Shown here in pieces: positions 1 through 64,000 of a stretch of 64,000 nt of DNA (position 1 is its first letter; every line of letters begins with the position of its first letter). The stretch is taken from positions 1 to 64,000 of the forward strand of contig CAJQRC010000018.1 of the NCBI GenBank assembly GCA_905480645.1, given 5' to 3'. The notes below the pieces were generated by a model. That model ran no database searches. It was not told the origin of the DNA and worked only from the letters and a program-made list of their open reading frames with translations. The stretch comes from an uncultured Tateyamaria sp. Lineage in GTDB: Bacteria > Pseudomonadota > Alphaproteobacteria > Rhodobacterales > Rhodobacteraceae. Both the position numbers and the translations under genes were made by a program.

Positions 1-18
1 GGGGCTGACCCAGATAAC
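1..18 (+). repeat. Left terminal inverted repeat of the IS
   Basis: GGGGCTGACCCAGATAAC is the exact reverse complement of the sequence at 689-706. It lies 17 bp before the transposase start, so the transposase promoter probably overlaps or adjoins this end. Confidence 0.92.
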
Positions 19-35
19 GCGAAAAAGGTGTTATC

Positions 36-689
36 ATGGGCAGCATGCGGAAGAGTCGTTTAAGTCAGTATAAACAGGGCCGCCTGGTCGAGCATTTTGT
101 CGCTGGAACCACGGCTCGAACTGCGGCCAGTCTATGTGGGGTAAACCGGAAAACTGCCGCACTATATTTCCTGCGTCTACGCGAAATCATTGCTTATGAA
201 CTGGAGGCAGAAACAGCAAATATGCTTGGCGGTGAAATTGAGGTGGACGAGAGCTATTTCGGCGGCAAACGTGGTCGCGGTGCAGCGGGTAAAATCCCCG
301 TATTTGGTATACTAAAACGGGGTGGAAAGGTTTATACCAAGATCATCCCCGACGCTGCTTCGGCAACGCTGATCCCGATTATTGAACGCAAAGTCATCCC
401 CGACAGTATTGTCTATTCGGACTGCTGGCGAGGCTATAACGTACTGGATGTGTCAGATTTCCACCACTTTCGTATCAACCATTTAAAGCTCTTTGCCGAC
501 CGTCAGAACCATATCAATGGGATCGAGAACTTCTGGAACCAAGCCAAGCGTCATATGCGCAAATTCAATGGTGTTCCAAAGGCGCAATTCGGGCTATATT
601 TGAAGGAATGCGAATGGCGTTTTAACAACAGTGACCCCTCGAGCCAGTTATCACAGCTAAGACAATGGGTTAGAGTGTATTTAAACTAG
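36..689 (+). CDS. IS1595-family transposase (ISXO2-like DDE domain)
   Basis: This 217-aa protein would catalyse cut-and-join transposition of the surrounding element. Residues about 25-45 look like a helix-turn-helix. The DDE core follows: an acidic residue in EVDESYFGGK (D71), one in VYSDCWRGY (D129), and NGIENFWNQAKRHMRKF with E164, which resembles the DDE form of IS1016-type members. The C-terminal ECEWRFNN motif is also typical. The ATG at 36 or the one at 45 could be the start; I kept the first. The frame is intact, and the gene fills nearly the whole element. Confidence 0.93.
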   Translation: MGSMRKSRLSQYKQGRLVEHFVAGTTARTAASLCGVNRKTAALYFLRLREIIAYELEAETANMLGGEIEVDESYFGGKRGRGAAGKIPVFGILKRGGKVYTKIIPDAASATLIPIIERKVIPDSIVYSDCWRGYNVLDVSDFHHFRINHLKLFADRQNHINGIENFWNQAKRHMRKFNGVPKAQFGLYLKECEWRFNNSDPSSQLSQLRQWVRVYLN

Positions 690-706
690 TTATCTGGGTC
701 AGCCCC
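689..706 (-). repeat. Right terminal inverted repeat of the IS
   Basis: GTTATCTGGGTCAGCCCC is a perfect 18-bp inverted match to bases 1-18. The last base of the transposase stop codon (TAG, 687-689) is also the first base of this repeat, showing how compact the element is. Confidence 0.92.
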
Positions 707-926
707 AATAGTTATTTGATACATAGTTTTAATTCCAAATATTTAATTTATTTTTACTGGTACAAATATGTTTTTGAGGGCGTGAATGCCCACTTCGACA
801 AAACCTAAGACTATAAATTGATAAATTTTAAAACGATAGCGCTAACTATGATTGGTTGGGATTTCCCAGAAGAACAGAATAGATTACAGTGCCATAGACG
901 CGATGTTATACTTAAAGGATATAGTT

Positions 927-1820
927 ATGACCGGTTTCTCAAAAATGCGATCGCAAATAAAGACGGGAGCTGGATTTATTGCTGCATTGGATCAATCAGG
1001 AGGATCTACCCCTAAGGCTCTGGCTCTTTATGGTGTAAATTCTGAGGATTACAAATGTGAAGAAGAAATGTACGCGGAAATTCAGCATATGCGCGCTCGT
1101 ATAATCCAAAGTAAGTCGTTCACCAGAGAGCGATTAATTGGTGCTATTTTATTTGAAAAAACTATGACTGAAATTATCGAAGGTAATTTAGTACCCATGT
1201 ACCTTTGGAACGTAAAATCTATTGTGCCTTTTCTTAAAATTGATAAAGGCTTGGAAAACCAACATAACGATGTCCAGCTTCTAAAACCGATCAAAGGTCT
1301 GGCAAATACACTCGCTGCCGCAAAAGAAATTGGTATTTTCGGGACGAAGGAGCGCTCGGTTATACATAATGCAAACAAAATTGGCATAGATTCTATAGTT
1401 TTAAACCAGTTTGAAATAGCCAGAGAAGTTTTATCGGTAGGTTTAGTTCCAATTATAGAACCTGAAGTTAATATTTATTCCGAAAGGAAAGCACAGGCCG
1501 AGGCATTGTTGCTTGACTCACTCTTGCGTCATTTGGATAGTTTAGGTCCAGAACAAGATGTTATGCTCAAATTGACTCTTCCAGACCAAGCTGGACTATA
1601 TGATGGATTGGCTAATCATCCTCGCGTGCTCCGTGTAGCAGCATTATCTGGTGGTTATTCAACCGTTGATGCCAGTATCAGATTGTCTAAAAACCACAAA
1701 ATGATTGCAAGTTTTAGTCGTGCTTTGACAGAGGGCTTGCGACGTAAAATGTTGGAAGATGAATTCAATGAAGCATTAGGCGGAAATATTGAACAAATTT
1801 TTCAAGCGTCGATAGCTTGA
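927..1820 (+). CDS. fda: Fructose-bisphosphate aldolase class I
   Basis: The protein should cleave fructose-1,6-bisphosphate into DHAP and glyceraldehyde-3-phosphate by a metal-independent Schiff-base mechanism. From the ATG at 927, which has an AAAGGA ribosome site 7 bp upstream, it is 297 aa, the usual length of the staphylococcal-type class I enzyme. The reading frame stays open upstream to 852, but that extension has no support. Characteristic stretches are GFIAALDQSGGSTPKAL near the N-terminus, ILFEKTM, VPFLKIDKGL, GLVPIIEPEVNI, VMLKLTLP (probable Schiff-base lysine) and IASFSRAL. It stands alone between the IS and a minus-strand gene. Confidence 0.92.
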   Translation: MTGFSKMRSQIKTGAGFIAALDQSGGSTPKALALYGVNSEDYKCEEEMYAEIQHMRARIIQSKSFTRERLIGAILFEKTMTEIIEGNLVPMYLWNVKSIVPFLKIDKGLENQHNDVQLLKPIKGLANTLAAAKEIGIFGTKERSVIHNANKIGIDSIVLNQFEIAREVLSVGLVPIIEPEVNIYSERKAQAEALLLDSLLRHLDSLGPEQDVMLKLTLPDQAGLYDGLANHPRVLRVAALSGGYSTVDASIRLSKNHKMIASFSRALTEGLRRKMLEDEFNEALGGNIEQIFQASIA

Positions 1821-1907
1821 AAAACCACTCAGAAATTAAAGAACTGGTAAAATGACAATATAAAAAATAGATTGTGCATGTATTGATGAATTATTGGATC
1901 AAAACCT

Positions 1908-2135
1908 TTAATCGCATGAACGCGATATACTACGCCTTAGGACGAATACTCGAATAGCTGAGGCCAATCCAACATCTTCTTGTCTATTTACATCAATATA
2001 ACTAGCGAGAGTATTAAGAGATACTTCATCCTCTGTTGCAATCTGACAAAAAGCATCCCAAAAATCTGGTTCTAAAGATACACTTGTTCGATGACCTTTT
2101 AGCGTCAGTGAATGTTTTTGAGGCCCATATTTCAC
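1908..2135 (-). CDS. Ribbon-helix-helix domain protein
   Basis: This 75-aa protein resembles the small alphaproteobacterial RHH_4-type family: a basic N-terminal strand (GHRTSVSLEPDFWDAF), then helices ending in AIRVFVLRR. Such proteins are probable DNA-binding regulators, often of unknown target. It begins with ATG at 2135 and lies downstream of fumC on the same strand with a 251-bp AT-rich gap (2136-2386), so it probably has its own promoter. I see no toxin partner beside it, so a toxin-antitoxin role is not supported. Confidence 0.75.
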   Translation of the reverse strand: MKYGPQKHSLTLKGHRTSVSLEPDFWDAFCQIATEDEVSLNTLASYIDVNRQEDVGLASAIRVFVLRRSISRSCD

Positions 2136-2386
2136 GGTCTATAATTCATTAGTTTGACTCCATAATATACAAAACTCTTTTTATTCTGTAATTTTTACTG
2201 CTGTTTTGCTTTTGAGAAGTAGGCTTGAATGCTTTCATCTAAAATTTATTTAAGCCATAAGTTTTCTTTTTTAATATAATATTTTGGTTTTTATATTTCA
2301 CTACAAAATTAGTCGATAAAATTCAATTTTTTACTTTCTATAACGACAGTTGATTTTTTAGATTTTTTTTAAATCAATCAGGTTAC

Positions 2387-3778
2387 TCACTTTGGTCCTA
2401 TCATATTTTCTGGCCGAACAATTTCTTGAAATTGCTCCTCCGTGACAAAACCAAGTTTTACCGCTTCTGCCAGCAAAGTTGTGCCATTCTTATGTGCAGT
2501 TTTTGCAACCTTAGCAGCGTTGTCATAACCAATTTCTGGAGCCAACGCAGTAACTAACATTAAAGATTGTTGCATGAGTTGTTCTATGTTTTTCTCATCG
2601 GCCTTAAGCCCAGAAATCAGGTTATCAGTGAAAGCAGAGCAAGCATCACCGATTAATTGAATTGATTGTAAGACATTGTAAGCTATCATAGGTTTATAGA
2701 CATTCAACTCGAAGTGACCTTGGGATCCAGCAAAACCGACTGCAGCATCATTCCCCATGACTTGAATGCAAATTTGTGTAAGTGCTTCGCATTGCGTCGG
2801 ATTGACTTTGCCGGGCATAATAGATGAACCTGGCTCATTCTCTGGTAGAATTAGTTCTCCCAGACCGCATCGAGGACCAGATCCAAGAAAGCGAATATCA
2901 TTAGCAATTTTAAACAATGATGAAGCTACAGTTTTAAGTGTACCAGAAAACTCAACCATAGCATCATGTGCTGCTAGCGCCTCAAATTTATTTGGTGCCG
3001 TAACGAAAGGTAGACTAGTGATGTCGGCTATTTGGTTTGCCACGCCATCTGCCCACCCGAGTTGAGTATTTAATCCAGTTCCAACAGCTGTACCGCCTTG
3101 AGCAAGTTCATAAATACATTCTAGTGCACCTTTTACACGCTTGATGCCCATACCAACTTGATGGGTATATCCCGAAAATTCTTGGCTCAGGGTAAGTGGT
3201 GTTGCATCTTGCGTATGCGTACGACCAATTTTAATAATACCACTAAAAATATCGACTTTATTTTGTAAAGCACGGTGTAATTTTTCCATATTAGGCAATA
3301 ATATATCTTTGGTCATCATAGCCGTTGCAATATGCATCGCAGTTGGAAATGTATCGTTCGATGATTGTCCCATGTTACAATGATCGTTAGGGTGCACAGG
3401 ATCTTTAGATCCTATCTCTCCGCCTAATAACTCAATTGCTCTATTAGCAATGACTTCATTAGCGTTCATGTTCGATTGTGTACCAGATCCAGTCTGCCAA
3501 ACTACAAGTGGAAAGTTGTCATCAAATTTTCCATCAATCACCTCACTAGAAGCTTTTATAATAGCATCAGCTAATTGTGCGTCTAATCCACCCTGTAATT
3601 TGTTTTGTATTGCACAGGCTTTTTTAATCACTCCAAGCGCTCGAACTATTGCTATGGGCTGCTTTTCCCAACCGATCGGAAAATTTATGATCGAGCGCTG
3701 TGTTTGAGCTCCCCAATATCTGTCTACTGGCACCTCAAGTGGACCAAAACTGTCAGTTTCTTTTCGAGTGTCAGTCAT
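2387..3778 (-). CDS. fumC: Class II fumarate hydratase
   Basis: This is the TCA-cycle enzyme that interconverts fumarate and L-malate, the iron-independent homotetrameric form. At 463 aa it has the normal family length. The fumarase/aspartase signature [11 protein letters not shown] sits near residue 316. Earlier motifs include [35 protein letters not shown] and [17 protein letters not shown]. The start is the ATG at 3778; 178 bp of non-coding DNA separates it from the divergent secreted-protein gene and should hold both promoters. Single-gene unit; no anomalies. Confidence 0.96.
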
Positions 3779-3956
3779 GGAAACATTCCTGAATAAAAAT
3801 TGAATTATACATCATGTAGCGAGCGAAGTTAAAGCAGACAAGCTTAACAAAGGGTTTATATTTCTTGATAGTAAAAAAACGCATTTTACGATATAAGGGA
3901 AGTAACATTTCTTTATATATGTCGAATATTTCACGCCAATCTCAAAAGGAATTCAT

Positions 3957-4520
3957 ATGCAGTTTATTAAGATTTTTAACCCTTTAAAAAACCATATATT
4001 ACCCGTGTTCAGCTTAATTGTAGCCATGGTTATGATAGCAACCAATGCGCAGGCGGATTTTTTAAACTTTGTCGGGACTTATACAGGTTCAGCATTAGTT
4101 GTCGCGGCTGATGGGACTGAAACACCCCGCGATTTGAGCGTGACAATATCCGAAACAAAAAAAGGGTTTCGAGTACATTGGAAGTCGATTGATCAGAAAA
4201 AAAATAAATCTCCGAAAGAAAAGTCGTACACAATCGAATTTGTTCCCAGTAATCGTGACACAGTGTTCGCAGCCGCGATGCGTAAAAACTTATTTGGGCA
4301 TGAAGTCCAGCTGAACCCTATGGAGGGAGAGCCCTATGTGTGGTCGCGAATAGAAGGCGATACATTAACGCTATACTCTTTGCATGTAGCGGAGCACGGC
4401 GGTTACAGCCTGCAGCAGTATGACAGAACCATTACCAAAGGTGGCATGAATTTACGCTTTAAAACCATCACTGATGGGGCAGTGCAACGAGTCGTAGAGG
4501 CCTTCCTGCAACGCCAATAA
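3957..4520 (+). CDS. Secreted protein of unknown function
   Basis: A 187-aa protein with a probable Sec signal peptide: a hydrophobic run (HILPVFSLIVAMVMIATNAQA) ends at a likely AQA cleavage site around residue 33. The mature part begins DFLNFVGTYTGSALVVAADG and is rich in beta-strand-like segments, suggesting a small periplasmic beta-barrel or lipocalin-like fold. I do not recognise a characterised family. The ATG at 3957 follows AAAAGGAATTC, a good ribosome site. It is divergent from fumC and convergent with sspB, with only 26 bp between the two stop codons. Confidence 0.7.
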   Translation: MQFIKIFNPLKNHILPVFSLIVAMVMIATNAQADFLNFVGTYTGSALVVAADGTETPRDLSVTISETKKGFRVHWKSIDQKKNKSPKEKSYTIEFVPSNRDTVFAAAMRKNLFGHEVQLNPMEGEPYVWSRIEGDTLTLYSLHVAEHGGYSLQQYDRTITKGGMNLRFKTITDGAVQRVVEAFLQRQ

Positions 4521-4546
4521 GTTAAAATAAATTCTAATAACAATTG

Positions 4547-5050
4547 TTATTTTCGAAAACTATCCAATGAAACAACATCTGCAGGTTTCACATCTTTGAT
4601 TTTTTCAGTGGTCTTTATAGAATTAGATGATTTAGAAGAATTCGTATTTGGCAGTATTTTAGCTGGAATTAAGGCTTTATTTTCATTATTATCCTCATCC
4701 TGCGTTTCAAAACGAAGACCAAATTCAACTGATGGATCCACAAAAGTTTTAATCGCGTCGTATGGAACATAAAGTGCTTCAGGCGCATCACCAAAATTAA
4801 GAGTAATTCCAAAGCCGTCTTCATTTACTTCTAAATTGTCATACCAGTGCTGTATCACAACAGTCATTTCGCCCGGATAACGATCGAACAACCAATCAGC
4901 CAGTTCGGCATCAGGATGGCTAGTATCAAAGGTGATAAAAAAATGGTGAGATCCGGGCAAACCATTATCCGCCACATCTAACAATACTTTACGGATAAGG
5001 CTCCGCATAGCGTCATGCATAAGGTTGCCGTAATCGATATCTCGGCTCAT
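4547..5050 (-). CDS. sspB: SspB-family ClpXP adaptor (SspB-alpha type)
   Basis: A 167-aa protein matching the alphaproteobacterial SspB adaptor, which tethers ssrA-tagged proteins to ClpXP for degradation. The conserved core runs from IDYGNLMHDAMRSLIRKVL through GSHHFFITFDTSHPDAELADW to the strand segment EDGFGITLNFGDAPEALYVPYDAI. A poorly conserved, charged linker (about residues 120-150) leads to a short C-terminal segment, KPADVVSLDSFRK, the likely ClpX-binding tail. The tmRNA that makes its tag is encoded about 2.3 kb away on the same strand. Confidence 0.9.
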   Translation of the reverse strand: MSRDIDYGNLMHDAMRSLIRKVLLDVADNGLPGSHHFFITFDTSHPDAELADWLFDRYPGEMTVVIQHWYDNLEVNEDGFGITLNFGDAPEALYVPYDAIKTFVDPSVEFGLRFETQDEDNNENKALIPAKILPNTNSSKSSNSIKTTEKIKDVKPADVVSLDSFRK

Positions 5051-5123
5051 TTCATCACCACAAGTTTTTTCCTTACCGTGGTCAAATTTCCAGTTAAAAA
5101 ATTAACTTCGTAAGACCATTATG

Positions 5124-6371
5124 TTAAATGAAACCAAGCAGAGACAAAGTGCAACCCGTTGTTGCCAAAATCATCATTGTAAGTATGAGATTTACACGAA
5201 ATTTTAACATTAGAACCATCGCTAATCCAATAAAATAAAGAGCTGAAAGATTAAATGTTTGGACGTCTGGCAATGGTAGCGCTATTCCATCAATTTGATG
5301 AATATCAGTAAATAATACATATAAAATAAACCAGACTGACAAATTCAAAATTACGCCAACGACAGAGGCTGCTATAGCGTTTAAAGCAGCGAGCAACCTT
5401 GGTTGGGAAGCAATCACATCAAGGTATGGGCCAGCTACAAATATCCATAAGAAACAAGGTGTAAACGTTACCCAAAGGGCAATCAAACCAGACAATATTG
5501 CCACGCTGATCCCACCTTCCGTGAAACCTGCTAGAAGCGCTACAAACTCAATAACTAGAATTAATGGACCAGGCGTGGTTTCAGCTAAACCTAAAGCATC
5601 AATCATTTGACCAGCAGTAACCCAGCCATAGCTTTGAACAACTTCTTGGGCCATATATGCTAAAACGGCATATGCGCCTCCAAAAGTTACAATAGATAGT
5701 TTCGAGAAAAATATACCTATTCCAAATAAAAATTCATGATCAAAAAACCAAAGGATTACCAAGGGCAAAATCCAAAGCCCTACCCAGAAACAAATAGTTG
5801 ATACCGGTAAAACTCTTATAGCGGGCAAAGGTAAAGCATTGCTGTTCTGGCTCGAAAGATATCCATAACAGCCAGCGAAAAAAACAATTAATGGAAAGGG
5901 CAGACCAAATACGAAAATAATTATAAATGAAGTGCAGGCAAGAATCCAGCTAGTTTTCTCAGTCAACGCCGTGTCTTTTAGACGAAATACCGCCTGCAAA
6001 ACGATTACAGCTACTGTTGATTTAACGCCTAGAAATGCAGCCTGAATAACCGGAAGGTCCCCAAAAAAAATATATCCTAAAGCTATTAGAAAAATAATAA
6101 TAGTTCCAGGAAAAATGAAAAGTAGCCCAGCTAACAAGCCACCGACGACACCACGTAAACGCCATCCTGCATAAGTCGCCAACTGCATTGCTTCTGGCCC
6201 AGGCAGAAGCATGCAAAGTGACAAAGCTCTAAGATATTCTTGATCACTTAACCATTCATAATGCCTTACAAGAACGTCATACATTAACGAAATTTGCGCA
6301 GCAGGTCCGCCAAAAGACATTAAACCTATACGCCCAAATACACGTGACATTATTTTCCAGTTTGGGTGCAT
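5124..6371 (-). CDS. chrA: Chromate transporter, long (two-domain) ChrA family
   Basis: A polytopic inner-membrane protein of the CHR family, known for chromate efflux; in marine bacteria the physiological substrate is uncertain. It has the two tandem CHR halves of long-chain members: RIGLMSFGGPAAQISLM and LPGPEAMQLATY in the first, SKLSIVTFGGAYAVLAYM and ETTPGPLILV in the second. I place the start at the ATG at 6371, with GGAAG 10 bp upstream, giving 415 aa. A longer frame to 6446 adds a cysteine-rich stretch not typical of the family. No chromate regulator is adjacent. Confidence 0.88.
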   Translation of the reverse strand: MHPNWKIMSRVFGRIGLMSFGGPAAQISLMYDVLVRHYEWLSDQEYLRALSLCMLLPGPEAMQLATYAGWRLRGVVGGLLAGLLFIFPGTIIIFLIALGYIFFGDLPVIQAAFLGVKSTVAVIVLQAVFRLKDTALTEKTSWILACTSFIIIFVFGLPFPLIVFFAGCYGYLSSQNSNALPLPAIRVLPVSTICFWVGLWILPLVILWFFDHEFLFGIGIFFSKLSIVTFGGAYAVLAYMAQEVVQSYGWVTAGQMIDALGLAETTPGPLILVIEFVALLAGFTEGGISVAILSGLIALWVTFTPCFLWIFVAGPYLDVIASQPRLLAALNAIAASVVGVILNLSVWFILYVLFTDIHQIDGIALPLPDVQTFNLSALYFIGLAMVLMLKFRVNLILTMMILATTGCTLSLLGFI

Positions 6372-6583
6372 TGTGATTAGTCTTCCATCAAGTAAAACAT
6401 GACGACAAATATAACAATAGATTAAAATTAATCCCAAATTTTTCAATAAATAAATGCAGATAATGAAATTAAATTAATGAGTTATGAGGCATAATTAATT
6501 AAGTCAACTAACTAATATTCGTGTATAAAATAGAGGTAATAAGACACAAAGGTCGGGTCAATTTTTAAAGTTCTGTGACGGCA

Positions 6584-7072
6584 TCAGTTATCAACTTTTT
6601 GACCATTTTTATAGGTCCCTGTCCACTTTTCCCAAACAGTTCCATCTTTACGATAGCCTACCCAAGACCCTTCAAACTTACCATGCTTTGAATCTCCTTT
6701 GGCAAGCAATTGTCCAGTATCATAATAAAAAGCCCAAATACCCTGACGTTTATCATCTTTGTAGTTACCCTCAGATTCTAATTGTCCATTTTCATGGTAC
6801 CCAACCCAAGCACCTTCAAGTCTACCGTTTTGGTATTTTACTTCTGCGCGGATCCTTCCATTTCTCCAAAAACTTGTCCACAGGCCCTCAGGCTTACCAT
6901 TTTTGAAGGAGCCGTTAGTTTCCCCCCAGATTTGACCACTGAATGGAATTTTAGATAATTTTTTATAATAAACACCGTGTCGTTCTACAAGGTTATCCAT
7001 AGTCTCACTGAAGCTAGGAGTAGAATTTAAACATATAGTTAATGCGAAAATGAGGCTGAATAAATTATACAA
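6584..7072 (-). CDS. Secreted MORN-repeat protein (YwqK-like)
   Basis: A 162-aa protein with an N-terminal signal peptide (hydrophobic residues 3-22, ending at about SFS). At least four MORN-variant repeats follow, visible as recurring GxW...YxxNGQLxxEGxYKxGxxxG units, e.g. YHENGQLESEGNYKDDKRQG and YYDTGQLLAKGDSKHGKFEG. Proteins of this shape are often annotated 'YwqK family antitoxin', but the function is unknown and the signal peptide argues for a periplasmic or outer-surface location. Single-gene unit between chrA and the tmRNA gene. Confidence 0.8.
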   Translation of the reverse strand: MYNLFSLIFALTICLNSTPSFSETMDNLVERHGVYYKKLSKIPFSGQIWGETNGSFKNGKPEGLWTSFWRNGRIRAEVKYQNGRLEGAWVGYHENGQLESEGNYKDDKRQGIWAFYYDTGQLLAKGDSKHGKFEGSWVGYRKDGTVWEKWTGTYKNGQKVDN

Positions 7073-7334
7073 ATTTACAATCTTTGCTGCTTAAAAATGA
7101 GTTGAAAACGAGCCTTAATTTTAGCGCTACTATGTCTTCTTCAATAGAAAGGGTACAGTCAAATCAACGCTGTTCCACACCTGTTGAAATTTGGATATAT
7201 TGCTAAAGGTTGGGCTTCAAAGTGTAAATTAATCAAGAGTAAAATATTTTGAATGTTTATAATTAGGAGCTTTAGGCAATTATCATAAAGTTACTACTCT
7301 TGGAACACTGGACAGAGAATTTTGCGGGAAGATG

Positions 7335-7639
7335 GTAGTGTAGGCTTCTGTTGCCAGGTGCCTACGGACCCCGCCTTACGCGGCTAGGCGTAAGGGCTTA
7401 AGTTTCGATTTAGGCTACGGCTTACGCCGCAACTGCCATCGGAGCACGATTGTCATTTGCAATTGTACAAGTTTCGCCGATAACGGTGGCAGACAGCCGA
7501 AACAAAGCATACCCCTTTAGACGTCCGTCGATCCTATTTCGACCCCAAAGTCCTCAAATGAAGGATTTGTGGTGGAGTCGCCGGGTACCGCCCCCGGGTC
7601 CGATCCGCTTATTACGAGCGCGTTTATGTCCATAGTCCC
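7335..7639 (-). ncRNA. ssrA: Two-piece (circularly permuted) alphaproteobacterial tmRNA
   Basis: Read on the minus strand, the gene has the permuted alphaproteobacterial order. The acceptor piece (about 7639-7570) ends CGACTCCACCA. A 23-nt spacer (7569-7547) that can fold on itself comes next. The coding piece follows, beginning GGGGTCGAAATAGGATCGAC at 7546. GGGGTCG (7546-7540) pairs with CGACTCC (7580-7574) as a 7-bp acceptor stem with a G.U at the third pair, the alanine identity element. The tag frame lies at 7460-7422. The downstream part has pseudoknot-like stems, ending with GTAGGC/GCCTAC near 7340-7366. Outer ends are estimates. Confidence 0.93.
7422..7460 (-). other. tmRNA tag-peptide reading frame (ANDNRAPMAVAA-stop)
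   Basis: On the minus strand GCAAATGACAATCGTGCTCC continues to a TAA stop and encodes ANDNRAPMAVAA. The AND(N/D)N start and hydrophobic AVAA end match alphaproteobacterial ssrA tags. This is the degron added to stalled nascent proteins; its C-terminal residues are read by ClpX, and its N-terminal half is the expected SspB contact. Confidence 0.92.
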
Positions 7640-7652
7640 TAAAGACAAATAT

Positions 7653-7681
7653 ATTATAGCCTCATACCAACCAGCATGCAA
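7653..7681 (-). promoter_or_regulatory. Sigma-70 promoter of ssrA
   Basis: On the minus strand TTGCAT (7681-7676) and a consensus TATAAT (7658-7653) are separated by exactly 17 bp. They would start transcription near 7646, a few bases before the acceptor piece of the tmRNA. The spacing and perfect -10 fit strong constitutive expression. Confidence 0.8.
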
Positions 7682-7798
7682 TTAGCAACTGACGCACAAT
7701 AGAGAATTAAAATAAAAAATGGAAAACAGGAAATTTCCGTTCAACTGTTGTAAAACTAGATAAAAACGCATTGATTTAAAATATATTATTTCCGATAA

Positions 7799-8149
7799 TT
7801 ACGAGTTTGCAAATAGGAACCAAGCGGCTAATGCAGCTTCAATACCACTAAAAATAAGCAGTTTACGAAAAGGAGGGTTGTCAAAAATACAAGAGATAAC
7901 TCGCCCTATCACCGCCCCCAAAAATGTAAAACCTATCATGACATATGCTAAAGGCATATTGATCCAAATTGCGGCTATTCCTGCAATTACAAAAGCTCCA
8001 CCAACGGAAGCCCGCATTTCGCTAAGGCCCATAGAACTCCGTGATGGAACTAAATCTAAAGCATCAGCAGTAAAACGTGGCGCAACAAAACCAAACATAC
8101 CAAATCCGATTGTAAGCATGCAAGCAGTGAAATTTAAAATATCAATCAT
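7799..8149 (-). CDS. DUF4345 family membrane protein
   Basis: A 116-aa protein with four predicted hydrophobic segments (about residues 5-25, 48-65, 68-87 and 96-114). The motif GLSEMRASVGGAFV at about residues 41-54 is typical of DUF4345 proteins, whose function is unknown. It follows the SYLF gene on the same strand with a 65-bp gap, so the two could be co-transcribed. Confident in family, not in role. Confidence 0.75.
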   Translation of the reverse strand: MIDILNFTACMLTIGFGMFGFVAPRFTADALDLVPSRSSMGLSEMRASVGGAFVIAGIAAIWINMPLAYVMIGFTFLGAVIGRVISCIFDNPPFRKLLIFSGIEAALAAWFLFANS

Positions 8150-8214
8150 TTATTGGCTCAAAAATTACATTTGATTATAATTAGTTTCCTGATTTTCTCG
8201 CATAGTATGCTGAA

Positions 8215-8892
8215 TTAGTTTAATTTTTTATCAACCCAGTATTTTGTACCAGTTGCCGACGCACTAACTTTCCACCCTTTATTTGTAAGCACAAATATAG
8301 TTCGGCCGTTAACGAAGCGGACAGTCTCCTCAGTTTTATCCTCACCAAACATCGCGCCAGCATTCGCAGTAGCGTCATAACCACCAGTGGAAAACATCTC
8401 AAATTTATAAGCATCTTCGAATAACACAACTATTTTACGCTCAAACCCACCAATCCCGAGACCAATATTAGCGCCACCGGTGCCCATCTCCATATAAGTT
8501 CTCTTTCCGGTTGTTTTTGAAACTGCAACACCACGCCCAAATCCACCCGTTACACCAATTAGACCAATTCTCCGTGCATCAAATACAGCATACCCCGCGC
8601 TCTTTTCGAATAAATCCAATGCACCTGGTTCCTCGGCGAACAGTCTAGCAAGTATTTCGGAGGTTTTGATATCAATACGCTGCCGTGTTAAGTCTGGGGT
8701 ATCCTCATTAGATAAAAGTTCCTCAGTGGAAGATATCGAGTCCCCAACACTTTTGGTAACACCAGTAACAGCAGTAGTGGTCTCATTTACTATAGCATTA
8801 GCACCACTGGTAATTTTACCTAACAAACTTTCTGCTCCTGTTTTGGGAGCTACCAATAAAAAACAACATAAAAAAAGAGCTTTAATTTTCAT
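8215..8892 (-). CDS. SYLF-domain (YSC84-like) exported lipid-binding protein
   Basis: A 225-aa protein with a signal peptide ending near residue 20 (CCFLLVAPKTGAES). Residues about 85-222 match the SYLF/YSC84 domain: KSAGYAVFDARRIGLIGVTG, GRGVAVSK, YMEMGTGGANIGLGIGGF and the closing KGWKVSASATGTKYWVD. The domain binds phosphoinositides in eukaryotes; the bacterial forms are periplasmic and largely uncharacterised. The segment between signal and domain is Ser/Thr-rich. It heads a possible pair with the downstream DUF4345 gene. Confidence 0.85.
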   Translation of the reverse strand: MKIKALFLCCFLLVAPKTGAESLLGKITSGANAIVNETTTAVTGVTKSVGDSISSTEELLSNEDTPDLTRQRIDIKTSEILARLFAEEPGALDLFEKSAGYAVFDARRIGLIGVTGGFGRGVAVSKTTGKRTYMEMGTGGANIGLGIGGFERKIVVLFEDAYKFEMFSTGGYDATANAGAMFGEDKTEETVRFVNGRTIFVLTNKGWKVSASATGTKYWVDKKLN

Positions 8893-9046
8893 GGATGGAC
8901 CTGCTTATCTTATTAATAGTGAAAAAAAATACTGTAATACTGCTTATTAGGGCAGTCTTTAAAAATTTAAAACCAACAAAGAAATCTACTCAATTTTTGT
9001 TCCAGTTAGGGATTAACTGTCCTTATGGTTGGTTTGCCGCATTTAC

Positions 9047-9700
9047 CTATATGGACGTTAAAAGCCCAATAAAGCCAACTATAATAAGGCTAAACGCCCA
9101 GAGCAATTCAGAATCTAACCATCCTCGATTCAGAAACTTTAGTCCAAGCCATCTATATACCGAGTAAGCCATTATACCGCCTGCACTCATCATCGCAATC
9201 GTATGGCAGACGGCTACACCAAACGCCAACATAGTTGTTTTCATAAGTATTCCTGCGGCCCTATGACCATTGTCCAGATTTTCAAATGAACACAAGCCTA
9301 AATAAATTGGAACAAGCATTAAAGCCGCGCCATGCGCTAATGCCACAAAAAACGACCATAGAGCCAGTTTGTGAGGAGGAATACGAGCTAAAAATCTTGG
9401 ATGGCGACGTGTAATTATCAGATATACTCCCATTACAATTACAATTAAACTTGCACCAATTCTAATTTCACGCTGATTTTCGATCAAAACATTCATCAAA
9501 GAGAAAGGCAGTAATACTCCAAGCATTGCTACAAAATGCCCAAACGAAAGGGCACCAAGGGAGAGCCAGAGTGCCGATAGACGGCGCTCAAATAATGAGG
9601 CCGATACTGCCAAAGGCCAACCCATACCCGGATTTAAGCCGTGATAGAGGCCAGAAAGAACAACGGCGAGCCATAGGCCCGCCGTTGAAGTTAAATCCAT
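9047..9700 (-). CDS. Polytopic membrane protein next to methanethiol oxidase
   Basis: A 217-aa integral membrane protein with about six hydrophobic segments. Two histidine-bearing segments stand out, LSGLYHGLNPGMGW and FVALAHGAALMLVP; the HGxNP arrangement recalls metal transporters and HupE/UreJ-like proteins, but I cannot assign a family. The ATG at 9700 lies 4 bp after the mtoX stop, so the two genes are almost certainly one transcript. A role in metal supply to, or maturation of, periplasmic MtoX is an inference from position only. Confidence 0.7.
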   Translation of the reverse strand: MDLTSTAGLWLAVVLSGLYHGLNPGMGWPLAVSASLFERRLSALWLSLGALSFGHFVAMLGVLLPFSLMNVLIENQREIRIGASLIVIVMGVYLIITRRHPRFLARIPPHKLALWSFFVALAHGAALMLVPIYLGLCSFENLDNGHRAAGILMKTTMLAFGVAVCHTIAMMSAGGIMAYSVYRWLGLKFLNRGWLDSELLWAFSLIIVGFIGLLTSI

Positions 9701-9704
9701 TTAC

Positions 9705-11105
9705 TCAGACCGATGGGTAGCAAAAACTATCCGTAGAACAATCTCCACCCTCAAGCCTTATCTGATGACTTCGATAACCCGCAGGAAATTCAGTCCAAAA
9801 ATTCTTATCTAGGGTTATACCACCATTTTCACCAACATTTGCCATTACCATAGCAGCCCCACGCTCCCCAGGGTAAAACTGATCGTCCCAAGTGGAATAA
9901 AGAGAATTAGTCCAATAAACTCGTTTGCCATCGCGACTGATTTCAACCATTTGAGGTCCATAGCCAAAATCTTTGCCGTTTGGGTGTTTAGTCTTTGTCA
10001 CTATGCCTCCAATTTCAACTTTTCCCGCTAACACGGGCTTCATAGGATCTGTAACATCATACTGGTGCATTTCTCCTAACCCCCAACAGGCAACATATAA
10101 AAATTTATCATCCATGCTAAGGTCAATATCAGTCACGAGGGGAGGGACTGCTCCAAAGCCCTTTAGCAGATCAGGTAAATCATCAGCATCTGCAGGTACT
10201 GGATCAATGGTAATTGTTTTCTTGGCTTGCCATTCACCATCTTCGTCCTTCCACCAAGTAAATATAGCTCCTTGCAAGTTAGTTGTATCCACAACCACAC
10301 CGCAAAACCCATATTCCTTAATAGGATCATGCGCCGGTCTAATTTCTAAAGCCATTTGATGGTTTGCGCCTAAATCAATAGACTTTGAGACTTTACGAGC
10401 TCTCAAATCCCAGAAATGTATTGTGTGCCCATATTTGTTGCTCAACAAGTCTTCTGGAACAACGCCATTTTCATATTGTGGCGGCAAACCCCATTCTGAA
10501 CTAACCATGTAATCTCTGGGCAAATTCCACCAAAAGTCATAGTGTTTATCTTGAACTCCCCGATCCATTTCATAGCGACCGAGAATTTCAAAACTCTCAC
10601 AATCCATTATAAAAATACCTGGCGGGCCATCAGTGCCATCTTTACCACCACCACCTAATGTCGATACGTAGATCCCTTCAGGACCACAGTGAATTGTATG
10701 CGGGCGAGAATAACCTGTTTTAGCCATTAACTCCTCAGGCTCAATAACCTTATGAATTTTTGCCTTCAATGGTTCTTTAACATCAATAATATAAATACGT
10801 GAAGATCTGATGCCGGGAATAATTAAGTAGCGACGTTCAAGAAAGGCATGGCCTGTAAGAGGCGACAAAGCTGATGAACAAGCATTCCAACCAAAATGGT
10901 GGAATTCATCTCCCAAATTAGGTACATAAAGCTCATGGACGATCTGACTGTAGGTATTACTATCAGGATCAACATCAACTACAGCAAGTCCGTCAGGCTT
11001 GCTACCGTCAGGACTTAACATCAATGTAAATGCTAACTTCTCCACTGCTGCTTCCATAGCAAGCTTTGGTGTTGCATAAAATGTAGGATCTGGTCTTAAA
11101 TTCAT
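9705..11105 (-). CDS. mtoX: Methanethiol oxidase, selenium-binding protein 56 (SBP56) family
   Basis: A 466-aa member of the SBP56 family. In Hyphomicrobium and DMSP-degrading bacteria this family includes MtoX, a copper enzyme that oxidises methanethiol to formaldehyde, H2S and H2O2. Family stretches include DEFHHFGWNACSS, GYSRPHTIHCGPEGIYVSTL, HYDFWWNLPRDYMVSSEWG, NHQMALEIRPAHDP, DIDLSMDDKFLYVACWG and the ending EGGDCSTD. The many conserved histidines are candidate metal ligands. dmdA, the first enzyme of the pathway yielding methanethiol, lies 2.7 kb away, supporting MtoX over a generic label. I see no signal peptide at this start, although characterised MtoX is periplasmic. Confidence 0.88.
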   Translation of the reverse strand: MNLRPDPTFYATPKLAMEAAVEKLAFTLMLSPDGSKPDGLAVVDVDPDSNTYSQIVHELYVPNLGDEFHHFGWNACSSALSPLTGHAFLERRYLIIPGIRSSRIYIIDVKEPLKAKIHKVIEPEELMAKTGYSRPHTIHCGPEGIYVSTLGGGGKDGTDGPPGIFIMDCESFEILGRYEMDRGVQDKHYDFWWNLPRDYMVSSEWGLPPQYENGVVPEDLLSNKYGHTIHFWDLRARKVSKSIDLGANHQMALEIRPAHDPIKEYGFCGVVVDTTNLQGAIFTWWKDEDGEWQAKKTITIDPVPADADDLPDLLKGFGAVPPLVTDIDLSMDDKFLYVACWGLGEMHQYDVTDPMKPVLAGKVEIGGIVTKTKHPNGKDFGYGPQMVEISRDGKRVYWTNSLYSTWDDQFYPGERGAAMVMANVGENGGITLDKNFWTEFPAGYRSHQIRLEGGDCSTDSFCYPSV

Positions 11106-11181
11106 AGCGTCCTCCCTAACGTTTTTGAAGTCTCATTTGTTAATCATACAATCTGCTGGATTAATTTTTATTTACTCTCCA

Positions 11182-11952
11182 TTATTTTTTTCTTTTTGAT
11201 GAAGCTTTTTTCAATTGTTTTTTTGAGCGTACTGGATTGGCTGTTGCTATACTGTGACCCAAATCCCTTGTATAAGTTTCTAATTTTATCAAAGTTTGAT
11301 CTACAAGTATGGCATCTTTCGCCTCAAGCGCATTTGTAAGTTCGGTATGCATGTCAACTATTCGCTCCCGAGAACGTGCAGTAAATGTAATCATATTCAT
11401 TAATGGTTGCATCGCCTCGACAGCACCAGCAAGTTGGTAACTAAGCACCTTGTTAGCTGCGCCATCAACAAGTGCGCGGTGTAACGTAACATCGGAAGCA
11501 CAAAACGCTTCATCCGTAAGACCAGGCTGTGATTGCCGGTGAATTTCAGCTCGCATCGTCGCTAAATTATCAGGTGTTCGCCGTTTCGCGGCAAGTGGCG
11601 CACAGGAACGTTCCAAAGCAAAACGAGCCTCACAAGCCACATCAAAACTTACAGAATTCATACTTAAAAGTAGCGTAGATGTCGTCACCTGTTGATCATA
11701 GGCTTCTTCAAAACGCAGTCGGTTTACAAAAGCGCCACCTGTCGCTCCACGCTGAGTGCGGATCAGCGATTGTGCCGCCAATCTCTTAAGAGCTTCCCTA
11801 ACAGTTGGACGTGATACAGCAAACTGATCTGCAAGTTCAGCTTCAGATGGAAGGCGTTGATCTACCAAAAGATCCCCGCTGACAATTGCTCCTCTAATCG
11901 ACTGAGCAATTTGAGCGGAAAAATCGGCAGAACTTTCAGGATCAATTTTCAT
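11182..11952 (-). CDS. GntR/FadR-family transcriptional regulator
   Basis: A 256-aa regulator. The N-terminal winged helix (about residues 10-80) contains RLPSEAELADQFAVSRPTVR and EALKRLAAQSLI. The C-terminal FCD ligand-binding domain (about 100-235) carries LHRALVDG and VDMHTELTNALEAKD, where conserved histidines usually bind a metal. The tail is strongly basic (KKQLKKASSKRKK). It lies 76 bp upstream of mtoX on the same strand and is divergent from the DUF2182-DUF1326 pair, so it probably controls the methanethiol/DMSP genes. The effector is unknown; organic acids are usual for this family. Confidence 0.88.
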   Translation of the reverse strand: MKIDPESSADFSAQIAQSIRGAIVSGDLLVDQRLPSEAELADQFAVSRPTVREALKRLAAQSLIRTQRGATGGAFVNRLRFEEAYDQQVTTSTLLLSMNSVSFDVACEARFALERSCAPLAAKRRTPDNLATMRAEIHRQSQPGLTDEAFCASDVTLHRALVDGAANKVLSYQLAGAVEAMQPLMNMITFTARSRERIVDMHTELTNALEAKDAILVDQTLIKLETYTRDLGHSIATANPVRSKKQLKKASSKRKK

Positions 11953-11966
11953 TTGTCTTACATATT

Positions 11967-11979
11967 AATGTCTGACATT
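11967..11979. promoter_or_regulatory. Putative GntR-family operator palindrome
   Basis: AATGTCTGACATT is a perfect 13-bp palindrome (6+1+6) with the GT-N3-AC core typical of FadR-subfamily operators. It sits 15 bp upstream of the gntR start codon, in the 70-bp divergent gap before the DUF2182 gene, so one site could control both directions. Confidence 0.65.
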
Positions 11980-12022
11980 TAATCTGGCAAGAACTTTAAT
12001 TTAGAATCACTTTGGAGGGTCA

Positions 12023-12811
12023 ATGCATCATCTTTTTCGTAGCGCGCTTTGGCTTGGATTTTTTTTCTTAATTCTTTTATCGTGGTGGGTGATATATTCC
12101 ATGTCGCTCAACATGGATCTTGATCTAATGGGTCGCCCAGGGAAAATGGGAGTTCAAATGGCGGCAATGGATCCCAAAATGCCAATGCACATGCCAATGG
12201 CGAACTTTGGGCCTCTTTTTCTAATGTGGGCCATAATGATGGCGGCGATGATGCTACCAACGATGGTACCGACATTAAGAAGCTATGAAGATTTGACAAT
12301 TAGCGCAACTGGCACACGAATTGGATGGATTGGTGTTACTCTTGGTTATCTGGTTGTTTGGGTTTCATTTGCGGCAGCTATAAGTGGCGTTCAATTAGCG
12401 CTACTTTATGGTGGAGTAATTGATATGCTAGGCGTATTAAAAAATAATGTTTTTGCCGGTATTTTATTGCTCATAGTAGGTTTATTTCAATTCAGTCGCA
12501 CCAAGGAAGTATGCCATGGAGTTTGTCACAACCCGACAGTATATTTTTTAGGGCATTGGCGAGACGGCTTTATAGGTGGATCCCGTATGGGGATAGGACT
12601 CGGCATTTTCTGTGTTGGCTGTTGTTGGGGGTTTATGTTTCTGGGCTTTGTTGGAGGTGTTATGAACCTTTTATGGATGGGCTTAGCCACTCTTTTTATG
12701 GTTCTTGAAAAATTGCCACAGTTTGGGCGCACAATAACAAAACCTATGGGATTGTTACTAATTGGTGGCGGCCTTACAGTTTTAATTTGGCCTTTTGTAG
12801 ATGGAGTTTGA
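12023..12811 (+). CDS. DUF2182 metal-binding integral membrane protein
   Basis: A 262-aa membrane protein of the DUF2182 family. After an N-terminal membrane segment comes a methionine-rich stretch (MGVQMAAMDPKMPMHMPMAN, about residues 42-61), a plausible copper-binding loop. The conserved LMWAIMMAAMMLPTMVPTLR and SRTKEVCHGVCHNP motifs follow, with FCVGCCWGFMFLGFVGGVMN near the C-terminus. Five or more transmembrane helices are apparent. The family commonly sits beside DUF1326, as here. Copper handling for MtoX is an attractive inference. A strong GGAGG ribosome site precedes the ATG. Confidence 0.82.
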   Translation: MHHLFRSALWLGFFFLILLSWWVIYSMSLNMDLDLMGRPGKMGVQMAAMDPKMPMHMPMANFGPLFLMWAIMMAAMMLPTMVPTLRSYEDLTISATGTRIGWIGVTLGYLVVWVSFAAAISGVQLALLYGGVIDMLGVLKNNVFAGILLLIVGLFQFSRTKEVCHGVCHNPTVYFLGHWRDGFIGGSRMGIGLGIFCVGCCWGFMFLGFVGGVMNLLWMGLATLFMVLEKLPQFGRTITKPMGLLLIGGGLTVLIWPFVDGV

Positions 12812-12813
12812 AG

Positions 12814-13524
12814 ATGGCTGTTAAAAAGAGATTGGATTCCGATAAGCTGCCAATCAGTCAACGTATTGATAGCAGAATGCCCAACAATTCCGGTCGCCGG
12901 CAAATGCATCCGACAGAGTGGTCAATAAAAGGGGAACTTTTTATGAACTGTTCCTGTACTGTCTTTTGCCCATGCGTTGTTAGTCTTGGTGCGCATCCAC
13001 CGACGGAAGGTCACTGTTACGCCTGGATGGCAATTGCAATTGATGAAGGCCACTATGAAGGTGAAAACCTCGCTGGGCTTAATATTGGCCTGATGGTGGA
13101 GATTCCAGGACGAATGGCAGAGGGCGGTTGGAAAGTTGCGGCCTATGTGGATGAGCGAGCGAGTGGAAAAGCCTATAATGGTATATTGCAGATTTTCTCT
13201 GGTTCTGCCGGGGGAACCACCGGCCTATTCAATATGTTAGTAAGTGACATTGTTGGAGCCGAGCGAGAAAAAGTCGAGATTGTCCGCAACGGTAAAAAAC
13301 GTGGTCTTTACATCGGTCGAAAAATTCAGGGTGAAATTGAAATCATTGATGGTGCTTCGCCCGATCATCCAGTTATGATCACTAATTCTAAGTATTGGAT
13401 GGGTCCAGATATAATTGCAGCCCGCGGCCTGAAGTCCAAAGTACGTGACTATGGCCGAATTTGGGACTTTAGCGGCAAATCTGCAGAAATATGTGCCATA
13501 GATTGGAAAGGTCCAAAGCCATGA
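12814..13524 (+). CDS. DUF1326 domain protein
   Basis: A 236-aa protein from the ATG at 12814, three bases after the DUF2182 stop, so translationally coupled. DUF1326 features are visible: SIKGELFMNCSCTVFCPC with a CxCxxxCPC-like cluster, HCYAWMAIAIDEGHYEG, and the later GSAGGTTGLFNMLVSDIVG. The cysteines suggest metal binding. The first 30 residues are charged and variable, so the native start may be a later Met, near NNSGRRQMHPTEW. The function is unknown; the family pairs with DUF2182 in many proteobacteria. Confidence 0.8.
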   Translation: MAVKKRLDSDKLPISQRIDSRMPNNSGRRQMHPTEWSIKGELFMNCSCTVFCPCVVSLGAHPPTEGHCYAWMAIAIDEGHYEGENLAGLNIGLMVEIPGRMAEGGWKVAAYVDERASGKAYNGILQIFSGSAGGTTGLFNMLVSDIVGAEREKVEIVRNGKKRGLYIGRKIQGEIEIIDGASPDHPVMITNSKYWMGPDIIAARGLKSKVRDYGRIWDFSGKSAEICAIDWKGPKP

Positions 13525-13841
13525 TAAATGAGCCACGCCACCCTGTTATAAGTTGCAACGAATCTTCGTACGGCAAAGTATTGATTATGCGTAAAAACGT
13601 AACTGTAAATAATAAATATCGTTACAACTAATTAACTTATTAACAATTATTACCCATACAATAAACAACGTAAATTTGATTGGTGAATAAAATAATGTTG
13701 TGAGCATATAAATTTCTACACGCACGGGGTTTAACTGCTACCACTACGTTTTTAACTACTAAAACAAGTTTGCAACATGGTATTACAAACCGCCTCAAAT
13801 ACGCCGGCAAGTTATTTATTTCTTATGTTTTAGGATGAACT
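13525..13841. other. Intergenic region upstream of dmdA
   Basis: This 317-bp AT-rich gap has no convincing frame on either strand. It separates the DUF2182-DUF1326 unit from dmdA and should contain the dmdA promoter. I found no copy of the 13-bp GntR palindrome and no recognisable riboswitch. Confidence 0.5.
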
Positions 13842-14945
13842 ATGGCTGTTATATCCCCTTCGCGCCGGCTGCGGCGCACCCCATTTTCAGACGGAGTCGA
13901 AGCTGCAGGAGCAAAGGCTTACACCGTGTATAACCACATGTTGTTGGCAACAGTATTTGACAGTGTTGAAGCCGACTACAGACATCTCAAAGACTATGTA
14001 CAGGTTTGGGATGTGTCCGTCGAAAGGCAAGTCGAATTGCGGGGCCCGGATGCAGGCCGCCTGATGCAAATGCTTACACCGCGCGACCTGCGCCTAATGT
14101 TACCAGGGCAATGCTATTATGTACCTATCGTAGATGAAACAGGAGGTATGCTTAATGACCCTGTCGCTGTAAAACTCGCTGAAGATCGCTGGTGGATTTC
14201 TATTGCTGATAGTGATCTGTTATTATGGGTAAAAGGTATTGCTAATGGTTATCGACTAGATGTTTTAGTGGATGAGCCAGACGTAAGTCCATTAGCTATC
14301 CAAGGTCCTAAATCCGACGAGCTGCTCGTTCGCGTATTTGGAGACAGAGTTCGTGACATTCGCTTTTTTCAATTTGACATATTTCAGTTTGAAGGCCGTG
14401 ACTTGGCCATTGCACGGTCTGGATATTCCAAACAAGGCGGTTTTGAGATTTATGTTGATAGCACAGAATGTGGAATGCCTTTATGGAATGCTCTTTTTGC
14501 AGCAGGCAAAGATTTAAACGTACGAGCGGGATGTCCTAACACAATTGAGAGGATAGAAGCTGGCTTTTTATCCTACGGTAATGACATGACTGATGACAAT
14601 ACACCGCATGAATGCGGACTTGGCCGCTTTTGTGATACACAGACAGCAATTGGCTGTATAGGTCGTGATGCCTTACTACGAGTAGCAAAGGAAGGACCTG
14701 TTCAACAAATTCGTCCTATTAGTATAGGCGGTAACAAAGTACCTGGATGCGATAGACCGTGGCCAATTTTCGTTAATGACAAAAGGGTTGGACAAATTAC
14801 ATCTGCTGCTTGGTCACCAGATTTTGAAACTAATGTTTCGATAGGTATGGTGAGAATGACACATTGGGACCCCGGCACATGTTTAGAGATTGAAACACCT
14901 GATGGTATGCGTAACGGCATAGTGCAGGAATCTTTTTGGCTTTAA
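13842..14945 (+). CDS. dmdA: DMSP demethylase
   Basis: DmdA transfers a methyl group from dimethylsulfoniopropionate to tetrahydrofolate, giving methylmercaptopropionate and 5-methyl-THF. The 367-aa protein is a GcvT-fold member whose sequence closely resembles the marine DmdA type as I recall it: SRRLRRTPFSDGVEAAGAKA, VYNHMLLATVF, HLKDYVQVWDVSVERQVEL, DRWWISIADSDLLLWVKGIA, EPDVSPLAIQGPKSDEL, ARSGYSKQGGFEIYV and NTIERIEAGFLSYGNDMTDD. WWISIADSD and the SYGNDMT region separate it from GcvT and dimethylglycine-type demethylases. acuI follows 88 bp downstream. The sequence also closely fits the DMSP-specific clade boundaries I know, but a tree would settle that. Confidence 0.94.
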   Translation: MAVISPSRRLRRTPFSDGVEAAGAKAYTVYNHMLLATVFDSVEADYRHLKDYVQVWDVSVERQVELRGPDAGRLMQMLTPRDLRLMLPGQCYYVPIVDETGGMLNDPVAVKLAEDRWWISIADSDLLLWVKGIANGYRLDVLVDEPDVSPLAIQGPKSDELLVRVFGDRVRDIRFFQFDIFQFEGRDLAIARSGYSKQGGFEIYVDSTECGMPLWNALFAAGKDLNVRAGCPNTIERIEAGFLSYGNDMTDDNTPHECGLGRFCDTQTAIGCIGRDALLRVAKEGPVQQIRPISIGGNKVPGCDRPWPIFVNDKRVGQITSAAWSPDFETNVSIGMVRMTHWDPGTCLEIETPDGMRNGIVQESFWL

Positions 14946-15006
14946 GAGCCTTTTATTTCGGCTTAACCCAAAAAAGCCCTTTGTTTTTAAATTTTGATTT
15001 AGTTTA

Positions 15007-15018
15007 GGGGTAAACCCC
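15007..15018 (+). promoter_or_regulatory. Small stem-loop directly upstream of the acuI ribosome site
   Basis: GGGG-TAAA-CCCC is a perfect 4-bp GC stem with a tetraloop, ending two bases before the acuI ribosome-binding site (GGATGGAGA, 15021-15029). It lacks a following T-run, so it is not a normal terminator. It could protect a processed acuI transcript or modulate translation; function is inferred. Confidence 0.4.
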
Positions 15019-15033
15019 AAGGATGGAGAAAAA

Positions 15034-16020
15034 ATGTTTGATGCGTTTGTGGTGAATAAAGACGAAGAAAGTGGCAAAACATCCGCTGCTGTGCAGTCAT
15101 TATCACTAAACGATCTTCCACCAGGAGATGTTACAGTTGCCGTTGAGTATTCGACTGTGAATTACAAAGATGGTCTGTGCGTTGGATCCGGTGGTGGACT
15201 TGTAAGAAATTACCCACATATTCCTGGTATTGATTTTGCAGGCGTTGTCGAAAGCTCGGAAGATCCGCGCTATTCAACAGGAGACAAAGTTGTACTAACT
15301 GGCTGGCGGGTGGGTGAAGCTCACTGGGGTGGATTTTCGCAAAAAGCACGTGTAAAAGCAGACTGGTTAGTTCCTTTGCCGAAAGGTTTGAACACCCGCC
15401 AAGCCATGGCTGTTGGTACTGCTGGCTTTACAGCTATGCTTTCGGTGATGGCTCTAGAAAATAATGGCATCAAAAGTGGGCCAGTTTTAATCACTGGCGC
15501 TGCTGGCGGGGTGGGATCTATTGCGACAGCAATTTTATCAAATTTAGGACATGAAGTTACTGGGGTAACTGGCCGTCCTGAAACTGCTGATTACCTAATG
15601 TCATTGGGTGCAAAAAATATCCTCGCAAGGAACGAAATAAATGAAACAATAAAACGTCCGTTGGAGGCTGAAAGATGGGCGGGATGCGTGGATGCAGTAG
15701 GTGGGGCAATGCTGGCAAGAGTATTGGGTCAAATGCAGTATGGTGCAAGCGTTGCTGCTGTAGGTTTAGCCGGAGGGGCTAACCTACCTGCAACGGTAAT
15801 TCCTTTTTTGCTGCGGAGTATAAATTTGTTGGGTATTGATAGCGTCATGCAGCCTTACGATAACCGAGTGCGCGCTTGGGAACGTATATCCAAGGATTTA
15901 CCTTTAGAAAAATTAGATTCAATGACACAAATTGCAACTCTTTCCGATCTTCCACAATTAGGAGCAGATATACTCAAAGGACAAATTAAAGGGCGAGTAA
16001 TAGTGGACGTAAATGCTTAA
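15034..16020 (+). CDS. acuI: Acryloyl-CoA reductase (MDR family)
   Basis: AcuI reduces toxic acryloyl-CoA to propionyl-CoA with NADPH and is the usual partner of dmdA and DMSP-lyase genes. The 328-aa protein is a YhdH/YhfP-type zinc-free medium-chain reductase: STVNYKDGLCV, HIPGIDFAGVVESS, GWRVGEAHWGGFSQKARV, GTAGFTAMLSVMALE, the nucleotide-binding VLITGAAGGVGSIA and LLGIDSVMQPY. The ATG at 15034 has a good GGATGGAGA ribosome site. Together with dmdA it lets the cell remove acrylate-derived intermediates. The HIT gene starts 21 bp downstream. Confidence 0.92.
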   Translation: MFDAFVVNKDEESGKTSAAVQSLSLNDLPPGDVTVAVEYSTVNYKDGLCVGSGGGLVRNYPHIPGIDFAGVVESSEDPRYSTGDKVVLTGWRVGEAHWGGFSQKARVKADWLVPLPKGLNTRQAMAVGTAGFTAMLSVMALENNGIKSGPVLITGAAGGVGSIATAILSNLGHEVTGVTGRPETADYLMSLGAKNILARNEINETIKRPLEAERWAGCVDAVGGAMLARVLGQMQYGASVAAVGLAGGANLPATVIPFLLRSINLLGIDSVMQPYDNRVRAWERISKDLPLEKLDSMTQIATLSDLPQLGADILKGQIKGRVIVDVNA

Positions 16021-16040
16021 ACCAACCGGGATTTTATCGA

Positions 16041-16460
16041 ATGAAAACTTATGACGATGAAAATATCTTTGCAAAAATTTTGAGAAATGAGATTCCATGT
16101 TTCAAAATATATGAAGATAATACCACTTTTTGTTTTATGGATATAATGCCTCGCTCAGATGGCCACTGTTTAGTTATCCCCAAGAGCCCCTGTCGTAATA
16201 TTTTGGATGCCTCTGATGCACAGTTAGCCGCTGTTATGGCAACGGTCAAAAAGGTTGCCAATGCAGCTACTGTTGCCTTTAATGCGGATGGGATAACCGT
16301 ACAACAGTTTAATGAAACGGCCGGTGGACAAGAAGTTTTTCATTTACATTTTCATATACATCCGCGCCATAAAGGTATCCCCATGCGTGCCGCAGGCTGC
16401 ATGGGAGATATGGATAAAATCAAGCAACATGCCGAACAAATAGCGGCAGTATTAAACTAG
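16041..16460 (+). CDS. HIT-family protein (histidine triad nucleotide-binding hydrolase)
   Basis: A 139-aa HIT-superfamily protein of the Hint/HinT branch, which hydrolyses nucleoside phosphoramidates and adenylated compounds. It begins ENIFAKILRNEIPCFKIYED, the usual start of the family, and has the catalytic triad FHLHFHIHPRH near residue 105. It starts 21 bp after acuI and is probably in that transcript, although the role is likely housekeeping rather than DMSP-specific. Confidence 0.92.
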   Translation: MKTYDDENIFAKILRNEIPCFKIYEDNTTFCFMDIMPRSDGHCLVIPKSPCRNILDASDAQLAAVMATVKKVANAATVAFNADGITVQQFNETAGGQEVFHLHFHIHPRHKGIPMRAAGCMGDMDKIKQHAEQIAAVLN

Positions 16461-16599
16461 TAATAGGGAGGCTGCTCGACCAAGTTTAAAATGTAATTTG
16501 CTTTTTATATAAAAAATTTCCAAAAACCTATCTTGTTATAAGAGCAAGTGACAATTTCCAAACGTATCTGTCATTTGAAATGTTTACGCCAAAACTGAC

Positions 16600-17052
16600 T
16601 CAGTTATTAGACTCGAGATGTCCAACCATAGCATTAATAGCTAGGTTATACCCAGCAGCCCCAAAGCCACAAATAACACCCACTGCCGCTCTTGCTATAT
16701 AACTATGATGTCTAAATTCTTCTCTCTTATGGATATTACTTAAGTGTAATTCAATCGTCGGAATTTGCGTGCCTACAATCGCATCATGCAAAGCTATCGA
16801 TGTATGAGTAAATGCACCTGCATTCAAAATAATGCCAGCGTGGGTACCTGTAGCTGCATGAATGTTATCTACCAACACACCCTCATGGTTGGATTGCAAA
16901 AATGTGATCGAAACACTTTTGGTCTCACCGTAAGCGACACATGTAGCCTCAATTTCTTCAAGCGTAACTGCACCATAAATTTCAGGTTCACGCGTACCCA
17001 AAAGGTTCAAGTTGGGACCGTTAAGAATAAGTAAAGAGGTCATGTTATTCAT
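16600..17052 (-). CDS. aroQ: Type II 3-dehydroquinate dehydratase
   Basis: This shikimate-pathway enzyme converts 3-dehydroquinate to 3-dehydroshikimate. At 150 aa it has the standard type II length. Motifs: LLILNGPNLNLLGTREPEIYG with the catalytic tyrosine, FLQSNHEGVLVDNIHAA, GIILNAGAFTHTSIALHDAI and EVHLSN-like ELHLSNIHKREEFRHHSYIA with the catalytic histidine region. The ATG at 17052 is followed by a few non-family residues; a start at the Met of MTSLLILNGPN (17043) is equally likely. It is convergent with the HIT gene. Confidence 0.94.
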   Translation of the reverse strand: MNNMTSLLILNGPNLNLLGTREPEIYGAVTLEEIEATCVAYGETKSVSITFLQSNHEGVLVDNIHAATGTHAGIILNAGAFTHTSIALHDAIVGTQIPTIELHLSNIHKREEFRHHSYIARAAVGVICGFGAAGYNLAINAMVGHLESNN

Positions 17053-17105
17053 CCAAATGTTTTTAAGTTGTTAACGAAAAAACACTACAGCTGTCTAGTA
17101 AAGGT

Positions 17106-17582
17106 TCATGTTTCTTCACTAAATATCGCGAGGCTAAGCCAATCAGCTACAATTGCAGGTTTATTTTCGTCCTCAATTTCAATAGTCAAAGCCATTTCAC
17201 GAAGCAAATCTGTTGAGCTTTTTTGAACCACTCCTGAAACCTTAAATCGCCCACGCAATCGACTTCCCACTTTAACAGGTGTAATGAACCGTAATTTGTT
17301 GAAACCATAATTTATCGACATTACTTGGCCAAGCGCTGAATCTAGGCAATCATAAGAGAATCTGCTCGCCAAGCTCAGTGTTAGAAAACCATGAGCAATA
17401 GTGCCACCATAAGACGTCTCGCGCACCACCCGTTCTGGACTTACATGGATCCATTGATCGTCATAAGTCGTCTCAGCAAACCTATTTATCACAGATTGAT
17501 CAATCTTTATCCATTGAGAAACGCCAACTTCTTGTCCAATTTTTAATTCTAAAGCAACTTTCGCAGCAGAAATATTTTTCAT
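17106..17582 (-). CDS. MaoC-like (R)-hydratase / dehydratase
   Basis: A 158-aa hot-dog-fold protein of the MaoC family, whose members hydrate 2-enoyl-CoA to (R)-3-hydroxyacyl-CoA. The hydratase-2 motif is visible: YDDQWIHVSPERV supplies the catalytic Asp/His pair, and GGTIAHGFLTLSLASRF follows at about residues 60-76. It is 53 bp upstream of aroQ on the same strand. Substrate unknown; the surrounding acyl-CoA genes suggest a fatty-acid or side-chain substrate. Confidence 0.85.
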   Translation of the reverse strand: MKNISAAKVALELKIGQEVGVSQWIKIDQSVINRFAETTYDDQWIHVSPERVVRETSYGGTIAHGFLTLSLASRFSYDCLDSALGQVMSINYGFNKLRFITPVKVGSRLRGRFKVSGVVQKSSTDLLREMALTIEIEDENKPAIVADWLSLAIFSEET

Positions 17583-17724
17583 TTAACCACTCCATATAAA
17601 AGCACACGAAAAGACTAACTTTATCAACATATTTATATTTAAGACCTTAAAATAAGCCCACAGCCCATCTAATGATCTGGTAGTGTAAGTCTTACTATTT
17701 CTTACTTAGCCTGCAGTTTGATCA

Positions 17725-18726
17725 TCAACTTTTTCCCACCTTAAGTACCACTTTTCCAAGAACTTTTCGGTTGGCTATAGCACTAAGTGCACCTGCCGCA
17801 TTTTCAATTGGAAAACAGGCTGAGATCTGCGGCTTAATTTGACCATTTACATACAGATTAGACAGTTCAGATATATTTTTTTTGTGACCTTGTAGATTGC
17901 GTTGCATTGATGCACCCCAAAATACACCAACAATCTGACAAGACTTTAGCAAGCAAAGATTGAACGGGACTGCTGGTATTCCTGCTGGGAAACCCACTAC
18001 AAGAAAACGTCCGTTCCAATTCATTGACCTAATCACTGGCTCAGAATACCCACCTCCCACAGCGTCATATGCAACATCAATGCCCCCAGAGGGAGCTAAA
18101 TTTTTAATTGTGACGGATAATTTTTTTTGTGCAGCCCTATCCATTTTTAAGGGATACACAATTGTGGTATCAGCACCTAAAGTTTTGCAAAAATCTGCTT
18201 TTTTATTTGAACTAACCGCAGCTATTACATGAGCTCCCACAGCTTTACCCAACTCGATTGCAGCAGCTCCAACACCACCAGCAGCACCAAGTATTAACAG
18301 AGTTTCACCAGCTTGAATTTTTGCCCGATCTTTTAGCGCATGATACGAGGTTCCATAAGTGAAAACAAAACATGCAGCTTGATCAAAGGGCATCTTATCC
18401 GGGATTTTCGAACAAACGTTTGTGGAAACGCAGATTTTAGTTACAAATCCACCGAACCCACACAACGCCATTACTCGATCGCCTACCGCCCAATCTTCCA
18501 CACTTTCACCAACAGCATCAATTACGCCTGCTACCTCGCCGCCAGGCGCAAAAGGCCGCGTTGGTTTTATTTGATAAAGGTCTTTAATAATCAACGTATC
18601 AGGAAAATTTACACCAGCCGCCTTAACCGCAATGCGAACTTCACCCTGCTTAGGTACAGGATCCGGAAGTTCTGTCCATTTTAGAGATTCTGGATCGCCT
18701 GGTACGGTACTTAGCATTGCTTTCAT
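17725..18726 (-). CDS. NADPH:quinone oxidoreductase-like MDR protein
   Basis: A 333-aa zinc-independent medium-chain dehydrogenase/reductase of the Qor type: GVNFPDTLIIKDLYQ, PFAPGGEVAGVIDAVG, the substrate-loop TYGTSYHALKDRA and the cofactor site LILGAAGGVGAAAIELGKAVG. Such proteins reduce quinones or enoyl-CoA-type substrates with NADPH; the substrate is not predictable here. I use the ATG at 18726 because MKAMLSTVPG is the usual family start; six codons upstream at 18744 is an alternative. Divergent from the thiolase gene. Confidence 0.85.
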   Translation of the reverse strand: MKAMLSTVPGDPESLKWTELPDPVPKQGEVRIAVKAAGVNFPDTLIIKDLYQIKPTRPFAPGGEVAGVIDAVGESVEDWAVGDRVMALCGFGGFVTKICVSTNVCSKIPDKMPFDQAACFVFTYGTSYHALKDRAKIQAGETLLILGAAGGVGAAAIELGKAVGAHVIAAVSSNKKADFCKTLGADTTIVYPLKMDRAAQKKLSVTIKNLAPSGGIDVAYDAVGGGYSEPVIRSMNWNGRFLVVGFPAGIPAVPFNLCLLKSCQIVGVFWGASMQRNLQGHKKNISELSNLYVNGQIKPQISACFPIENAAGALSAIANRKVLGKVVLKVGKS

Positions 18727-18744
18727 ATTATTGCTTTCTAACAT

Positions 18745-19156
18745 TATATTCTGATATAGTGGTAACGGTAAAACACTCCGAGCATAGACATTTCATGTAC
18801 TTGAAGTTTTCTAAATCAACTTCGGATAATCCCTCGGCTGCTTCATTTTTACCGGAAAAAGTTTTTGAATGATGTCTTTTGATTTCCAAGGTCAAATATT
18901 TCATATCTCAATACTACGTAATTTTATCCTTGAGAAATTTTTAAATTGCTAAGGCTGTTATATTTAACCAATGACAGCTAAGAAATACAGAGCTGTAAAA
19001 TCCTAAAATTAATGATTCAGTTTTAAAATGAAAAAGTTTGATGTAATCTACGTAGACACTCTAGGCTCTTTGTTGTCCTAATGAGTCAACATTCGATAGC
19101 TCAGGCCAAACTCATACTCATACTAATAGCAAATAAGCACAAAAGAAGGTAAATTC
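18745..19156. other. Divergent intergenic region, no gene seen
   Basis: About 410 bp between two divergent acyl-CoA-region genes. No frame on either strand resembles a protein, and I saw no RNA gene. It must hold the promoters for the quinone oxidoreductase and thiolase genes. Confidence 0.5.
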
Positions 19157-20353
19157 ATGCGCGACGCCGTTATTGTCTCTACAGCGCGAACTCCGATTGG
19201 CAAGGCCTATCGGGGTGCATTTAATGCAACGACACCGCAACAACTTGCAGCCCATGCAATCTCTAACGCAGTTTTAAGGGCGGGATTGGAAGGGGCGGAA
19301 ATCGAAGATGTAATTGTGGGTGCTGCGTTACAACAGGGATATACGGCGTCAAATATTGCCAGACAAGCGGCAATTCGTGCGGGACTAAACGTATCAACCG
19401 CCGCAATGTCACTGGATCGACAATGTGCGTCCGGTATGATGGCTATAGCCGCAGCATCAAAACAGATAATTAACGATGGGCACAATATAATTATAGGTGC
19501 TGGTGTCGAGAGTGTCTCTATGGTGCAAACTAACGATATGAGGGTTAACGTTGATCCATGGTTAAAATCACATAAGCCTGAAATTTACATGACAATGCTC
19601 GAGACTGCAGAAACTGTAGCTGCTCGATATGGTGTGACACGAGAACAACAAGACCATTATGCGGTTCTATCTCAAGCAAGAACTGCAATAGCGCAGGCGG
19701 CAGGAAAGTTTGATGAGGAAATAGTGCCAATAACTACTATAATGAAAATTCAGGATCGCGAAACAAAAGAAATTACAGAAAAGACAATAATACTCGATAA
19801 AGATGAAGGAAATCGTCCCGATACGACGTATGAGAATATTGCTAGTTTAAAGCCTGTTTTTACTGATGGCATAAATTTGACACAGGGTCAGTGCATCACT
19901 GCTGGTAATGCTTCGCAGCTCAGCGATGGAGCATCTGCAGCCGTAGTAATGGAGTCTTCTTTAGCCGAGAGACGCGGGCTTTCGCCACTTGGCCGTTGTG
20001 TTGGAGTCGTTTCAATAGGGTGTGAACCAGACGAAATGGGTATTGGACCAGTTTTTGCTGTACCAAAGTTACTCGAACTGCATGGTTTAAAAATGGATGA
20101 TGTTGGACTTTGGGAACTTAACGAAGCTTTTGCAGTTCAGGTCATTTATTGCCGCGATACTCTGGGAATTCCAAATGAACTATTAAACGTTAATGGTGGC
20201 GCTATTTCGATTGGTCACCCATATGGCATGTCTGGAGCGAGAATGGTTGGTCATGCTTTAATTGAGGGTAAACGCCGCAATACAAAATACGTCGTCTGTA
20301 CGATGTGCGTTGGAGGTGGTATGGGCGCTGCAGGCCTTTTTGAAGTGCTGTAA
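19157..20353 (+). CDS. Thiolase (acetyl-CoA C-acyltransferase)
   Basis: A 398-aa thiolase catalysing the CoA-dependent cleavage of 3-ketoacyl-CoA or, in reverse, its condensation. The nucleophile is Cys90 in [13 protein letters not shown]; the acid/base residues are in [15 protein letters not shown] and [16 protein letters not shown] near the C-terminus. NEAFAVQ is also present. The start ATGCGCGACGCC follows GAAGG. The long central segment ending in [18 protein letters not shown] is normal. It leads a plus-strand series with the oxidoreductase and phosphotransferase genes, suggesting a degradative acyl-CoA pathway. Confidence 0.92.
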
Positions 20354-20421
20354 GAGCAACTAGCTAGCTGAAACTGTACCTTTTAATGTGTAATTTTAAA
20401 TTTCAAAGGATGAAGTAGGAT

Positions 20422-21420
20422 TTGAATACCCAATCAGACAAACATTTACCTAAAGTCTTACAAGGATTACGAATTCCAGTCATTGCAGCCCCACTATTTA
20501 TAATATCAGTTCCTAAACTGGTTATTGCACAATGCAAAGCTGGCATTATAGGATCATTCCCTGCATTAAACGCGCGCGAATCTGAAGGTGAACCACCACT
20601 TTTAGGGAAGTGGCTCACAGAAATTAGTGAAGAATTAGATAGGTATAACCAACGTAATCCAGATACCCCAGCGGCACCTTTTGCAGTAAATCAAATTGTG
20701 CATCGTTCAAATACAAGGCTCGACCGCGACCTTGAGATTTGTGTCCGCCACAATGTTCCACTCTGGATTACATCTTTGGGCGCACGTGTTGAGGTGAATG
20801 AAGCAGCGCATTCATGCGGTGGAATAGTTCTACACGATATTATCAACAATACTTTTGCCCGCAAAGCAATTGAGAAGGGCGCTGACGGGCTTGTTGCAGT
20901 CGCTGCAGGAGCAGGAGGCCATGCCGGCCAGCAATCACCCTTTGCTTTGATCCGCGAAATCCGAGAGTGGTTTAATGGAACGTTGGCCCTTTCAGGGGCG
21001 ATTGCAACTGGTGAATCCTTGTTGGCGGCACGCACATTAGGAGCAGATTTTGGCTACATTGGATCTCCCTTTATTGCAACTGACGAAGCAAACGCACATG
21101 TTGATTACAAAGAGATGATTACTCAAAGTGGAGCAGAGGATATAATTTATTCTTCATTATTTACAGGCGTTTGGGGTAATTACCTTCGTGGCTCTGTTGA
21201 AAATGCAGGTATGGACCCAAACAATCTTCCACAAGCAGATGCATCATCAATGAACTTTTCCGCAGGATCGTCCAAACCAAAAGCTTGGAAAACTGTTTGG
21301 GGGTCAGGGCAGGGGATTGGCCCCATCAAATCAGTCGAGCCTACAGCTGCGTTAGTAGATCGAATTGTGAAAGAGTATGAAATTGCTGGCAACCAAATGA
21401 TCCTAAATCTAAAAAAATAA
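20422..21420 (+). CDS. Nitronate monooxygenase / 2-nitropropane dioxygenase-like FMN protein
   Basis: A 332-aa FMN-dependent TIM-barrel protein. PVIAAPLFIISVPKLVIAQC opens the barrel, ADGLVAVAAGAGGHAGQQSP is the conserved GGHAG flavin-phosphate region, and LSGAIATGESLLAARTLGAD and GYIGSPFIATDEAN follow. The start is TTG at 20422, after AAAGGATGAAGTAGGA. Many members act on alkyl nitronates, but in acyl-CoA clusters the real substrate is often unknown. It ends one base before the phosphotransferase gene, so the two are one operon. Confidence 0.85.
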   Translation: MNTQSDKHLPKVLQGLRIPVIAAPLFIISVPKLVIAQCKAGIIGSFPALNARESEGEPPLLGKWLTEISEELDRYNQRNPDTPAAPFAVNQIVHRSNTRLDRDLEICVRHNVPLWITSLGARVEVNEAAHSCGGIVLHDIINNTFARKAIEKGADGLVAVAAGAGGHAGQQSPFALIREIREWFNGTLALSGAIATGESLLAARTLGADFGYIGSPFIATDEANAHVDYKEMITQSGAEDIIYSSLFTGVWGNYLRGSVENAGMDPNNLPQADASSMNFSAGSSKPKAWKTVWGSGQGIGPIKSVEPTAALVDRIVKEYEIAGNQMILNLKK

Positions 21421-21421
21421 T

Positions 21422-22462
21422 ATGTTTGTTCCACAAAAACTTGATACCAATGCAGTCAGTCTGTATCTTCGTGATCGGCTGCCAGGGTTTGACAAACCTA
21501 TAACTGCCCAAAAATTTAATACAGGTCAGTCCAACCCAACCTTCCTTTTGGAAACTTGTGTTGGCAATTATGTATTGCGCCAGAAGCCACCAGGAGTACT
21601 GTTAAAGTCTGCACATGCTGTTGATAGGGAGTTTCGTGTCCAAAAAGCACTAGCTGGATCAGATATTCCCGTAGCAAAAATGCATGTTTTATGCATAGAT
21701 TCCAGTATTATAGGCTCTGATTTTTATGTGATGGAACACATACATGGACGAAATTTCAACGATCCAAAAATGTCTGAAATTAGTAACCAAAGCCGGACAG
21801 CAATTATCAAAAATATGAATCGTGTTCTAGCTGCGCTACACGCGGTGGACATCGATACTTTAAAGCTAAATGATTTTGGGCCACCGGGGAATTATCTAGA
21901 ACGACAAATACGTCGTTGGACAAAACAGTATTGCGCATCAGAGACTCAGAACATCCCTGCCATGAATATCTTAATTCAACGTTTAAAACTCGAGATGCCG
22001 ATTGATGATGGTAAACGTGCTTTGGTACATGGAGACTACCGCATTGATAATTTAATATTTGAGAGTGCTGGCACAGAGTGTCTGGCTGTTTTAGATTGGG
22101 AGCTTAGCACAATCGGGCATCCATATGCTGATCTGGCATCAGTTATCATGCAATGGCAATTGCCTTCTAACAGAGATGCTCGCGGTCTTTCGGGTATTGA
22201 TCGTGGGGCCCTTGGTCTTCCATCAGATACTGAATTTGTGGAAGAGTACTGCGAACTGCGCGGTTTAGATACAATTGAAAACTTCCAGTTTTTTCTTGGT
22301 TTTAGTTTTTTCAGAATGGCCGCAATAATTCAAGGAGTACTGAAAAGGGCACTAGACGGCAACGCCTCTAATCCGGAGCGCGCATTAAAAATGGGTTCTC
22401 TCGTATCAACTTTTGCAGACGATGGACTGAAAGCATTAGACCAAAAAAACTATTACTTTTAA
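21422..22462 (+). CDS. Phosphotransferase (APH / ACAD10-like) family protein
   Basis: A 346-aa aminoglycoside-phosphotransferase-fold kinase. Motifs: GQSNPTFLLET, YVLRQKPPG (ATP-binding lysine region), HAVDREFRVQKALAGSDIPV, LVHGDYRIDNLIF (catalytic Asp and Asn) and LAVLDWELSTIGHPYADLAS (Mg-binding Asp). This subgroup often neighbours acyl-CoA dehydrogenases and thiolases and is proposed to phosphorylate 4-hydroxyacyl-CoA, which would fit the context. The ATG at 21422 follows the preceding stop directly. Confidence 0.88.
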   Translation: MFVPQKLDTNAVSLYLRDRLPGFDKPITAQKFNTGQSNPTFLLETCVGNYVLRQKPPGVLLKSAHAVDREFRVQKALAGSDIPVAKMHVLCIDSSIIGSDFYVMEHIHGRNFNDPKMSEISNQSRTAIIKNMNRVLAALHAVDIDTLKLNDFGPPGNYLERQIRRWTKQYCASETQNIPAMNILIQRLKLEMPIDDGKRALVHGDYRIDNLIFESAGTECLAVLDWELSTIGHPYADLASVIMQWQLPSNRDARGLSGIDRGALGLPSDTEFVEEYCELRGLDTIENFQFFLGFSFFRMAAIIQGVLKRALDGNASNPERALKMGSLVSTFADDGLKALDQKNYYF

Positions 22463-22810
22463 CTAAATAAAATGATAGCTGACATAATCATTTCCTCACA
22501 GTAGTTTGGCCACGGTAGGTATGCTGGATAATTAGAGGTATGATGCGCGGCGCGAAAACGCTCATCTCCATATATTGGAAATTAATATTCTAAAATTGCG
22601 ATACTTTCCATTATTGTGATTTCCTCATCAACAAGTAACGGAACTCGCTCCATAAGATGTAACGACCGTTACTCAGATTTTGGCATGGGGTTTTCGCATG
22701 GTACGATCGCCCAATTTAAAACTGCTCAACTGATATTTGAGTTCCAATTCATCAAGTAACAAAATACTACGTACCGCACGGTTCTTTGGAGCAAAGTACA
22801 ATTTAAACAT
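22463..22810 (-). pseudogene. Glutathione S-transferase remnant
   Basis: On the minus strand, a GGAGG site and ATG at 22810 open a frame MFKLYFAPKNRAVRSILLLD that has the look of a GST N-terminal thioredoxin-like domain, but it stops after about 47 codons. A shifted frame then resumes with ERVPLLVDEEITIMESIAIL, the classic GST cis-proline and ESxAI glutathione-binding motif, reaches another stop, and continues through FPIYGDERFRAAHHTSNYPA and YLPWPNYCEEMIM. The C-terminal domain is missing; the remnant ends against the phosphotransferase stop. This is a frameshifted, truncated gene. Confidence 0.75.
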
Positions 22811-22918
22811 TCTTACCTCCAATATGTTAATCCTGAATTTAGGCAGATCTCTTTTGCTTTGTTAATGTTGTTGGTCTCGGTATTAAAAAATATAACTCAC
22901 TACATTTGGAGACCCTTT

Positions 22919-23662
22919 ATGGATGATACAGATTGGATTAAACAGCGCGATGACGGTGAAATTCGTCACTTGATCCTTAACGCAGCTCCAGCAAATACCT
23001 TGCTTCCTGATCGTCTTTTTGAACTGATAGAAGTGATTAAAGATGCAGAAGCCACAAACCACGTAAGAGCAATTATAATTTCTAGTGCTCTCAGAATATT
23101 TTCTGCTGGTCTCGACTTAAAAAGTGCATGTAACTTCGATTTAGCTGAACAAATCAGAACTGTAGCTGGGTTAAATGAAAGTTTTTTACGTTTATTTTCC
23201 TGTGATAAACCAGTATTAGTGGCCATAAATGGTGCTGCAATAGCAGGTGGATTATTTTTTGTTCTTTCAGCAGATTATCGTTTATCAACATCACGATCAA
23301 AGTTTGGATTAGCCGAAGTTCGTGCTGGCGTAGATTTTCCGATCGGACCGATGGAAATAGCACGCGCCATGATGGCACCCAATGATTTACGGCGGTTAAT
23401 GATGCGTGGTCAAATGATTGACGTAGAAGTGGCAAAAAAAATGGGTTTTATTGATGAGATTGTATTGGAAAAGGACTTAATCACGCAAGCAACCAGAGCA
23501 GCTAAGGAGTTTGTAGCCATTCCACCCAAAGCGTATGCATCAGTTAAAAAACAAATCAGAGGAAAGACAATTGCGCTGATTGAAGGCCAAATGGGACTAA
23601 TACAGCAAGAGTGGTTCACATCCGAAACACGTAAAGCAATGACAAATATGCTCGAGTTGTAA
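22919..23662 (+). CDS. Enoyl-CoA hydratase/isomerase (crotonase) family protein
   Basis: A 247-aa crotonase-fold protein from the ATG at 22919, which has GGAG upstream; 20 earlier in-frame codons look non-coding. The oxyanion-hole motifs are present: SSALRIFSAGLDLKSA and AINGAAIAGGLFFVLSADYR. FGLAEVRAGVDFPIG supplies the second catalytic glutamate. The first catalytic glutamate (GGGxE in classic hydratases) is replaced by a hydrophobic residue (GGLFF), so simple hydration is doubtful and an isomerase or other role is likelier. The stop is followed one base later by the serine-hydrolase gene. Confidence 0.88.
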   Translation: MDDTDWIKQRDDGEIRHLILNAAPANTLLPDRLFELIEVIKDAEATNHVRAIIISSALRIFSAGLDLKSACNFDLAEQIRTVAGLNESFLRLFSCDKPVLVAINGAAIAGGLFFVLSADYRLSTSRSKFGLAEVRAGVDFPIGPMEIARAMMAPNDLRRLMMRGQMIDVEVAKKMGFIDEIVLEKDLITQATRAAKEFVAIPPKAYASVKKQIRGKTIALIEGQMGLIQQEWFTSETRKAMTNMLEL

Positions 23663-23663
23663 A

Positions 23664-24884
23664 ATGGCGTTCAAACTTGAAAAAAAACTTTTGAGCCGTA
23701 TTTCTGTTTGGGCCGAACGCTATGTAAAAGAGCAAAAGTTTGCAGGTTTATCGATAATGGTAAAACAGGCCGGTCAAGAGGTTTTTTTTAACGCAGTTGG
23801 TCAACTGGACATAGAAAGTGGCAAGCCTTTCGCTCGTGATACAGTCGCACGCATCTATTCAATGACAAAACCCATAACGGCACTTGCGTTAATGACCTTA
23901 GTTGAAAAAGGGTACTTAAGTCTAAACACTCCTGTTTCAGCTTTTTTGCCTGAGTTTACTAACTGCCATGCGTTGATACCCAAAGCCAAATCAATGGAAC
24001 AAACTTTTGCATGCCAACCACCAACTCTACATCAGTTACTAACTCACACTTCAGGTCTAAGCTACTCATTTAATAAATCCTTAGTTTCTGACGCTATGAA
24101 AAAAAGAAATATAGATTTTAGTCCTGATTCAGGCACATTAGCGGACCAATGTAAATCAGTAGCAACTCTGCCATTAGCATTTCAACCAGGTGAAAAATGG
24201 GAATATTCTGTTGGTATCGATATCATCGGTCGGGTGATTGAGGTTGTAACTGGTCAAAATCTTGGTGAGTTTCTCATGCAACAAGTTTTTGAACCCTTAG
24301 AAATAAAAGAGACCTCTTTTTCGGTTAAACCAAATCAGCAAAGACGTTTTGCTAGCCTTTATACACCATTTACCAGTGATCCTATGTACTTGGGACAGCA
24401 TGCAGATGATAATTCGACGTTGCATGCTATTGATAACACGCTCGGGTCACCTTTTCTTGAGCCAACGTTGCATTCTGGCGGAGGTGGACTTGTTGGCACA
24501 ATTGATGATTATATGAAATTTGCGGAGTGCTTGCGCCGTAATGGGCAGGGCCCAAACGAAAAAATTATTTCTAAATCAACAGCAAAATTTATGCTGGCTA
24601 ACCACTTACAGGGTGATATTGCGAGCCTTGGCACCACAAGTTTTGCTGAACAGCCAATGGATGGGGTAGGTTTTAGTTTAGCGGGCGCCGTTATTATTGA
24701 TCCAGCACTTAGTACAGTGCCAGGCTCTATTGGTGACTTTAGTTGGGGCGGAATAGCTTCCACTTTTTTCTGGGTAGACCCAATAAACCATCTATCTGTA
24801 GTGATGTTCACTCAGCTCGCCCCGTCTTCCAGTTACCCAGTCAGAGCAGAACTAAAAGCTCTTGTACATGGAGCATTATCATAG
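23664..24884 (+). CDS. Beta-lactamase-family serine hydrolase
   Basis: A 406-aa protein of the class C beta-lactamase / esterase EstB fold. The catalytic SxxK is in RIYSMTKPITALALMTL (about residue 66), the second motif tyrosine in WEYSVGIDIIGRVIE, and HSGGGGLVGTIDDYMKFA provides the third-motif region. No signal peptide is visible, so it is probably a cytoplasmic esterase rather than an antibiotic-resistance enzyme. It begins one base after the crotonase stop; the pair form an operon. Confidence 0.88.
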   Translation: MAFKLEKKLLSRISVWAERYVKEQKFAGLSIMVKQAGQEVFFNAVGQLDIESGKPFARDTVARIYSMTKPITALALMTLVEKGYLSLNTPVSAFLPEFTNCHALIPKAKSMEQTFACQPPTLHQLLTHTSGLSYSFNKSLVSDAMKKRNIDFSPDSGTLADQCKSVATLPLAFQPGEKWEYSVGIDIIGRVIEVVTGQNLGEFLMQQVFEPLEIKETSFSVKPNQQRRFASLYTPFTSDPMYLGQHADDNSTLHAIDNTLGSPFLEPTLHSGGGGLVGTIDDYMKFAECLRRNGQGPNEKIISKSTAKFMLANHLQGDIASLGTTSFAEQPMDGVGFSLAGAVIIDPALSTVPGSIGDFSWGGIASTFFWVDPINHLSVVMFTQLAPSSSYPVRAELKALVHGALS

Positions 24885-25173
24885 ATAATAAAATCCAAAG
24901 TTTAATAGAAAGAAAAAATTCAATTATTACAAAGGTAAAGGTCTAAATAGGGACCAATGATTTGATGTGTATCCCCAAAAATATTCTCACTCTCAAAATA
25001 AAGAAAACTCTTCGTTAAATATAAATATTAGGATAGAAATTCTTTAGATATGGATAGAAAAATATACAACTGATGCAACAAATAGAGTAAGATGATGCAC
25101 TTAATTTCTTTAATTCATGCTTTATTTTTTTAAATAATAGTTTGGCATTTTTATAATTATTTTAGGAATATAA

Positions 25174-26040
25174 ATGACAGCCGCGCATCTTACTTTGTTA
25201 AACCTACTAGCCGTTGAACGTTTAGAAGTTGACCTTTTTCGTGGCTCAGGGCAGGGGGGAGAAACCCCAACCCGGATTTTTGGAGGGCAGGTCATCGGAC
25301 AAGCTTTGGCCTCTGCTTATCATACGGTTGAAAAAAGGCTGTGCCATAGCCTTCATGCGTATTTCATTCGTCCCGGCGACCCATCAATTCCAGTTATTTA
25401 TCAAGTCGATCGAGCTCGGGATGGTGGCAGCTTTACAACGCGGCGGGTTGTGGCAATCCAAAATGGAAAACAGATCTTGAATATGTCAGCATCATTTCAC
25501 GTTGATGAAGAAGGATGGAGCCATCAACACCAAATGCCCGTTGTTGAAGGTCCTGAAACGCTCGCTGATCGCTCTACTCTGCGTGAAGCAGTGTTGAATA
25601 AAATTGCGGCACCCCATCGTGATGAATTTCTTAGAGAGCGACCTATTGATATCCGAGAAGTCGCACCACGAGATTTTTTCAAGCCCAAACCGGCTAATGA
25701 TGTAAATCATTTGTGGTTCAGAATGGCAGCAGCGCGAGGTATAACAGCCCAGTTACAACATTGCTTACTAGCATATGCATCAGACATGAATCTTCTTGGA
25801 TCTGCTCTAAGACCCCATGGTCAAACTTGGTTTACTGGAGACGTAATGGCTGCCAGCCTTGATCACTCAATGTGGTTTCATGGCCCAACAAAATTTTCGG
25901 ATTGGCATTTGTATACAATGGATAGTCCATGGTCCGGTGGAGGACGCGGTTTTAACCGTGGTTTAATCTACAATCAAAATGGCTCGTTGATTGCTTCAGT
26001 AGCACAAGAAGGATTGTTGCGAAAAGCTCGACGAAACTAA
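25174..26040 (+). CDS. tesB: Acyl-CoA thioesterase II
   Basis: A 288-aa TesB-type double-hot-dog thioesterase that hydrolyses acyl-CoA to free acid and CoA. Motifs: RIFGGQVIGQALASAYHTV, HSLHAYFIRPGDPSIPVIY, RDGGSFTTRRVVAIQNGK, LLAYASDMNLLGSALRPH (catalytic Asp), LDHSMWFH and LYTMDSPWSGGGRGFNRG. Length and domain order are typical of E. coli TesB. It stands alone after a 289-bp AT-rich gap (24885-25173) in which I see no gene. Confidence 0.93.
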   Translation: MTAAHLTLLNLLAVERLEVDLFRGSGQGGETPTRIFGGQVIGQALASAYHTVEKRLCHSLHAYFIRPGDPSIPVIYQVDRARDGGSFTTRRVVAIQNGKQILNMSASFHVDEEGWSHQHQMPVVEGPETLADRSTLREAVLNKIAAPHRDEFLRERPIDIREVAPRDFFKPKPANDVNHLWFRMAAARGITAQLQHCLLAYASDMNLLGSALRPHGQTWFTGDVMAASLDHSMWFHGPTKFSDWHLYTMDSPWSGGGRGFNRGLIYNQNGSLIASVAQEGLLRKARRN

Positions 26041-26128
26041 CTTTTAGATGCTGAGCATTCCAAGAAGAAAAGAGGTGTTGTCGAACTTGCACCTAGATTT
26101 TAGGTTTCAAAAAAGTATATTTTAACTA

Positions 26129-26896
26129 TCAAATATTATTGAAGTGCCGGTTCAGTTTCCGCATGCCGCCAATCCAGCGGTCATAATTAGCTGTTTTACC
26201 ACGTATGTAATCTAAAACGGCAGGGTGAGGGAGAATTAAGAAATTTTCAGAGCGAATTGCCTCTATACACGAAACTGCGACTTCTGCTGGCTCCAGCATT
26301 CCATCTAAAGTTGAGACATGGTTTTCATTTCCTTCTATCATAGCTGTGCGAACTGCTTGTGGGCACAATACAGAAACTCTTATACCTGCGTCCCCGTGCG
26401 TAAACGCCAACCATTCAGAAAATCCAACTGAGGCATGCTTTGTTACACCATAAGGAGCACTCCCAATCTGGTTCAATAATCCAGCAGCTGAGGCAGTATT
26501 CAATAAATACCCACCACCACGGGCAATCATCAGTGGCACAACGTGTCGGGCGGCGTAAACCTGAGACATTACATTAACTTCCCATAACCGCTGCCAATCT
26601 TCGTTAGATGCTTCCAAGCCGCCTTCAATTAGGGCACCAGCATTAGAACAGAATAAATCAATAGGACCTAATTTTTTTTCAACTTTAGCAATCAGATCTG
26701 CGATTAAACGTTCAGAGGAAACATCACATTCAATGGCTATACCATTAATAAGGTTAGATGTTTTCCTTGCACCACTTATATCTTGGTCTACACAAACTAT
26801 CACTTTTGCACCTTCAGAAGCAAAAGCAACACATAATGCGCGTCCGATACCTGCTGCAGCTCCAGTAACAACAATTATCTTATCTTTAAGTTCCAT
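26129..26896 (-). CDS. SDR-family oxidoreductase
   Basis: A 255-aa classical short-chain dehydrogenase. The cofactor motif VTGAAAGIGRALCVAFASEG is at about residues 10-29, followed by an acidic residue (VCVDQD) that suggests NAD(H) preference. CSNAGA follows near residue 90, and NTASAAGLLNQIGSAPYGVT holds the catalytic Ser and Tyr, with Lys next. The C-terminal part (LPHPAVLDYIRGKTANYDRW) resembles SDRs of acyl-CoA or steroid catabolic contexts. Substrate unknown. It is convergent with tesB. Confidence 0.88.
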   Translation of the reverse strand: MELKDKIIVVTGAAAGIGRALCVAFASEGAKVIVCVDQDISGARKTSNLINGIAIECDVSSERLIADLIAKVEKKLGPIDLFCSNAGALIEGGLEASNEDWQRLWEVNVMSQVYAARHVVPLMIARGGGYLLNTASAAGLLNQIGSAPYGVTKHASVGFSEWLAFTHGDAGIRVSVLCPQAVRTAMIEGNENHVSTLDGMLEPAEVAVSCIEAIRSENFLILPHPAVLDYIRGKTANYDRWIGGMRKLNRHFNNI

Positions 26897-27089
26897 TACA
26901 TAAAGTGTCCTTTAAATACTGAACTTTATTTTGACTTGTTTATTTTACAACAGATTATTGAATAAATAACACAATGCTTCCTATTTTGTTAAGCTGAGTA
27001 GAGCAGGCTCTATTATGGAATGTGTTGAATTTTGATAATTTAAAATTCGCATAATATACATTATGTTAATTATTTTCAAACAAATAAAC

Positions 27090-28274
27090 CTAGTTTCTGG
27101 CAGCATGAATTGCTTTAGTAAAAATTTCACACAGTATTTTTGGATCTTCGAGCCCAACAGATACTCGAAAAAATCCCTCTGATATACCCAAGTCAGCGCG
27201 TTGTTCCGCGGTCAATGCACGATGCGATGAAGACGCTGGATGCGAAATGGTAGTACCAACGTCACCAAGAGTCGGTGCAAAATTTAAACCTTCAGCAGCA
27301 CGCGTAAAAGCATTAGCCTCTGTCCGTCCACCAGAAATCTCAAAACTCACCATGTTACAAAATTGATCTTTCAGTAGTATTATTGAAAGTTGACGATCTG
27401 GATGATCAAATCGTCCAGGATAAATCACTCTCTCCACCAAAGATAATTCTGCAAGGTGATCTGCAAGAATTGCCGCAGTGGCTTGCGCTCTGTCAAAACG
27501 CAGATCAAAGCTAAGCATCCCCCGTTCCGCCAACCAGCAATCAAAAGGACTAGGCGTCATTCCTGCAGTCACAGTAAATGTTCGTAGTTGGTTATTTATT
27601 TCAATATCTCGGGCAGCAATATAACCCAGCATTACGTCCGAATGGCCAGCCAACAACTTTGTAATGGAATGAATTACAACATCAGCACCGTAATCGAATG
27701 CTTTAAACGCACGTGGTGTCGTAAAAGTATTGTCGACGACTAGTAATACTCCAGTCTCGCGCGCCAATGAGGCCAGTCCTAAAATATCAGCCATACGCAA
27801 GGTTGGGTTGGAAACGACTTCTACCAAAATTATTCGTGTAGTTTTGCGGATGGCTGAGCGGACAGCGTCAACATCGCTCGGATCAACCAACGTAGTTTTA
27901 ATACCCAAACGCGGCAAGTCTTCCGACATCATTCGTAAAGATCGACCATAAAGCTGGTTTCCACCAATTACATGATCACCAACCTTAGTTAAACCTAGCA
28001 ACACTGCAGACACTGCGGCCATCCCTGATGACGTTACTACGCCTAAATGTGGTGCACCTTCAATTCGATCTATGGCATGAGCCACCACATCAGCGTTGGG
28101 GTGACCTTCACGACTATATGTATAACCAGCGAGGTCTCCCTCATATTGCGCATCCAGCATGTCGGGACTATCGGATGAATAAACAACGGACGGGCAAAGT
28201 GGCGTTACCACCGGCCGAGAAGCACTATCAGGTAATGGTTTTGGCCGAATTAAAGACCCATAATCATTTTTCAT
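27090..28274 (-). CDS. Cys/Met-metabolism PLP enzyme, cystathionine beta-lyase-like
   Basis: A 394-aa fold-type I PLP enzyme of the transsulfuration family. GYTYSREGHPNADVV, SSGMAAVSAVLLG, VVDNTFTTPRAFKAFDYGAD and HSITKLLAGHSDVMLGYI (PLP-binding Lys) are visible. It could be cystathionine beta- or gamma-lyase, or a sulfhydrylase. The loop LYGRSLRMM has Arg where methionine gamma-lyases carry their characteristic Cys, so methanethiol production is not supported. Its start overlaps the end of the carbonic anhydrase gene by 11 bp, making it the last gene of the yicC-gmk-CA operon. Confidence 0.85.
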   Translation of the reverse strand: MKNDYGSLIRPKPLPDSASRPVVTPLCPSVVYSSDSPDMLDAQYEGDLAGYTYSREGHPNADVVAHAIDRIEGAPHLGVVTSSGMAAVSAVLLGLTKVGDHVIGGNQLYGRSLRMMSEDLPRLGIKTTLVDPSDVDAVRSAIRKTTRIILVEVVSNPTLRMADILGLASLARETGVLLVVDNTFTTPRAFKAFDYGADVVIHSITKLLAGHSDVMLGYIAARDIEINNQLRTFTVTAGMTPSPFDCWLAERGMLSFDLRFDRAQATAAILADHLAELSLVERVIYPGRFDHPDRQLSIILLKDQFCNMVSFEISGGRTEANAFTRAAEGLNFAPTLGDVGTTISHPASSSHRALTAEQRADLGISEGFFRVSVGLEDPKILCEIFTKAIHAARN

Positions 28275-28797
28275 CCATCACCTCGATCATTTCGTCACGA
28301 AATTGTCGCATATTATTTTGATAGTGTAAGGCTGATATCCTTAATCCTTGAATAGCCATATCATCCAGTTCACGTACAACCTTGCCCGGAGTTCCCATTA
28401 CTAATGATCCATCCGGAATTACTTTACCTTCGGTAATCAAGGCCCCTGCCCCAATTAAACAGTTTTTACCAACCTGTGCTCCATTCAATATAATTGCACC
28501 CATGCCAATCAAAGAATTTTCACCTATTGTACAGCCATGTAACATAACTTTGTGACCAATTGTGCAACCCACTCCGATTGTGAGAGGATATCCCGGATCG
28601 ATGTGCAGCACGCAATTTTCTTGAATATTACTACCACTACCTATTCGAATTTCTTCATTATCAGCACGAATGTTACAACCAAACCAAACACTTGATTTTT
28701 CTTCAAGTACGACTTTACCGATCAGGCTAGCATTTGGAGCTACCCAAGTATTTGGGTGGCATTCTGGTCGATTAGCGCCCAAGGCATAGATAGGCAT
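28264..28797 (-). CDS. Gamma-class carbonic anhydrase-like protein
   Basis: A 177-aa left-handed beta-helix protein built of hexapeptide repeats (e.g. IGSGSNIQENCVLHI, TIGVGCTIGHKVMLHG, LIGMGAIILNGAQVGKNCLI). Three histidines that would bind the metal are visible in CVLHID, IGHKVML and LHGCTIG, as in the YrdA/PaaY/CaiE group. Activity as a true carbonic anhydrase is not guaranteed. Its ATG overlaps the gmk stop by a base, and its own end overlaps the PLP-enzyme gene. Confidence 0.88.
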   Translation of the reverse strand: MPIYALGANRPECHPNTWVAPNASLIGKVVLEEKSSVWFGCNIRADNEEIRIGSGSNIQENCVLHIDPGYPLTIGVGCTIGHKVMLHGCTIGENSLIGMGAIILNGAQVGKNCLIGAGALITEGKVIPDGSLVMGTPGKVVRELDDMAIQGLRISALHYQNNMRQFRDEMIEVMDEK

Positions 28798-29447
28798 TAC
28801 AATTCCTCAAATTCCGACTGAAGCTTACGTACATGTTCAGTCAGTTCAGGCTGTTGCAAGCGACGAAGGCGAGTTGCGGCAATGATAGTTTTGACTTGCT
28901 CCTCTGTCTCATTCAAGTCGTCATTAACGAGAACAAAATCATAACTATCCCATCGGCTTATTTCATCCCAGCTTTTGCGCATTCGCTTTTCAATGACCTC
29001 ATCGGCATCCTGGTTACGAGACACCAATCTGCGGTGAAGCTCTTTAATTGATGGAGGAAGTAAAAAAATTGACAGTGTGTTACTGCCTAAGTCTGAATTT
29101 CGGATTTGTTGAGCACCTTGCCAGTCAATATCAAATAACACGTCACATCCGCTGTCGACTGCCATGGTTACAGGCTCTTTTGGAGAACCGTAGAAATGTC
29201 CAAACACATGTGCATGTTCTACCATTTCAGCATTGGCTACCATAGTTTTAAAATCGCCTTCAGTAATAAAATGGTAGTGCTGACCGTGGATTTCTCCTTC
29301 TCGTGAAGGCCTTGTTGTTGCTGAAACTGAGAATGCAATATCAGGATCCCATTTGCGCAAACGTTGCGCTAAAGTGCTTTTACCTGCCCCCGAAGGCGAA
29401 CTAAGAATAATTAAAAGTCCACGACGTTGATTTTGGTCTAATGTCAT
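28797..29447 (-). CDS. gmk: Guanylate kinase
   Basis: An essential enzyme phosphorylating GMP to GDP. The 216-aa protein has the P-loop [16 protein letters not shown] (about residues 15-30), the GMP-binding [32 protein letters not shown] and [14 protein letters not shown]. It follows yicC with a 3-bp gap, an arrangement common in bacteria, and overlaps the carbonic anhydrase gene. Confidence 0.97.
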
Positions 29448-29450
29448 ATT

Positions 29451-30365
29451 TTATTCCACGTTTTGAACTTGTTCTCGCATTTGATCAATCAATGCCTTAA
29501 GGGCGAGGCCGATCCTTGTAAGATTGATATTTTGCGCCTTTGCGCACAACGTATTAGCTTCCCTATTAAATTCTTGCATCAAAAAATCCATCTTGCGCCC
29601 AACTAATTGAGCTTCCCCAAGCAATTCACGGGCTGCTGCAACGTGAGACACTAATCGATCAATTTCTTCAGTAATATCAGCCTTGACAGCTAGCAGAGCC
29701 AGTTCTTGCTCCAAGCGGCTATGGTCCAACCCTTCTGAATTATCCAAGATACGAGCCAAGTTGCGCTTTAAACTGGTGGCAACATCATCTTTACGCTCCT
29801 CCACCAACTGAGAAGCTCTCTCCGTCAAGGCCTCTATCTTGTCCAACTGCCCCGACAAAACTGAGGTCAGCGACTGCCCTTCGGAAACACGCATCATATC
29901 AAAGGCTTTTAGAACCGATGGAAAATCATCCAGTAACGCCTTGCTTAATTCTGTTGGATTATCTTGCTCAATAGATTGTTCCAGAACACCATGTACAACT
30001 GCTATATCACTGGCTTTAGCTAGTCCAAGCGAAAGACCTAAATTCGCGGCTTCCCTTTCGATGTCAAGAAAAGCTCGAATGACTGCTGCTAATTGTTCTT
30101 GATTTACAGAAAGCTTTGCCACGGCACCGTCCCGCGCCACCCGAAGCGAGACAGTTACATTCCCACGTCGTACATGCTCAGCGATAAGTGGACGGATCGC
30201 AGTTTCTAGTCCTTCAATCCAATCAGGCACGCGTAATCTAATATCAAGGCCTTTACCATTAACGGCACGAATATCCCAAGTCCATCGAAACCCATCCATA
30301 GCGCTCGACTGCACAGCAAAACCCGTCATTGATCGGACTGAGGCCTTAAAATTATTTTTTTCCAT
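29451..30365 (-). CDS. yicC: YicC-family endoribonuclease-like protein
   Basis: A 304-aa YicC protein; E. coli YicC is an endoribonuclease acting on small RNA. The family's N-terminus (SMTGFAVQSSAMDGFRWTWD, VNGKGLDIRLRVPDW) and C-terminal DUF1732 part (EEIDRLVSHVAAARELL, GRKMDFLMQEFNREANTLCAK) are both clear, with a long helical middle region. It heads the four-gene operon yicC-gmk-carbonic anhydrase-PLP enzyme. Confidence 0.93.
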   Translation of the reverse strand: MEKNNFKASVRSMTGFAVQSSAMDGFRWTWDIRAVNGKGLDIRLRVPDWIEGLETAIRPLIAEHVRRGNVTVSLRVARDGAVAKLSVNQEQLAAVIRAFLDIEREAANLGLSLGLAKASDIAVVHGVLEQSIEQDNPTELSKALLDDFPSVLKAFDMMRVSEGQSLTSVLSGQLDKIEALTERASQLVEERKDDVATSLKRNLARILDNSEGLDHSRLEQELALLAVKADITEEIDRLVSHVAAARELLGEAQLVGRKMDFLMQEFNREANTLCAKAQNINLTRIGLALKALIDQMREQVQNVE

Positions 30366-30617
30366 AAAATGGATTTAGGGGTATACGTTCTACCAAGCAA
30401 GTCTAAGATGTGCATATAAGAGAACTGGTACAATGATGGCTACAAGATGTAATTTCTACTTACCTGACTTATAGTACTTTAATTTACTAAATTAATTTAA
30501 TTTAATAATCAATAAAATAGGCATGTATTACTTAACAGAGATGACCGAGACAATAATTGAACGGTAAGTCAATTTTGGATTTAATTTCATATTATTAATC
30601 AGTATAAAAACTGTGAA

Positions 30618-31994
30618 CTATAAACTAACAGCGCGCTCCTTAGACCGAGCGTTTCGACGGTTAGAGAGCTCTTCAGCTACAAGAAATGCTAATTCTAAAG
30701 CTTGAGAAGCATTCAAGCGAGGATCACAAGCAGTGTGATAACGGTCGCTAAGATCTTCTTCACTGACAGCACGCACTCCACCAGTACATTCGGTTACATC
30801 TTGACCTGTCATCTCGAAATGCACTCCAGCAGGCACAGTTCCCTCGGATTGATGCACTCCAAAAAATTCACGCACTTCCCGCAGAACTGACTCAAAAGGT
30901 CTAGTTTTATATCCAGTAGAAGATTTTATTGTATTGCCGTGCATTGCATCACACACCCAGACCACCTTAGCCCCTTCCTCGCGAACCGTACTGATCAAAC
31001 GTGGTAGGTGTTCTCCAACTGAACCAGCTCCAAATCTCGCTATTAACGACAAACGACCGTCTTCATTTTCAGGGTTTAATCTGGCCATTAAGACCTTAAG
31101 ATCTTCACTCGTCATTGTTGGCCCACATTTCAATCCAATAGGATTTTGCACACCGCGAGCAAATTCAACATGGGCGCCGTCCGGCTGTCTTGTCCTGTCA
31201 CCAATCCAGATCATGTGGCCTGAACCAGCCAACCATTTTCCTGATGTTGAATCTAGCCTAGTAAGCGCCTCCTCATATTCCAGTAACAATGATTCATGGC
31301 TTGTATAAAATTCAACAGTTGAGAACTTATGTGTTGTATCTGCGTCGATACCCGCCGCGGCCATAAAATCAATAGTATCCTGAATCCGTGCTGCAATTTC
31401 TCGATATTTTTTAGCGCCTTTTCCATCGGTAAAACCAAGTGTCCACGAGTGGACCCTATTCATATCAGCAAAACCACCGGTCGAAAATGCTCGCAAGAGG
31501 TTTAAGGTGGCGGCGGCTTGTGTGTACGCTTGTAGCATCTTGTTTGGATCTGGGGAACGTGCTTCTGGCGTAAATGCCAATTCGTTAATAATGTCACCTC
31601 TATAGCTAGGCAACTCTAGGCCATCTATAATTTCAGTAGGTGCTGAACGAGGTTTCGCAAACTGGCCTGCCATTCGGCCTAATTTAATTACTGGCACTTT
31701 AGCCCCATAAGTTAGCACCATAGCCATTTGCAGCATTACTTTAAACGTATCTCTGATACTGTCAGCACTGAACTGATCAAAAGACTCGGCGCAATCTCCA
31801 CCCTGCAACAAAAATGCATTTCCATGGCTTGCATCCGCCAACAGGTGTTTAAGACGCCTGGCTTCGCCAGCAAATACTAAAGGTGGATACTTTGAAAGTT
31901 GTACCTCGACCGCATTTAAGGCAACGGTTTTTGCATAGTTAGGCATCTGCACACGAGGTTTGGTACGCCAGTCGGATTTAGTCCAGTCACTCAT
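30618..31994 (-). CDS. aroF: Class II 3-deoxy-7-phosphoheptulonate (DAHP) synthase
   Basis: First enzyme of the shikimate pathway, condensing PEP with erythrose-4-phosphate. It is the plant/actinobacterial class II type (aroG/aroH/aroF naming varies). I place the start at the ATG at 31994, seven bases after GGAG, giving 459 aa beginning MSDWTKSDWRTKPRVQMPNY, the usual family N-terminus; the longer frame to 32111 is not supported. LLQGGDCAESFDQF, GRMAGQFAKPRSAPTE, SHMIWIGDRTRQ-like, GLKCGPTM and WVCDAMHGNT are all present. Divergent from the GlxA-type regulator. Confidence 0.94.
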   Translation of the reverse strand: MSDWTKSDWRTKPRVQMPNYAKTVALNAVEVQLSKYPPLVFAGEARRLKHLLADASHGNAFLLQGGDCAESFDQFSADSIRDTFKVMLQMAMVLTYGAKVPVIKLGRMAGQFAKPRSAPTEIIDGLELPSYRGDIINELAFTPEARSPDPNKMLQAYTQAAATLNLLRAFSTGGFADMNRVHSWTLGFTDGKGAKKYREIAARIQDTIDFMAAAGIDADTTHKFSTVEFYTSHESLLLEYEEALTRLDSTSGKWLAGSGHMIWIGDRTRQPDGAHVEFARGVQNPIGLKCGPTMTSEDLKVLMARLNPENEDGRLSLIARFGAGSVGEHLPRLISTVREEGAKVVWVCDAMHGNTIKSSTGYKTRPFESVLREVREFFGVHQSEGTVPAGVHFEMTGQDVTECTGGVRAVSEEDLSDRYHTACDPRLNASQALELAFLVAEELSNRRNARSKERAVSL

Positions 31995-32177
31995 CATCCA
32001 TCTCCACAAAACGCTAGCAAAAGTATTTTTCTTTATCTCTATACAAAAGCTATTGCAGACTGACCATATCGGAAATTCACCCTCTTGACGCCATCCAATG
32101 TGCATGATCAAGATTTTATTAATGAAAAAATATCTGTCCGTAAAAGCGGGCGTTAAACCTGACAGGAATACGCGGCG

Positions 32178-33182
32178 ATGGCTATCCCCCGCCCAACCAC
32201 AAACTCTTCAGTTGATAAAGACGAAACGAAGCGTTATGTCTTTGTTTTATTGGAGAACTTTACTCTATTAAGTTTTTCGTCAGCATTAGAAAGTTTGCGT
32301 ATCGCAAATAGAATGGCTGGCCGCGACATTTATAGTTGGCGTATTATCGGAGAAGGTGGACAGGTTGCATACTGCTCCGCTGGTACAGGATTCCAATTAA
32401 ACGGGGATTTAGATGACGTAGCCCGTAATGATGTTGTGATGCTATGCGGTGGCATCGATGTACAAAACGCCACAACAAAGCGGCTGTTAGGGTGGATGCG
32501 TAGAGAAGCACGCAAAGGTGTGGTAATAGCTGGCTTGTGTACGGCTGCCTACGCGCTTGCTAAAGCTGGCTTGCTCAACGGTAAAAAAGCAACTGTTCAT
32601 TGGGAAAATCAGGATAGCTTTTTAGAAGAATTTCCAGACGTAGAGCTAACAAAATCTGTTTTTGTGGTTGATGGCCCACGTTTGACTACTGCTGGTGGAG
32701 TTTCATCGCTTGATCTCATGCTGAAGCTCATAGCGGACGATCATGGAGAGGAACTGGCGAACGCTGTAGCAGATCAATTAATTTATTCCTCAATTCGTAC
32801 CGACCAAGATACACAGAGGTTGTCTGTACCCACTCGAATTGGTGTTCGGCATCCTAAACTTAGTCAAGTGATCCAGATTATGGAAAAAAACATAGAAGAG
32901 CCAATAAGCCCTTCAGTTTTAGCTAGAGATGTAGGTATGTCCACACGTCAGTTGGAACGCCTGTTCCGACGGTATCTAAACCGGAGCCCTAAGCGATATT
33001 ATATGGAACTCCGTTTGCAAAAAGCACGCAACCTACTAATGCAAACAGATATGAGCGTGATTAACGTTGCTTTGGCATGCGGATTTGCTTCGCCATCACA
33101 TTTCTCAAAGTGTTACCGAGCACACTACAACACCACACCATATCGTGAACGTGGTGCTCATGCATCAAGTTCATCCATGTAG
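32178..33182 (+). CDS. GlxA/GbdR-type AraC-family regulator
   Basis: A 334-aa regulator with an N-terminal DJ-1/PfpI-like domain (about 15-195: LLENFTLLSFSSALESLRIA, GLCTAAYALAKAGLL, TAGGVSSLDLMLKLI) and a C-terminal AraC double helix-turn-helix (about 225-325: LARDVGMSTRQLERLFRRYL, ACGFASPSHFSKCYRAHY). The overall layout resembles GbdR and related regulators of glycine betaine, dimethylglycine and carnitine catabolism. That would fit the one-carbon and osmolyte theme of the window, but its targets are unknown. The start is ATG at 32178 after CAGGAAT. Confidence 0.9.
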   Translation: MAIPRPTTNSSVDKDETKRYVFVLLENFTLLSFSSALESLRIANRMAGRDIYSWRIIGEGGQVAYCSAGTGFQLNGDLDDVARNDVVMLCGGIDVQNATTKRLLGWMRREARKGVVIAGLCTAAYALAKAGLLNGKKATVHWENQDSFLEEFPDVELTKSVFVVDGPRLTTAGGVSSLDLMLKLIADDHGEELANAVADQLIYSSIRTDQDTQRLSVPTRIGVRHPKLSQVIQIMEKNIEEPISPSVLARDVGMSTRQLERLFRRYLNRSPKRYYMELRLQKARNLLMQTDMSVINVALACGFASPSHFSKCYRAHYNTTPYRERGAHASSSSM

Positions 33183-33252
33183 GCCACAAAAATTTAAAAT
33201 AATTTTACTTTATATAATAGTCATAAGTATTTGATTTTAATAATTTAAGTTA

Positions 33253-33990
33253 TTAAAGCTTAAAGCCTGTAGCGACAACAAACTTCTCAGAACTATCTGA
33301 ACGCGAAGCTGGCGGCTTAACATTATCAACTTTCTTGAATTTTTTTTTCAATAACTTTTGCAGACTTCCTTCTGCACCACCAGCCAGTACCTTGGCCACA
33401 AATGTGCCACCTTCATCTAAAACGTCAAAGGCGAAGTAAGCGGCAGCCTCACATAAAGAAATTATTCGCAAGTGGTCAGTTTGTTTATGTCCTGAAGAAG
33501 AAGCTGCCATATCCGACATTACCACATCAGCTTTACCCCTAAGCAATTGCTTGACTTGTTCGTCTGCATCCTCATCCATAAAATCCAGCTGGTATAAGTC
33601 ACAGCCAGTGATTGGTTCCATTTCCTGGAGGTCAATTCCCAGTATTGTGCCAACTGTTTTTCCCGAACGTTCGGCTAAGACATTGCACCTCTTGACTGCA
33701 ACTTGACACCATCCACCAGGAGCAGCGCCCAAATCTACGATTCTAGCGCCAGGGACTAGGAAACGGAACTTATCATCTAACTCCATAATCTTGTAAGCAG
33801 CACGCCCTCGATATCCCTCAGCTATGGCGCGTTTGACATAGGGATCATTCAACTGACGCTGTAACCAGCGAGTTGAACTCAGCTTACGCCCTCGAGCTGA
33901 CTTAACCTTTACCTTAAGATCTCGCTGTCCACGCCCAGAGTTATTTTTCCCTGTTGGCGTTTTAGATTTTCCACTGGGAATTTTGGTCAA
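33253..33990 (-). CDS. rlmE: 23S rRNA (uridine-2'-O)-methyltransferase
   Basis: RlmE (FtsJ/RrmJ) methylates U2552 of 23S rRNA late in ribosome assembly. The 245-aa protein has a lysine/arginine-rich N-terminal tail (about 1-38), then [16 protein letters not shown], the SAM-binding [46 protein letters not shown] and [11 protein letters not shown] with the K-D-K-E-type catalytic set. It follows ppx on the same strand by 50 bp, a common alphaproteobacterial pairing. Confidence 0.95.
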
Positions 33991-34040
33991 TATACCACCC
34001 TTATTAATTACTCCGGCTATACTACGTCCTCAGCTATGCA

Positions 34041-35177
34041 CTAAGGGAGTGCTTTAGAAAAATCTGTATCCAACACTCCATCAGCGCTCATTTGAGAATA
34101 AAGTAATCCCTCACGCAGTCCTCTATCTGCAACAGATAAACTATCAGTTGGCCAACAACGCATCAAAGCTTGCAAGATCGCGGCACCCGACATGATCAAT
34201 GCATGACGGTCCGAACCAATCCGCGGATCCGCACGGCGACCACTAGGACCCATAGCAAGGTACGAGTGAATAACAGCATCGATTTGTTTAGTAGACATGC
34301 TCAACCCATCAACCTTGGTACGATCGTAACGTTTTAAACCCAAGTGAGACGCTGCTACGGTAGTAACCGTACCAGAGGTCCCAACAATCTGAAAATGTTC
34401 AGTTCTCTCCTTCGCATGGTAAGGAGAAAATCCTGCGAGATTTTCCTCGAAATACCAGCTCATTAAAGCAAAACGCCCAGCATCGTCTTCCACATCATTA
34501 AACTGTTCCCGCAGCGTTGCCACACCTAAAGGTACACTAATCCAATCAACCACACGAGCTTGCGGGATATTAGACAAAGCAGGTTTAAAACCAGCATGTA
34601 ACCGCATAATTGCACATGCTCGGTCATGCTTAGCTACACCGCTTAGATCAATCCAAACAAGCTCAGTTGAACCACCACCAATATCAACAATCAACAAATT
34701 TTCAGTCTTTGGACACACCAACGGTGCGCAAGAAATAACCGCTAAACGCGCTTCCTCTTCAGTCTGTATAATATCAAGACGCAAACCAGTTTCACGATGG
34801 ACGCGATCAATAAAATCTTCTGCATTAAGCGCTCTGCGACACGCTTCAGTCGCAACTAGTCGCATCCGTCTAACCTTGTGTCGCTTTAACTTTTGTTGAC
34901 AAATGCGCAGCGCCTGTATCGTTCGTAACATCGATCTACGTGACAAGCGACCTGAGCTTTCCAGCCCAAGGCCTAATTGTACGGATTTAGAGAAACTGTC
35001 GACAACACGAAAGCCCGCACCACGCGGCACGGCGATCAGCATACGACAACTGTTAGTGCCCAGATCTAGTGCTGCATAAAGTGCAGATGATCGTCGGACA
35101 CGTGGCACGGGTTGGGGTGCGTGTCTTGCACCTTGCGAATAACGCGCACCCGCATCTTTGGGACGCTTTGACGCCAT
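34041..35177 (-). CDS. ppx: Ppx/GppA-family phosphatase
   Basis: A 378-aa exopolyphosphatase / pppGpp phosphohydrolase-family protein of the ASKHA fold: AALDLGTNSCRMLIAVPRG (phosphate 1), RLVATEACRRALNAEDFI, LLIVDIGGGSTELVWIDLS (phosphate 2) and IVGTSGTVTTVAASHLGL. It is shorter than E. coli Ppx because it lacks the C-terminal HD-type domain, as is usual next to rlmE in alphaproteobacteria. The basic N-terminus (1-27) is variable. Confidence 0.92.
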   Translation of the reverse strand: MASKRPKDAGARYSQGARHAPQPVPRVRRSSALYAALDLGTNSCRMLIAVPRGAGFRVVDSFSKSVQLGLGLESSGRLSRRSMLRTIQALRICQQKLKRHKVRRMRLVATEACRRALNAEDFIDRVHRETGLRLDIIQTEEEARLAVISCAPLVCPKTENLLIVDIGGGSTELVWIDLSGVAKHDRACAIMRLHAGFKPALSNIPQARVVDWISVPLGVATLREQFNDVEDDAGRFALMSWYFEENLAGFSPYHAKERTEHFQIVGTSGTVTTVAASHLGLKRYDRTKVDGLSMSTKQIDAVIHSYLAMGPSGRRADPRIGSDRHALIMSGAAILQALMRCWPTDSLSVADRGLREGLLYSQMSADGVLDTDFSKALP

Positions 35178-35456
35178 TTTAAGCGCCTTTCATATCAAGT
35201 TATTACAAAGATATGATTAACCTGCCAGGCACGCAAGTGTCTTGATACGATCAATCTATATTTTGCTAAAAATGGTATGGTGGCTAAACTAAACTGATGG
35301 GTATTAAAGATTAATAGAACCGCATAGTTGCGATTTAATTAACAAAAGAGAATTCACAAAGTAGCCCGTCGCAAGAGCTTCCAGTTTTGTCGAAAACAAG
35401 CCATGTTATATTTTTTTGATGCCGTATTGAAAACCTAACAAAACCGAAAGAATCAC

Positions 35457-35753
35457 ATGCCTGATGTAACTATTGTCTATTGGCGCGATATCCCAGCCCA
35501 AGTTATTGTTGGCAAAGGACGCGCCGGAGCAAAACGCCAACTAGCTGAACGGTTTGAACAAGCAATCGACCGCGCTGCCATGAAGGTGAATGCAAAAGAC
35601 GCAGACGCTTATCTTGCAGAATGGCGCAAAGTAAAATCCCACTCTGTTGACGGGGATCCCACCGAAACGGCAGAAAAAGAGAGCCTAAAACTGGAAACTG
35701 AATATGATAACGATCGCATCAAAGCTCTTATTGAAAATGAGGGATGGGATTGA
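35457..35753 (+). CDS. Small 'virulence factor' domain protein of C1 gene clusters
   Basis: A 98-aa soluble protein (VTIVYWRDIPAQVIVGKGRA, KRQLAERFEQAIDRAAM, DAYLAEWRKV) matching the small family often labelled 'virulence factor'. From memory, this family recurs next to MTHFR-like and corrinoid methyltransferase genes in alphaproteobacteria. The label is historical; no virulence role is implied. It is 86 bp upstream of the MTHFR-like gene and probably opens that operon. A role as an accessory or regulatory subunit in methyl transfer is inference. Confidence 0.72.
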   Translation: MPDVTIVYWRDIPAQVIVGKGRAGAKRQLAERFEQAIDRAAMKVNAKDADAYLAEWRKVKSHSVDGDPTETAEKESLKLETEYDNDRIKALIENEGWD

Positions 35754-35839
35754 CTATTAAAAACCTACTGACAAAAAATAATAGATGAACTGCAGTACAA
35801 CTGCAACTTTTCCAAGACAATACTCAGGGGTTGGACACG

Positions 35840-36766
35840 ATGGCTCTGTTAAAATTTAGAAAAGATGATGATCCTACTGCTGGATCACTTGGTGCGGACG
35901 TGGAGGCTCTTCTTGAGAATTACTCCATTGAAGTTATGCCTCGCACAGCTGAAAAGGTAGAAGACTTTAGTTCAATCCTCCCTGCTGGTACCCGTGTATA
36001 TATTGCGCACATAGCAGGCACGCCGATCGAGGACATGGTGGCAACCGCTAAACGTCTTACCTCTGACGGATTTCCAGTCATGCCACATTTTCCCGCACGC
36101 ATTATTAAAGATAAACATACCTTAAAAGACTGGATTTTGCGTTATCAGGGAGAAGCAAATGTAGATCAGGCCCTTTTGCTAGCCGGTGGTGTAGATACAC
36201 CGCAAGGCGACTTTCATAACTCGATGCAATTGTTAGAATGTGGTGCTTTTGATAAGGCTGGGTTCCGGAGGCTTCATGTCGCTGGTCACCCAGAGGGCAA
36301 CAAAGACATCGACCCTGATGGTGGAATAATTAATGTAGAAAAAGCCCTCCTGTGGAAACAAGCCTTTTCTGATCGTTCCGATGCTAATATGGCAATAACT
36401 ACTCAATTCGCATTTGAGGCTAAGTCTATTATAGCTTGGGCAAACACAATTAAAGTATCTGGCGTTAACCTCCCAATCCATATAGGCATAGCGGGCCCAG
36501 CCAAGTTACAAACCATGATCAAATATGCTATTGCATGCGGGGTTGGACCGTCATTGCGTGTGTTGCAACGCCGTGCCAAAGATGTGACAAAGTTGTTAGT
36601 GCCTTTTGATCCAACAGAGGTTATTTCCGAACTGGCTTCATACAAAAGAAAAAATCCAGATTTCAACATCACAAACGTTCATTTCTTTCCTTTGGGCGGC
36701 ATCAAAATTAACGCCCGTTGGGCCACCGAAAATGGTGGAGCAAAAGCCCGCACTAACAACCTCTAA
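35840..36766 (+). CDS. Methylenetetrahydrofolate reductase-like protein
   Basis: A 308-aa TIM-barrel flavoprotein related to MetF, which interconverts 5,10-methylene-THF and 5-methyl-THF. Recognisable stretches: VEVMPRTAEKVEDFSSILPA-like opening, RVYIAHIAGTPIEDM, GFPVMPHFPARIIKD, LLLAGGVDTPQGDF, LHVAGHPEGNKDID, ITTQFAFEAKSIIAWAN and LPIHIGIAGPAKLQ. I chose the ATG at 35840, nine bases after AGGGG, rather than the TTG at 35831. It sits 12 bp before the methyl-THF methyltransferase gene. In this setting an oxidative direction, from methyl-THF, is plausible but unproven. Confidence 0.85.
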   Translation: MALLKFRKDDDPTAGSLGADVEALLENYSIEVMPRTAEKVEDFSSILPAGTRVYIAHIAGTPIEDMVATAKRLTSDGFPVMPHFPARIIKDKHTLKDWILRYQGEANVDQALLLAGGVDTPQGDFHNSMQLLECGAFDKAGFRRLHVAGHPEGNKDIDPDGGIINVEKALLWKQAFSDRSDANMAITTQFAFEAKSIIAWANTIKVSGVNLPIHIGIAGPAKLQTMIKYAIACGVGPSLRVLQRRAKDVTKLLVPFDPTEVISELASYKRKNPDFNITNVHFFPLGGIKINARWATENGGAKARTNNL

Positions 36767-36778
36767 AGGACTATTTTA

Positions 36779-37861
36779 ATGGTACGCACCATTGTCGAAT
36801 CTAAATCTAAGACTGCAATCATTGGCTTTGATCAGCCGTTCACCGTTATAGGAGAGAGAATTAACCCAACAGGACGCAAAGTGCTAAACGAGGAATTAGA
36901 GAGAGGCGATTTCTCACGTGTTGAAATGGATGCAATTGCACAATCCGCAGCTGGGGCTACGATTCTTGATATTAATTCAGGGGCAGTTTTTTCAAACAAA
37001 ATGGCTGATGACCCAAGATATGCTGATAACAATTTTGTAGAACCGACACTGATGCGCGAACTAATTGAATGTGTCCAAGCAGTAGTTGACACCCCACTTT
37101 GCATCGACAGTTCTGTTCCTGGAGCGTTGGAAAACGGCCTTGCCGCAGCTGAAGGAAGACCACTTTTAAATTCCGTTACAGGTGAAGAAGAGCGCTTAGA
37201 GTTAGTGCTTCCACTTGTTAAAAAATATAATGTCCCAGTTGTTGCAATTTCAAACGACGATACCGGTATCTCCGAAAACCCAGATGTCCGTTTTGCAGTA
37301 GCAAAAAAGATTGTTCAACGCGCTGCTGATTTTGGAATTCCTGCATGCGATATAGTTGTTGACCCATTGGTAATGCCAATTGGTGCTATGGGTACTGCTG
37401 GCTTACAAGTTTTTGCGCTGGTACGCCGCCTGCGCGAAGAGTTAGGCGTGAATACGACATGTGGTGCATCGAATATATCATTTGGACTTCCTAATAGGCA
37501 TGGAATCAACAATGCTTTTTTACCTATGGCAATGGGCGCTGGCATGACATCCGCTATAATGAACCCCATAGCTTTACCAATTGGTCCGCTTAGAATTAAA
37601 GAAAAACGAGCCGAAATTGCATCTGCAGGAATTATCCTACCAAATAATATGGATGACGAGTCTTTCGTACAACTTTTTAATATGGGTTCTACTGCAACAC
37701 TTGCAGGCAAGGAGATGGAAGCTATCCGCGCAGCAAATTTCCTTACAAATAATGATGAAGGAGGCGGAGAATGGATCAAGTTCAATCGCCTACCAGTGAA
37801 AGCTGGCCAAGAAGGTCGCGGTCGCTCAGGTCGCTCAGGTGGGCGTCGTCGGAGAGCGTAA
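36779..37861 (+). CDS. Methyltetrahydrofolate:corrinoid methyltransferase-like pterin-binding protein
   Basis: A 360-aa pterin-binding TIM-barrel protein like MeTr/AcsE and MtgA: PFTVIGERINPTGRK, GATILDINSGAV, TPLCIDSSVPGALENGLAA, PLLNSVTGEEERLELVLPLV, DIVVDPLVMPIGA, TTCGASNISFGLPNRHGINN. Such enzymes move methyl groups between THF and a corrinoid protein. No corrinoid protein or its RACo-type activator is visible in the window. The C-terminus carries an unusual basic Gly/Arg/Ser tail (GQEGRGRSGRSGGRRRRA). Operon with the MTHFR-like gene. Confidence 0.86.
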   Translation: MVRTIVESKSKTAIIGFDQPFTVIGERINPTGRKVLNEELERGDFSRVEMDAIAQSAAGATILDINSGAVFSNKMADDPRYADNNFVEPTLMRELIECVQAVVDTPLCIDSSVPGALENGLAAAEGRPLLNSVTGEEERLELVLPLVKKYNVPVVAISNDDTGISENPDVRFAVAKKIVQRAADFGIPACDIVVDPLVMPIGAMGTAGLQVFALVRRLREELGVNTTCGASNISFGLPNRHGINNAFLPMAMGAGMTSAIMNPIALPIGPLRIKEKRAEIASAGIILPNNMDDESFVQLFNMGSTATLAGKEMEAIRAANFLTNNDEGGGEWIKFNRLPVKAGQEGRGRSGRSGGRRRRA

Positions 37862-38054
37862 GTAAAAATTACGATTAAAAGACAAAACGTATAAATATGA
37901 TAACATTGATATATTATAGTTAGCGTCCCAGATTTATACTGGCACCTTTCACTGTTTAAGTCTTGGCATGTAAGGTTACCTGTTGAATTTGCCTTTTAGT
38001 TGTTGCAGATCGTTGTCATACCATCCTCACGTTAATCTATAAGAGGTATATCCG

Positions 38055-39755
38055 CTGCGGAGTGTTCTAAAAATATTTTTCAAAGCAAGCGAAACTAAAC
38101 CCTTGGTTGTATTGCTTTGTCTATTCCTAAGTGGCCTTGCTCAAGGTATCGGACTTGCCAGCCTTTTACCAACAGTATCAATGGCCCTTGGAGATACGGC
38201 AGGAGAACAAAGTTCCTCGGTAGTAAAAGTAACGGAATGGCTCGCTTTTTTTGGAATTGAAGCAAATATCGTCACACTAGTGACGCTCGGTGTATCAACT
38301 GTAATACTTAAAAATATTCTTACACTAACAGCCATGACATATGTAGGTTACACAGTTGCAGACATAACCACTAATATTCGAAGCAACCTGGTAAATTCGT
38401 TACTAATGGTGCGATGGGATTTTTTCACTAAACAACCCATCGGAAAAATAACAAATGCATTGAGTGCTGAAGCAACACGCGCCGGGGCGGCGTACCTCTC
38501 AGCAGCAAGGCTATTTGTATATACCATGCAGGCGGTCGTTTACACAGTGGTTGCGTTATTTATCTCATGGCAAGCGGCGATGATGTCTCTTTTTGTAGGT
38601 GCTGTCATAGCATTATCACTGCACTTTTTAATTAAAAGAGCACGTCGAGCTGGTACTCAACAGACAAAACATGCTCGCAATTTCATATCTTACATAAGTG
38701 ATGCTCTTAATAATATAAAACCGCTTAAAGCTATGGCTCGACAAGCAGATTTTGAGAGATTAATGAATGAAAATATTTCAAGATTAAAAAAAGCTCTAAG
38801 AAAACAGGTTATAGCAAAGGAAGCGCTTAAAGCTTCTAATGAAACTCTAGCTGCGATTGTACTTGGGATAGGAATTACAATAGCTATTGTTTATTGGGGT
38901 TTCCCAATTGCAGAGCTTGCGGTGATGGGCCTAGTGCTGACGCAATTAGTTAAAACCTTTAACAAAATGCAAAATGAATATCAAAAAACAGTTATTTCAG
39001 AGAGTGCCTACTTCAGTGCTTTGGAACAAATCCGAGAAACACAAGCACAAATAGAGTCAGATCCTTCGACAAAGAAGCCTATTTTCAAAAAAGAGTTCAG
39101 TTTTGTGGATGTGCATTTTTCTCATGCAGGCAGTCCAATACTCAAAGGAATAACATTAGAATTCCCAAAAAACGCAACCACAGTTCTTACAGGCCCTTCA
39201 GGGTCAGGAAAAACAACAATAACAGATATTTTACTTGGATTTTATTCTCCAGACACTGGCCAAGTCTTAATTGACGACATACCACTTAACAGTTTTTCTC
39301 TACATGACTGGCGAGCATCAATAGGATACGTACCACAGGAACCAATTTTATTTCACGATACAGTTTTCTCAAACATAGCACTGGGTAACAAAACCATAAG
39401 TGAAGCCAATGTAATTGATGCACTTTCTCTTGCTGGTGCATCAAATTTTGTTGCAAACATGCCCCTGGGCCTCGACACTGAAGTAGGAGAAAAGGGGTCA
39501 ATGATTTCCGGTGGTCAACGCCAGCGCATTGCTCTCGCTCGGGCTTTAGTCTGCAAACCTGACATCTTAATCTTGGACGAAGTGACCAGTGCTCTTGATC
39601 CACTTTCAGAACAAGAAATCATCAAAAATATAAAAAATCTTGGTGGTCAGATAACTATAATTGCAATTACTCACCGTCCAGCATTTATTAAAATTGCCGA
39701 CAGAGCTTATCATTTATTAAATGGTCAAATTTCATCTATTGAAAATAATAATTAG
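38055..39755 (+). CDS. MsbA-like ABC exporter (fused TMD-NBD)
   Basis: A half-transporter of about 566 aa. The N-terminal six-helix membrane domain spans about 15-330. The ATPase domain carries Walker A LTGPSGSGKTTITDIL, Q-loop YVPQEP, signature SGGQRQRIALARAL, Walker B ILILDEVTSALD and switch H in AITHRPA. It probably flips a lipid or lipid-linked product at the inner membrane; it opens the sphingolipid locus. Start: the frame is open back to a stop at 38040, with no ATG or GTG. A CTG at 38055 lies 8 bp after AAGAGG and restores the usual amphipathic N-terminus; TTG at 38103 is the conventional alternative. Confidence 0.88.
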   Translation: MRSVLKIFFKASETKPLVVLLCLFLSGLAQGIGLASLLPTVSMALGDTAGEQSSSVVKVTEWLAFFGIEANIVTLVTLGVSTVILKNILTLTAMTYVGYTVADITTNIRSNLVNSLLMVRWDFFTKQPIGKITNALSAEATRAGAAYLSAARLFVYTMQAVVYTVVALFISWQAAMMSLFVGAVIALSLHFLIKRARRAGTQQTKHARNFISYISDALNNIKPLKAMARQADFERLMNENISRLKKALRKQVIAKEALKASNETLAAIVLGIGITIAIVYWGFPIAELAVMGLVLTQLVKTFNKMQNEYQKTVISESAYFSALEQIRETQAQIESDPSTKKPIFKKEFSFVDVHFSHAGSPILKGITLEFPKNATTVLTGPSGSGKTTITDILLGFYSPDTGQVLIDDIPLNSFSLHDWRASIGYVPQEPILFHDTVFSNIALGNKTISEANVIDALSLAGASNFVANMPLGLDTEVGEKGSMISGGQRQRIALARALVCKPDILILDEVTSALDPLSEQEIIKNIKNLGGQITIIAITHRPAFIKIADRAYHLLNGQISSIENNN

Positions 39756-39898
39756 TTCAACAGTTAGCATCAATAAAGAATGACATCAGTAACTGGAGAC
39801 GAATACCAATCTTTATTTCTTTGGGACATACTAATTTCGATTTACAATTAGAAAGTTACTACATGAAAGAATTAGGTATGTAACACTCAAAATACCCA

Positions 39899-40939
39899 CT
39901 ACGACTGATTGACATATTCTTTCGACCAAGAGGTAATATACCCAGTCATTACCTGGCGAGCGTTTTCTATGTCTTTTCGTTCAATGTAGCTGCGTGCAAA
40001 ATTAATGTTACCATCAAAGTGCTTAGCATATTTTTTTGCAATAGTCATTTCTATAAAACGATGGTTTCTAGTTTCAACACGCCTTACTGGAAGATCAGGT
40101 ATATAAACGGGTTTTCCAGTTGCGCACGCTTCGACCACCATCGTAATAGAGTCTGGCGTTACAATAAAAGCTCCAGCACTTTCACAGGCATTCAAAAACC
40201 CTTGCCTATCAGTTGCCTCAATTAACTTAACGTTAGTTGGAGCAAAACGTTTTTTTATGGCGTTCTGTACACTTTTTTTTGTCCTTCTTGAAAAAATTAT
40301 ACTCAGAGAATGTTGAGCCGATATCGTATCAAGTCGATTGAGAAAATCGGAATAATCAGTGATTTCATCGCCATATGTGATATTTAATCCGCCAAGTAAA
40401 ATAACAACCTCGCAACCCTCTTCTTTTGATACCGGTAATGGGTTGCAAATAGGAGAATTCACCCACACCTGTTTAGGGCGCCAAGGATATCGTTTTTCCT
40501 CATCAACACCAAGCTCACGTTCGTGTTGAGGTCTCAACATTAGGTCAGCGCAATTAGTAGTCCACTTCTTCGGCGATCCTATGAAAAGAATGAATACTTC
40601 ATTACCCCGTAGGAATTTTATCAATCGACAAGCTGGTAAAACGGATCTTCCGCTCGCCAAAATCAAATACTCGCCTTTACGGAATGTCCATGCCATTTTT
40701 ATGGCCGGGAATATCCAATATAATTTTTCCAACTCTCTTTGCCACTCCGGCAGTGCTTTATTTAATCCGCGTATTTGCAACACGGCTTCAATTTTGACAC
40801 CAACCAAGTCCGCGACGGCCAAACATTGTGTAACGTGACCATTTTTTTTAGTACTAATTGCGAAAGTGCGAAACGATCCAGCAGTTATTGAACATCCGTT
40901 GGTAGATTTTTGCAAAACATCCAAGCCCTCCAAATTCAA
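39899..40939 (-). CDS. ELM1-family (DUF1022) protein, copy 1
   Basis: A 346-aa member of the 'mitochondrial fission ELM1' family. The bacterial members have no proven function, but the sequence reads like a GT-B glycosyltransferase. The N-terminal half has TKKNGHVTQCLAVADLVGVK and LASGRSVLPACRLIKFL. The C-terminal half has VVILLGGLNITYGDE, LSIIFSRRTKKSVQNAIKKR and VTPDSITMVVEACATGKPVY, a nucleotide-sugar-binding-like element. A second family member is encoded 1.1 kb away on the other strand. It might glycosylate an envelope lipid; this is inference. Confidence 0.78.
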   Translation of the reverse strand: MNLEGLDVLQKSTNGCSITAGSFRTFAISTKKNGHVTQCLAVADLVGVKIEAVLQIRGLNKALPEWQRELEKLYWIFPAIKMAWTFRKGEYLILASGRSVLPACRLIKFLRGNEVFILFIGSPKKWTTNCADLMLRPQHERELGVDEEKRYPWRPKQVWVNSPICNPLPVSKEEGCEVVILLGGLNITYGDEITDYSDFLNRLDTISAQHSLSIIFSRRTKKSVQNAIKKRFAPTNVKLIEATDRQGFLNACESAGAFIVTPDSITMVVEACATGKPVYIPDLPVRRVETRNHRFIEMTIAKKYAKHFDGNINFARSYIERKDIENARQVMTGYITSWSKEYVNQS

Positions 40940-41030
40940 ACTGATTTACAAAAACAATCCAATCGGTGTTGTCTCTACCAGCCTCGTTTATTCATAATAA
41001 AGTTTGTTTAATACAAAGTTACGCAACTAT

Positions 41031-41978
41031 TTAGTTTCTTTTATCAATTTCATTAAGCAGCGTATCTAAATCTGGAACTCTTTCCATAACCTTGTAAGCG
41101 TCACGGCGCACATGGTTTTGCAACATTTCAGAATTAATCTGTTCATCAGAAATAGCGCCTGTAGCCAGACACTCTTTCAATAAACTAAAGAAAAACTGTT
41201 CTTGCTTAGGATCAGGATGTTTCGAATAATAACCCTTTTTCCTGTAGCCACTAATGCCAAGTGCCCTAAAAAGTTTGTTGGGCCGGTTGGTATAATCAAT
41301 CGCAAGGCCCGTTTTCCAAGGCTGGGTTCGCCTTTTGGTATTGTGAATAAGCATAGTGTCTGAAGCCAACCGATCAAAATCGTTCCAAAACGATTCCAGA
41401 TAACCAATAGAGTTATCAGGTTCATTACGTAGTTCAATCCAATCTTCATAATCCAAGTCACCAGAAAACATGGCTTCAAACTGGCTTTTGACGTTCCAAT
41501 GCCGAAGATCAGCACAATTTAGTAGCATTACACTGGAAGCAACATAATTAGCATGCCCTTTATGACCAGGTCGCGGTTTTGCGCAAATACTTTTCCCATC
41601 CATATCCCTATCAAACAGTTCGTTGATATCTCCTACAGCAAACACGTCAGGATCAATTACTATAGCACGGCCTTCATATCCCATCAACTCTGGCGGCATA
41701 AACCGAACAGGAGTAAAAGACTGCAAGTCTGCATTTTTCCAGGTACGCCAATTGCCACCACGTAAAAAATCTTTACCTTCAAAATCCAAAAATAAAGGGA
41801 AGTCTTCTTGTACCGTTATTTGCACATCAAATTCTTTAGGGTTAGCTGAATTGCGCTTGAGCGAATGTTTGCCAACAATAGCACCAACCATTTGCTTTGC
41901 ATTCGTATGTATAAAAACCGTCTTCTTCAATGTTCTGCCCTTACTTCGAATTAACTCTGAACCAAAGGATAAGGTCAC
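41031..41978 (-). CDS. Glycosyltransferase-like protein (GT8-like features)
   Basis: A 315-aa protein I cannot assign firmly. It begins like a GT-A enzyme (KKTVFIHTNAKQMVGAIV), has a DxD-like motif in AIVIDPDVFAVGDINELFDR (about residues 107-126), then SSVMLLNCADLRHW and a late HNTKRRTQPWKTGL segment, all reminiscent of glycosyltransferase family 8. The GTG at 41978 gives 315 aa; a TTG 16 codons later (41930), giving MKKTVFIHTN, may be the true start. It lies between two ELM1-family genes. Confidence 0.68.
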   Translation of the reverse strand: MTLSFGSELIRSKGRTLKKTVFIHTNAKQMVGAIVGKHSLKRNSANPKEFDVQITVQEDFPLFLDFEGKDFLRGGNWRTWKNADLQSFTPVRFMPPELMGYEGRAIVIDPDVFAVGDINELFDRDMDGKSICAKPRPGHKGHANYVASSVMLLNCADLRHWNVKSQFEAMFSGDLDYEDWIELRNEPDNSIGYLESFWNDFDRLASDTMLIHNTKRRTQPWKTGLAIDYTNRPNKLFRALGISGYRKKGYYSKHPDPKQEQFFFSLLKECLATGAISDEQINSEMLQNHVRRDAYKVMERVPDLDTLLNEIDKRN

Positions 41979-42072
41979 TATTAAAACGTTGGGGCTCTAA
42001 ATGCCTTTTGTGTTTCGTTGTGATCAGTTAAACTGAAGGTGCAGTTATTCATGTTATTAGGTGTTCAGATAA

Positions 42073-43203
42073 GTGAAAGCAAGAACAGTTGACCAATCGA
42101 TAGATGTACAGGACGCTATAGATTCGCCGATGGTTTGGGTTTTAGAGGGCCATCGTGCGGGTGATAATCTTCAATTGCAGACATTAGCGGAAGGGATAGG
42201 TTGGCGGTGGACAGTTAAAAAATTAGATTGGCAAAAACAACTGCCAATTTGGACACCTTACTATAGCAGATCAATTAGTTTAAAACATTTAACGCCCGCA
42301 AGCAGGAGTGAATTAACGCCTCCTTGGCCTGACTTGGTTTTATCTATCGGTTGGCGAAGTGTACCGGTTGCGCGCTGGATACAAAAACAATGCACTGCGA
42401 GACTAGTTCATCTTGGGCGACCACGCGCCTCTCTTTCATATTTTAATCTCGTTTTAACTACTCCACAGTATGGCTTACCCTCAGCAAACAATGTGTTGTG
42501 CCTAACCGGACCACTGAATACTCAATCCCCAACGAGGCTGGCTAATAATGCTAATGCTTGGCAAAATCGCTTACTACATCTTCCCCGCCCTTGGACCGCT
42601 GTTTTTGTGGGGGGTAGTACACCATCACTTAAATTTTCAAAGTTTTCCGCCCAAAAATTAGTTAATATATGTAATGATCATAAACTAAAAGTAACAGGCT
42701 CTTTATTGGTTGCAACAAGCCCCAGAACGCCAAGATTTGTCACTGAAATCTTACGCAAATCATTAGATTCACCATCTTTTATATATTTTTGGCATACGGA
42801 TACAGACAATCCTTATGCCGCTTACTTGGCATTGGCAGATGAATTTATAGTTACAAATGACAGTATTTCCATGACACAAGAGGCTGCTTTAACCCAGCGG
42901 CCAGTACAAATTTTTTCGTTAACTCAAAAAAACAAAGCTCTAAGGGAGTTAATTTTAAATGTTGATAAAAAAATACGAAATGGTAACAAAACTCTGTCAC
43001 AGATTTATTTAAACTGTATACGAATGGGGATTATTTTTCCGCCAAAATCCCCAGATAAATACTTCAAAGAGTTGCATAAAAACGGTCAAATTAACTTTTT
43101 AGGTATGCCTTTGCGATATACAAAAAAAGTACCCCTTATTGCAGAAAATGATAATGCAATTCGAGCAGTTTACAAACTATTTGAACAAAAAAGACTTAAT
43201 TAA
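42073..43203 (+). CDS. ELM1-family (DUF1022) protein, copy 2
   Basis: A 376-aa protein of the same family as the minus-strand copy at 39.9 kb. MVWVLEGHRAGDNLQLQTLA is the family's N-terminal signature. LVHLGRPRASLSYFNLVLTT, WTAVFVGGSTPSLKFS and FIVTNDSISMTQEAALTQRP follow; the last is the C-terminal GT-B-like motif. It reads toward the sphingolipid genes and lies 174 bp before the fatty acyl-AMP ligase, so it may be in that transcript. The start is a GTG at 42073. Confidence 0.8.
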   Translation: MKARTVDQSIDVQDAIDSPMVWVLEGHRAGDNLQLQTLAEGIGWRWTVKKLDWQKQLPIWTPYYSRSISLKHLTPASRSELTPPWPDLVLSIGWRSVPVARWIQKQCTARLVHLGRPRASLSYFNLVLTTPQYGLPSANNVLCLTGPLNTQSPTRLANNANAWQNRLLHLPRPWTAVFVGGSTPSLKFSKFSAQKLVNICNDHKLKVTGSLLVATSPRTPRFVTEILRKSLDSPSFIYFWHTDTDNPYAAYLALADEFIVTNDSISMTQEAALTQRPVQIFSLTQKNKALRELILNVDKKIRNGNKTLSQIYLNCIRMGIIFPPKSPDKYFKELHKNGQINFLGMPLRYTKKVPLIAENDNAIRAVYKLFEQKRLN

Positions 43204-43377
43204 TTGACTACAGCGTCAAAGTGAATTTGTGCAATTAAAATAATTAATACTTCAATTTCGCAACAACTTGTGAGTATCCACATCGTCTTATATCTGATGT
43301 TAAGGTTCATAGCTTTAGAAAAACCAATATAAAAGAAGTGGCAAATTGCCTCCATAATCATACAAGGAAAATGCGGC

Positions 43378-45114
43378 TTGATTGAAATCACAATCCCAAC
43401 TCCTACTGAACGTGGAATTCCATTTAAAGCCTCGGGCTTTCGTTCTTTTACTGAAGCTTTAGACTACGCTTCTCAATGCAAAACAGGTATTAATTTTTTC
43501 TCGGGTAGAGGTGTAATAGAGGAGGTTTTACCGTATAAAAAGTTGCGCGCTCAATCAGTTGCGCTTGCAGAACAACTGATATCGATAGGGCTGCAAGCTG
43601 GAGACCGGGTTGCAATTATTGCTGAAAGTGACGGAAATTTTTTGCGTATTTTTGCTGCATGCCAGTATGCTGGTTTAATTCCAATGCCTATGCCTTTACC
43701 TGCTGCTTTTCGAGGGCGTTCAGGATATGTCGACCAAACACGACGTATGATTTTAACTGCCGGTGCAAAAGCTGCTTTCGGTCCTAGTGCAATGCTCAGC
43801 CTTTTGCATGAAGCTGCTGACGTATTGGAACTAGAGTACATTGGGACGGTTGAGGAATTGCCTAAGTTGAAAAATTCAACTTACCTACCAGAACCAACTA
43901 TGAGTGGGCTAGCATATCTCCAGTTTTCATCAGGCAGTACACGCGCTCCAAAAGGCGTGGCAATCACTCATGAAGCTTTTATAGCGAACACAACTGCAAT
44001 ATCTTTATCTGGTATGACAATCAGACAAGATGATCGATGCACCACTTGGCTGCCTTTTTACCATGATCTGGGGTTAGTCGGTTGTCTGTTGACCCCAATT
44101 ATGACACAAATGTCAATCGACGTTATCCCTACTCGCGATTTTGCAAAACGCCCCATGACATGGCTTTCAACCATTAGCAAATATGGTGGAACACTCTCAT
44201 TCGGACCAACTTTCGGTTACGAGCTTTGTGTAAGACGCGCAGAGCGAGCAAAACCACCAATGGATTTAGACTTATCTACATGGCGGGCCGCTGGTATTGG
44301 CGGTGATATGGTCCGTCCGTCAGTGTTAAATAATTTTTCAAAAACATTTTCAGATTTTGGTTTTGAGGCAAACTCCTTCTCTCCCAGCTATGGAATGGCA
44401 GAAGCAACGGTTGCAATAAGTTTTCACGAACCGGGCAGAGGCTTAATTGTTGATACCGTAGATTTAAATATGCTTGAAAATGAAGGACGTGTGATTGAAA
44501 CAAGCGGCGATACAGATAGGATAAGATCTTTCGTTAGATGTGGAAAAATACTCCCTGGACATGAATTAGAAGTCCGTGATCCAAGTGGAAGTGTACTTCC
44601 GGAAAAGCGGGTTGGAACATTTTTCTTACGTGGCCCCAGCACTATGAAAGGTTACGATGGTTTGCCAGAAGAAACAGCAGATGTCTTGGATGAACAAGGA
44701 TGGTTGAATACGGGAGATCTTGGCTACTTATCCGATGGGGAAATTGTAATCACTGGCCGCGCTAAAGACTTAATTATTATGAACGGTCGAAACATCTGGC
44801 CCCAAGATATTGAATGGTCTGTAGAACGAGATATTTCCCTTTGCCGTACAGGGGATGTATCAGCATTTTCTGTACAAAATGGTAACGATGAAACTATCGT
44901 TGTTCTTGTGCAGTGCAGGGCTACAAGCACTGAAGCGCGTGAGTCTTTACGAACGGAAATAGAACGTGTAATTAGCGGCGTCCACGGTTTACAGTGCCAA
45001 GTCGTACTTGTTCCTCACAATAGCCTTCCGCATACTTCCTCGGGAAAGCTTAGTCGTACCAAATCACGAATACAATATCTTGATGGCACTATTGCCGAAT
45101 TATCGGCGCCTTAG
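43378..45114 (+). CDS. Fatty acyl-AMP ligase / acyl-ACP synthetase for sphingolipid synthesis
   Basis: A 578-aa adenylating enzyme of the FAAL type, which activates a fatty acid as acyl-AMP and loads it onto an acyl carrier protein. Motifs: LQFSSGSTRAPKGVAITHEA (P-loop), TTWLPFYHDLGLVGCLLTPI, SPSYGMAEATVAISF, WLNTGDLGYLSDGEIVITGR and NIWPQDIEWSVE, with SSGKLSRTKSR holding the C-terminal lysine. The YHDLGLVG motif is typical of FAALs. The start is TTG at 43378, eight bases after AAGGAA. With the ACP two genes on, it should supply acyl-ACP to serine palmitoyltransferase. Confidence 0.9.
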   Translation: MIEITIPTPTERGIPFKASGFRSFTEALDYASQCKTGINFFSGRGVIEEVLPYKKLRAQSVALAEQLISIGLQAGDRVAIIAESDGNFLRIFAACQYAGLIPMPMPLPAAFRGRSGYVDQTRRMILTAGAKAAFGPSAMLSLLHEAADVLELEYIGTVEELPKLKNSTYLPEPTMSGLAYLQFSSGSTRAPKGVAITHEAFIANTTAISLSGMTIRQDDRCTTWLPFYHDLGLVGCLLTPIMTQMSIDVIPTRDFAKRPMTWLSTISKYGGTLSFGPTFGYELCVRRAERAKPPMDLDLSTWRAAGIGGDMVRPSVLNNFSKTFSDFGFEANSFSPSYGMAEATVAISFHEPGRGLIVDTVDLNMLENEGRVIETSGDTDRIRSFVRCGKILPGHELEVRDPSGSVLPEKRVGTFFLRGPSTMKGYDGLPEETADVLDEQGWLNTGDLGYLSDGEIVITGRAKDLIIMNGRNIWPQDIEWSVERDISLCRTGDVSAFSVQNGNDETIVVLVQCRATSTEARESLRTEIERVISGVHGLQCQVVLVPHNSLPHTSSGKLSRTKSRIQYLDGTIAELSAP

Positions 45115-45141
45115 ACGCAGTGACTTTTTAGGGCAAGAATA

Positions 45142-46095
45142 TTGACACTTAAACAGAAACCTTTGGCAGCTATAACCGGTGGGACTGGATTTGTTGGGCG
45201 CTACATAATATCCGACTTAATTAAATCTGGTTGGAAAATAAGGCTGCTTGTGCGTAGTGAACCAATGCATCCACTTATTCCAGAATTAGATGCTGAAATT
45301 ATTATCAGCGATTTATCTGATCAGAAAGCTTTAGAACAATTTTGTGCGGACGCAGATGCAGTCATACATGTTGGTGGATTAATAAAAGCAAAAAACCGCA
45401 CCGAGTTCTTTGCTGTAAACGAAAAAGGTAGCAAAAACTTAGCAAAAGCAGCCGCAAAAACGGTACCAAAAGCAATCTTTGTTGTAGTTTCTTCAATGGC
45501 AGCCAGAGTGCCAGGCCTATCAGATTACGCTGCGAGCAAACGCGCAGGTGAGGATGCAATAATAAGAAATTTTACTGGACCTGTTACTATTTTACGACCA
45601 TCAGCAGTTTATGGCCGATGGGATAAAGAGACACTGCCATTATTTCAGATGGCTTCAAAAGGGAGGATTTTTATGCCTCGAGATGAAGCAGCCCGTATTT
45701 GTTTAATTAACGTTGCGGACGTTTCAAGCGCAGTGGTTACGTACGCAAAGATAGGAAAAGTTGACGCACTTTATGAATTAAGTGATGAAAATATTTACGG
45801 TTATACTTGGAGTGAAATTGCTTTAACAGTTGGAAAAGCGGTTGGAAAAACCCCCAAAATTACAAGTATTCCAACTGTATTGTCCAAATCTGGAGGTAAT
45901 ACCTTTGCTTATATTTCCCGATTAATGGGGCAGACACCATTCGTCCCAGCAGGGAAAATTGCAGAAATTCTACACGGTCAATGGGGTTCTTCTCCTACAT
46001 TTCAGCCGCAGCTTGAAATTTGGCGCCCACGAATATCTCTGGAAAGTGGTTTTACTCAAACCGCAAAATGGTACGCGTCAAACAAACTTATTTGA
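45142..46095 (+). CDS. cerR: NAD(P)-dependent epimerase/reductase, CerR-like
   Basis: A 317-aa extended SDR: AAITGGTGFVGRYIISDLIK at the N-terminus, SDLSDQKALEQFCADADAVI, and the catalytic tyrosine and lysine in LSDYAASKRAGEDAI. In Caulobacter an SDR between the acyl-ACP synthetase and the ACP reduces the 3-keto group of the sphingoid backbone (CerR). Gene order here is identical (ligase-SDR-ACP-SPT), supporting that role. Start is TTG at 45142. Confidence 0.85.
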   Translation: MTLKQKPLAAITGGTGFVGRYIISDLIKSGWKIRLLVRSEPMHPLIPELDAEIIISDLSDQKALEQFCADADAVIHVGGLIKAKNRTEFFAVNEKGSKNLAKAAAKTVPKAIFVVVSSMAARVPGLSDYAASKRAGEDAIIRNFTGPVTILRPSAVYGRWDKETLPLFQMASKGRIFMPRDEAARICLINVADVSSAVVTYAKIGKVDALYELSDENIYGYTWSEIALTVGKAVGKTPKITSIPTVLSKSGGNTFAYISRLMGQTPFVPAGKIAEILHGQWGSSPTFQPQLEIWRPRISLESGFTQTAKWYASNKLI

Positions 46096-46203
46096 AATAC
46101 TTGGTAGGAAAACGTGACACTTTCTTACAGCCATTCCTCTTTCCAAACAGTGCATATACGCTTGATAAGTGTTATGTAGATAAAAAACAAACGGTGTCAG
46201 TAT

Positions 46204-46455
46204 ATGAACGATGAAGAAGTTGTCGCTATTATCATCAAAGAACTTTTGGTAATAATGCCCAACGCTTCTGACATAGCCTCGGAGACTAATATCGTTCGAG
46301 ACTTAAGCTTGGACTCATTAGCGGTAATGGATTTAGTGATGGCGTTAGAAGACTACTTTGATATTTCGATCCCTTTGGATCGTATTGCCGACACAGAAAC
46401 TGTTTTCCAGCTAGCGGGTGTCGTACAGTCGTTACAAACAGAGGTTAGAGCATAA
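46204..46455 (+). CDS. Dedicated acyl carrier protein
   Basis: An 83-aa acyl carrier protein. The 4'-phosphopantetheine site is Ser38 in LSLDSLAVMDLVMALED. It should carry the long-chain acyl group from the ligase to serine palmitoyltransferase, as the specialised sphingolipid ACP does in Caulobacter. Its stop overlaps the SPT start (TAATG), indicating translational coupling. Confidence 0.92.
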   Translation: MNDEEVVAIIIKELLVIMPNASDIASETNIVRDLSLDSLAVMDLVMALEDYFDISIPLDRIADTETVFQLAGVVQSLQTEVRA

Positions 46456-47672
46456 TGAGCATTTTGAAAAAATTCGAAGAATTGCGTGGCGCTTACAACC
46501 ATGTAAAGGAGGCTGGCAACGACCCATTTTCTGTTTGTTTTGATGAAATACTATCTCCAACTGAAGGAGTGGTGTCGGGTAAAAAAACTATTCTATTGGG
46601 TACAAATAATTATCTAGGGCTAACTTTTGACAAACAAAGCATTGAAACTGCTGTTTCTGCGCTTCGCGAAAATGGTACCGGCACAACCGGTTCTCGGATA
46701 GCTAACGGCTCATATGGCTGGCATGCACGACTTGAGAGTAATCTAGCATCATTCTATGGCCGTGATCACGCCATGGTGTTCACCACAGGGTATCAAGCAA
46801 ATCTTGGAATTATTGCAACGTTGGCAGGTCGGGATGACCATCTCGTTATTGATGCGGATTCTCATGCATGCATTTACGACGCGTGTAAGTTAACCCCTGC
46901 TCCAGTAACTCGATTTAAGCATAATGATCCAAACGATTTAAGAACACGATTGGGCCGTATTAAAAATAATGGTGGTAATATAATCGTTGTCACTGAAGGC
47001 ATTTTTAGCATGCTCGGCGATAAGGCACCACTTAAAGAAATAGTAGAAGTGACTAAAGAGTTTGGCGCTTATCTGATAGTTGATGAAGCTCATTCAATGG
47101 GAGTTCTAGGCAAACATGGAAGAGGTTTAGCCGAGGAGTGTGGCGTAGAAGATGATGTCGATTTTATTTTAGGTACATTTAGCAAGAGCCTTGGAGCAAT
47201 AGGTGGGTTTTGCGTTTCAAACATTGCTGACTTCGATTTATTAAAAGTAGCCTGTCGCCCCTATATGTTCACAGCCTCTTTACCGTCTTCAGTAGTAGCT
47301 TCAGTAGTAACTGCGTTGGAAAAGGTAGAAAAAGGAGAATTATTGCGTGAAAAACTGATGAGTAATGCACGTTACCTCCATAGTAAAATGATAGCAGCTG
47401 GATTTTCCGTTGGTCCGGATGTAAGCCCTGTAGTTGCTTTAAGATTGCAGTCATCAGAAATGGCAATCTCCTTTTGGAATGCATTACTGAATGAAGGTCT
47501 TTACGTCAATCTTGCGCTTCCTCCAGCAACACCGGCAAATATGAGTTTGCTCAGATGCAGCGTAAGTTCTTCACATTCAAAAATACAAATTGATAAAGCT
47601 GTAGCACTTTTCACAAAGATAGGTATTGAGTTTGGAGTGATTGAGCCTGAACTTCTCGCCCAGTTTGGCTAA
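46455..47672 (+). CDS. spt: Serine palmitoyltransferase
   Basis: A 405-aa alpha-oxoamine synthase that condenses serine with an acyl thioester to 3-ketosphinganine, the committed step of sphingolipid synthesis. Motifs: LLGTNNYLGLTFDKQSIETA, GTGTTGSRIANGSYGWHARL, TTGYQANLGIIATL, IVDEAHSMGVLGKHGRGLAE and GTFSKSLGAIGGFCVSN, whose lysine (about residue 244) binds PLP. Related KBL and BioF enzymes share the fold, but the coupling to an ACP, a FAAL and CerR selects SPT. A partner ACP gene overlaps its start. Confidence 0.93.
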   Translation: MSILKKFEELRGAYNHVKEAGNDPFSVCFDEILSPTEGVVSGKKTILLGTNNYLGLTFDKQSIETAVSALRENGTGTTGSRIANGSYGWHARLESNLASFYGRDHAMVFTTGYQANLGIIATLAGRDDHLVIDADSHACIYDACKLTPAPVTRFKHNDPNDLRTRLGRIKNNGGNIIVVTEGIFSMLGDKAPLKEIVEVTKEFGAYLIVDEAHSMGVLGKHGRGLAEECGVEDDVDFILGTFSKSLGAIGGFCVSNIADFDLLKVACRPYMFTASLPSSVVASVVTALEKVEKGELLREKLMSNARYLHSKMIAAGFSVGPDVSPVVALRLQSSEMAISFWNALLNEGLYVNLALPPATPANMSLLRCSVSSSHSKIQIDKAVALFTKIGIEFGVIEPELLAQFG

Positions 47673-47701
47673 TCACTATAAGAATTTGTTGAAAGCTTTT
47701 A

Positions 47702-48619
47702 TTAACGAATAAGACCCTTAATCCAAAGTCGCCACAATACACCTGGTGCAGAAATTATAGGGTGTCGTTTTTGAAATTCAGTTAATTTTAACGGTTCACC
47801 CGTATGTCTTTCGACTTTCCACTGAATGTATTCAACTCTCTGGTCAAAAGTAAATGCGGCCTTGAATAAACGAACAACGTTCAACATCTTACCACAAAGG
47901 CTTTTCCAATACCATTTTCTCAAATAGTGTGGTTTTGATTTATGCGTTAACCCATCAGGCCAACCGTTTTGACCTTGCTTGTTAGCCGCGTAAGCGAGAG
48001 CCGGGGTCAACATCATATCGAAATAATTTTGGGCCTGTTGGTAAATAGTCTGGCCCCGATTATGACCTTCTTCAACGCGCAATTCCGCACCATAAGTATT
48101 TTTGAAAAGAGCAGTCCAAAAGTCAACTTTATTGTAATTTTTTGGAGCTAATCTGTCTGCCCATACTGCGCCAGTAGCCACTGCATCTGCAACATTATTG
48201 ACGACAATCAAATTTGCTGGCTTGTCACGACAATATAGTAAAGCAGAAGGCTGACAAAATCTCGCCCACATTGAAGTATCATGGCTATCCGGACACATTC
48301 TCTTGGCAAACACATTAGCAGAAACTATTGCTATTTTTGCACGAGTATTTGATCCATGTCGATAAATCACTGTGGGAGGTAACAATTTATTGGCTGACGC
48401 AGAAACCCAATTTTTATAATAATCATTATAATTTTCAACTAAAATATAGAAATCTAAAACACCTTCAGTATTTTCATTACGTAAGCAAGATCCATAGAAT
48501 AGTACCGCCAAAACAGACGACCCTCCCTCAGATGCAAGTTGGTTGGCAAATTCTCTTACTTCTTTGGGAACGGGACGATCAAGGCCTTCACGAACCAGAT
48601 CTTGCAAACAAACAGTCAT
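47702..48619 (-). CDS. Nucleotidyltransferase-fold protein of the sphingolipid locus
   Basis: A 305-aa protein without a firm family. Residues about 38-57 (LAVLFYGSCLRNENTEGVLD) read as the GS-x(n)-DxD entry of a nucleotidyltransferase fold, and FYILVENYNDYYKNW follows. The layout loosely recalls Tam41-type CDP-diacylglycerol synthases (KYG/HGSN-like turn, ALLYCRD). It overlaps the lipid kinase gene by 4 bp and lies tail-to-tail with spt. The position matches the gene next to spt in the Caulobacter ceramide-phosphoglycerate set (cpgA, from memory). Role in headgroup activation is inferred. Confidence 0.7.
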   Translation of the reverse strand: MTVCLQDLVREGLDRPVPKEVREFANQLASEGGSSVLAVLFYGSCLRNENTEGVLDFYILVENYNDYYKNWVSASANKLLPPTVIYRHGSNTRAKIAIVSANVFAKRMCPDSHDTSMWARFCQPSALLYCRDKPANLIVVNNVADAVATGAVWADRLAPKNYNKVDFWTALFKNTYGAELRVEEGHNRGQTIYQQAQNYFDMMLTPALAYAANKQGQNGWPDGLTHKSKPHYLRKWYWKSLCGKMLNVVRLFKAAFTFDQRVEYIQWKVERHTGEPLKLTEFQKRHPIISAPGVLWRLWIKGLIR

Positions 48620-49563
48620 TGTCCTAAAAACCCAATTGGTTGTGTTGCCACAATTTTAATATGACCTCGTGCGTCATAAAGTTCGCCGTCTAGTACAAAT
48701 TGATGATTAGACTTTATGTCAATAGTTTCAGCTCGACCGCTTAAGTATCCATTTTGTTTCATCCACGTCTTAAATATTCCAAGTACCAACAGGAAAATGC
48801 CAATAAAAATATGCCTGGGTGGCGCCGAAATATCAAGCCAATTCAAAAGTCCCCTACCCTCACCCCTGAATGGTTTTAATCCAAAAGTTAGACGCTTAAG
48901 TGAGCTTACTAAAACTAAAAAATGGCGATCTCCGTTAATGTGCCTTCCATTCACAAAAATTTGACACTTTTCATTCAAAACAATGTTTTTTTTCTTGATG
49001 GTGAACATATTACGACGCAAAACACCAATTATAGCCATAGCAACGGCTAAACCTTTGACAATGCCAATAGGATGGATTGTTTCGTTTGCTATTTGGACGC
49101 CATCTGAGAATGCTGCGAGCCCAAGTAAAAACCCTCTTTTTACTGGCTCCGAACGTTCTGGCCAACAAATTTCAAGCGCTGGACAATTAGTACGTCTATG
49201 TTGCAATTTATTTAATTTATTTTTTTCAAGTAACCGCTGCCAGCCTTTATATCCACTACCAAAATGTCCAACTTGTCCTGCAATTACATTAGTTTTACCT
49301 GATGGTAGCAATGCAAAAATGGGCCATTGGCTACCGTACGCATGATGAATATTACTTATAATATCACGCACAGTCCCATCACCGCCATCTATAACAATTA
49401 ATTCAACACCTTCTTTAGAAAACCTAATGAGATCCAGAAGCAGTTGATTATGACAACTTGGTTGAGCCACAAATATTGTTCTGCTGGGTGTAACCCGCGC
49501 AGCGACACCACCATTCTTACGATTTGCGCGACTAAGCGGATTACTAATCAATCCAATTTTCAA
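48616..49563 (-). CDS. Diacylglycerol/ceramide kinase-family lipid kinase
   Basis: A 315-aa DAGK-catalytic-domain protein: GLISNPLSRANRKNGG at the N-terminus, the nucleotide-binding IVIDGGDGTVRDIISNI (about residues 56-72), LLPSGKTNVIAGQ and VLDGELYDARGHIKI. The family phosphorylates diacylglycerol or sphingoid lipids. A member beside spt in Caulobacter (CpgB) is a ceramide kinase, so ceramide-1-phosphate formation is the best guess here. It overlaps both neighbours by 4 bp (ATGA-type junctions), so three minus-strand genes form a tightly coupled operon. Confidence 0.85.
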   Translation of the reverse strand: MKIGLISNPLSRANRKNGGVAARVTPSRTIFVAQPSCHNQLLLDLIRFSKEGVELIVIDGGDGTVRDIISNIHHAYGSQWPIFALLPSGKTNVIAGQVGHFGSGYKGWQRLLEKNKLNKLQHRRTNCPALEICWPERSEPVKRGFLLGLAAFSDGVQIANETIHPIGIVKGLAVAMAIIGVLRRNMFTIKKKNIVLNEKCQIFVNGRHINGDRHFLVLVSSLKRLTFGLKPFRGEGRGLLNWLDISAPPRHIFIGIFLLVLGIFKTWMKQNGYLSGRAETIDIKSNHQFVLDGELYDARGHIKIVATQPIGFLGQ

Positions 49564-50726
49564 TGATTAAGCCATGATTGCAACGGATGCGGAGCCCGCG
49601 CTGCTTGAAAAATTTGTAGACTGTGTACTATGAGCGAAATCAACGTCCAAATAGCCACTGAAATCAGCCCCTCAGCAGGATAACTAAAAAGAGCAAATGC
49701 CGTTAATATCGCAAGGTTTGGGTTACGTCGAGCAACAAACAAGCGGTACCAACTATCAAACTTACGCCAAATATGCATTTCAATACCAAATGCTTTGATA
49801 AAAATTCCTTCTTGAATTCTTTGAATAACATAACCAACCACAGTTATCCAAAACGCAATTATTAAAATTGATGGATTATCTGTTACTGACATAGCACCGA
49901 CTGCCCATGCCCAATACCAAAATGGGGGATGTATTAAATCTATACCATGATCGAAGATATTACCAAACTTAGATGATGTAAAAGTAACTCGCGCCAGTTT
50001 TCCATCAACCGTATCGAGAAACGTCATTATCCAAGCTGTAAATATCCCAAATATAAAAAATCCATTCCAAAACAACCAGATCGTCATTAAAACAAAGATG
50101 AGACTGACCAAGGTCACCATATTAGGAGTAATAAGTAGCCCTGCAAAACAGCGCACAACGGCGATCGCTGGCTTTGGCCAAAAATAAAGCGTGACAAAGT
50201 CAGTCACGCCTTTGTAGGACCCATTAAATGTACGTTGTTCCACAGCGCTTAATGTTTTAGGATTAAGTTCGACGACATAAGGCTCTTCTCTCTTACGTAA
50301 TCTCTCATCATAAGCTGTACTCAAGTCATCAGGGGTGCATATCTTTAAATCTGCCACCTTGGAAACACTTCCTTTTTTAATGTCATAAACTAAATCAGCT
50401 GCGCGATCAGCGGTTAAATAAGCAGCAACTGGACGCCCTTCGGAAACAAGAACTGTCCCCACTTCCTTTGCCAAATCAGCTAATAATATTTGTGAAAATG
50501 CATAATCCGCACTTATTACATAACAACATTCTGTTTTTGGTGATTTTCCATCCCATTGCGACAGGTCGCTTACATTAAGTCGAGCAAACATCCGCCTCAA
50601 CCGTTCAGTAGGTGACATGCCCCATATAGGAGTTCCAAGCCCAACCAATATAACTTGAGCTGGTCTATTAGCTTTTTTACAAATTGATGTTGCCATAGAT
50701 GGTTTTTCTTTCGTAAAAATCAGCAT
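49560..50726 (-). CDS. CDP-alcohol phosphotransferase with N-terminal domain, paralogue 1
   Basis: About 388 aa from the ATG at 50726 (an ATG at 50696 is also possible). An N-terminal domain of about 180 aa starts AQVILVGLGTPIWGMSPTER and looks like a degenerate NTP transferase. The C-terminal part has several membrane helices and a perfect CDP-OH-P signature, DTVDGKLAR...G...D...D, at about residue 235, followed by HGIDLIHPPFWYWAWA. It would transfer a phospho-alcohol from a CDP-alcohol to a lipid acceptor, here probably ceramide or ceramide phosphate. First gene of the minus-strand operon; divergent from the phosphoesterase gene. Confidence 0.85.
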   Translation of the reverse strand: MLIFTKEKPSMATSICKKANRPAQVILVGLGTPIWGMSPTERLRRMFARLNVSDLSQWDGKSPKTECCYVISADYAFSQILLADLAKEVGTVLVSEGRPVAAYLTADRAADLVYDIKKGSVSKVADLKICTPDDLSTAYDERLRKREEPYVVELNPKTLSAVEQRTFNGSYKGVTDFVTLYFWPKPAIAVVRCFAGLLITPNMVTLVSLIFVLMTIWLFWNGFFIFGIFTAWIMTFLDTVDGKLARVTFTSSKFGNIFDHGIDLIHPPFWYWAWAVGAMSVTDNPSILIIAFWITVVGYVIQRIQEGIFIKAFGIEMHIWRKFDSWYRLFVARRNPNLAILTAFALFSYPAEGLISVAIWTLISLIVHSLQIFQAARAPHPLQSWLNH

Positions 50727-50775
50727 ATCGGTTATGCTTATATATAAATTTAAACAACCATAAAACGCGAGAGTT

Positions 50776-51687
50776 ATGCATCTTTCCTTTGCCCATTTAT
50801 CAGATCCGCACAATCCTCTAACCCCAAATATTAAATTGAAGCAAATACTCAACAAACGGTTATTTGGGTATTTATCATGGCATCGCAAACGCCACTTGCG
50901 TCATAAGCCTGAAATTTTATCAGCACTCATTGACGATATAAGAACAACTGCTCCAGATCACATAGTGATTTCCGGTGATTTAGTAAATATTGCTCTGCCA
51001 GAAGAATTTACTGCTTCTCGTGATTGGTTAAAGAAAGTAGGCGCACCACAGGATGTGACTGTCGTTCCGGGAAATCACGACGCTTATGTACCTATACCAG
51101 AAAATCAAGGGATTGGTCATTGGAAGCCGTGGATGGTAGGAGATTGTGAAAATTACATCAAGTTTCCTTTCGTGCGTCGAAGAGGGCCAGTTGCTTTTGT
51201 GATGTTATCGACATCAAATCCAACCCCGCTATTTTCCGCAACAGGCGCTATCGGCAAACAGCAATTAAAACGACTGGAGAACATTTTAAGTAATTTGCGT
51301 AAGCTTGATTTATTTCGTGTCGTTATTTTACACCATCCCCCAGAAGATCATCCTACTATTCATCGCAAAGCGCTTCAGGATCGCATTCTTTTCCGAGAGG
51401 TTTTAGCACGAACAGGCGCAGAGTTAATACTACACGGACATCAACATCACAGTCACTTTGGATCAATACCTGGCCCAATTGGAAAAATACCTGTGCTGGG
51501 TGTTCCTTCAGCATCGATGGTTCTAAATCCGATCAAAGGGGACGAAGCACGATGGAATTTTATTAATGTTCACCGCAAAAAAACAAATTGGCTTCTTTCA
51601 AACCACACAAGATCTTTGACTGAACATGGCTTTAAAACTTTCGGAAAATGGCAATTAGCAGTTCCTTTCCCAAACATTTCTGTATAA
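50776..51687 (+). CDS. Metallophosphoesterase (calcineurin-like)
   Basis: A 303-aa metallophosphoesterase with the dinuclear metal motifs: SFAHLSDPHNP (D-x-H), DHIVISGDLVNIALPEEF (GD), VVPGNHDAYV (GNHD), VVILHHPPEDHPT (H) and LILHGHQHHSHFG (GHxH). Most likely a phosphodiesterase or lipid phosphatase; a role in trimming a phospholipid intermediate is inferred from the neighbours. It begins a plus-strand series to 58.6 kb. The ATG at 50776 lies 49 bp from the divergent gene's start. Confidence 0.9.
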   Translation: MHLSFAHLSDPHNPLTPNIKLKQILNKRLFGYLSWHRKRHLRHKPEILSALIDDIRTTAPDHIVISGDLVNIALPEEFTASRDWLKKVGAPQDVTVVPGNHDAYVPIPENQGIGHWKPWMVGDCENYIKFPFVRRRGPVAFVMLSTSNPTPLFSATGAIGKQQLKRLENILSNLRKLDLFRVVILHHPPEDHPTIHRKALQDRILFREVLARTGAELILHGHQHHSHFGSIPGPIGKIPVLGVPSASMVLNPIKGDEARWNFINVHRKKTNWLLSNHTRSLTEHGFKTFGKWQLAVPFPNISV

Positions 51688-51850
51688 AATTGAAAGGGTA
51701 TCTAGCAAGGCCACACAAAATAATAATATTTGTGGACCTATAAGTCTAATTCTTGAGTGACCATAAACTGTCAGATATTCATATCGTTGGTAAATTTGCC
51801 TTCGACGTAGCTCTTTCCTAACAGCAAAAACAATTTAATTAGGTGATAAT

Positions 51851-52288
51851 ATGGCCAATAAAACAATGATCAAATTCGGCCATCCAAATACGGTGATAGG
51901 ACAAACTGAACATTGGACGGTTCAGCTTCGACCAGAACAAGTAACATTGGGATCTTTGGTGCTGATTAGTAATGAACCAGTCGAGACTTTCGGCAATTTA
52001 TCTTACGAAGGTTTTACCGGGTTAAAACCAGTTATTGGTAAGATTGAGGATATTTTATATGATATGATTAATTATCAAAAAATAAATTATTTAATGCTTA
52101 TGATGGTTGATAATGATGTACATTTCCACGTCATCCCTCGCTACGATGGCACCAGAGAATACGAGGGGGTATTGATCAGCGATCTGGGTTTCCCTGGACC
52201 ACCGAAACTGAATAATTCGGTAACGCTGGAATTAACAGTAAAGAAACAATTAATAACTGAACTAAGAAAACGTTGGCAAGAAAGTTAA
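51851..52288 (+). CDS. HIT-family protein (second copy)
   Basis: A 145-aa HIT-superfamily protein with a reduced histidine motif, NDVHFHVIPRYDGTREYEGV, near residue 92. FGHPNTVIGQTEHWTVQLRP and LGSLVLISNEPVETFGNLSY precede it. It differs strongly from the HIT protein at 16 kb and belongs to the branch often found as 'HIT family' in alphaproteobacterial lipid loci. Substrate unknown. It lies 163 bp after the metallophosphoesterase and 21 bp before lptF. Confidence 0.8.
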   Translation: MANKTMIKFGHPNTVIGQTEHWTVQLRPEQVTLGSLVLISNEPVETFGNLSYEGFTGLKPVIGKIEDILYDMINYQKINYLMLMMVDNDVHFHVIPRYDGTREYEGVLISDLGFPGPPKLNNSVTLELTVKKQLITELRKRWQES

Positions 52289-52309
52289 ATACAGAAATAG
52301 CATGATTTC

Positions 52310-53506
52310 ATGACTATCCTCGATAAATACGTACTTTCGCAAACGATGCGCCGTCTTTTCATTGCTCTCAGTATTGTTTTGCTTACACTCATCTTAGAAC
52401 GTGTTTTAAGACTGTTTGAGTTCGCAGCTGCTAATAATGCGGCCTTTGGTTTAGTTCTGCAGATGGCAGCTAACTTATTACCGCATTACTTAGGCCTAGC
52501 CCTTCCTGCAGCATTTTTCATAAGCATATTATTGCTTATGGCACAGTTGGGCGACAATAATGAACTTGATGTAATTTTAGGCTCAGGCTCTTCAGTTAAA
52601 CGCATGGCTCGCACCATTATCATCATTGGTGTTATTTTTTCGGGTTTGAGCGTTCTTTTACTAGGTTATCTTCAACCATATAGTCGATATGGATATCGTG
52701 CAATCCGTCACGCTGCTACTCATGCGGTGTGGAATGAGGTAATCACAGCCCAAACCTTCTTTGCACCTGTAAAAGGCCTAACAATTCTTGCAAACGAAAT
52801 AGATCTAGATGGGCGCAGCTTATCTGGAATTTTTGTACATCAAATTGAAGATGACGGTCCAGAAATGACTATTACTGCGGGAAAGGGACAAGTTACTACA
52901 GATATTAAAACTGGTGACACTGAAATAGTGCTGCAAAATGTTGTTCAAATTATTGAACGCCCTGGTCAATCGCCCTATGCACTATTTTTAGGGAAACTGG
53001 TCTTCAAACCAGATTTTCCATTCAAACCAGCTCCATTTCGAGAACGAGGCAATGATCAACGTGAAATGACCTTGGGTGAGATTTGGCGCAGTAATAATCG
53101 GAAAAAAATTAGCGATAAAACCGAAAAAAATAAAATGGCTGCAGAAGTAAACGGTAGATTAGTACGATCCTTTTCTGTGGCAACTATGCCATTTCTAGCG
53201 GTGCCAATGGGTATAGCTGCTAAACGGCGCCGAAGGGGGCCAGCGGTAGCCACAGCTGCTATATTGCTGCTACTTTACCATTATTCTCTTGAGATTGGTG
53301 AAGGCCTTGTGGGCATTGGAGCCGTTTCTCCATTAATTGGCCTATGGGTACCATTCTCTTTATTTTCTTTTTTTTGTATAAATATGTTTCTGCGCATAGA
53401 TCAAAGATTGCGACCCAACAGATTTGAACAGTTATTTGATAGATTAGATAACGGTATTCAAACGATAAAACGAAATATCCTTTTAAGAGGAAAACCTAAA
53501 CAGTGA
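52310..53506 (+). CDS. lptF: LptF-family permease
   Basis: A 398-aa LptF/LptG-family permease: three N-terminal and three C-terminal membrane helices flank a periplasmic beta-jellyroll (about 110-275). The start MTILDKYVLSQTMRRLFIAL is typical, as are LPHYLGLALPAAFFISILLL and NELDVILGSGSSVKRMARTI. In the LPS pathway LptF and LptG pair with the ATPase LptB to extract LPS from the inner membrane. It overlaps lptG by 4 bp. Its place in the sphingolipid locus may mean a lipid other than LPS is carried. Confidence 0.9.
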   Translation: MTILDKYVLSQTMRRLFIALSIVLLTLILERVLRLFEFAAANNAAFGLVLQMAANLLPHYLGLALPAAFFISILLLMAQLGDNNELDVILGSGSSVKRMARTIIIIGVIFSGLSVLLLGYLQPYSRYGYRAIRHAATHAVWNEVITAQTFFAPVKGLTILANEIDLDGRSLSGIFVHQIEDDGPEMTITAGKGQVTTDIKTGDTEIVLQNVVQIIERPGQSPYALFLGKLVFKPDFPFKPAPFRERGNDQREMTLGEIWRSNNRKKISDKTEKNKMAAEVNGRLVRSFSVATMPFLAVPMGIAAKRRRRGPAVATAAILLLLYHYSLEIGEGLVGIGAVSPLIGLWVPFSLFSFFCINMFLRIDQRLRPNRFEQLFDRLDNGIQTIKRNILLRGKPKQ

Positions 53507-54555
53507 TAATTCTAATTAGTTACTTTGGACATGTACTGGGGACACGCATTTTGTCAGTTTTGCTTGCCTTTGTCGCACTTCTAGTACTGATGGATTTAAT
53601 CGATAATATTGAAGATATTCTTGAGCGTCGTGGTAATGTTGCAGATGTAATTCTGTTCGCCACTTATCGAATACCAACAATAGTTGAACGCTTGATCCCC
53701 CTGTCGGTACTCATTGGGAGCACCATGGGCATACTTGCTTTAGCTACACATAGCGAATTAATTATTTTGCGAGCTACAGGAATGTCTGCAATTAAAGTTG
53801 TCACATTAATGGCCCCAATCTGCTTGTTAATAATTTCAATCCATTTTTTTCTTGCCGATCGAATAGCACCCTATTCACAGCAGGCGTTTATAGACTGGTG
53901 GGAACCTCTTTTGAACCGTGGCGGCATACAATGGTTAAGAAGTGACGGTAGTCTGGTGCGGATTAGTGAAGTGTCACAAGATGGACGAACATTACTTGGA
54001 CTTAGTTTTTTTGAACGTGATGAGAGTGGACGTCTACTTGGCAGAATAACGGCAGCGGCAGCCGAGTTTAAAGGAGGTAATTGGCAACTCTATGACACTA
54101 AAGAAACAGTTCTCTCCAAAACTGGTCCAGAAATCATTCAAATGCCGACTAAAGCATGGCTCAATGGGCCAGACCCACAAATAATTCTAAATCTAATTGC
54201 GAGACCCGAACAACTGTCAAAGAATACCCTAGGTCAAATTCTTTCTGTTGCTTGGAGTTCAACGGCTGATCCTTCTGTATACAGCACTGAACTTATACGT
54301 CGTTCCGTAGGGCCTTTAACATCTCTAGTTATGATGCTCATTGCTGCATCTACTATTCGTGGTCAAAATAGATCAGGAGGACCACAACTTGGGGCTGCAG
54401 TAGCCCTTGGACTTGGGTTGACCTTTCTAGTTGTGGACGGCATGTTCTCAGCTCTTGGTAAGGCAGCGGTTCTTACTCCTTTTGTAGCGGCTTGGACCCC
54501 TCTTGCTGTATTTGTGGGGTTATCAACCTTCTTTCTTTTTCGTTTCGAAAAATGA
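53503..54555 (+). CDS. lptG: LptG-family permease
   Basis: A 350-aa partner of LptF with the same 3+3 helix plan: YFGHVLGTRILSVLLAFVAL, PTIVERLIPLSVLIGSTMGI, HSELIILRATGMSAIKVVTL, and a periplasmic domain with GGIQWLRSDGSLVRISEVS. The GTG start at 53503 overlaps the lptF stop (GTGA), indicating coupling. It would form half of the Lpt transmembrane core. The next gene, a CDP-alcohol phosphotransferase, follows after 12 bp. No lptB, lptC or lptA is in the window. Confidence 0.9.
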   Translation: MIILISYFGHVLGTRILSVLLAFVALLVLMDLIDNIEDILERRGNVADVILFATYRIPTIVERLIPLSVLIGSTMGILALATHSELIILRATGMSAIKVVTLMAPICLLIISIHFFLADRIAPYSQQAFIDWWEPLLNRGGIQWLRSDGSLVRISEVSQDGRTLLGLSFFERDESGRLLGRITAAAAEFKGGNWQLYDTKETVLSKTGPEIIQMPTKAWLNGPDPQIILNLIARPEQLSKNTLGQILSVAWSSTADPSVYSTELIRRSVGPLTSLVMMLIAASTIRGQNRSGGPQLGAAVALGLGLTFLVVDGMFSALGKAAVLTPFVAAWTPLAVFVGLSTFFLFRFEK

Positions 54556-54567
54556 TTAGGACATACA

Positions 54568-55773
54568 ATGCATATTTGGATTGATGCAAAACCGGCAGAA
54601 CACCCATTGCATCTTTTCGGTCTTACCGGCCTAGAGCGAATTCTGCGTTCAATCACTAAAACCTGTGACAATTCCACTGTAGTTGTCGTGTCCGGATTGA
54701 TTACAGTGGAAACAGATACCAGATACAGTTTAGTAGATGATACTGGAACAGCAATTGAGCGGTTATCTGCTTATATTACAAGAGTAGATGGACCAGTTTT
54801 GGCTTTAGAAGTCAGCACGATACTCGATGCTCGCCTAATACCTCAACTCATGCAAAATTCTTATCCTTCATGTTTTATGGGTAATGCAGACAACACTGAT
54901 AGTGCTATCTTGTGCTTAACTCCATCGACACTACCACCTACAAATGCTGTTTCTTTGTATGATGCAGCAAAATTAATGCTGCAAAATGCCACTATTAAGG
55001 AAGTTAAAGCCAATCAGTTATCCGATTTTGTCGGAAATTTGAGGCGCAATGTCCCCTTCACTCTTGAGCGGGTTTTTAATGAACAACAAAGTACTGATCT
55101 AGAGAAACGGCTTTTTCAGCTAAGTTATAAAGGCTCTACAGATTTTATGACGAAGTGGGTCTATCCCCCGATTGTTTGGAAATTAACGCGCCTGTGTATT
55201 AAATGGAATTTAACTCCAAATATAGTCACAGTTTTTAGTATTTTATTAACAATTATAGCTATTCCACTCTTTTTCTATGGCTATTGGATTTTAGGTTTTG
55301 CTGCTGCTTTTAGTATGACAATTTTAGACAGTGTTGATGGTAAACTAGCACGTCTAACATTAACAGATTCACCGGTTGGCAACTTCCTTGATCACGGCTT
55401 AGACATTATACACCCACCTTTTTGGTATTGGGCTTGGGCTGCAGGCCTTGTAGCAGATGGCTCTACGACTTCAGTATACATCGCGGCAACGTGGCTTATA
55501 TTTTTTTATATTGCTGACCGGCTTACATTAATGGTAGCCAAAACGCGTTTCAAACGTGGTCTGCACGCAGTCACTCCGCTGGACGGCATGGTGCGAACTT
55601 GGATAGCTCGACGCAATGTGAATTTGGTTATATTTACCATTGGCGTCATTTTCGGAATTGGTGCTTATGCATTTTTATTTATAACGATATGGCAGGCCAT
55701 AACATTTATCTGGCATACTTACCGGACTGCTTGGCTATACCCAAAATGGCGTCATAAGCAATACTTTACCTAA
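54568..55773 (+). CDS. CDP-alcohol phosphotransferase with N-terminal domain, paralogue 2
   Basis: A 401-aa paralogue of the enzyme at 49.6 kb. The N-terminal part (about 1-180) begins MHIWIDAKPAEHPLHLFGLT and has GLERILRSI, like a degenerate nucleotidyltransferase. The C-terminal membrane part has the full CDP-OH-P signature DSVDGKLARLTLTDSPVGNF, LDHGLDIIHPPFWYWAWAAG at about residue 254 on. Shared features with paralogue 1 include YKGxTDF before the helices and WIARRNVNLVIF near the end. It is 12 bp after lptG, so in the same transcript. Headgroup alcohol unknown. Confidence 0.86.
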   Translation: MHIWIDAKPAEHPLHLFGLTGLERILRSITKTCDNSTVVVVSGLITVETDTRYSLVDDTGTAIERLSAYITRVDGPVLALEVSTILDARLIPQLMQNSYPSCFMGNADNTDSAILCLTPSTLPPTNAVSLYDAAKLMLQNATIKEVKANQLSDFVGNLRRNVPFTLERVFNEQQSTDLEKRLFQLSYKGSTDFMTKWVYPPIVWKLTRLCIKWNLTPNIVTVFSILLTIIAIPLFFYGYWILGFAAAFSMTILDSVDGKLARLTLTDSPVGNFLDHGLDIIHPPFWYWAWAAGLVADGSTTSVYIAATWLIFFYIADRLTLMVAKTRFKRGLHAVTPLDGMVRTWIARRNVNLVIFTIGVIFGIGAYAFLFITIWQAITFIWHTYRTAWLYPKWRHKQYFT

Positions 55774-55910
55774 AAGCGTAAAAAATTAGTAACTTTCATG
55801 AAATACACTGTAACACCTTCGTTTTATGGCATAATATGCGACAATCAGGAAACTAGACATAGGTTTAATGGAAAACTACTATCACACCATTCAAAGTTAA
55901 TAGTGAGTGT

Positions 55911-56672
55911 ATGATCATGTTTATCACAACTTGGAAAGGCCGCAGTTTCGACCTCGGCAAGATGACAATGCGAGATTTAATAAAAGCATATTTTACATTT
56001 TACGCGATACAGACTTATTTAGGGTTGGCCTTTGTATCTTTGATACTCACCCTTATTTTTTCAGTAGGTTGGGTTGGTCCAATTGTGGCGGCTGCAGTCA
56101 TTATATTGCTGTACCCAGTGGTTTGGTACTTATTACACCGCTTTGTATTACACAGCCAATACCTTTACCGATGGAAATCAACCGCCACAATATGGAAACG
56201 TATTCATTTTGATCATCATCAGGACCCTCACAGGTTAGACGTTTTGTTCGGAGCACTGTATACTACGTTGCCTACTATCGTCGTGGTAACCATTCCCATC
56301 GGATGGGGTATTTACGGGCTGTCAGGAGCAACGGCTGCGCTAGCTGCTGGTCTCTTTACCACATGCGTTTACGAGTTTGTCCACTGTATCCAACACTTAA
56401 ACTTTAAACCCGCAAACAAATACCTAAAGCATATGAAAGAACACCACCTGTTACATCATTTTCACCATGAAGATGGAAATTATGGAATTACGAATTTTGC
56501 TGTAGACAGAGCATTGGGTACTTACTACGACAAAGCGAAAGAGCGGCCACGTAGCCCAACAGTTTATAATCTGGGATATGACTCTGATAAAGCTGAGAAA
56601 TACCCATGGGTGGCTGAAGAAACGGGGCATATGCCTAGAGATAGACCACCGTCAGCTCGTCAGCAGGTTTAA
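55911..56672 (+). CDS. Fatty acid hydroxylase-superfamily (di-iron) membrane protein
   Basis: A 253-aa integral membrane di-iron enzyme of the sterol desaturase / fatty acid hydroxylase superfamily. The histidine clusters are clear: LLHRFVLHSQ, RIHFDHHQDPHR, EFVHCIQHLN and KEHHLLHHFHHEDGNYG, with four or more helices around them. In eukaryotes this family hydroxylates sphingolipid fatty acids (FA2H/Scs7) or the long-chain base (Sur2). Placement directly before the ceramide synthase candidate suggests hydroxylation of ceramide. Start ATG at 55911 or 55917. Confidence 0.9.
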   Translation: MIMFITTWKGRSFDLGKMTMRDLIKAYFTFYAIQTYLGLAFVSLILTLIFSVGWVGPIVAAAVIILLYPVVWYLLHRFVLHSQYLYRWKSTATIWKRIHFDHHQDPHRLDVLFGALYTTLPTIVVVTIPIGWGIYGLSGATAALAAGLFTTCVYEFVHCIQHLNFKPANKYLKHMKEHHLLHHFHHEDGNYGITNFAVDRALGTYYDKAKERPRSPTVYNLGYDSDKAEKYPWVAEETGHMPRDRPPSARQQV

Positions 56673-56700
56673 CACTCCAAAGTTTATTGGAATTTATCCC

Positions 56701-57843
56701 ATGAGTGATCACTCAGTTGTTGTTTTTCCAGTCAAGTCACGAGCAGACCTTAAAGATTTTATCAATCTGCCATACCGCCTACATCAGGGTGACCCCAATT
56801 ACATATCGCCTTTGCACACAGAACGGAGAGATTTACTTAATCCCAAAAAAAATCCTTATTTAGAGCGTGCATTAGTTCAACTTTGGCTGGCCAAGCGTCA
56901 TGGAGAAGTTGTTGGTAGAATAAGTACCCAAATTGATCCGTTAGCAATGGAAGTGCGTGGATATAAAGAGGGTCACTTTGGTTTAATAGCGGCGGAAAAT
57001 GACCTTAGTATTTTTGAAGCATTAACTCATACTGCTGAGAATTGGCTGCGTAAGGAAGGAGCAACTACGAATGTTGGTCCGTTTAGTTTGAATATCAACG
57101 AAGAAACCGGCGTTTTGGTAACGGGCCATGAAACCAACCCGATGATGATGATGGGGCATGATTTTGGGTATGTAAGCGAACACCTTAGCGCCCTTAATTA
57201 TGATAAAGGCCGCGATCTCAACGCCTATATCTGGGAAATGGGGGCAGAGATGCCAGCCACCCTAAAGAACTTTGAGGACAGAGTTCCAACAAAAGGCATG
57301 ATAGTACGCTCAATAAATATGAAAAAATATCATGAAGAAGTTCGGATCATTGGTAAAATTTTCAATGATGCCTGGTCCGAAAATTGGGGTTTTGTACCTT
57401 TGGCAGAAAACGAAATTGAACATATGGCAAGTCAGCTAAAACCATTAATTATACCTGACCTAGTCTGGTTTGTAGAAATGAATGGAGAACCTGCAGCGTT
57501 CTTGGTCTGTTTACCAAATCTAAATGAAGCGATTGTTGATTTAAAAGGCAAAATTTTACCATTTGGTTGGTCCAAGATTTTATGGCGACTTAAAGTAAAA
57601 GGACTTAAATCAGCCAGAGTGCCTCTGCTTGGTGTGCGCAAAAAATATCTCAACGGTATGCTAGGGCCTTTCATGGTTGGCAGCATAATGAATAAAATGT
57701 TTTATGAGATCAAAAAACGCAATATTGAAAAACTTGAGATGTCTTGGGTGCTCGAAGATAATGTTCCCATGAACCAACTCGCTAAACGTATGGGGGGGCG
57801 CCATTATAAAACTTATCGCGTTTTTCAAAAATCACTGCGTTGA
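56701..57843 (+). CDS. GNAT-type ceramide synthase candidate (bCerS-like N-acyltransferase)
   Basis: A 380-aa protein from the ATG at 56701 (GGAA upstream); earlier in-frame codons overlap the hydroxylase gene and look non-coding. Features: VKSRADLKDFINLPYRLHQG, SPLHTERRDLLNPKKNPYLE, LAKRHGEVVGRISTQIDPLA and a C-terminal GNAT-like region ending AKRMGGRHYKTYRVFQKSLR. This matches the YghO/N-acetyltransferase-like family that includes Caulobacter bCerS, which N-acylates the sphingoid amine. All other ceramide genes are in the window, so this completes the pathway. Stop overlaps the next gene by 4 bp. Confidence 0.85.
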   Translation: MSDHSVVVFPVKSRADLKDFINLPYRLHQGDPNYISPLHTERRDLLNPKKNPYLERALVQLWLAKRHGEVVGRISTQIDPLAMEVRGYKEGHFGLIAAENDLSIFEALTHTAENWLRKEGATTNVGPFSLNINEETGVLVTGHETNPMMMMGHDFGYVSEHLSALNYDKGRDLNAYIWEMGAEMPATLKNFEDRVPTKGMIVRSINMKKYHEEVRIIGKIFNDAWSENWGFVPLAENEIEHMASQLKPLIIPDLVWFVEMNGEPAAFLVCLPNLNEAIVDLKGKILPFGWSKILWRLKVKGLKSARVPLLGVRKKYLNGMLGPFMVGSIMNKMFYEIKKRNIEKLEMSWVLEDNVPMNQLAKRMGGRHYKTYRVFQKSLR

Positions 57844-58634
57844 CCTATTCTGTGCTTATTTTAGCAGGCAATCGCGGTCCCGCTTGCAGTGTAGCCGCTT
57901 TGGATGGCGTATCTCACAAAGCGCTCTTGTCAATAAACGGGGTTACGATGATTGAACGCGTCATTTCAGCGCTAAGGGAAGTTACAATTATAGAGAAGGT
58001 TACAATTGCAATAGAAACCCCAGAAGTTTTGAAGAGTATACCTAACCTTAAACCATTATTTACCAACGGTTATTTAGATACTATTACAGCAATGCCAACA
58101 CCCGCACAAAGCGTACTCAATGGTTTTGAAGCACTTAGTGCCAGTCAAAACGGACCGATCCTAATGACAACAGCAGATAATTGTCTGCTAACATCTGAAA
58201 TTGTCCAACATTTCATAAACTCTCTTAACCAAGACACTGATGTTACGGCAGCAGTTGCTAAGACTGATTTGGTACTAGAAGCTTATCCACAAGCACGACG
58301 CACACGCATGAGCTTTAGCGACGGTAGTCAAGGAGGCTGTAATCTTTTTGCATTCCAAACAGGCAAGGCCCGAAACATAATCAACTTTTGGCGCCTAATA
58401 GAGCAAAATCGTAAAAGCCCTCTCACTATGCTCCGCCAACTTGGATTTTGGGTTGTCCTTCGCTATTTAAGCAATAGTTTATCTATATCACAGGCCGTGA
58501 ATAAACTTGGCCAACGAACGGGAACTAAATTGGCTATTACACAAATGCCATTTCCAGAGGCAGCAATAGATGTTGACACTATCGATGACTATAAGCTTGT
58601 AGAAAATATACTTTCAAAAAGAGAAAATAAATAA
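57840..58634 (+). CDS. NTP transferase-domain protein (MobA-like)
   Basis: A 264-aa Rossmann-like nucleotidyltransferase: VLILAGNRGPACSVAALDGV replaces the usual LAGGxGxR loop, then HKALLSINGVTMIERVISAL and ILMTTADNCLLTSEIV with the metal-binding Asp. The TTG start at 57840 overlaps the previous stop (TTGA). The degenerate first loop leaves substrate binding uncertain. It may activate an alcohol phosphate as a CDP-derivative for the phosphotransferases; this is inference from the operon. Confidence 0.8.
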   Translation: MTYSVLILAGNRGPACSVAALDGVSHKALLSINGVTMIERVISALREVTIIEKVTIAIETPEVLKSIPNLKPLFTNGYLDTITAMPTPAQSVLNGFEALSASQNGPILMTTADNCLLTSEIVQHFINSLNQDTDVTAAVAKTDLVLEAYPQARRTRMSFSDGSQGGCNLFAFQTGKARNIINFWRLIEQNRKSPLTMLRQLGFWVVLRYLSNSLSISQAVNKLGQRTGTKLAITQMPFPEAAIDVDTIDDYKLVENILSKRENK

Positions 58635-58648
58635 ACTCAAGCGAATCT

Positions 58649-59389
58649 TTATCGAGAGTGTCCACCCCATTTATCACTGAGAGCTTTTGCACGACTTAAA
58701 TCATCCATGAAATCAACTTCTTGCCAAGCGAACCCTTCTATAGATGCTATACCAACAACTTTTTTAACAGCAAGTGCGTCAATGGCTCTTAAATACCAAC
58801 TCTTCAAACCATGTTCACCACGGAGCAAATTGACAATAGCTTCTTTGAAGAGTGCGCCACCTTCCCTGTTGAACATTAAAAAACCGATTGACTCAGCATC
58901 AACAACGTCTAACGGCAGCGCCTTTCCAATGCGTATCAAGTGATCGCCTTCAAGACAAACTTTCATGTCATCACCATCGTAGGTATTTTTCCTATCAATC
59001 GTTACAGTGATTGAGTGATTTCTCTGATTGAGAGCTCTAGCCGCAAGTTCTGGCTCAAACAATGTGTCACCATTGATGACTATAAATTCATCAGTCATTT
59101 CTTCGCGTGCGACGTAGCAACTTCCAGCATTGTCTGCTACAGCAAAAAAGGGATTATACAGTGTCCGAACCGTTTGTTTCCCAAAATCTCTCGAAGCAAT
59201 TAAATTTTCCACTTCTTCAGCGTAAAACCCAGTAACAACCGTTACATCGTTAATATCGTTTAAAGCGAGGGCGTTTAACTGCCATTCAAGAATAGAACGA
59301 TCGTTTATAGGAAGCAAACACTTGGGTTGATTTTGGGTTAACGGTAGCAATCTGCTCCCTTGTCCAGCGCTAAGAATAATTGCTTTCAA
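58649..59389 (-). CDS. Sugar/alcohol-phosphate nucleotidyltransferase (LicC-like)
   Basis: A 246-aa nucleotidyltransferase with complete motifs: KAIILSAGQGSRLLPLTQNQ, PKCLLPINDRSILEWQLNAL, EFIVINGDTLFEPEL and GFAWQEVDFMDDLSRAK. It belongs to the phosphocholine cytidylyltransferase / sugar-nucleotidyltransferase group. I use the TTG at 59389, with GGAA 8 bases upstream; a 29-codon longer frame from 59476 lacks family character. It is convergent with the MobA-like gene and could supply a CDP-alcohol for the headgroup step. Confidence 0.87.
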   Translation of the reverse strand: MKAIILSAGQGSRLLPLTQNQPKCLLPINDRSILEWQLNALALNDINDVTVVTGFYAEEVENLIASRDFGKQTVRTLYNPFFAVADNAGSCYVAREEMTDEFIVINGDTLFEPELAARALNQRNHSITVTIDRKNTYDGDDMKVCLEGDHLIRIGKALPLDVVDAESIGFLMFNREGGALFKEAIVNLLRGEHGLKSWYLRAIDALAVKKVVGIASIEGFAWQEVDFMDDLSRAKALSDKWGGHSR

Positions 59390-59913
59390 CGTTTTATTCC
59401 AATGATAATTAATTTGATGTTTGTTTTGCCTACGATCAAAACAAACATCAAGTACCTCATAATCATAGCATTTCACATTGTTACAATTTGCTAAAGCATT
59501 ATCTAGAAAACTTTAGAAGGTATTTAAAAAAGGAAATTGTTAACAAAAGGCAGAGTTATTGGCCAGAAAGTATTGGGAGGGTAATGAAAAATTTTCCTAA
59601 GTGATTAAATATTACAACCTAATTAACAAAGTTGATAGAAATATTTAAGTATTAAAAATTTTACAACTAACTGATTTTTATATAAATTTTTCTCTACTAA
59701 CCAGACAGTCCAAATAACTTTCTCCTGCAAATACCACGGAATAGTGAAATACTATAAATAAAATTATTTCCTGCTTATATTAATAATAGTGTCGCAACAC
59801 ACGGTCTTGATCAGACATAAATTTTTACGTAAACTATGGTATCACGCGAAAAACCTTCAGCCTCTTGTATTTATTAGAGCTCCACCTGGTTGTCAGAGTA
59901 AGAGGCAGAAATA
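59390..59913. other. AT-rich intergenic region
   Basis: About 520 bp between a divergent pair. It is very AT-rich with several A/T runs. Apart from the unsupported in-frame extension of the nucleotidyltransferase gene (to 59476), I see no coding frame, RNA gene or repeat. Promoters for both flanking genes should lie here. Confidence 0.5.
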
Positions 59914-60792
59914 GTGGCAAAAAAAATCCCAAAATACATAAATCCGCTGATATCATTTCTCCACTTTGCCGTTAGAAACCTTCCAACAAAAAAAGCATCT
60001 GCTTTGATGGCGTTTGTTTTGACAAAAGGCAGTAATATTTTTGTTAAATCGCATAATATGCGCACAAACATCCGTTATATTTTTCCTAATATGGAAGAAA
60101 CAAAAGTTGAAGAAATTGCGCAACAAATGCTTGCTAATTTTGGTCGCCACATTGCCGAAATAGCACATATCTCTGATTTCAGATACGATCAAAAAGGCGC
60201 CCGCATTGATACAGTTACGGCAAATGGGTTGGCTTTTGACGGAAAAGGACCAGCGATTTATGTTGGTGCTCATGTTGGAAGTTGGGAATTAAGTGCTTTA
60301 ATTTTTGACAAGCAAAAACAACCAGTAACCGTTATTTACACAGAAAATAAAAGTCCAATAATAGAAAATCTTCTTCAAAAATATCGTAATCAAACAGGAG
60401 CCAAGTATGTTGAAAAACAGAAAGCACTTAAACCCTGTTTTAAAGCTTTAGACCGTGGTGAGTCAGTCGCACTACTCGTAGATCAACGTGTCCGTACCGG
60501 TATTGACGTTGAGTTTTTAGGACACAATGCAACTTTTACACGACTACCCGCCCGATTAGCTATAAACTATGATTGCCCAATAATTCCTTTTGAAGTTATC
60601 AGAGTCGAACCGGGACATTTAAGAGTGAGTTTTCAAGCGCCAATAATGCCTTTGGGTCGAAAAGGAAAAAAAGTGGAATTCGAATTGACCCAAAAGCTAG
60701 CAACCGCGGTAGAACAAGCCATTACTCGTAACATTGAAATGTGGTTTTGTAGTAAATTGCGGTGGAAAGGTGTAGACAGGAAAAAATCATGA
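59914..60792 (+). CDS. LpxL/HtrB-type lysophospholipid acyltransferase
   Basis: A 292-aa acyltransferase of the lipid A late-acyltransferase family. The catalytic HX4E motif is in YVGAHVGSWELSALIF (about residue 124), and LLVDQRVRTGIDVEFLGHNA is the conserved second block. An N-terminal hydrophobic/amphipathic segment anchors it to the inner membrane. It could add a secondary acyl chain to lipid A or, given the neighbours, an O-acyl chain to a sphingolipid. The start is GTG at 59914. It is alone, with 263 bp to the next gene. Confidence 0.87.
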   Translation: MAKKIPKYINPLISFLHFAVRNLPTKKASALMAFVLTKGSNIFVKSHNMRTNIRYIFPNMEETKVEEIAQQMLANFGRHIAEIAHISDFRYDQKGARIDTVTANGLAFDGKGPAIYVGAHVGSWELSALIFDKQKQPVTVIYTENKSPIIENLLQKYRNQTGAKYVEKQKALKPCFKALDRGESVALLVDQRVRTGIDVEFLGHNATFTRLPARLAINYDCPIIPFEVIRVEPGHLRVSFQAPIMPLGRKGKKVEFELTQKLATAVEQAITRNIEMWFCSKLRWKGVDRKKS

Positions 60793-61055
60793 GGAAAACA
60801 GGTTAAAGATCTCGTGAAACAAAAACTTAACTAATACTATTTTCAATTATGTTATTACAGCTAGGGTTATCTTTCTTGTACAGAAGTTAATAACTTTCAA
60901 ATCTTGTGAATTAATTAAAAAATACCATTTTTAAAAATGCTGAACCTTCACAACTTATAAAATAATTGAATATCTTTAAGATCACTTGGTCAATACTTTA
61001 AACGGATCTATTATTAATCCATGGAAAATAAAAACAGATATGGAAAATTGATCGC

Positions 61056-62714
61056 GTGCAAAACGTGAATATTCTTTTTATAATGTATGACCAATTGCGG
61101 TTTGACTATTTAAGCTGCTCAGGTCACCCACACTTACAAACTCCGAATTTTGATCGCGTTGCTTCGATGGGCGTTCAGTTTAATAACGCATATGTACAGT
61201 CCCCTATTTGCGGGAGTTCCCGGATGTGCTTTTATACTGGGCGCTATGCATCCTCGCACGGAGCCCATTGGAATGGCTTTCCTTTACGCGTGGGTGAACT
61301 TACTTTAGGAGACCATTTGCGTGCAAATGGGATGGCGTGTCATTTGATAGGCAAAACCCATATGAAAGCTGACGCCGACGGGTTAGCTCGGCTAGGGTTG
61401 AACTTGGACAGTATAATAGGCGTACGGCAGTCAGAATGCGGTTTTGACCCTTGGATCAGGGATGATGGATTGTGGGCAGAGGGTCCAGATGGATTTTATG
61501 ACTCAAAATCAAGTCCCTATAATAATTATCTAAAGTCAAAAGGTTATGATGGAACAAATCCATGGGCTGATTATGCAAACGCAAGTGTAAAAAACAGCCA
61601 AATTGCTACTGGATGGATATTTGATAATACCAATTTGCCAGCAAACATTCGAGAGGAAGATAGTGAAACACCTTGGCTAACAAACGAAGCCATAAAATTT
61701 ATGGACCAAAATACTGGTCCATGGTGCGCACATCTTAGCTATATTAAACCACACTGGCCTTACATTGTACCAATGCCCTACGCGTCAATGTTTGGTTCCG
61801 AACATATACAGCCAGCTACCAAAGCTTTGGTAGAAAAAGAATGTCCACATCCAGTTTTCGAGCAATTTATGCAAAATCCCATTGGGCAAGCATTTCAAGA
61901 TGAAAATGTACGCCAAAAAGTAATTCCAGCTTATATGGGTTTAATAAAACAGTGTGATGATCAACTGGGGAGATTGTTAGATTATCTGGAACAAAACGAT
62001 AAACTTGATACTACAATGATTGTATTGACCTCAGATCATGGGGATTACCTCGGCGATCATTGGTTGGGGGAAAAAAATTTATTTCATGATCCCTCAGTAA
62101 AAATACCATTAATAATATATGATCCACGTGAAGCAGCTGGAGCCACAAGAGGCACTGTCTGCAATGAATTAGTCGAGTCCATTGATTTAGCTTCAACATT
62201 TATTGATATAATAGGAGGCCAGGTGCCAGATCACATCGTTGAAGGTCGCAGTCTGGTGCCATTTTTGATTGGTGAACAGACTGAATGGCGAAAATATGTA
62301 ATATCAGAGTACGATTTTTCCGCACAACCTATTGCTAAAACATTGGAACTTGAGCCACGTGATTGTCGCATATTTATGGTATTTGACGGGCGCTATAAAC
62401 TCATGCATTGCGCCGCCTCCAACCTGCGCTCTATGTTATTTGATCTCCAAACAGATCCTGATGAACTAATTGATCTCGCCAAAGACCAAAGCCATGAAGC
62501 CGAAATAGCAAGGCTTACAGAGTACTTACATGCTTGGGGATTACGCATGTCACAAAGAGTTACTAAATCTGACGTTGATATAAAGGCCATGCGGGGCGCA
62601 TCTTTAAGAAAGGGGATTTTACCTTTTCTTAAAGATGGCTCAGAAGTTGAGGCGGAGCTTATCGAAAAATATAAGGGACCTGCACGACAAAATTATCTTA
62701 ACACTGACGAATGA
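61056..62714 (+). CDS. Sulfatase-superfamily hydrolase
   Basis: A 552-aa alkaline phosphatase/sulfatase-fold protein. It starts NILFIMYDQLRFDYLSCSGH with the metal-binding Asp, and the formylglycine-type motif is PICGSSRMCFYTGRYASSHG near residue 50, C-x-S-x-R. IVLTSDHGDYLGDHWLGEKN provides the second metal site. No signal peptide is visible, so it is probably cytoplasmic. Substrates in this group include sulfate esters, choline sulfate and phosphonate monoesters; I cannot choose. Start is GTG at 61056. A formylglycine-generating enzyme is not in the window. Confidence 0.88.
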   Translation: MQNVNILFIMYDQLRFDYLSCSGHPHLQTPNFDRVASMGVQFNNAYVQSPICGSSRMCFYTGRYASSHGAHWNGFPLRVGELTLGDHLRANGMACHLIGKTHMKADADGLARLGLNLDSIIGVRQSECGFDPWIRDDGLWAEGPDGFYDSKSSPYNNYLKSKGYDGTNPWADYANASVKNSQIATGWIFDNTNLPANIREEDSETPWLTNEAIKFMDQNTGPWCAHLSYIKPHWPYIVPMPYASMFGSEHIQPATKALVEKECPHPVFEQFMQNPIGQAFQDENVRQKVIPAYMGLIKQCDDQLGRLLDYLEQNDKLDTTMIVLTSDHGDYLGDHWLGEKNLFHDPSVKIPLIIYDPREAAGATRGTVCNELVESIDLASTFIDIIGGQVPDHIVEGRSLVPFLIGEQTEWRKYVISEYDFSAQPIAKTLELEPRDCRIFMVFDGRYKLMHCAASNLRSMLFDLQTDPDELIDLAKDQSHEAEIARLTEYLHAWGLRMSQRVTKSDVDIKAMRGASLRKGILPFLKDGSEVEAELIEKYKGPARQNYLNTDE

Positions 62715-62897
62715 TACTAATTTCCAGAAGGCTTTATAAAATCATAATTTATATGATTAGCGTCGAATATACATATTTATTTCTTCAAAATAAGAAACTA
62801 AATTTAAGTTTCTGAATCTGCTTATATCTTACAGTGTATGCTTCCCAAACGTCGTCGAAAAAATGCAACAAATGGACCTAGGCAGCCCTTAAATAAA

Positions 62898-64000
62898 TTA
62901 ATCTATCAAAATATTACAATAAGTCTCTCGCAAATTACGTTTCAAAACTTTACCTGTGGCATTACGTGGCAATAGGTCTGTAAAAACAACTTTGTCTGGG
63001 ATATGCCATTTCGTAACTTTACCATCAAAAATAGTAAGTACATCACTTTCGCTTGGTGAATGTTTTTCTGCTGGAACAGCCACTAATATTGGCCTCTCAT
63101 CCCATTTTTCATGATGCACACCAATTACTGCTGCATCTTCCAATGATGGGTGTGCAATCGCAATATTCTCTAAATCAACTGATGAAATCCACTCTCCCCC
63201 AGACTTGATAATATCTTTTGATCTATCCTTAATTGATAAATATCCATCATTATCCAATGTAGCGACATCACCAGTATGAAACCAATCATCCGTAAGTGTT
63301 TCTTCGCGTGTTTGACGAAAATATCTTTCTAAAATCCAATGGCCCCTTACCATGAGATCTCCTTGGGTAACTCCATCTTTCGGTAATTCAACACCACTTG
63401 GATCTACGATTTTAAGTTCCACCCCCCAAGGTGGCCGACCTTGATTTTCACGTAAAGCATGTTGTTCAGAAATCGGTAAATCAAAATGCTTTGCCAGTGG
63501 TTGGTTAGAGGAACCTAATGGCGACATTTCTGTCATTCCCCAAGCATGTATAAGTTCAACATCGAAATCATCACGAAATTCAGCAATCATAGATGGAGGA
63601 CAAGCCGAGCCCCCTACAACAGTACGCTTTAGACTGCCCAAAGTTGTATCTAACTTTCGGGCTTCAGTCAAAAGTCCCCGCCAAATCGTTGGAACACCAA
63701 GTGCAATGCTTACGCGGTATTTTTCAATTAAATTAACAAGCGAAGCTCCATCTAATCTAGGACCTGGCAATACAATCTGTGCCCCCACCATGGCACATGC
63801 ATAAGGTGATCCCCAAGCATTTACATGAAACATTGGAACCACTGGTAAGACAATATCACGAGCAGAAAACCCAATACAGTCTCGAGTGTTAGAGGCGAAA
63901 GAGTGCAAAACAGTTGAACGGTGGGAAAATAAAACCCCTTTCGGGTTTCCCGTCGTCCCAGATGTATAGCAAAGTGACGATGCCGTATTTTCGTCAAAAT
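62898..64000 (-). CDS. AMP-dependent acyl-CoA ligase, AlkK/DmdB-like (C-terminal part, runs off the window)
   Basis: The minus-strand frame is open from its stop at 62898 to the window edge, so the N-terminus is missing. Reading the last 92 bases adds LCYTSGTTGNPKGVLFSHRS, the AMP-binding P-loop, upstream of the internal TTG at 63908. Other motifs: VPMFHVNAWGSPYACAMVGA, HAWGMTEMSPLG, DDWFHTGDVATLDNDGYLSI, DIIKSGGEWISSVDLEN and PRNATGKVLKRNLRE with the catalytic lysine. The closest relatives I recall are AlkK medium/long-chain ligases and DmdB (methylmercaptopropionate-CoA ligase). The DMSP genes make DmdB worth testing. Confidence 0.88.
   Translation of the reverse strand, partial: FDENTASSLCYTSGTTGNPKGVLFSHRSTVLHSFASNTRDCIGFSARDIVLPVVPMFHVNAWGSPYACAMVGAQIVLPGPRLDGASLVNLIEKYRVSIALGVPTIWRGLLTEARKLDTTLGSLKRTVVGGSACPPSMIAEFRDDFDVELIHAWGMTEMSPLGSSNQPLAKHFDLPISEQHALRENQGRPPWGVELKIVDPSGVELPKDGVTQGDLMVRGHWILERYFRQTREETLTDDWFHTGDVATLDNDGYLSIKDRSKDIIKSGGEWISSVDLENIAIAHPSLEDAAVIGVHHEKWDERPILVAVPAEKHSPSESDVLTIFDGKVTKWHIPDKVVFTDLLPRNATGKVLKRNLRETYCNILID

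Follow-up and report, generated by a model that had tools for sequence, protein, structure and literature searches.

A Tateyamaria variant of the Caulobacter phosphosphingolipid cluster with an exchanged candidate flippase and additional enzymes

By gene content and order, the region 38103-60792 of the window (the whole stretch of 64,000 nucleotides analysed here, from an uncultured Tateyamaria sp.) is a variant of the published phosphosphingolipid cluster of Caulobacter, which in Caulobacter crescentus comprises CC_1168-CC_1152 (PMC11324152), and it is probably a locus for ceramide-phosphoglycerate-type synthesis and export. The likely product belongs to the ceramide phosphoglycerate kind of phosphosphingolipids and is acidic and hydroxylated. 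The locus provides candidates for two steps that are open in the field, i.e. an ABC protein for the flippase and a Tam41-like fold for the role of CpgC, and adds a ceramide hydroxylase candidate unlike that of Caulobacter as well as comparative evidence for a HIT gene in the pathway. With its exchanged pump and additional enzymes, the locus may make a lipid more elaborate than that of the known set.

Gene content and conservation of the locus

All genes that an earlier note had named for this DNA are intact open reading frames and lie where it had placed them; x47, a phosphoesterase, a HIT-family protein, two ELM1-family proteins and a GT8-like protein were missing from it. The five ceramide genes aasR, cerR, acpR, spt and cerS are present. 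They code for a fatty acyl-AMP ligase (FAAL, AasR; 43378..45114, + strand; NF006624, 769.7 bits at a cut-off of 600), a CerR-like SDR (45142..46095, +; Pfam Epimerase; 38% identity to the protein at the cerR position of C. vibrioides DSM 9893, locus L096), a dedicated acyl carrier protein (ACP; 46204..46455, +; assigned by PF00550 and position), a serine palmitoyltransferase (SPT; 46455..47672, +; NF047599, 646.5 bits at a cut-off of 500; 60% identity to C. vibrioides) and a candidate for the bacterial ceramide synthase (CerS; 56701..57843, +; CC_1154 position). The latter, listed as a GNAT protein in the earlier note, has no Pfam match and was recognised only by its position and its 48% identity to the C. 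vibrioides protein located there; proteins that occupy the CerS position in other clusters are 40-50% identical to it (70% for Tateyamaria pelophila), and the label ceramide synthase is owed to this match only. Inspection and alignment moved its start to near 56701 from 56578, and that of cdpA to near 50693 from 50888. Pfam models also support the ACP, the CerR-like SDR, the DAGK-type kinase, two CDP-OH_P_transf proteins, two NTP transferases, LptF/LptG, the LpxL-family acyltransferase, the PF04116 hydroxylase and the ABC exporter.

From the FAAL gene to cpgD, 14 genes match those of C. vibrioides DSM 9893 one to one, with their order kept. Compared with the copy in T. pelophila DSM 17270, the genes carry a purifying signature, with pN/pS values of 0.09-0.36 at saturated synonymous sites (20 genes; acp left out). 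Since the 14 genes share one order with C. vibrioides and pN/pS is low, the gene order is not due to chance. Scans for promoters and terminators gave numbers near chance (49 versus a mean of 47.0, and 19 versus 15.0, respectively).

The conservation of the locus was surveyed in 80 loci, which rank best among the 525 or more hits of a cdpA alignment led by a Niveispirillum-like sequence and are thus not a random sample; as cdpA is a headgroup gene, the sample is biased towards headgroup genes. With flanks of 10 kb, 28 of the 80 were excluded for a cut flank and 52 full-flank loci were counted, presence being scored by BLAST with score thresholds, by which divergent copies can be missed. x47, the HIT gene, lptF2, the CerS candidate and ntp1 were found in 52/52 loci, and spt in 42/52. 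The headgroup and export genes thus stay with the ceramide genes instead of being scattered, and synteny and survey together bear out the earlier proposal that the genes for ceramide synthesis, headgroup addition, hydroxylation and export form one unit. A loss of SPT from Burkholderiales-type loci was considered and ruled out, an SPT homologue at 45-48% identity being present in 13/13 such genomes.

Headgroup genes

Six headgroup genes have ordered orthologues in C. vibrioides at 31-49% identity, with the numbers CC_1161, CC_1160, CC_1159, CC_1158, CC_1153 and CC_1152 assigned by gene order. These are x47 (CpgC/CC_1161; 47702..48619, -), a CpgB-type ceramide kinase (48616..49563, -; PF00781, E 1.2e-7; 32% to its in-order C. 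vibrioides orthologue), cdpA (CpgA/CC_1159; 49560..50693, -), which by PF01066 and alignment encodes a CDP-alcohol phosphotransferase with an N-terminal domain and is 47% identical to the C. vibrioides protein, a calcineurin-like phosphoesterase (50776..51687, +; PF00149, E 4.4e-13; 48/52 loci), whose C. vibrioides counterpart at the same position matches PF00149 as well (E 5.6e-14), the MobA-like NTP transferase ntp1 (57840..58634, +; PF12804) and a cytidylyltransferase orthologous to CpgD (CC_1152; 58649..59476, -; PF00483; 49%), of which the best PDB match is the CTP:phosphocholine cytidylyltransferase 1jyk (E 6.2e-17). For Caulobacter, kinase and CpgD activity and the genes needed for CPG and CPG2 have been published, and the product of the cpg genes is ceramide (di)phosphoglycerate (PMC11324152, PMC12275187). 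The earlier view that the headgroup is unpredictable from known systems therefore has to be given up: the headgroup genes correspond to the cpg set of Caulobacter and, as the locus is a variant of that cluster, phosphoglycerate units as in CPG and CPG2 are the default expectation. The modest identity of these enzymes makes substrate changes possible.

A second CDP-alcohol phosphotransferase, cdpB (54568..55773, +), was identified by PF01066 and alignment in the window and found in 8/52 loci; it carries a nucleotidyltransferase-like N-terminal domain, and its predicted fold is of the IPCT-DIPPS/PIP synthase type (pLDDT 84.6; best Foldseek match 4mnd IPCT-DIPPS, E 4.7e-11). This fold match to an inositol enzyme would suit a ceramide phospholipid with another headgroup, e.g. 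phospho-inositol or phospho-glycerol, made by two CDP-alcohol transferases of the inositol-phosphate branch, as would the weak match of both proteins to the archaetidylinositol phosphate synthase model (51.5 and 49.0 bits versus a cut-off of 180). We regard such a headgroup as improbable, given the orthologues of CpgD and CpgA, the phosphoglycerate nature of the Caulobacter lipid and the lack of an inositol-phosphate synthase among the 30 Pfam-scanned proteins; a phosphoglycerate headgroup is preferred. The number of CDP-alcohol transferases per cluster is one in Caulobacter, two here, and three both in Panacagrimonas and in four genomes from a single genus.

Two other roles for cdpB were ruled out. 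The first is that of the CPG synthase that Caulobacter is missing, perhaps represented by CC_1385, a mutant of which shows cofitness with CC_1159 (PMC11324152): at E 1e-10, the cdpB profile picks up a single C. vibrioides protein, which is CpgA. As C. vibrioides lacks cdpB and Caulobacter makes CPG, cdpB is not needed for CPG. The second is replacement of the ceramide kinase. Family scores of the kinase are weak, and a BLAST match is absent in 7/52 loci, six of which carry cdpB, but a kinase profile detected a divergent homologue in 12/13 tested genomes without a clear locus kinase, so that the count of 45/52 is an undercount. In one genome (G416) this kinase lies inside the locus stretch, too divergent for BLAST but recognised as DAGK_cat by Pfam (E 2.7e-9), and the sole genome without a homologue among the 13 (G431) is metagenome-assembled.

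A predicted Tam41-like fold of the CpgC orthologue

The mechanism of CpgC is described in published work as unidentified, and CC_1161 carries a CDP-DAG synthase InterPro domain (PMC11324152). The x47 product has no Pfam match, and no Tam41 model was found among seven family members at E up to 10. In its AlphaFold2 model (pLDDT 84.2, pTM 0.85), the protein adopts a predicted Tam41-like fold, the five best Foldseek matches all being Tam41 structures (E 2.0e-8 to 1.1e-6) at a moderate level of similarity (13-15% identity, TM-score by query 0.46-0.55, rmsd 6.1-9.8). This predicted fold argues for a CDP-ceramide step, and we propose that the CpgC orthologue may act as CDP-ceramide synthase. CPG is also formed in Caulobacter without CpgA (PMC11324152), so that glycerate would have to be joined by another enzyme to any CDP-ceramide that CpgC may make.

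Transport genes and relation to LPS

The MsbA-like ABC half-transporter (38103..39755, +; Pfam ABC_tran and ABC_membrane) is a candidate sphingolipid flippase. It scores 260.3 bits with the MsbA model TIGR02203 (cut-off 602) and belongs to an orthologue group of its own, with matches of 399-507 bits in the clusters of 6/6 named ABC-type genomes searched and of at most 187 bits elsewhere. For CC_1166, which has been proposed as potential flippase of Caulobacter (PMC11324152), tblastn gave nothing significant in the window (best E 0.17). The ABC protein occurs in 13/52 loci and the CC_1166 type in 29/52, the two never together (0/52), and a quick tree calls for a minimum of five changes between them; its branches are long, and two (L133 and L138) are joined. 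Among CC_1166-type genomes, no ABC match was found in L096 and L066 at E 1e-45, and only one of 32% identity in L063. That lineages swapped the one for the other argues that both flip lipid, and we propose that the ABC protein may play the part predicted for CC_1166 in Caulobacter. By inspection only, the CC_1166-type protein appears MOP-like; it matched no Pfam family at E up to 1.

There is a hint that cdpB goes with ABC transporters, as it is found in 5/13 ABC loci and 0/29 CC_1166-type loci, the tree offering three independent pairs on starred branches, with which a sign test cannot reach significance. One of the two ELM1-family genes, b (42073..43203, +; PF06258, E 2.9e-57), is present in 12/13 ABC-type versus 1/29 CC_1166-type loci and in 17/52 overall. 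The hypergeometric values computed for such associations take no account of kinship. The other, a (39899..40939, -; PF06258, E 6.6e-34; matched at 64% in the cluster of T. pelophila), and a putative GT8-like glycosyltransferase (41031..41978, -; PF01501, E 0.016, below the cut-off; 82% in T. pelophila) lie between the ABC and ELM1b genes. At the other end of the cluster, a gene for an LpxL-family acyltransferase (59914..60792, +; PF03279, 147.8 bits at a cut-off of 22.3) stands alone, about 440 bases from its neighbour. This distance, and the absence of ABC, ELM1b and GT8-like (7/52) genes from most loci within 10-kb flanks, would agree with an unrelated neighbouring envelope locus made up of the ABC, ELM1, GT8-like and LpxL-type genes, leaving 43378-59476 as the sphingolipid unit. 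We consider this quite unlikely: the ABC orthologues lie within sphingolipid clusters in all six named genomes with no comparable paralogue, ABC and CC_1166 types exclude each other, and all these genes are kept in the same places in T. pelophila.

The genes lptF2 (52310..53506, +; PF03739, 207.1 bits) and lptG2 (53503..54555, +; PF03739, 187.2 bits; TIGR04408, 241.9 bits at a cut-off of 240) lie within the conserved block. With LptC2 (CC_1168) of C. vibrioides as query, tblastn found nothing in the window up to E 1, the two PF06835 (LptC-family) matches of the genome sitting together on contig C23 outside the window's cluster, and CC_1167 has no match in the window. The earlier note had suggested a lipid acting as a partner of or a substitute for LPS. 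Replacement of LPS in this host would accord with the LpxL-type acyltransferase, the MsbA-like exporter and the LptF/LptG paralogues in the cluster, and with the reported support of LPS-free Caulobacter by CPG2; it is nevertheless extremely unlikely, as LpxC (304.7 bits) is retained in the genome, together with another LptF/LptG pair on contig C24. On the same grounds, the role of a partner fits better than that of a substitute. Across 20 genomes, the LpxL-type gene has a single orthologue (66%), which T. pelophila carries at the corresponding place, the next best match being 31%, and all 15 NCBIfam models among the matches listed are below their cut-offs for its product.

HIT gene and hydroxylase

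CC_1157 was called probably unrelated to the pathway (PMC11324152). The gene at its position (51851..52288, +) encodes a HIT-family protein assigned via its family, since PF01230 matches 10/10 members when E values as high as 10 are allowed (best 3.9e-7; window copy E 0.11, below the cut-off) and the family profile finds 2oik in the PDB (E 4.5e-8). Its presence in every one of the 52 loci is comparative evidence that the HIT gene may belong to the pathway.

A proposed ceramide acyl hydroxylase (55911..56672, +; 10/52 loci) consists of 253 amino acids with PF04116 as its single Pfam domain. Its profile matched only two yeast Scs7 sequences in the PDB at E up to 1 (best E 4.2e-12), and in the alignment its conserved histidines form histidine boxes close to those of Scs7. 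No homologue was found genome-wide at E 1e-20 in 16/16 tested cluster-bearing genomes without a locus copy.

Proposed pathway

From these assignments, a pathway can be drawn in which FAAL, ACP, SPT, CerS and CerR would form (dihydro)ceramide, the N-acyl chain of which would be hydroxylated by the Scs7-like enzyme. The CpgB-type kinase would yield ceramide-1-phosphate, which the Tam41-like CpgC orthologue may convert with CTP to CDP-ceramide, while CpgD would supply CDP-glycerate. The CDP-alcohol phosphotransferases would join phosphoglycerate units, with cdpB possibly contributing one that is absent in Caulobacter. The lipid would then be flipped by the MsbA-like ABC protein and extracted for the outer membrane by LptF2/LptG2.

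A more far-reaching and rather doubtful reading is that ABC-type clusters make a lipid-A-like sphingolipid, i.e. a 2-hydroxylated ceramide whose hydroxyl bears a third acyl chain added by the LpxL-type enzyme, with a cdpB unit beyond CPG2, a repeatedly exchanged dedicated MsbA-like flippase and delivery by LptF2/LptG2. If true, headgroup length would depend on how many CDP-alcohol transferases a cluster has.

Comparison with known systems

Among the matches listed in a search of PMC titles and abstract openings, subscription papers being mostly outside, there was no ABC flippase for bacterial sphingolipids, no Tam41 likeness of CpgC and no Scs7-like enzyme in such clusters. Compared with the lipid A flippase MsbA, the ABC protein shares the half-transporter architecture, but it falls below the TIGR02203 cut-off and forms a separate orthologue group in sphingolipid clusters. 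The CpgC orthologue resembles the CDP-DAG synthase Tam41 in its predicted fold, but differs in its low identity, the lack of a Tam41 Pfam model and its lipid substrate, presumably ceramide-1-phosphate. The hydroxylase has the catalytic domain and conserved histidines of the ceramide fatty acid hydroxylases yeast Scs7/FA2H, but lacks the fused cytochrome b5 domain that is typical of them. In Caulobacter, in contrast, ceramide is hydroxylated by the DesA-family enzyme CC_0202.

Among the closest clusters is that of T. pelophila DSM 17270 (L129/G012), which has the same order from ABC to LpxL at 56-86% identity; the two differ in base composition (57-58% G+C in T. pelophila versus 41%) and in genome size (5.6 versus 3.07 Mb). 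With the Caulobacter cluster, the locus shares the ordered genes, including the phosphoesterase and HIT genes, and the LptF2/LptG2 pair, whereas it carries the ABC transporter in place of the CC_1166 type and adds cdpB, the Scs7-like hydroxylase, the ELM1 pair and the GT8-like and LpxL-type genes.

Gene content and selection

All genes named in the earlier note are intact open reading frames with the expected family match, apart from the candidate ceramide synthase (CerS), which had no Pfam match. Six further genes were absent from its list, namely x47 (the CpgC/CC_1161 orthologue) and those for a calcineurin-like phosphoesterase, a HIT-family protein, two ELM1-family proteins and a GT8-like protein. 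Comparison with Tateyamaria pelophila DSM 17270 gave pN/pS values of 0.09-0.36 across 20 genes (acp left out), including those that vary between clusters: the MsbA-like half-transporter gene (ABC; 38103..39755, forward strand; 0.16), the second CDP-alcohol phosphotransferase gene cdpB (0.23), the hydroxylase gene (0.12) and lpxL (0.23). Since synonymous sites are saturated, only the direction of these values is safe, which is that of purifying selection. The upstream part of the longest open reading frame of cdpA, the CpgA/CC_1159 orthologue, (50693-50888) resembles antisense sequence of the region where the phosphoesterase gene starts, and its conservation with T. pelophila therefore does not argue for a longer cdpA. 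At 3.07 Mb the genome is smaller than those of the other members of the genus searched (4.1-5.6 Mb), and with 41% G+C the window is richer in A+T than the surroundings of the T. pelophila cluster (57-58% G+C). Directly after the LpxL-type gene lies a sulfatase-family gene (61056-62714), PehA-like at 283 bits, which does not reach the model cut-off of 900.

Distribution of the cluster

A cdpA alignment was scanned against a collection of 84,980 species genomes, and relatives were encoded in 525 of the 594 stretches listed. The loci named here are the best 80 of these at least 525 relatives, with titles from alphaproteobacteria, Burkholderiales and gammaproteobacteria; 52 of the 80 had full flanks. 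Presence was scored by BLAST with score thresholds, and these counts miss divergent copies: x47, the HIT gene, lptF2, the CerS candidate and ntp1 (CC_1153 position) were each found in 52/52 loci, lptG2 in 50, the phosphoesterase in 48, the CpgB-type kinase in 45, cerR in 44, spt and acp in 42 each, ntp2 (CpgD/CC_1152) in 41, faal in 39, elm1b in 17, ABC in 13, the hydroxylase in ten and cdpB in eight. Kinase and SPT copies were recovered by profile or protein search in most genomes that seemed to lack them. The HIT gene kept throughout (51851-52288 in the window) occupies the position of CC_1157, which was deemed probably unrelated to sphingolipids (PMC11324152). Of 385 alphaproteobacterial genomes drawn, 24 matched cdpA or cdpB at E 1e-20, and the window's own is one of these. 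Strong matches were present in 2 of 19 genomes of the genus, the window's own and T. pelophila; the cluster is thus sporadic in the genus.

Exchange of putative flippases

No full-flank locus carried both ABC and the CC_1166 type, the predicted Caulobacter flippase, which was found in 29 loci (naive hypergeometric test of exclusion 1.8e-6, ignoring kinship). Neither lay within the flank in 10/52 loci, including that of T. pelophila, whose ABC gene is just beyond the flank examined. In a tree built quickly from cdpA and x47 together (53 rows), in which the window and T. pelophila were both counted as ABC, the two types changed at least 5 times among 44 scored rows. Orthologues of the window ABC (399-507 bits) lay within the clusters of all six named ABC-type genomes searched, and the remaining matches in the 11-genome search reached at most 187 bits, except T. 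pelophila's own (928 bits). At E 1e-45, an ABC match was absent from two of three CC_1166-type genomes and reached just 32% in the other. Unlike proteins exchanged in one setting are as expected of two flippases for one lipid, which is what this pattern would show for the ABC and CC_1166 types as putative flippases, while falling short of proof of transport.

Hydroxylase, x47 and cdpB

A profile of ten cluster-bound PF04116 proteins, compared with solved structures, matched yeast Scs7 alone at E ≤1 (best 4.2e-12), and the likely product of the hydroxylase is a lipid with a hydroxylated N-acyl chain. A hydroxylated sphingoid base is a conceivable alternative product. In two of the ten carrying loci, both from Caulobacter, the gene stands beside FAAL and outside the CerS operon. 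For hydroxylation in Caulobacter crescentus, a DesA-family enzyme was reported (PMC11324152). None of 16 cluster-bearing genomes without a hydroxylase in the locus had a copy elsewhere at E 1e-20.

For the predicted model of x47 (pLDDT 84.2), the five best Foldseek matches were Tam41 CDP-DAG synthases (E 2.0e-8 to 1.1e-6; 13-15% identity, TM-score by query 0.46-0.55, rmsd 6.1-9.8), followed by other nucleotidyltransferases. The resemblance is one of fold and does not amount to family membership, since Pfam found no Tam41 model in x47. Given this fold and the known kinase, CDP-ceramide would be the natural product of x47. NDP-activated ceramide was already floated from an InterPro hint (PMC11324152), and the predicted fold supports that proposal.

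The cdpB protein has an IPCT-DIPPS architecture (Foldseek match 4mnd, E 4.7e-11) and is distinct from cdpA, with 39% over the transferase part. In most loci carrying it, the gene has lptG2 on one side and the hydroxylase or CerS gene on the other, and in one genome (G111) it lies beside the ABC gene instead; four genomes of one genus and Panacagrimonas encode two cdpB-type proteins besides cdpA. In Caulobacter, ceramide phosphoglycerate (CPG) arises without CpgA (PMC11324152), and no cdpB was found in C. vibrioides. We read cdpB as a candidate for adding one further phospho-alcohol unit.

The LpxL-type gene and LPS

Among 20 genomes searched, only that of T. pelophila had an orthologue (66%) of the cluster's PF03279 gene, in the corresponding position; the best of the other matches was 31%. 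PF03279-like genes also occur in seven Burkholderiales-type loci (L113, L121, L128, L130, L135, L139 and L140; BLAST plus a profile derived from these very sequences), at 22-26% to the window gene in the four that matched, so recruitment into clusters may be repeated. The genomes of these seven loci have divergent SPT (45-48%) and kinase. The sphingolipid had been considered a possible substitute for LPS, which is unlikely: the genome encodes LpxC, a second LptF/LptG pair and a second PF03279 gene, and LPS synthesis is therefore probably retained.

Comparison with the Caulobacter cluster

Orthologues in the C. vibrioides DSM 9893 locus (L096) follow the order ntp2, ntp1, CerS candidate, lptG2, lptF2, HIT gene, phosphoesterase, cdpA, kinase, x47, spt, acp, cerR, faal. 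Beyond faal lie a membrane protein that looked MOP-like on inspection and has no Pfam family, a PF04464-like protein and an LptC protein (E 1.2e-23). With these three, the arrangement reproduces the published Caulobacter map from CC_1152 to CC_1168 (PMC11324152); CC numbers were here assigned by order. The PF04464-like protein (18500-19627 of L096, CC_1167 position) bears a weak likeness to CDP-glycerol glycerophosphotransferases (PF04464, E 0.014) and could be a candidate CDP-glycerate-using enzyme; it has matches in 23/52 loci, and the C. vibrioides protein had none in the window.

CPG requires CC_1161 and CC_1160, and the diphosphoglycerate lipid CPG2 requires CC_1159, CC_1153, CC_1152 and partly CC_1158 (PMC11324152); CpgD is a phosphoglycerate cytidylyltransferase (PMC12275187), with structures in a preprint (PMC13228409). 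Together with the gene match to L096, these genetics and this activity make a phosphoglycerate-type headgroup the default prediction for the window. The observation in the earlier note is borne out; its interpretation was right in outline and wrong in holding the headgroup unpredictable from known systems. The locus is a variant of a known system, and its two predictions bear on the flippase step and on that of CpgC.
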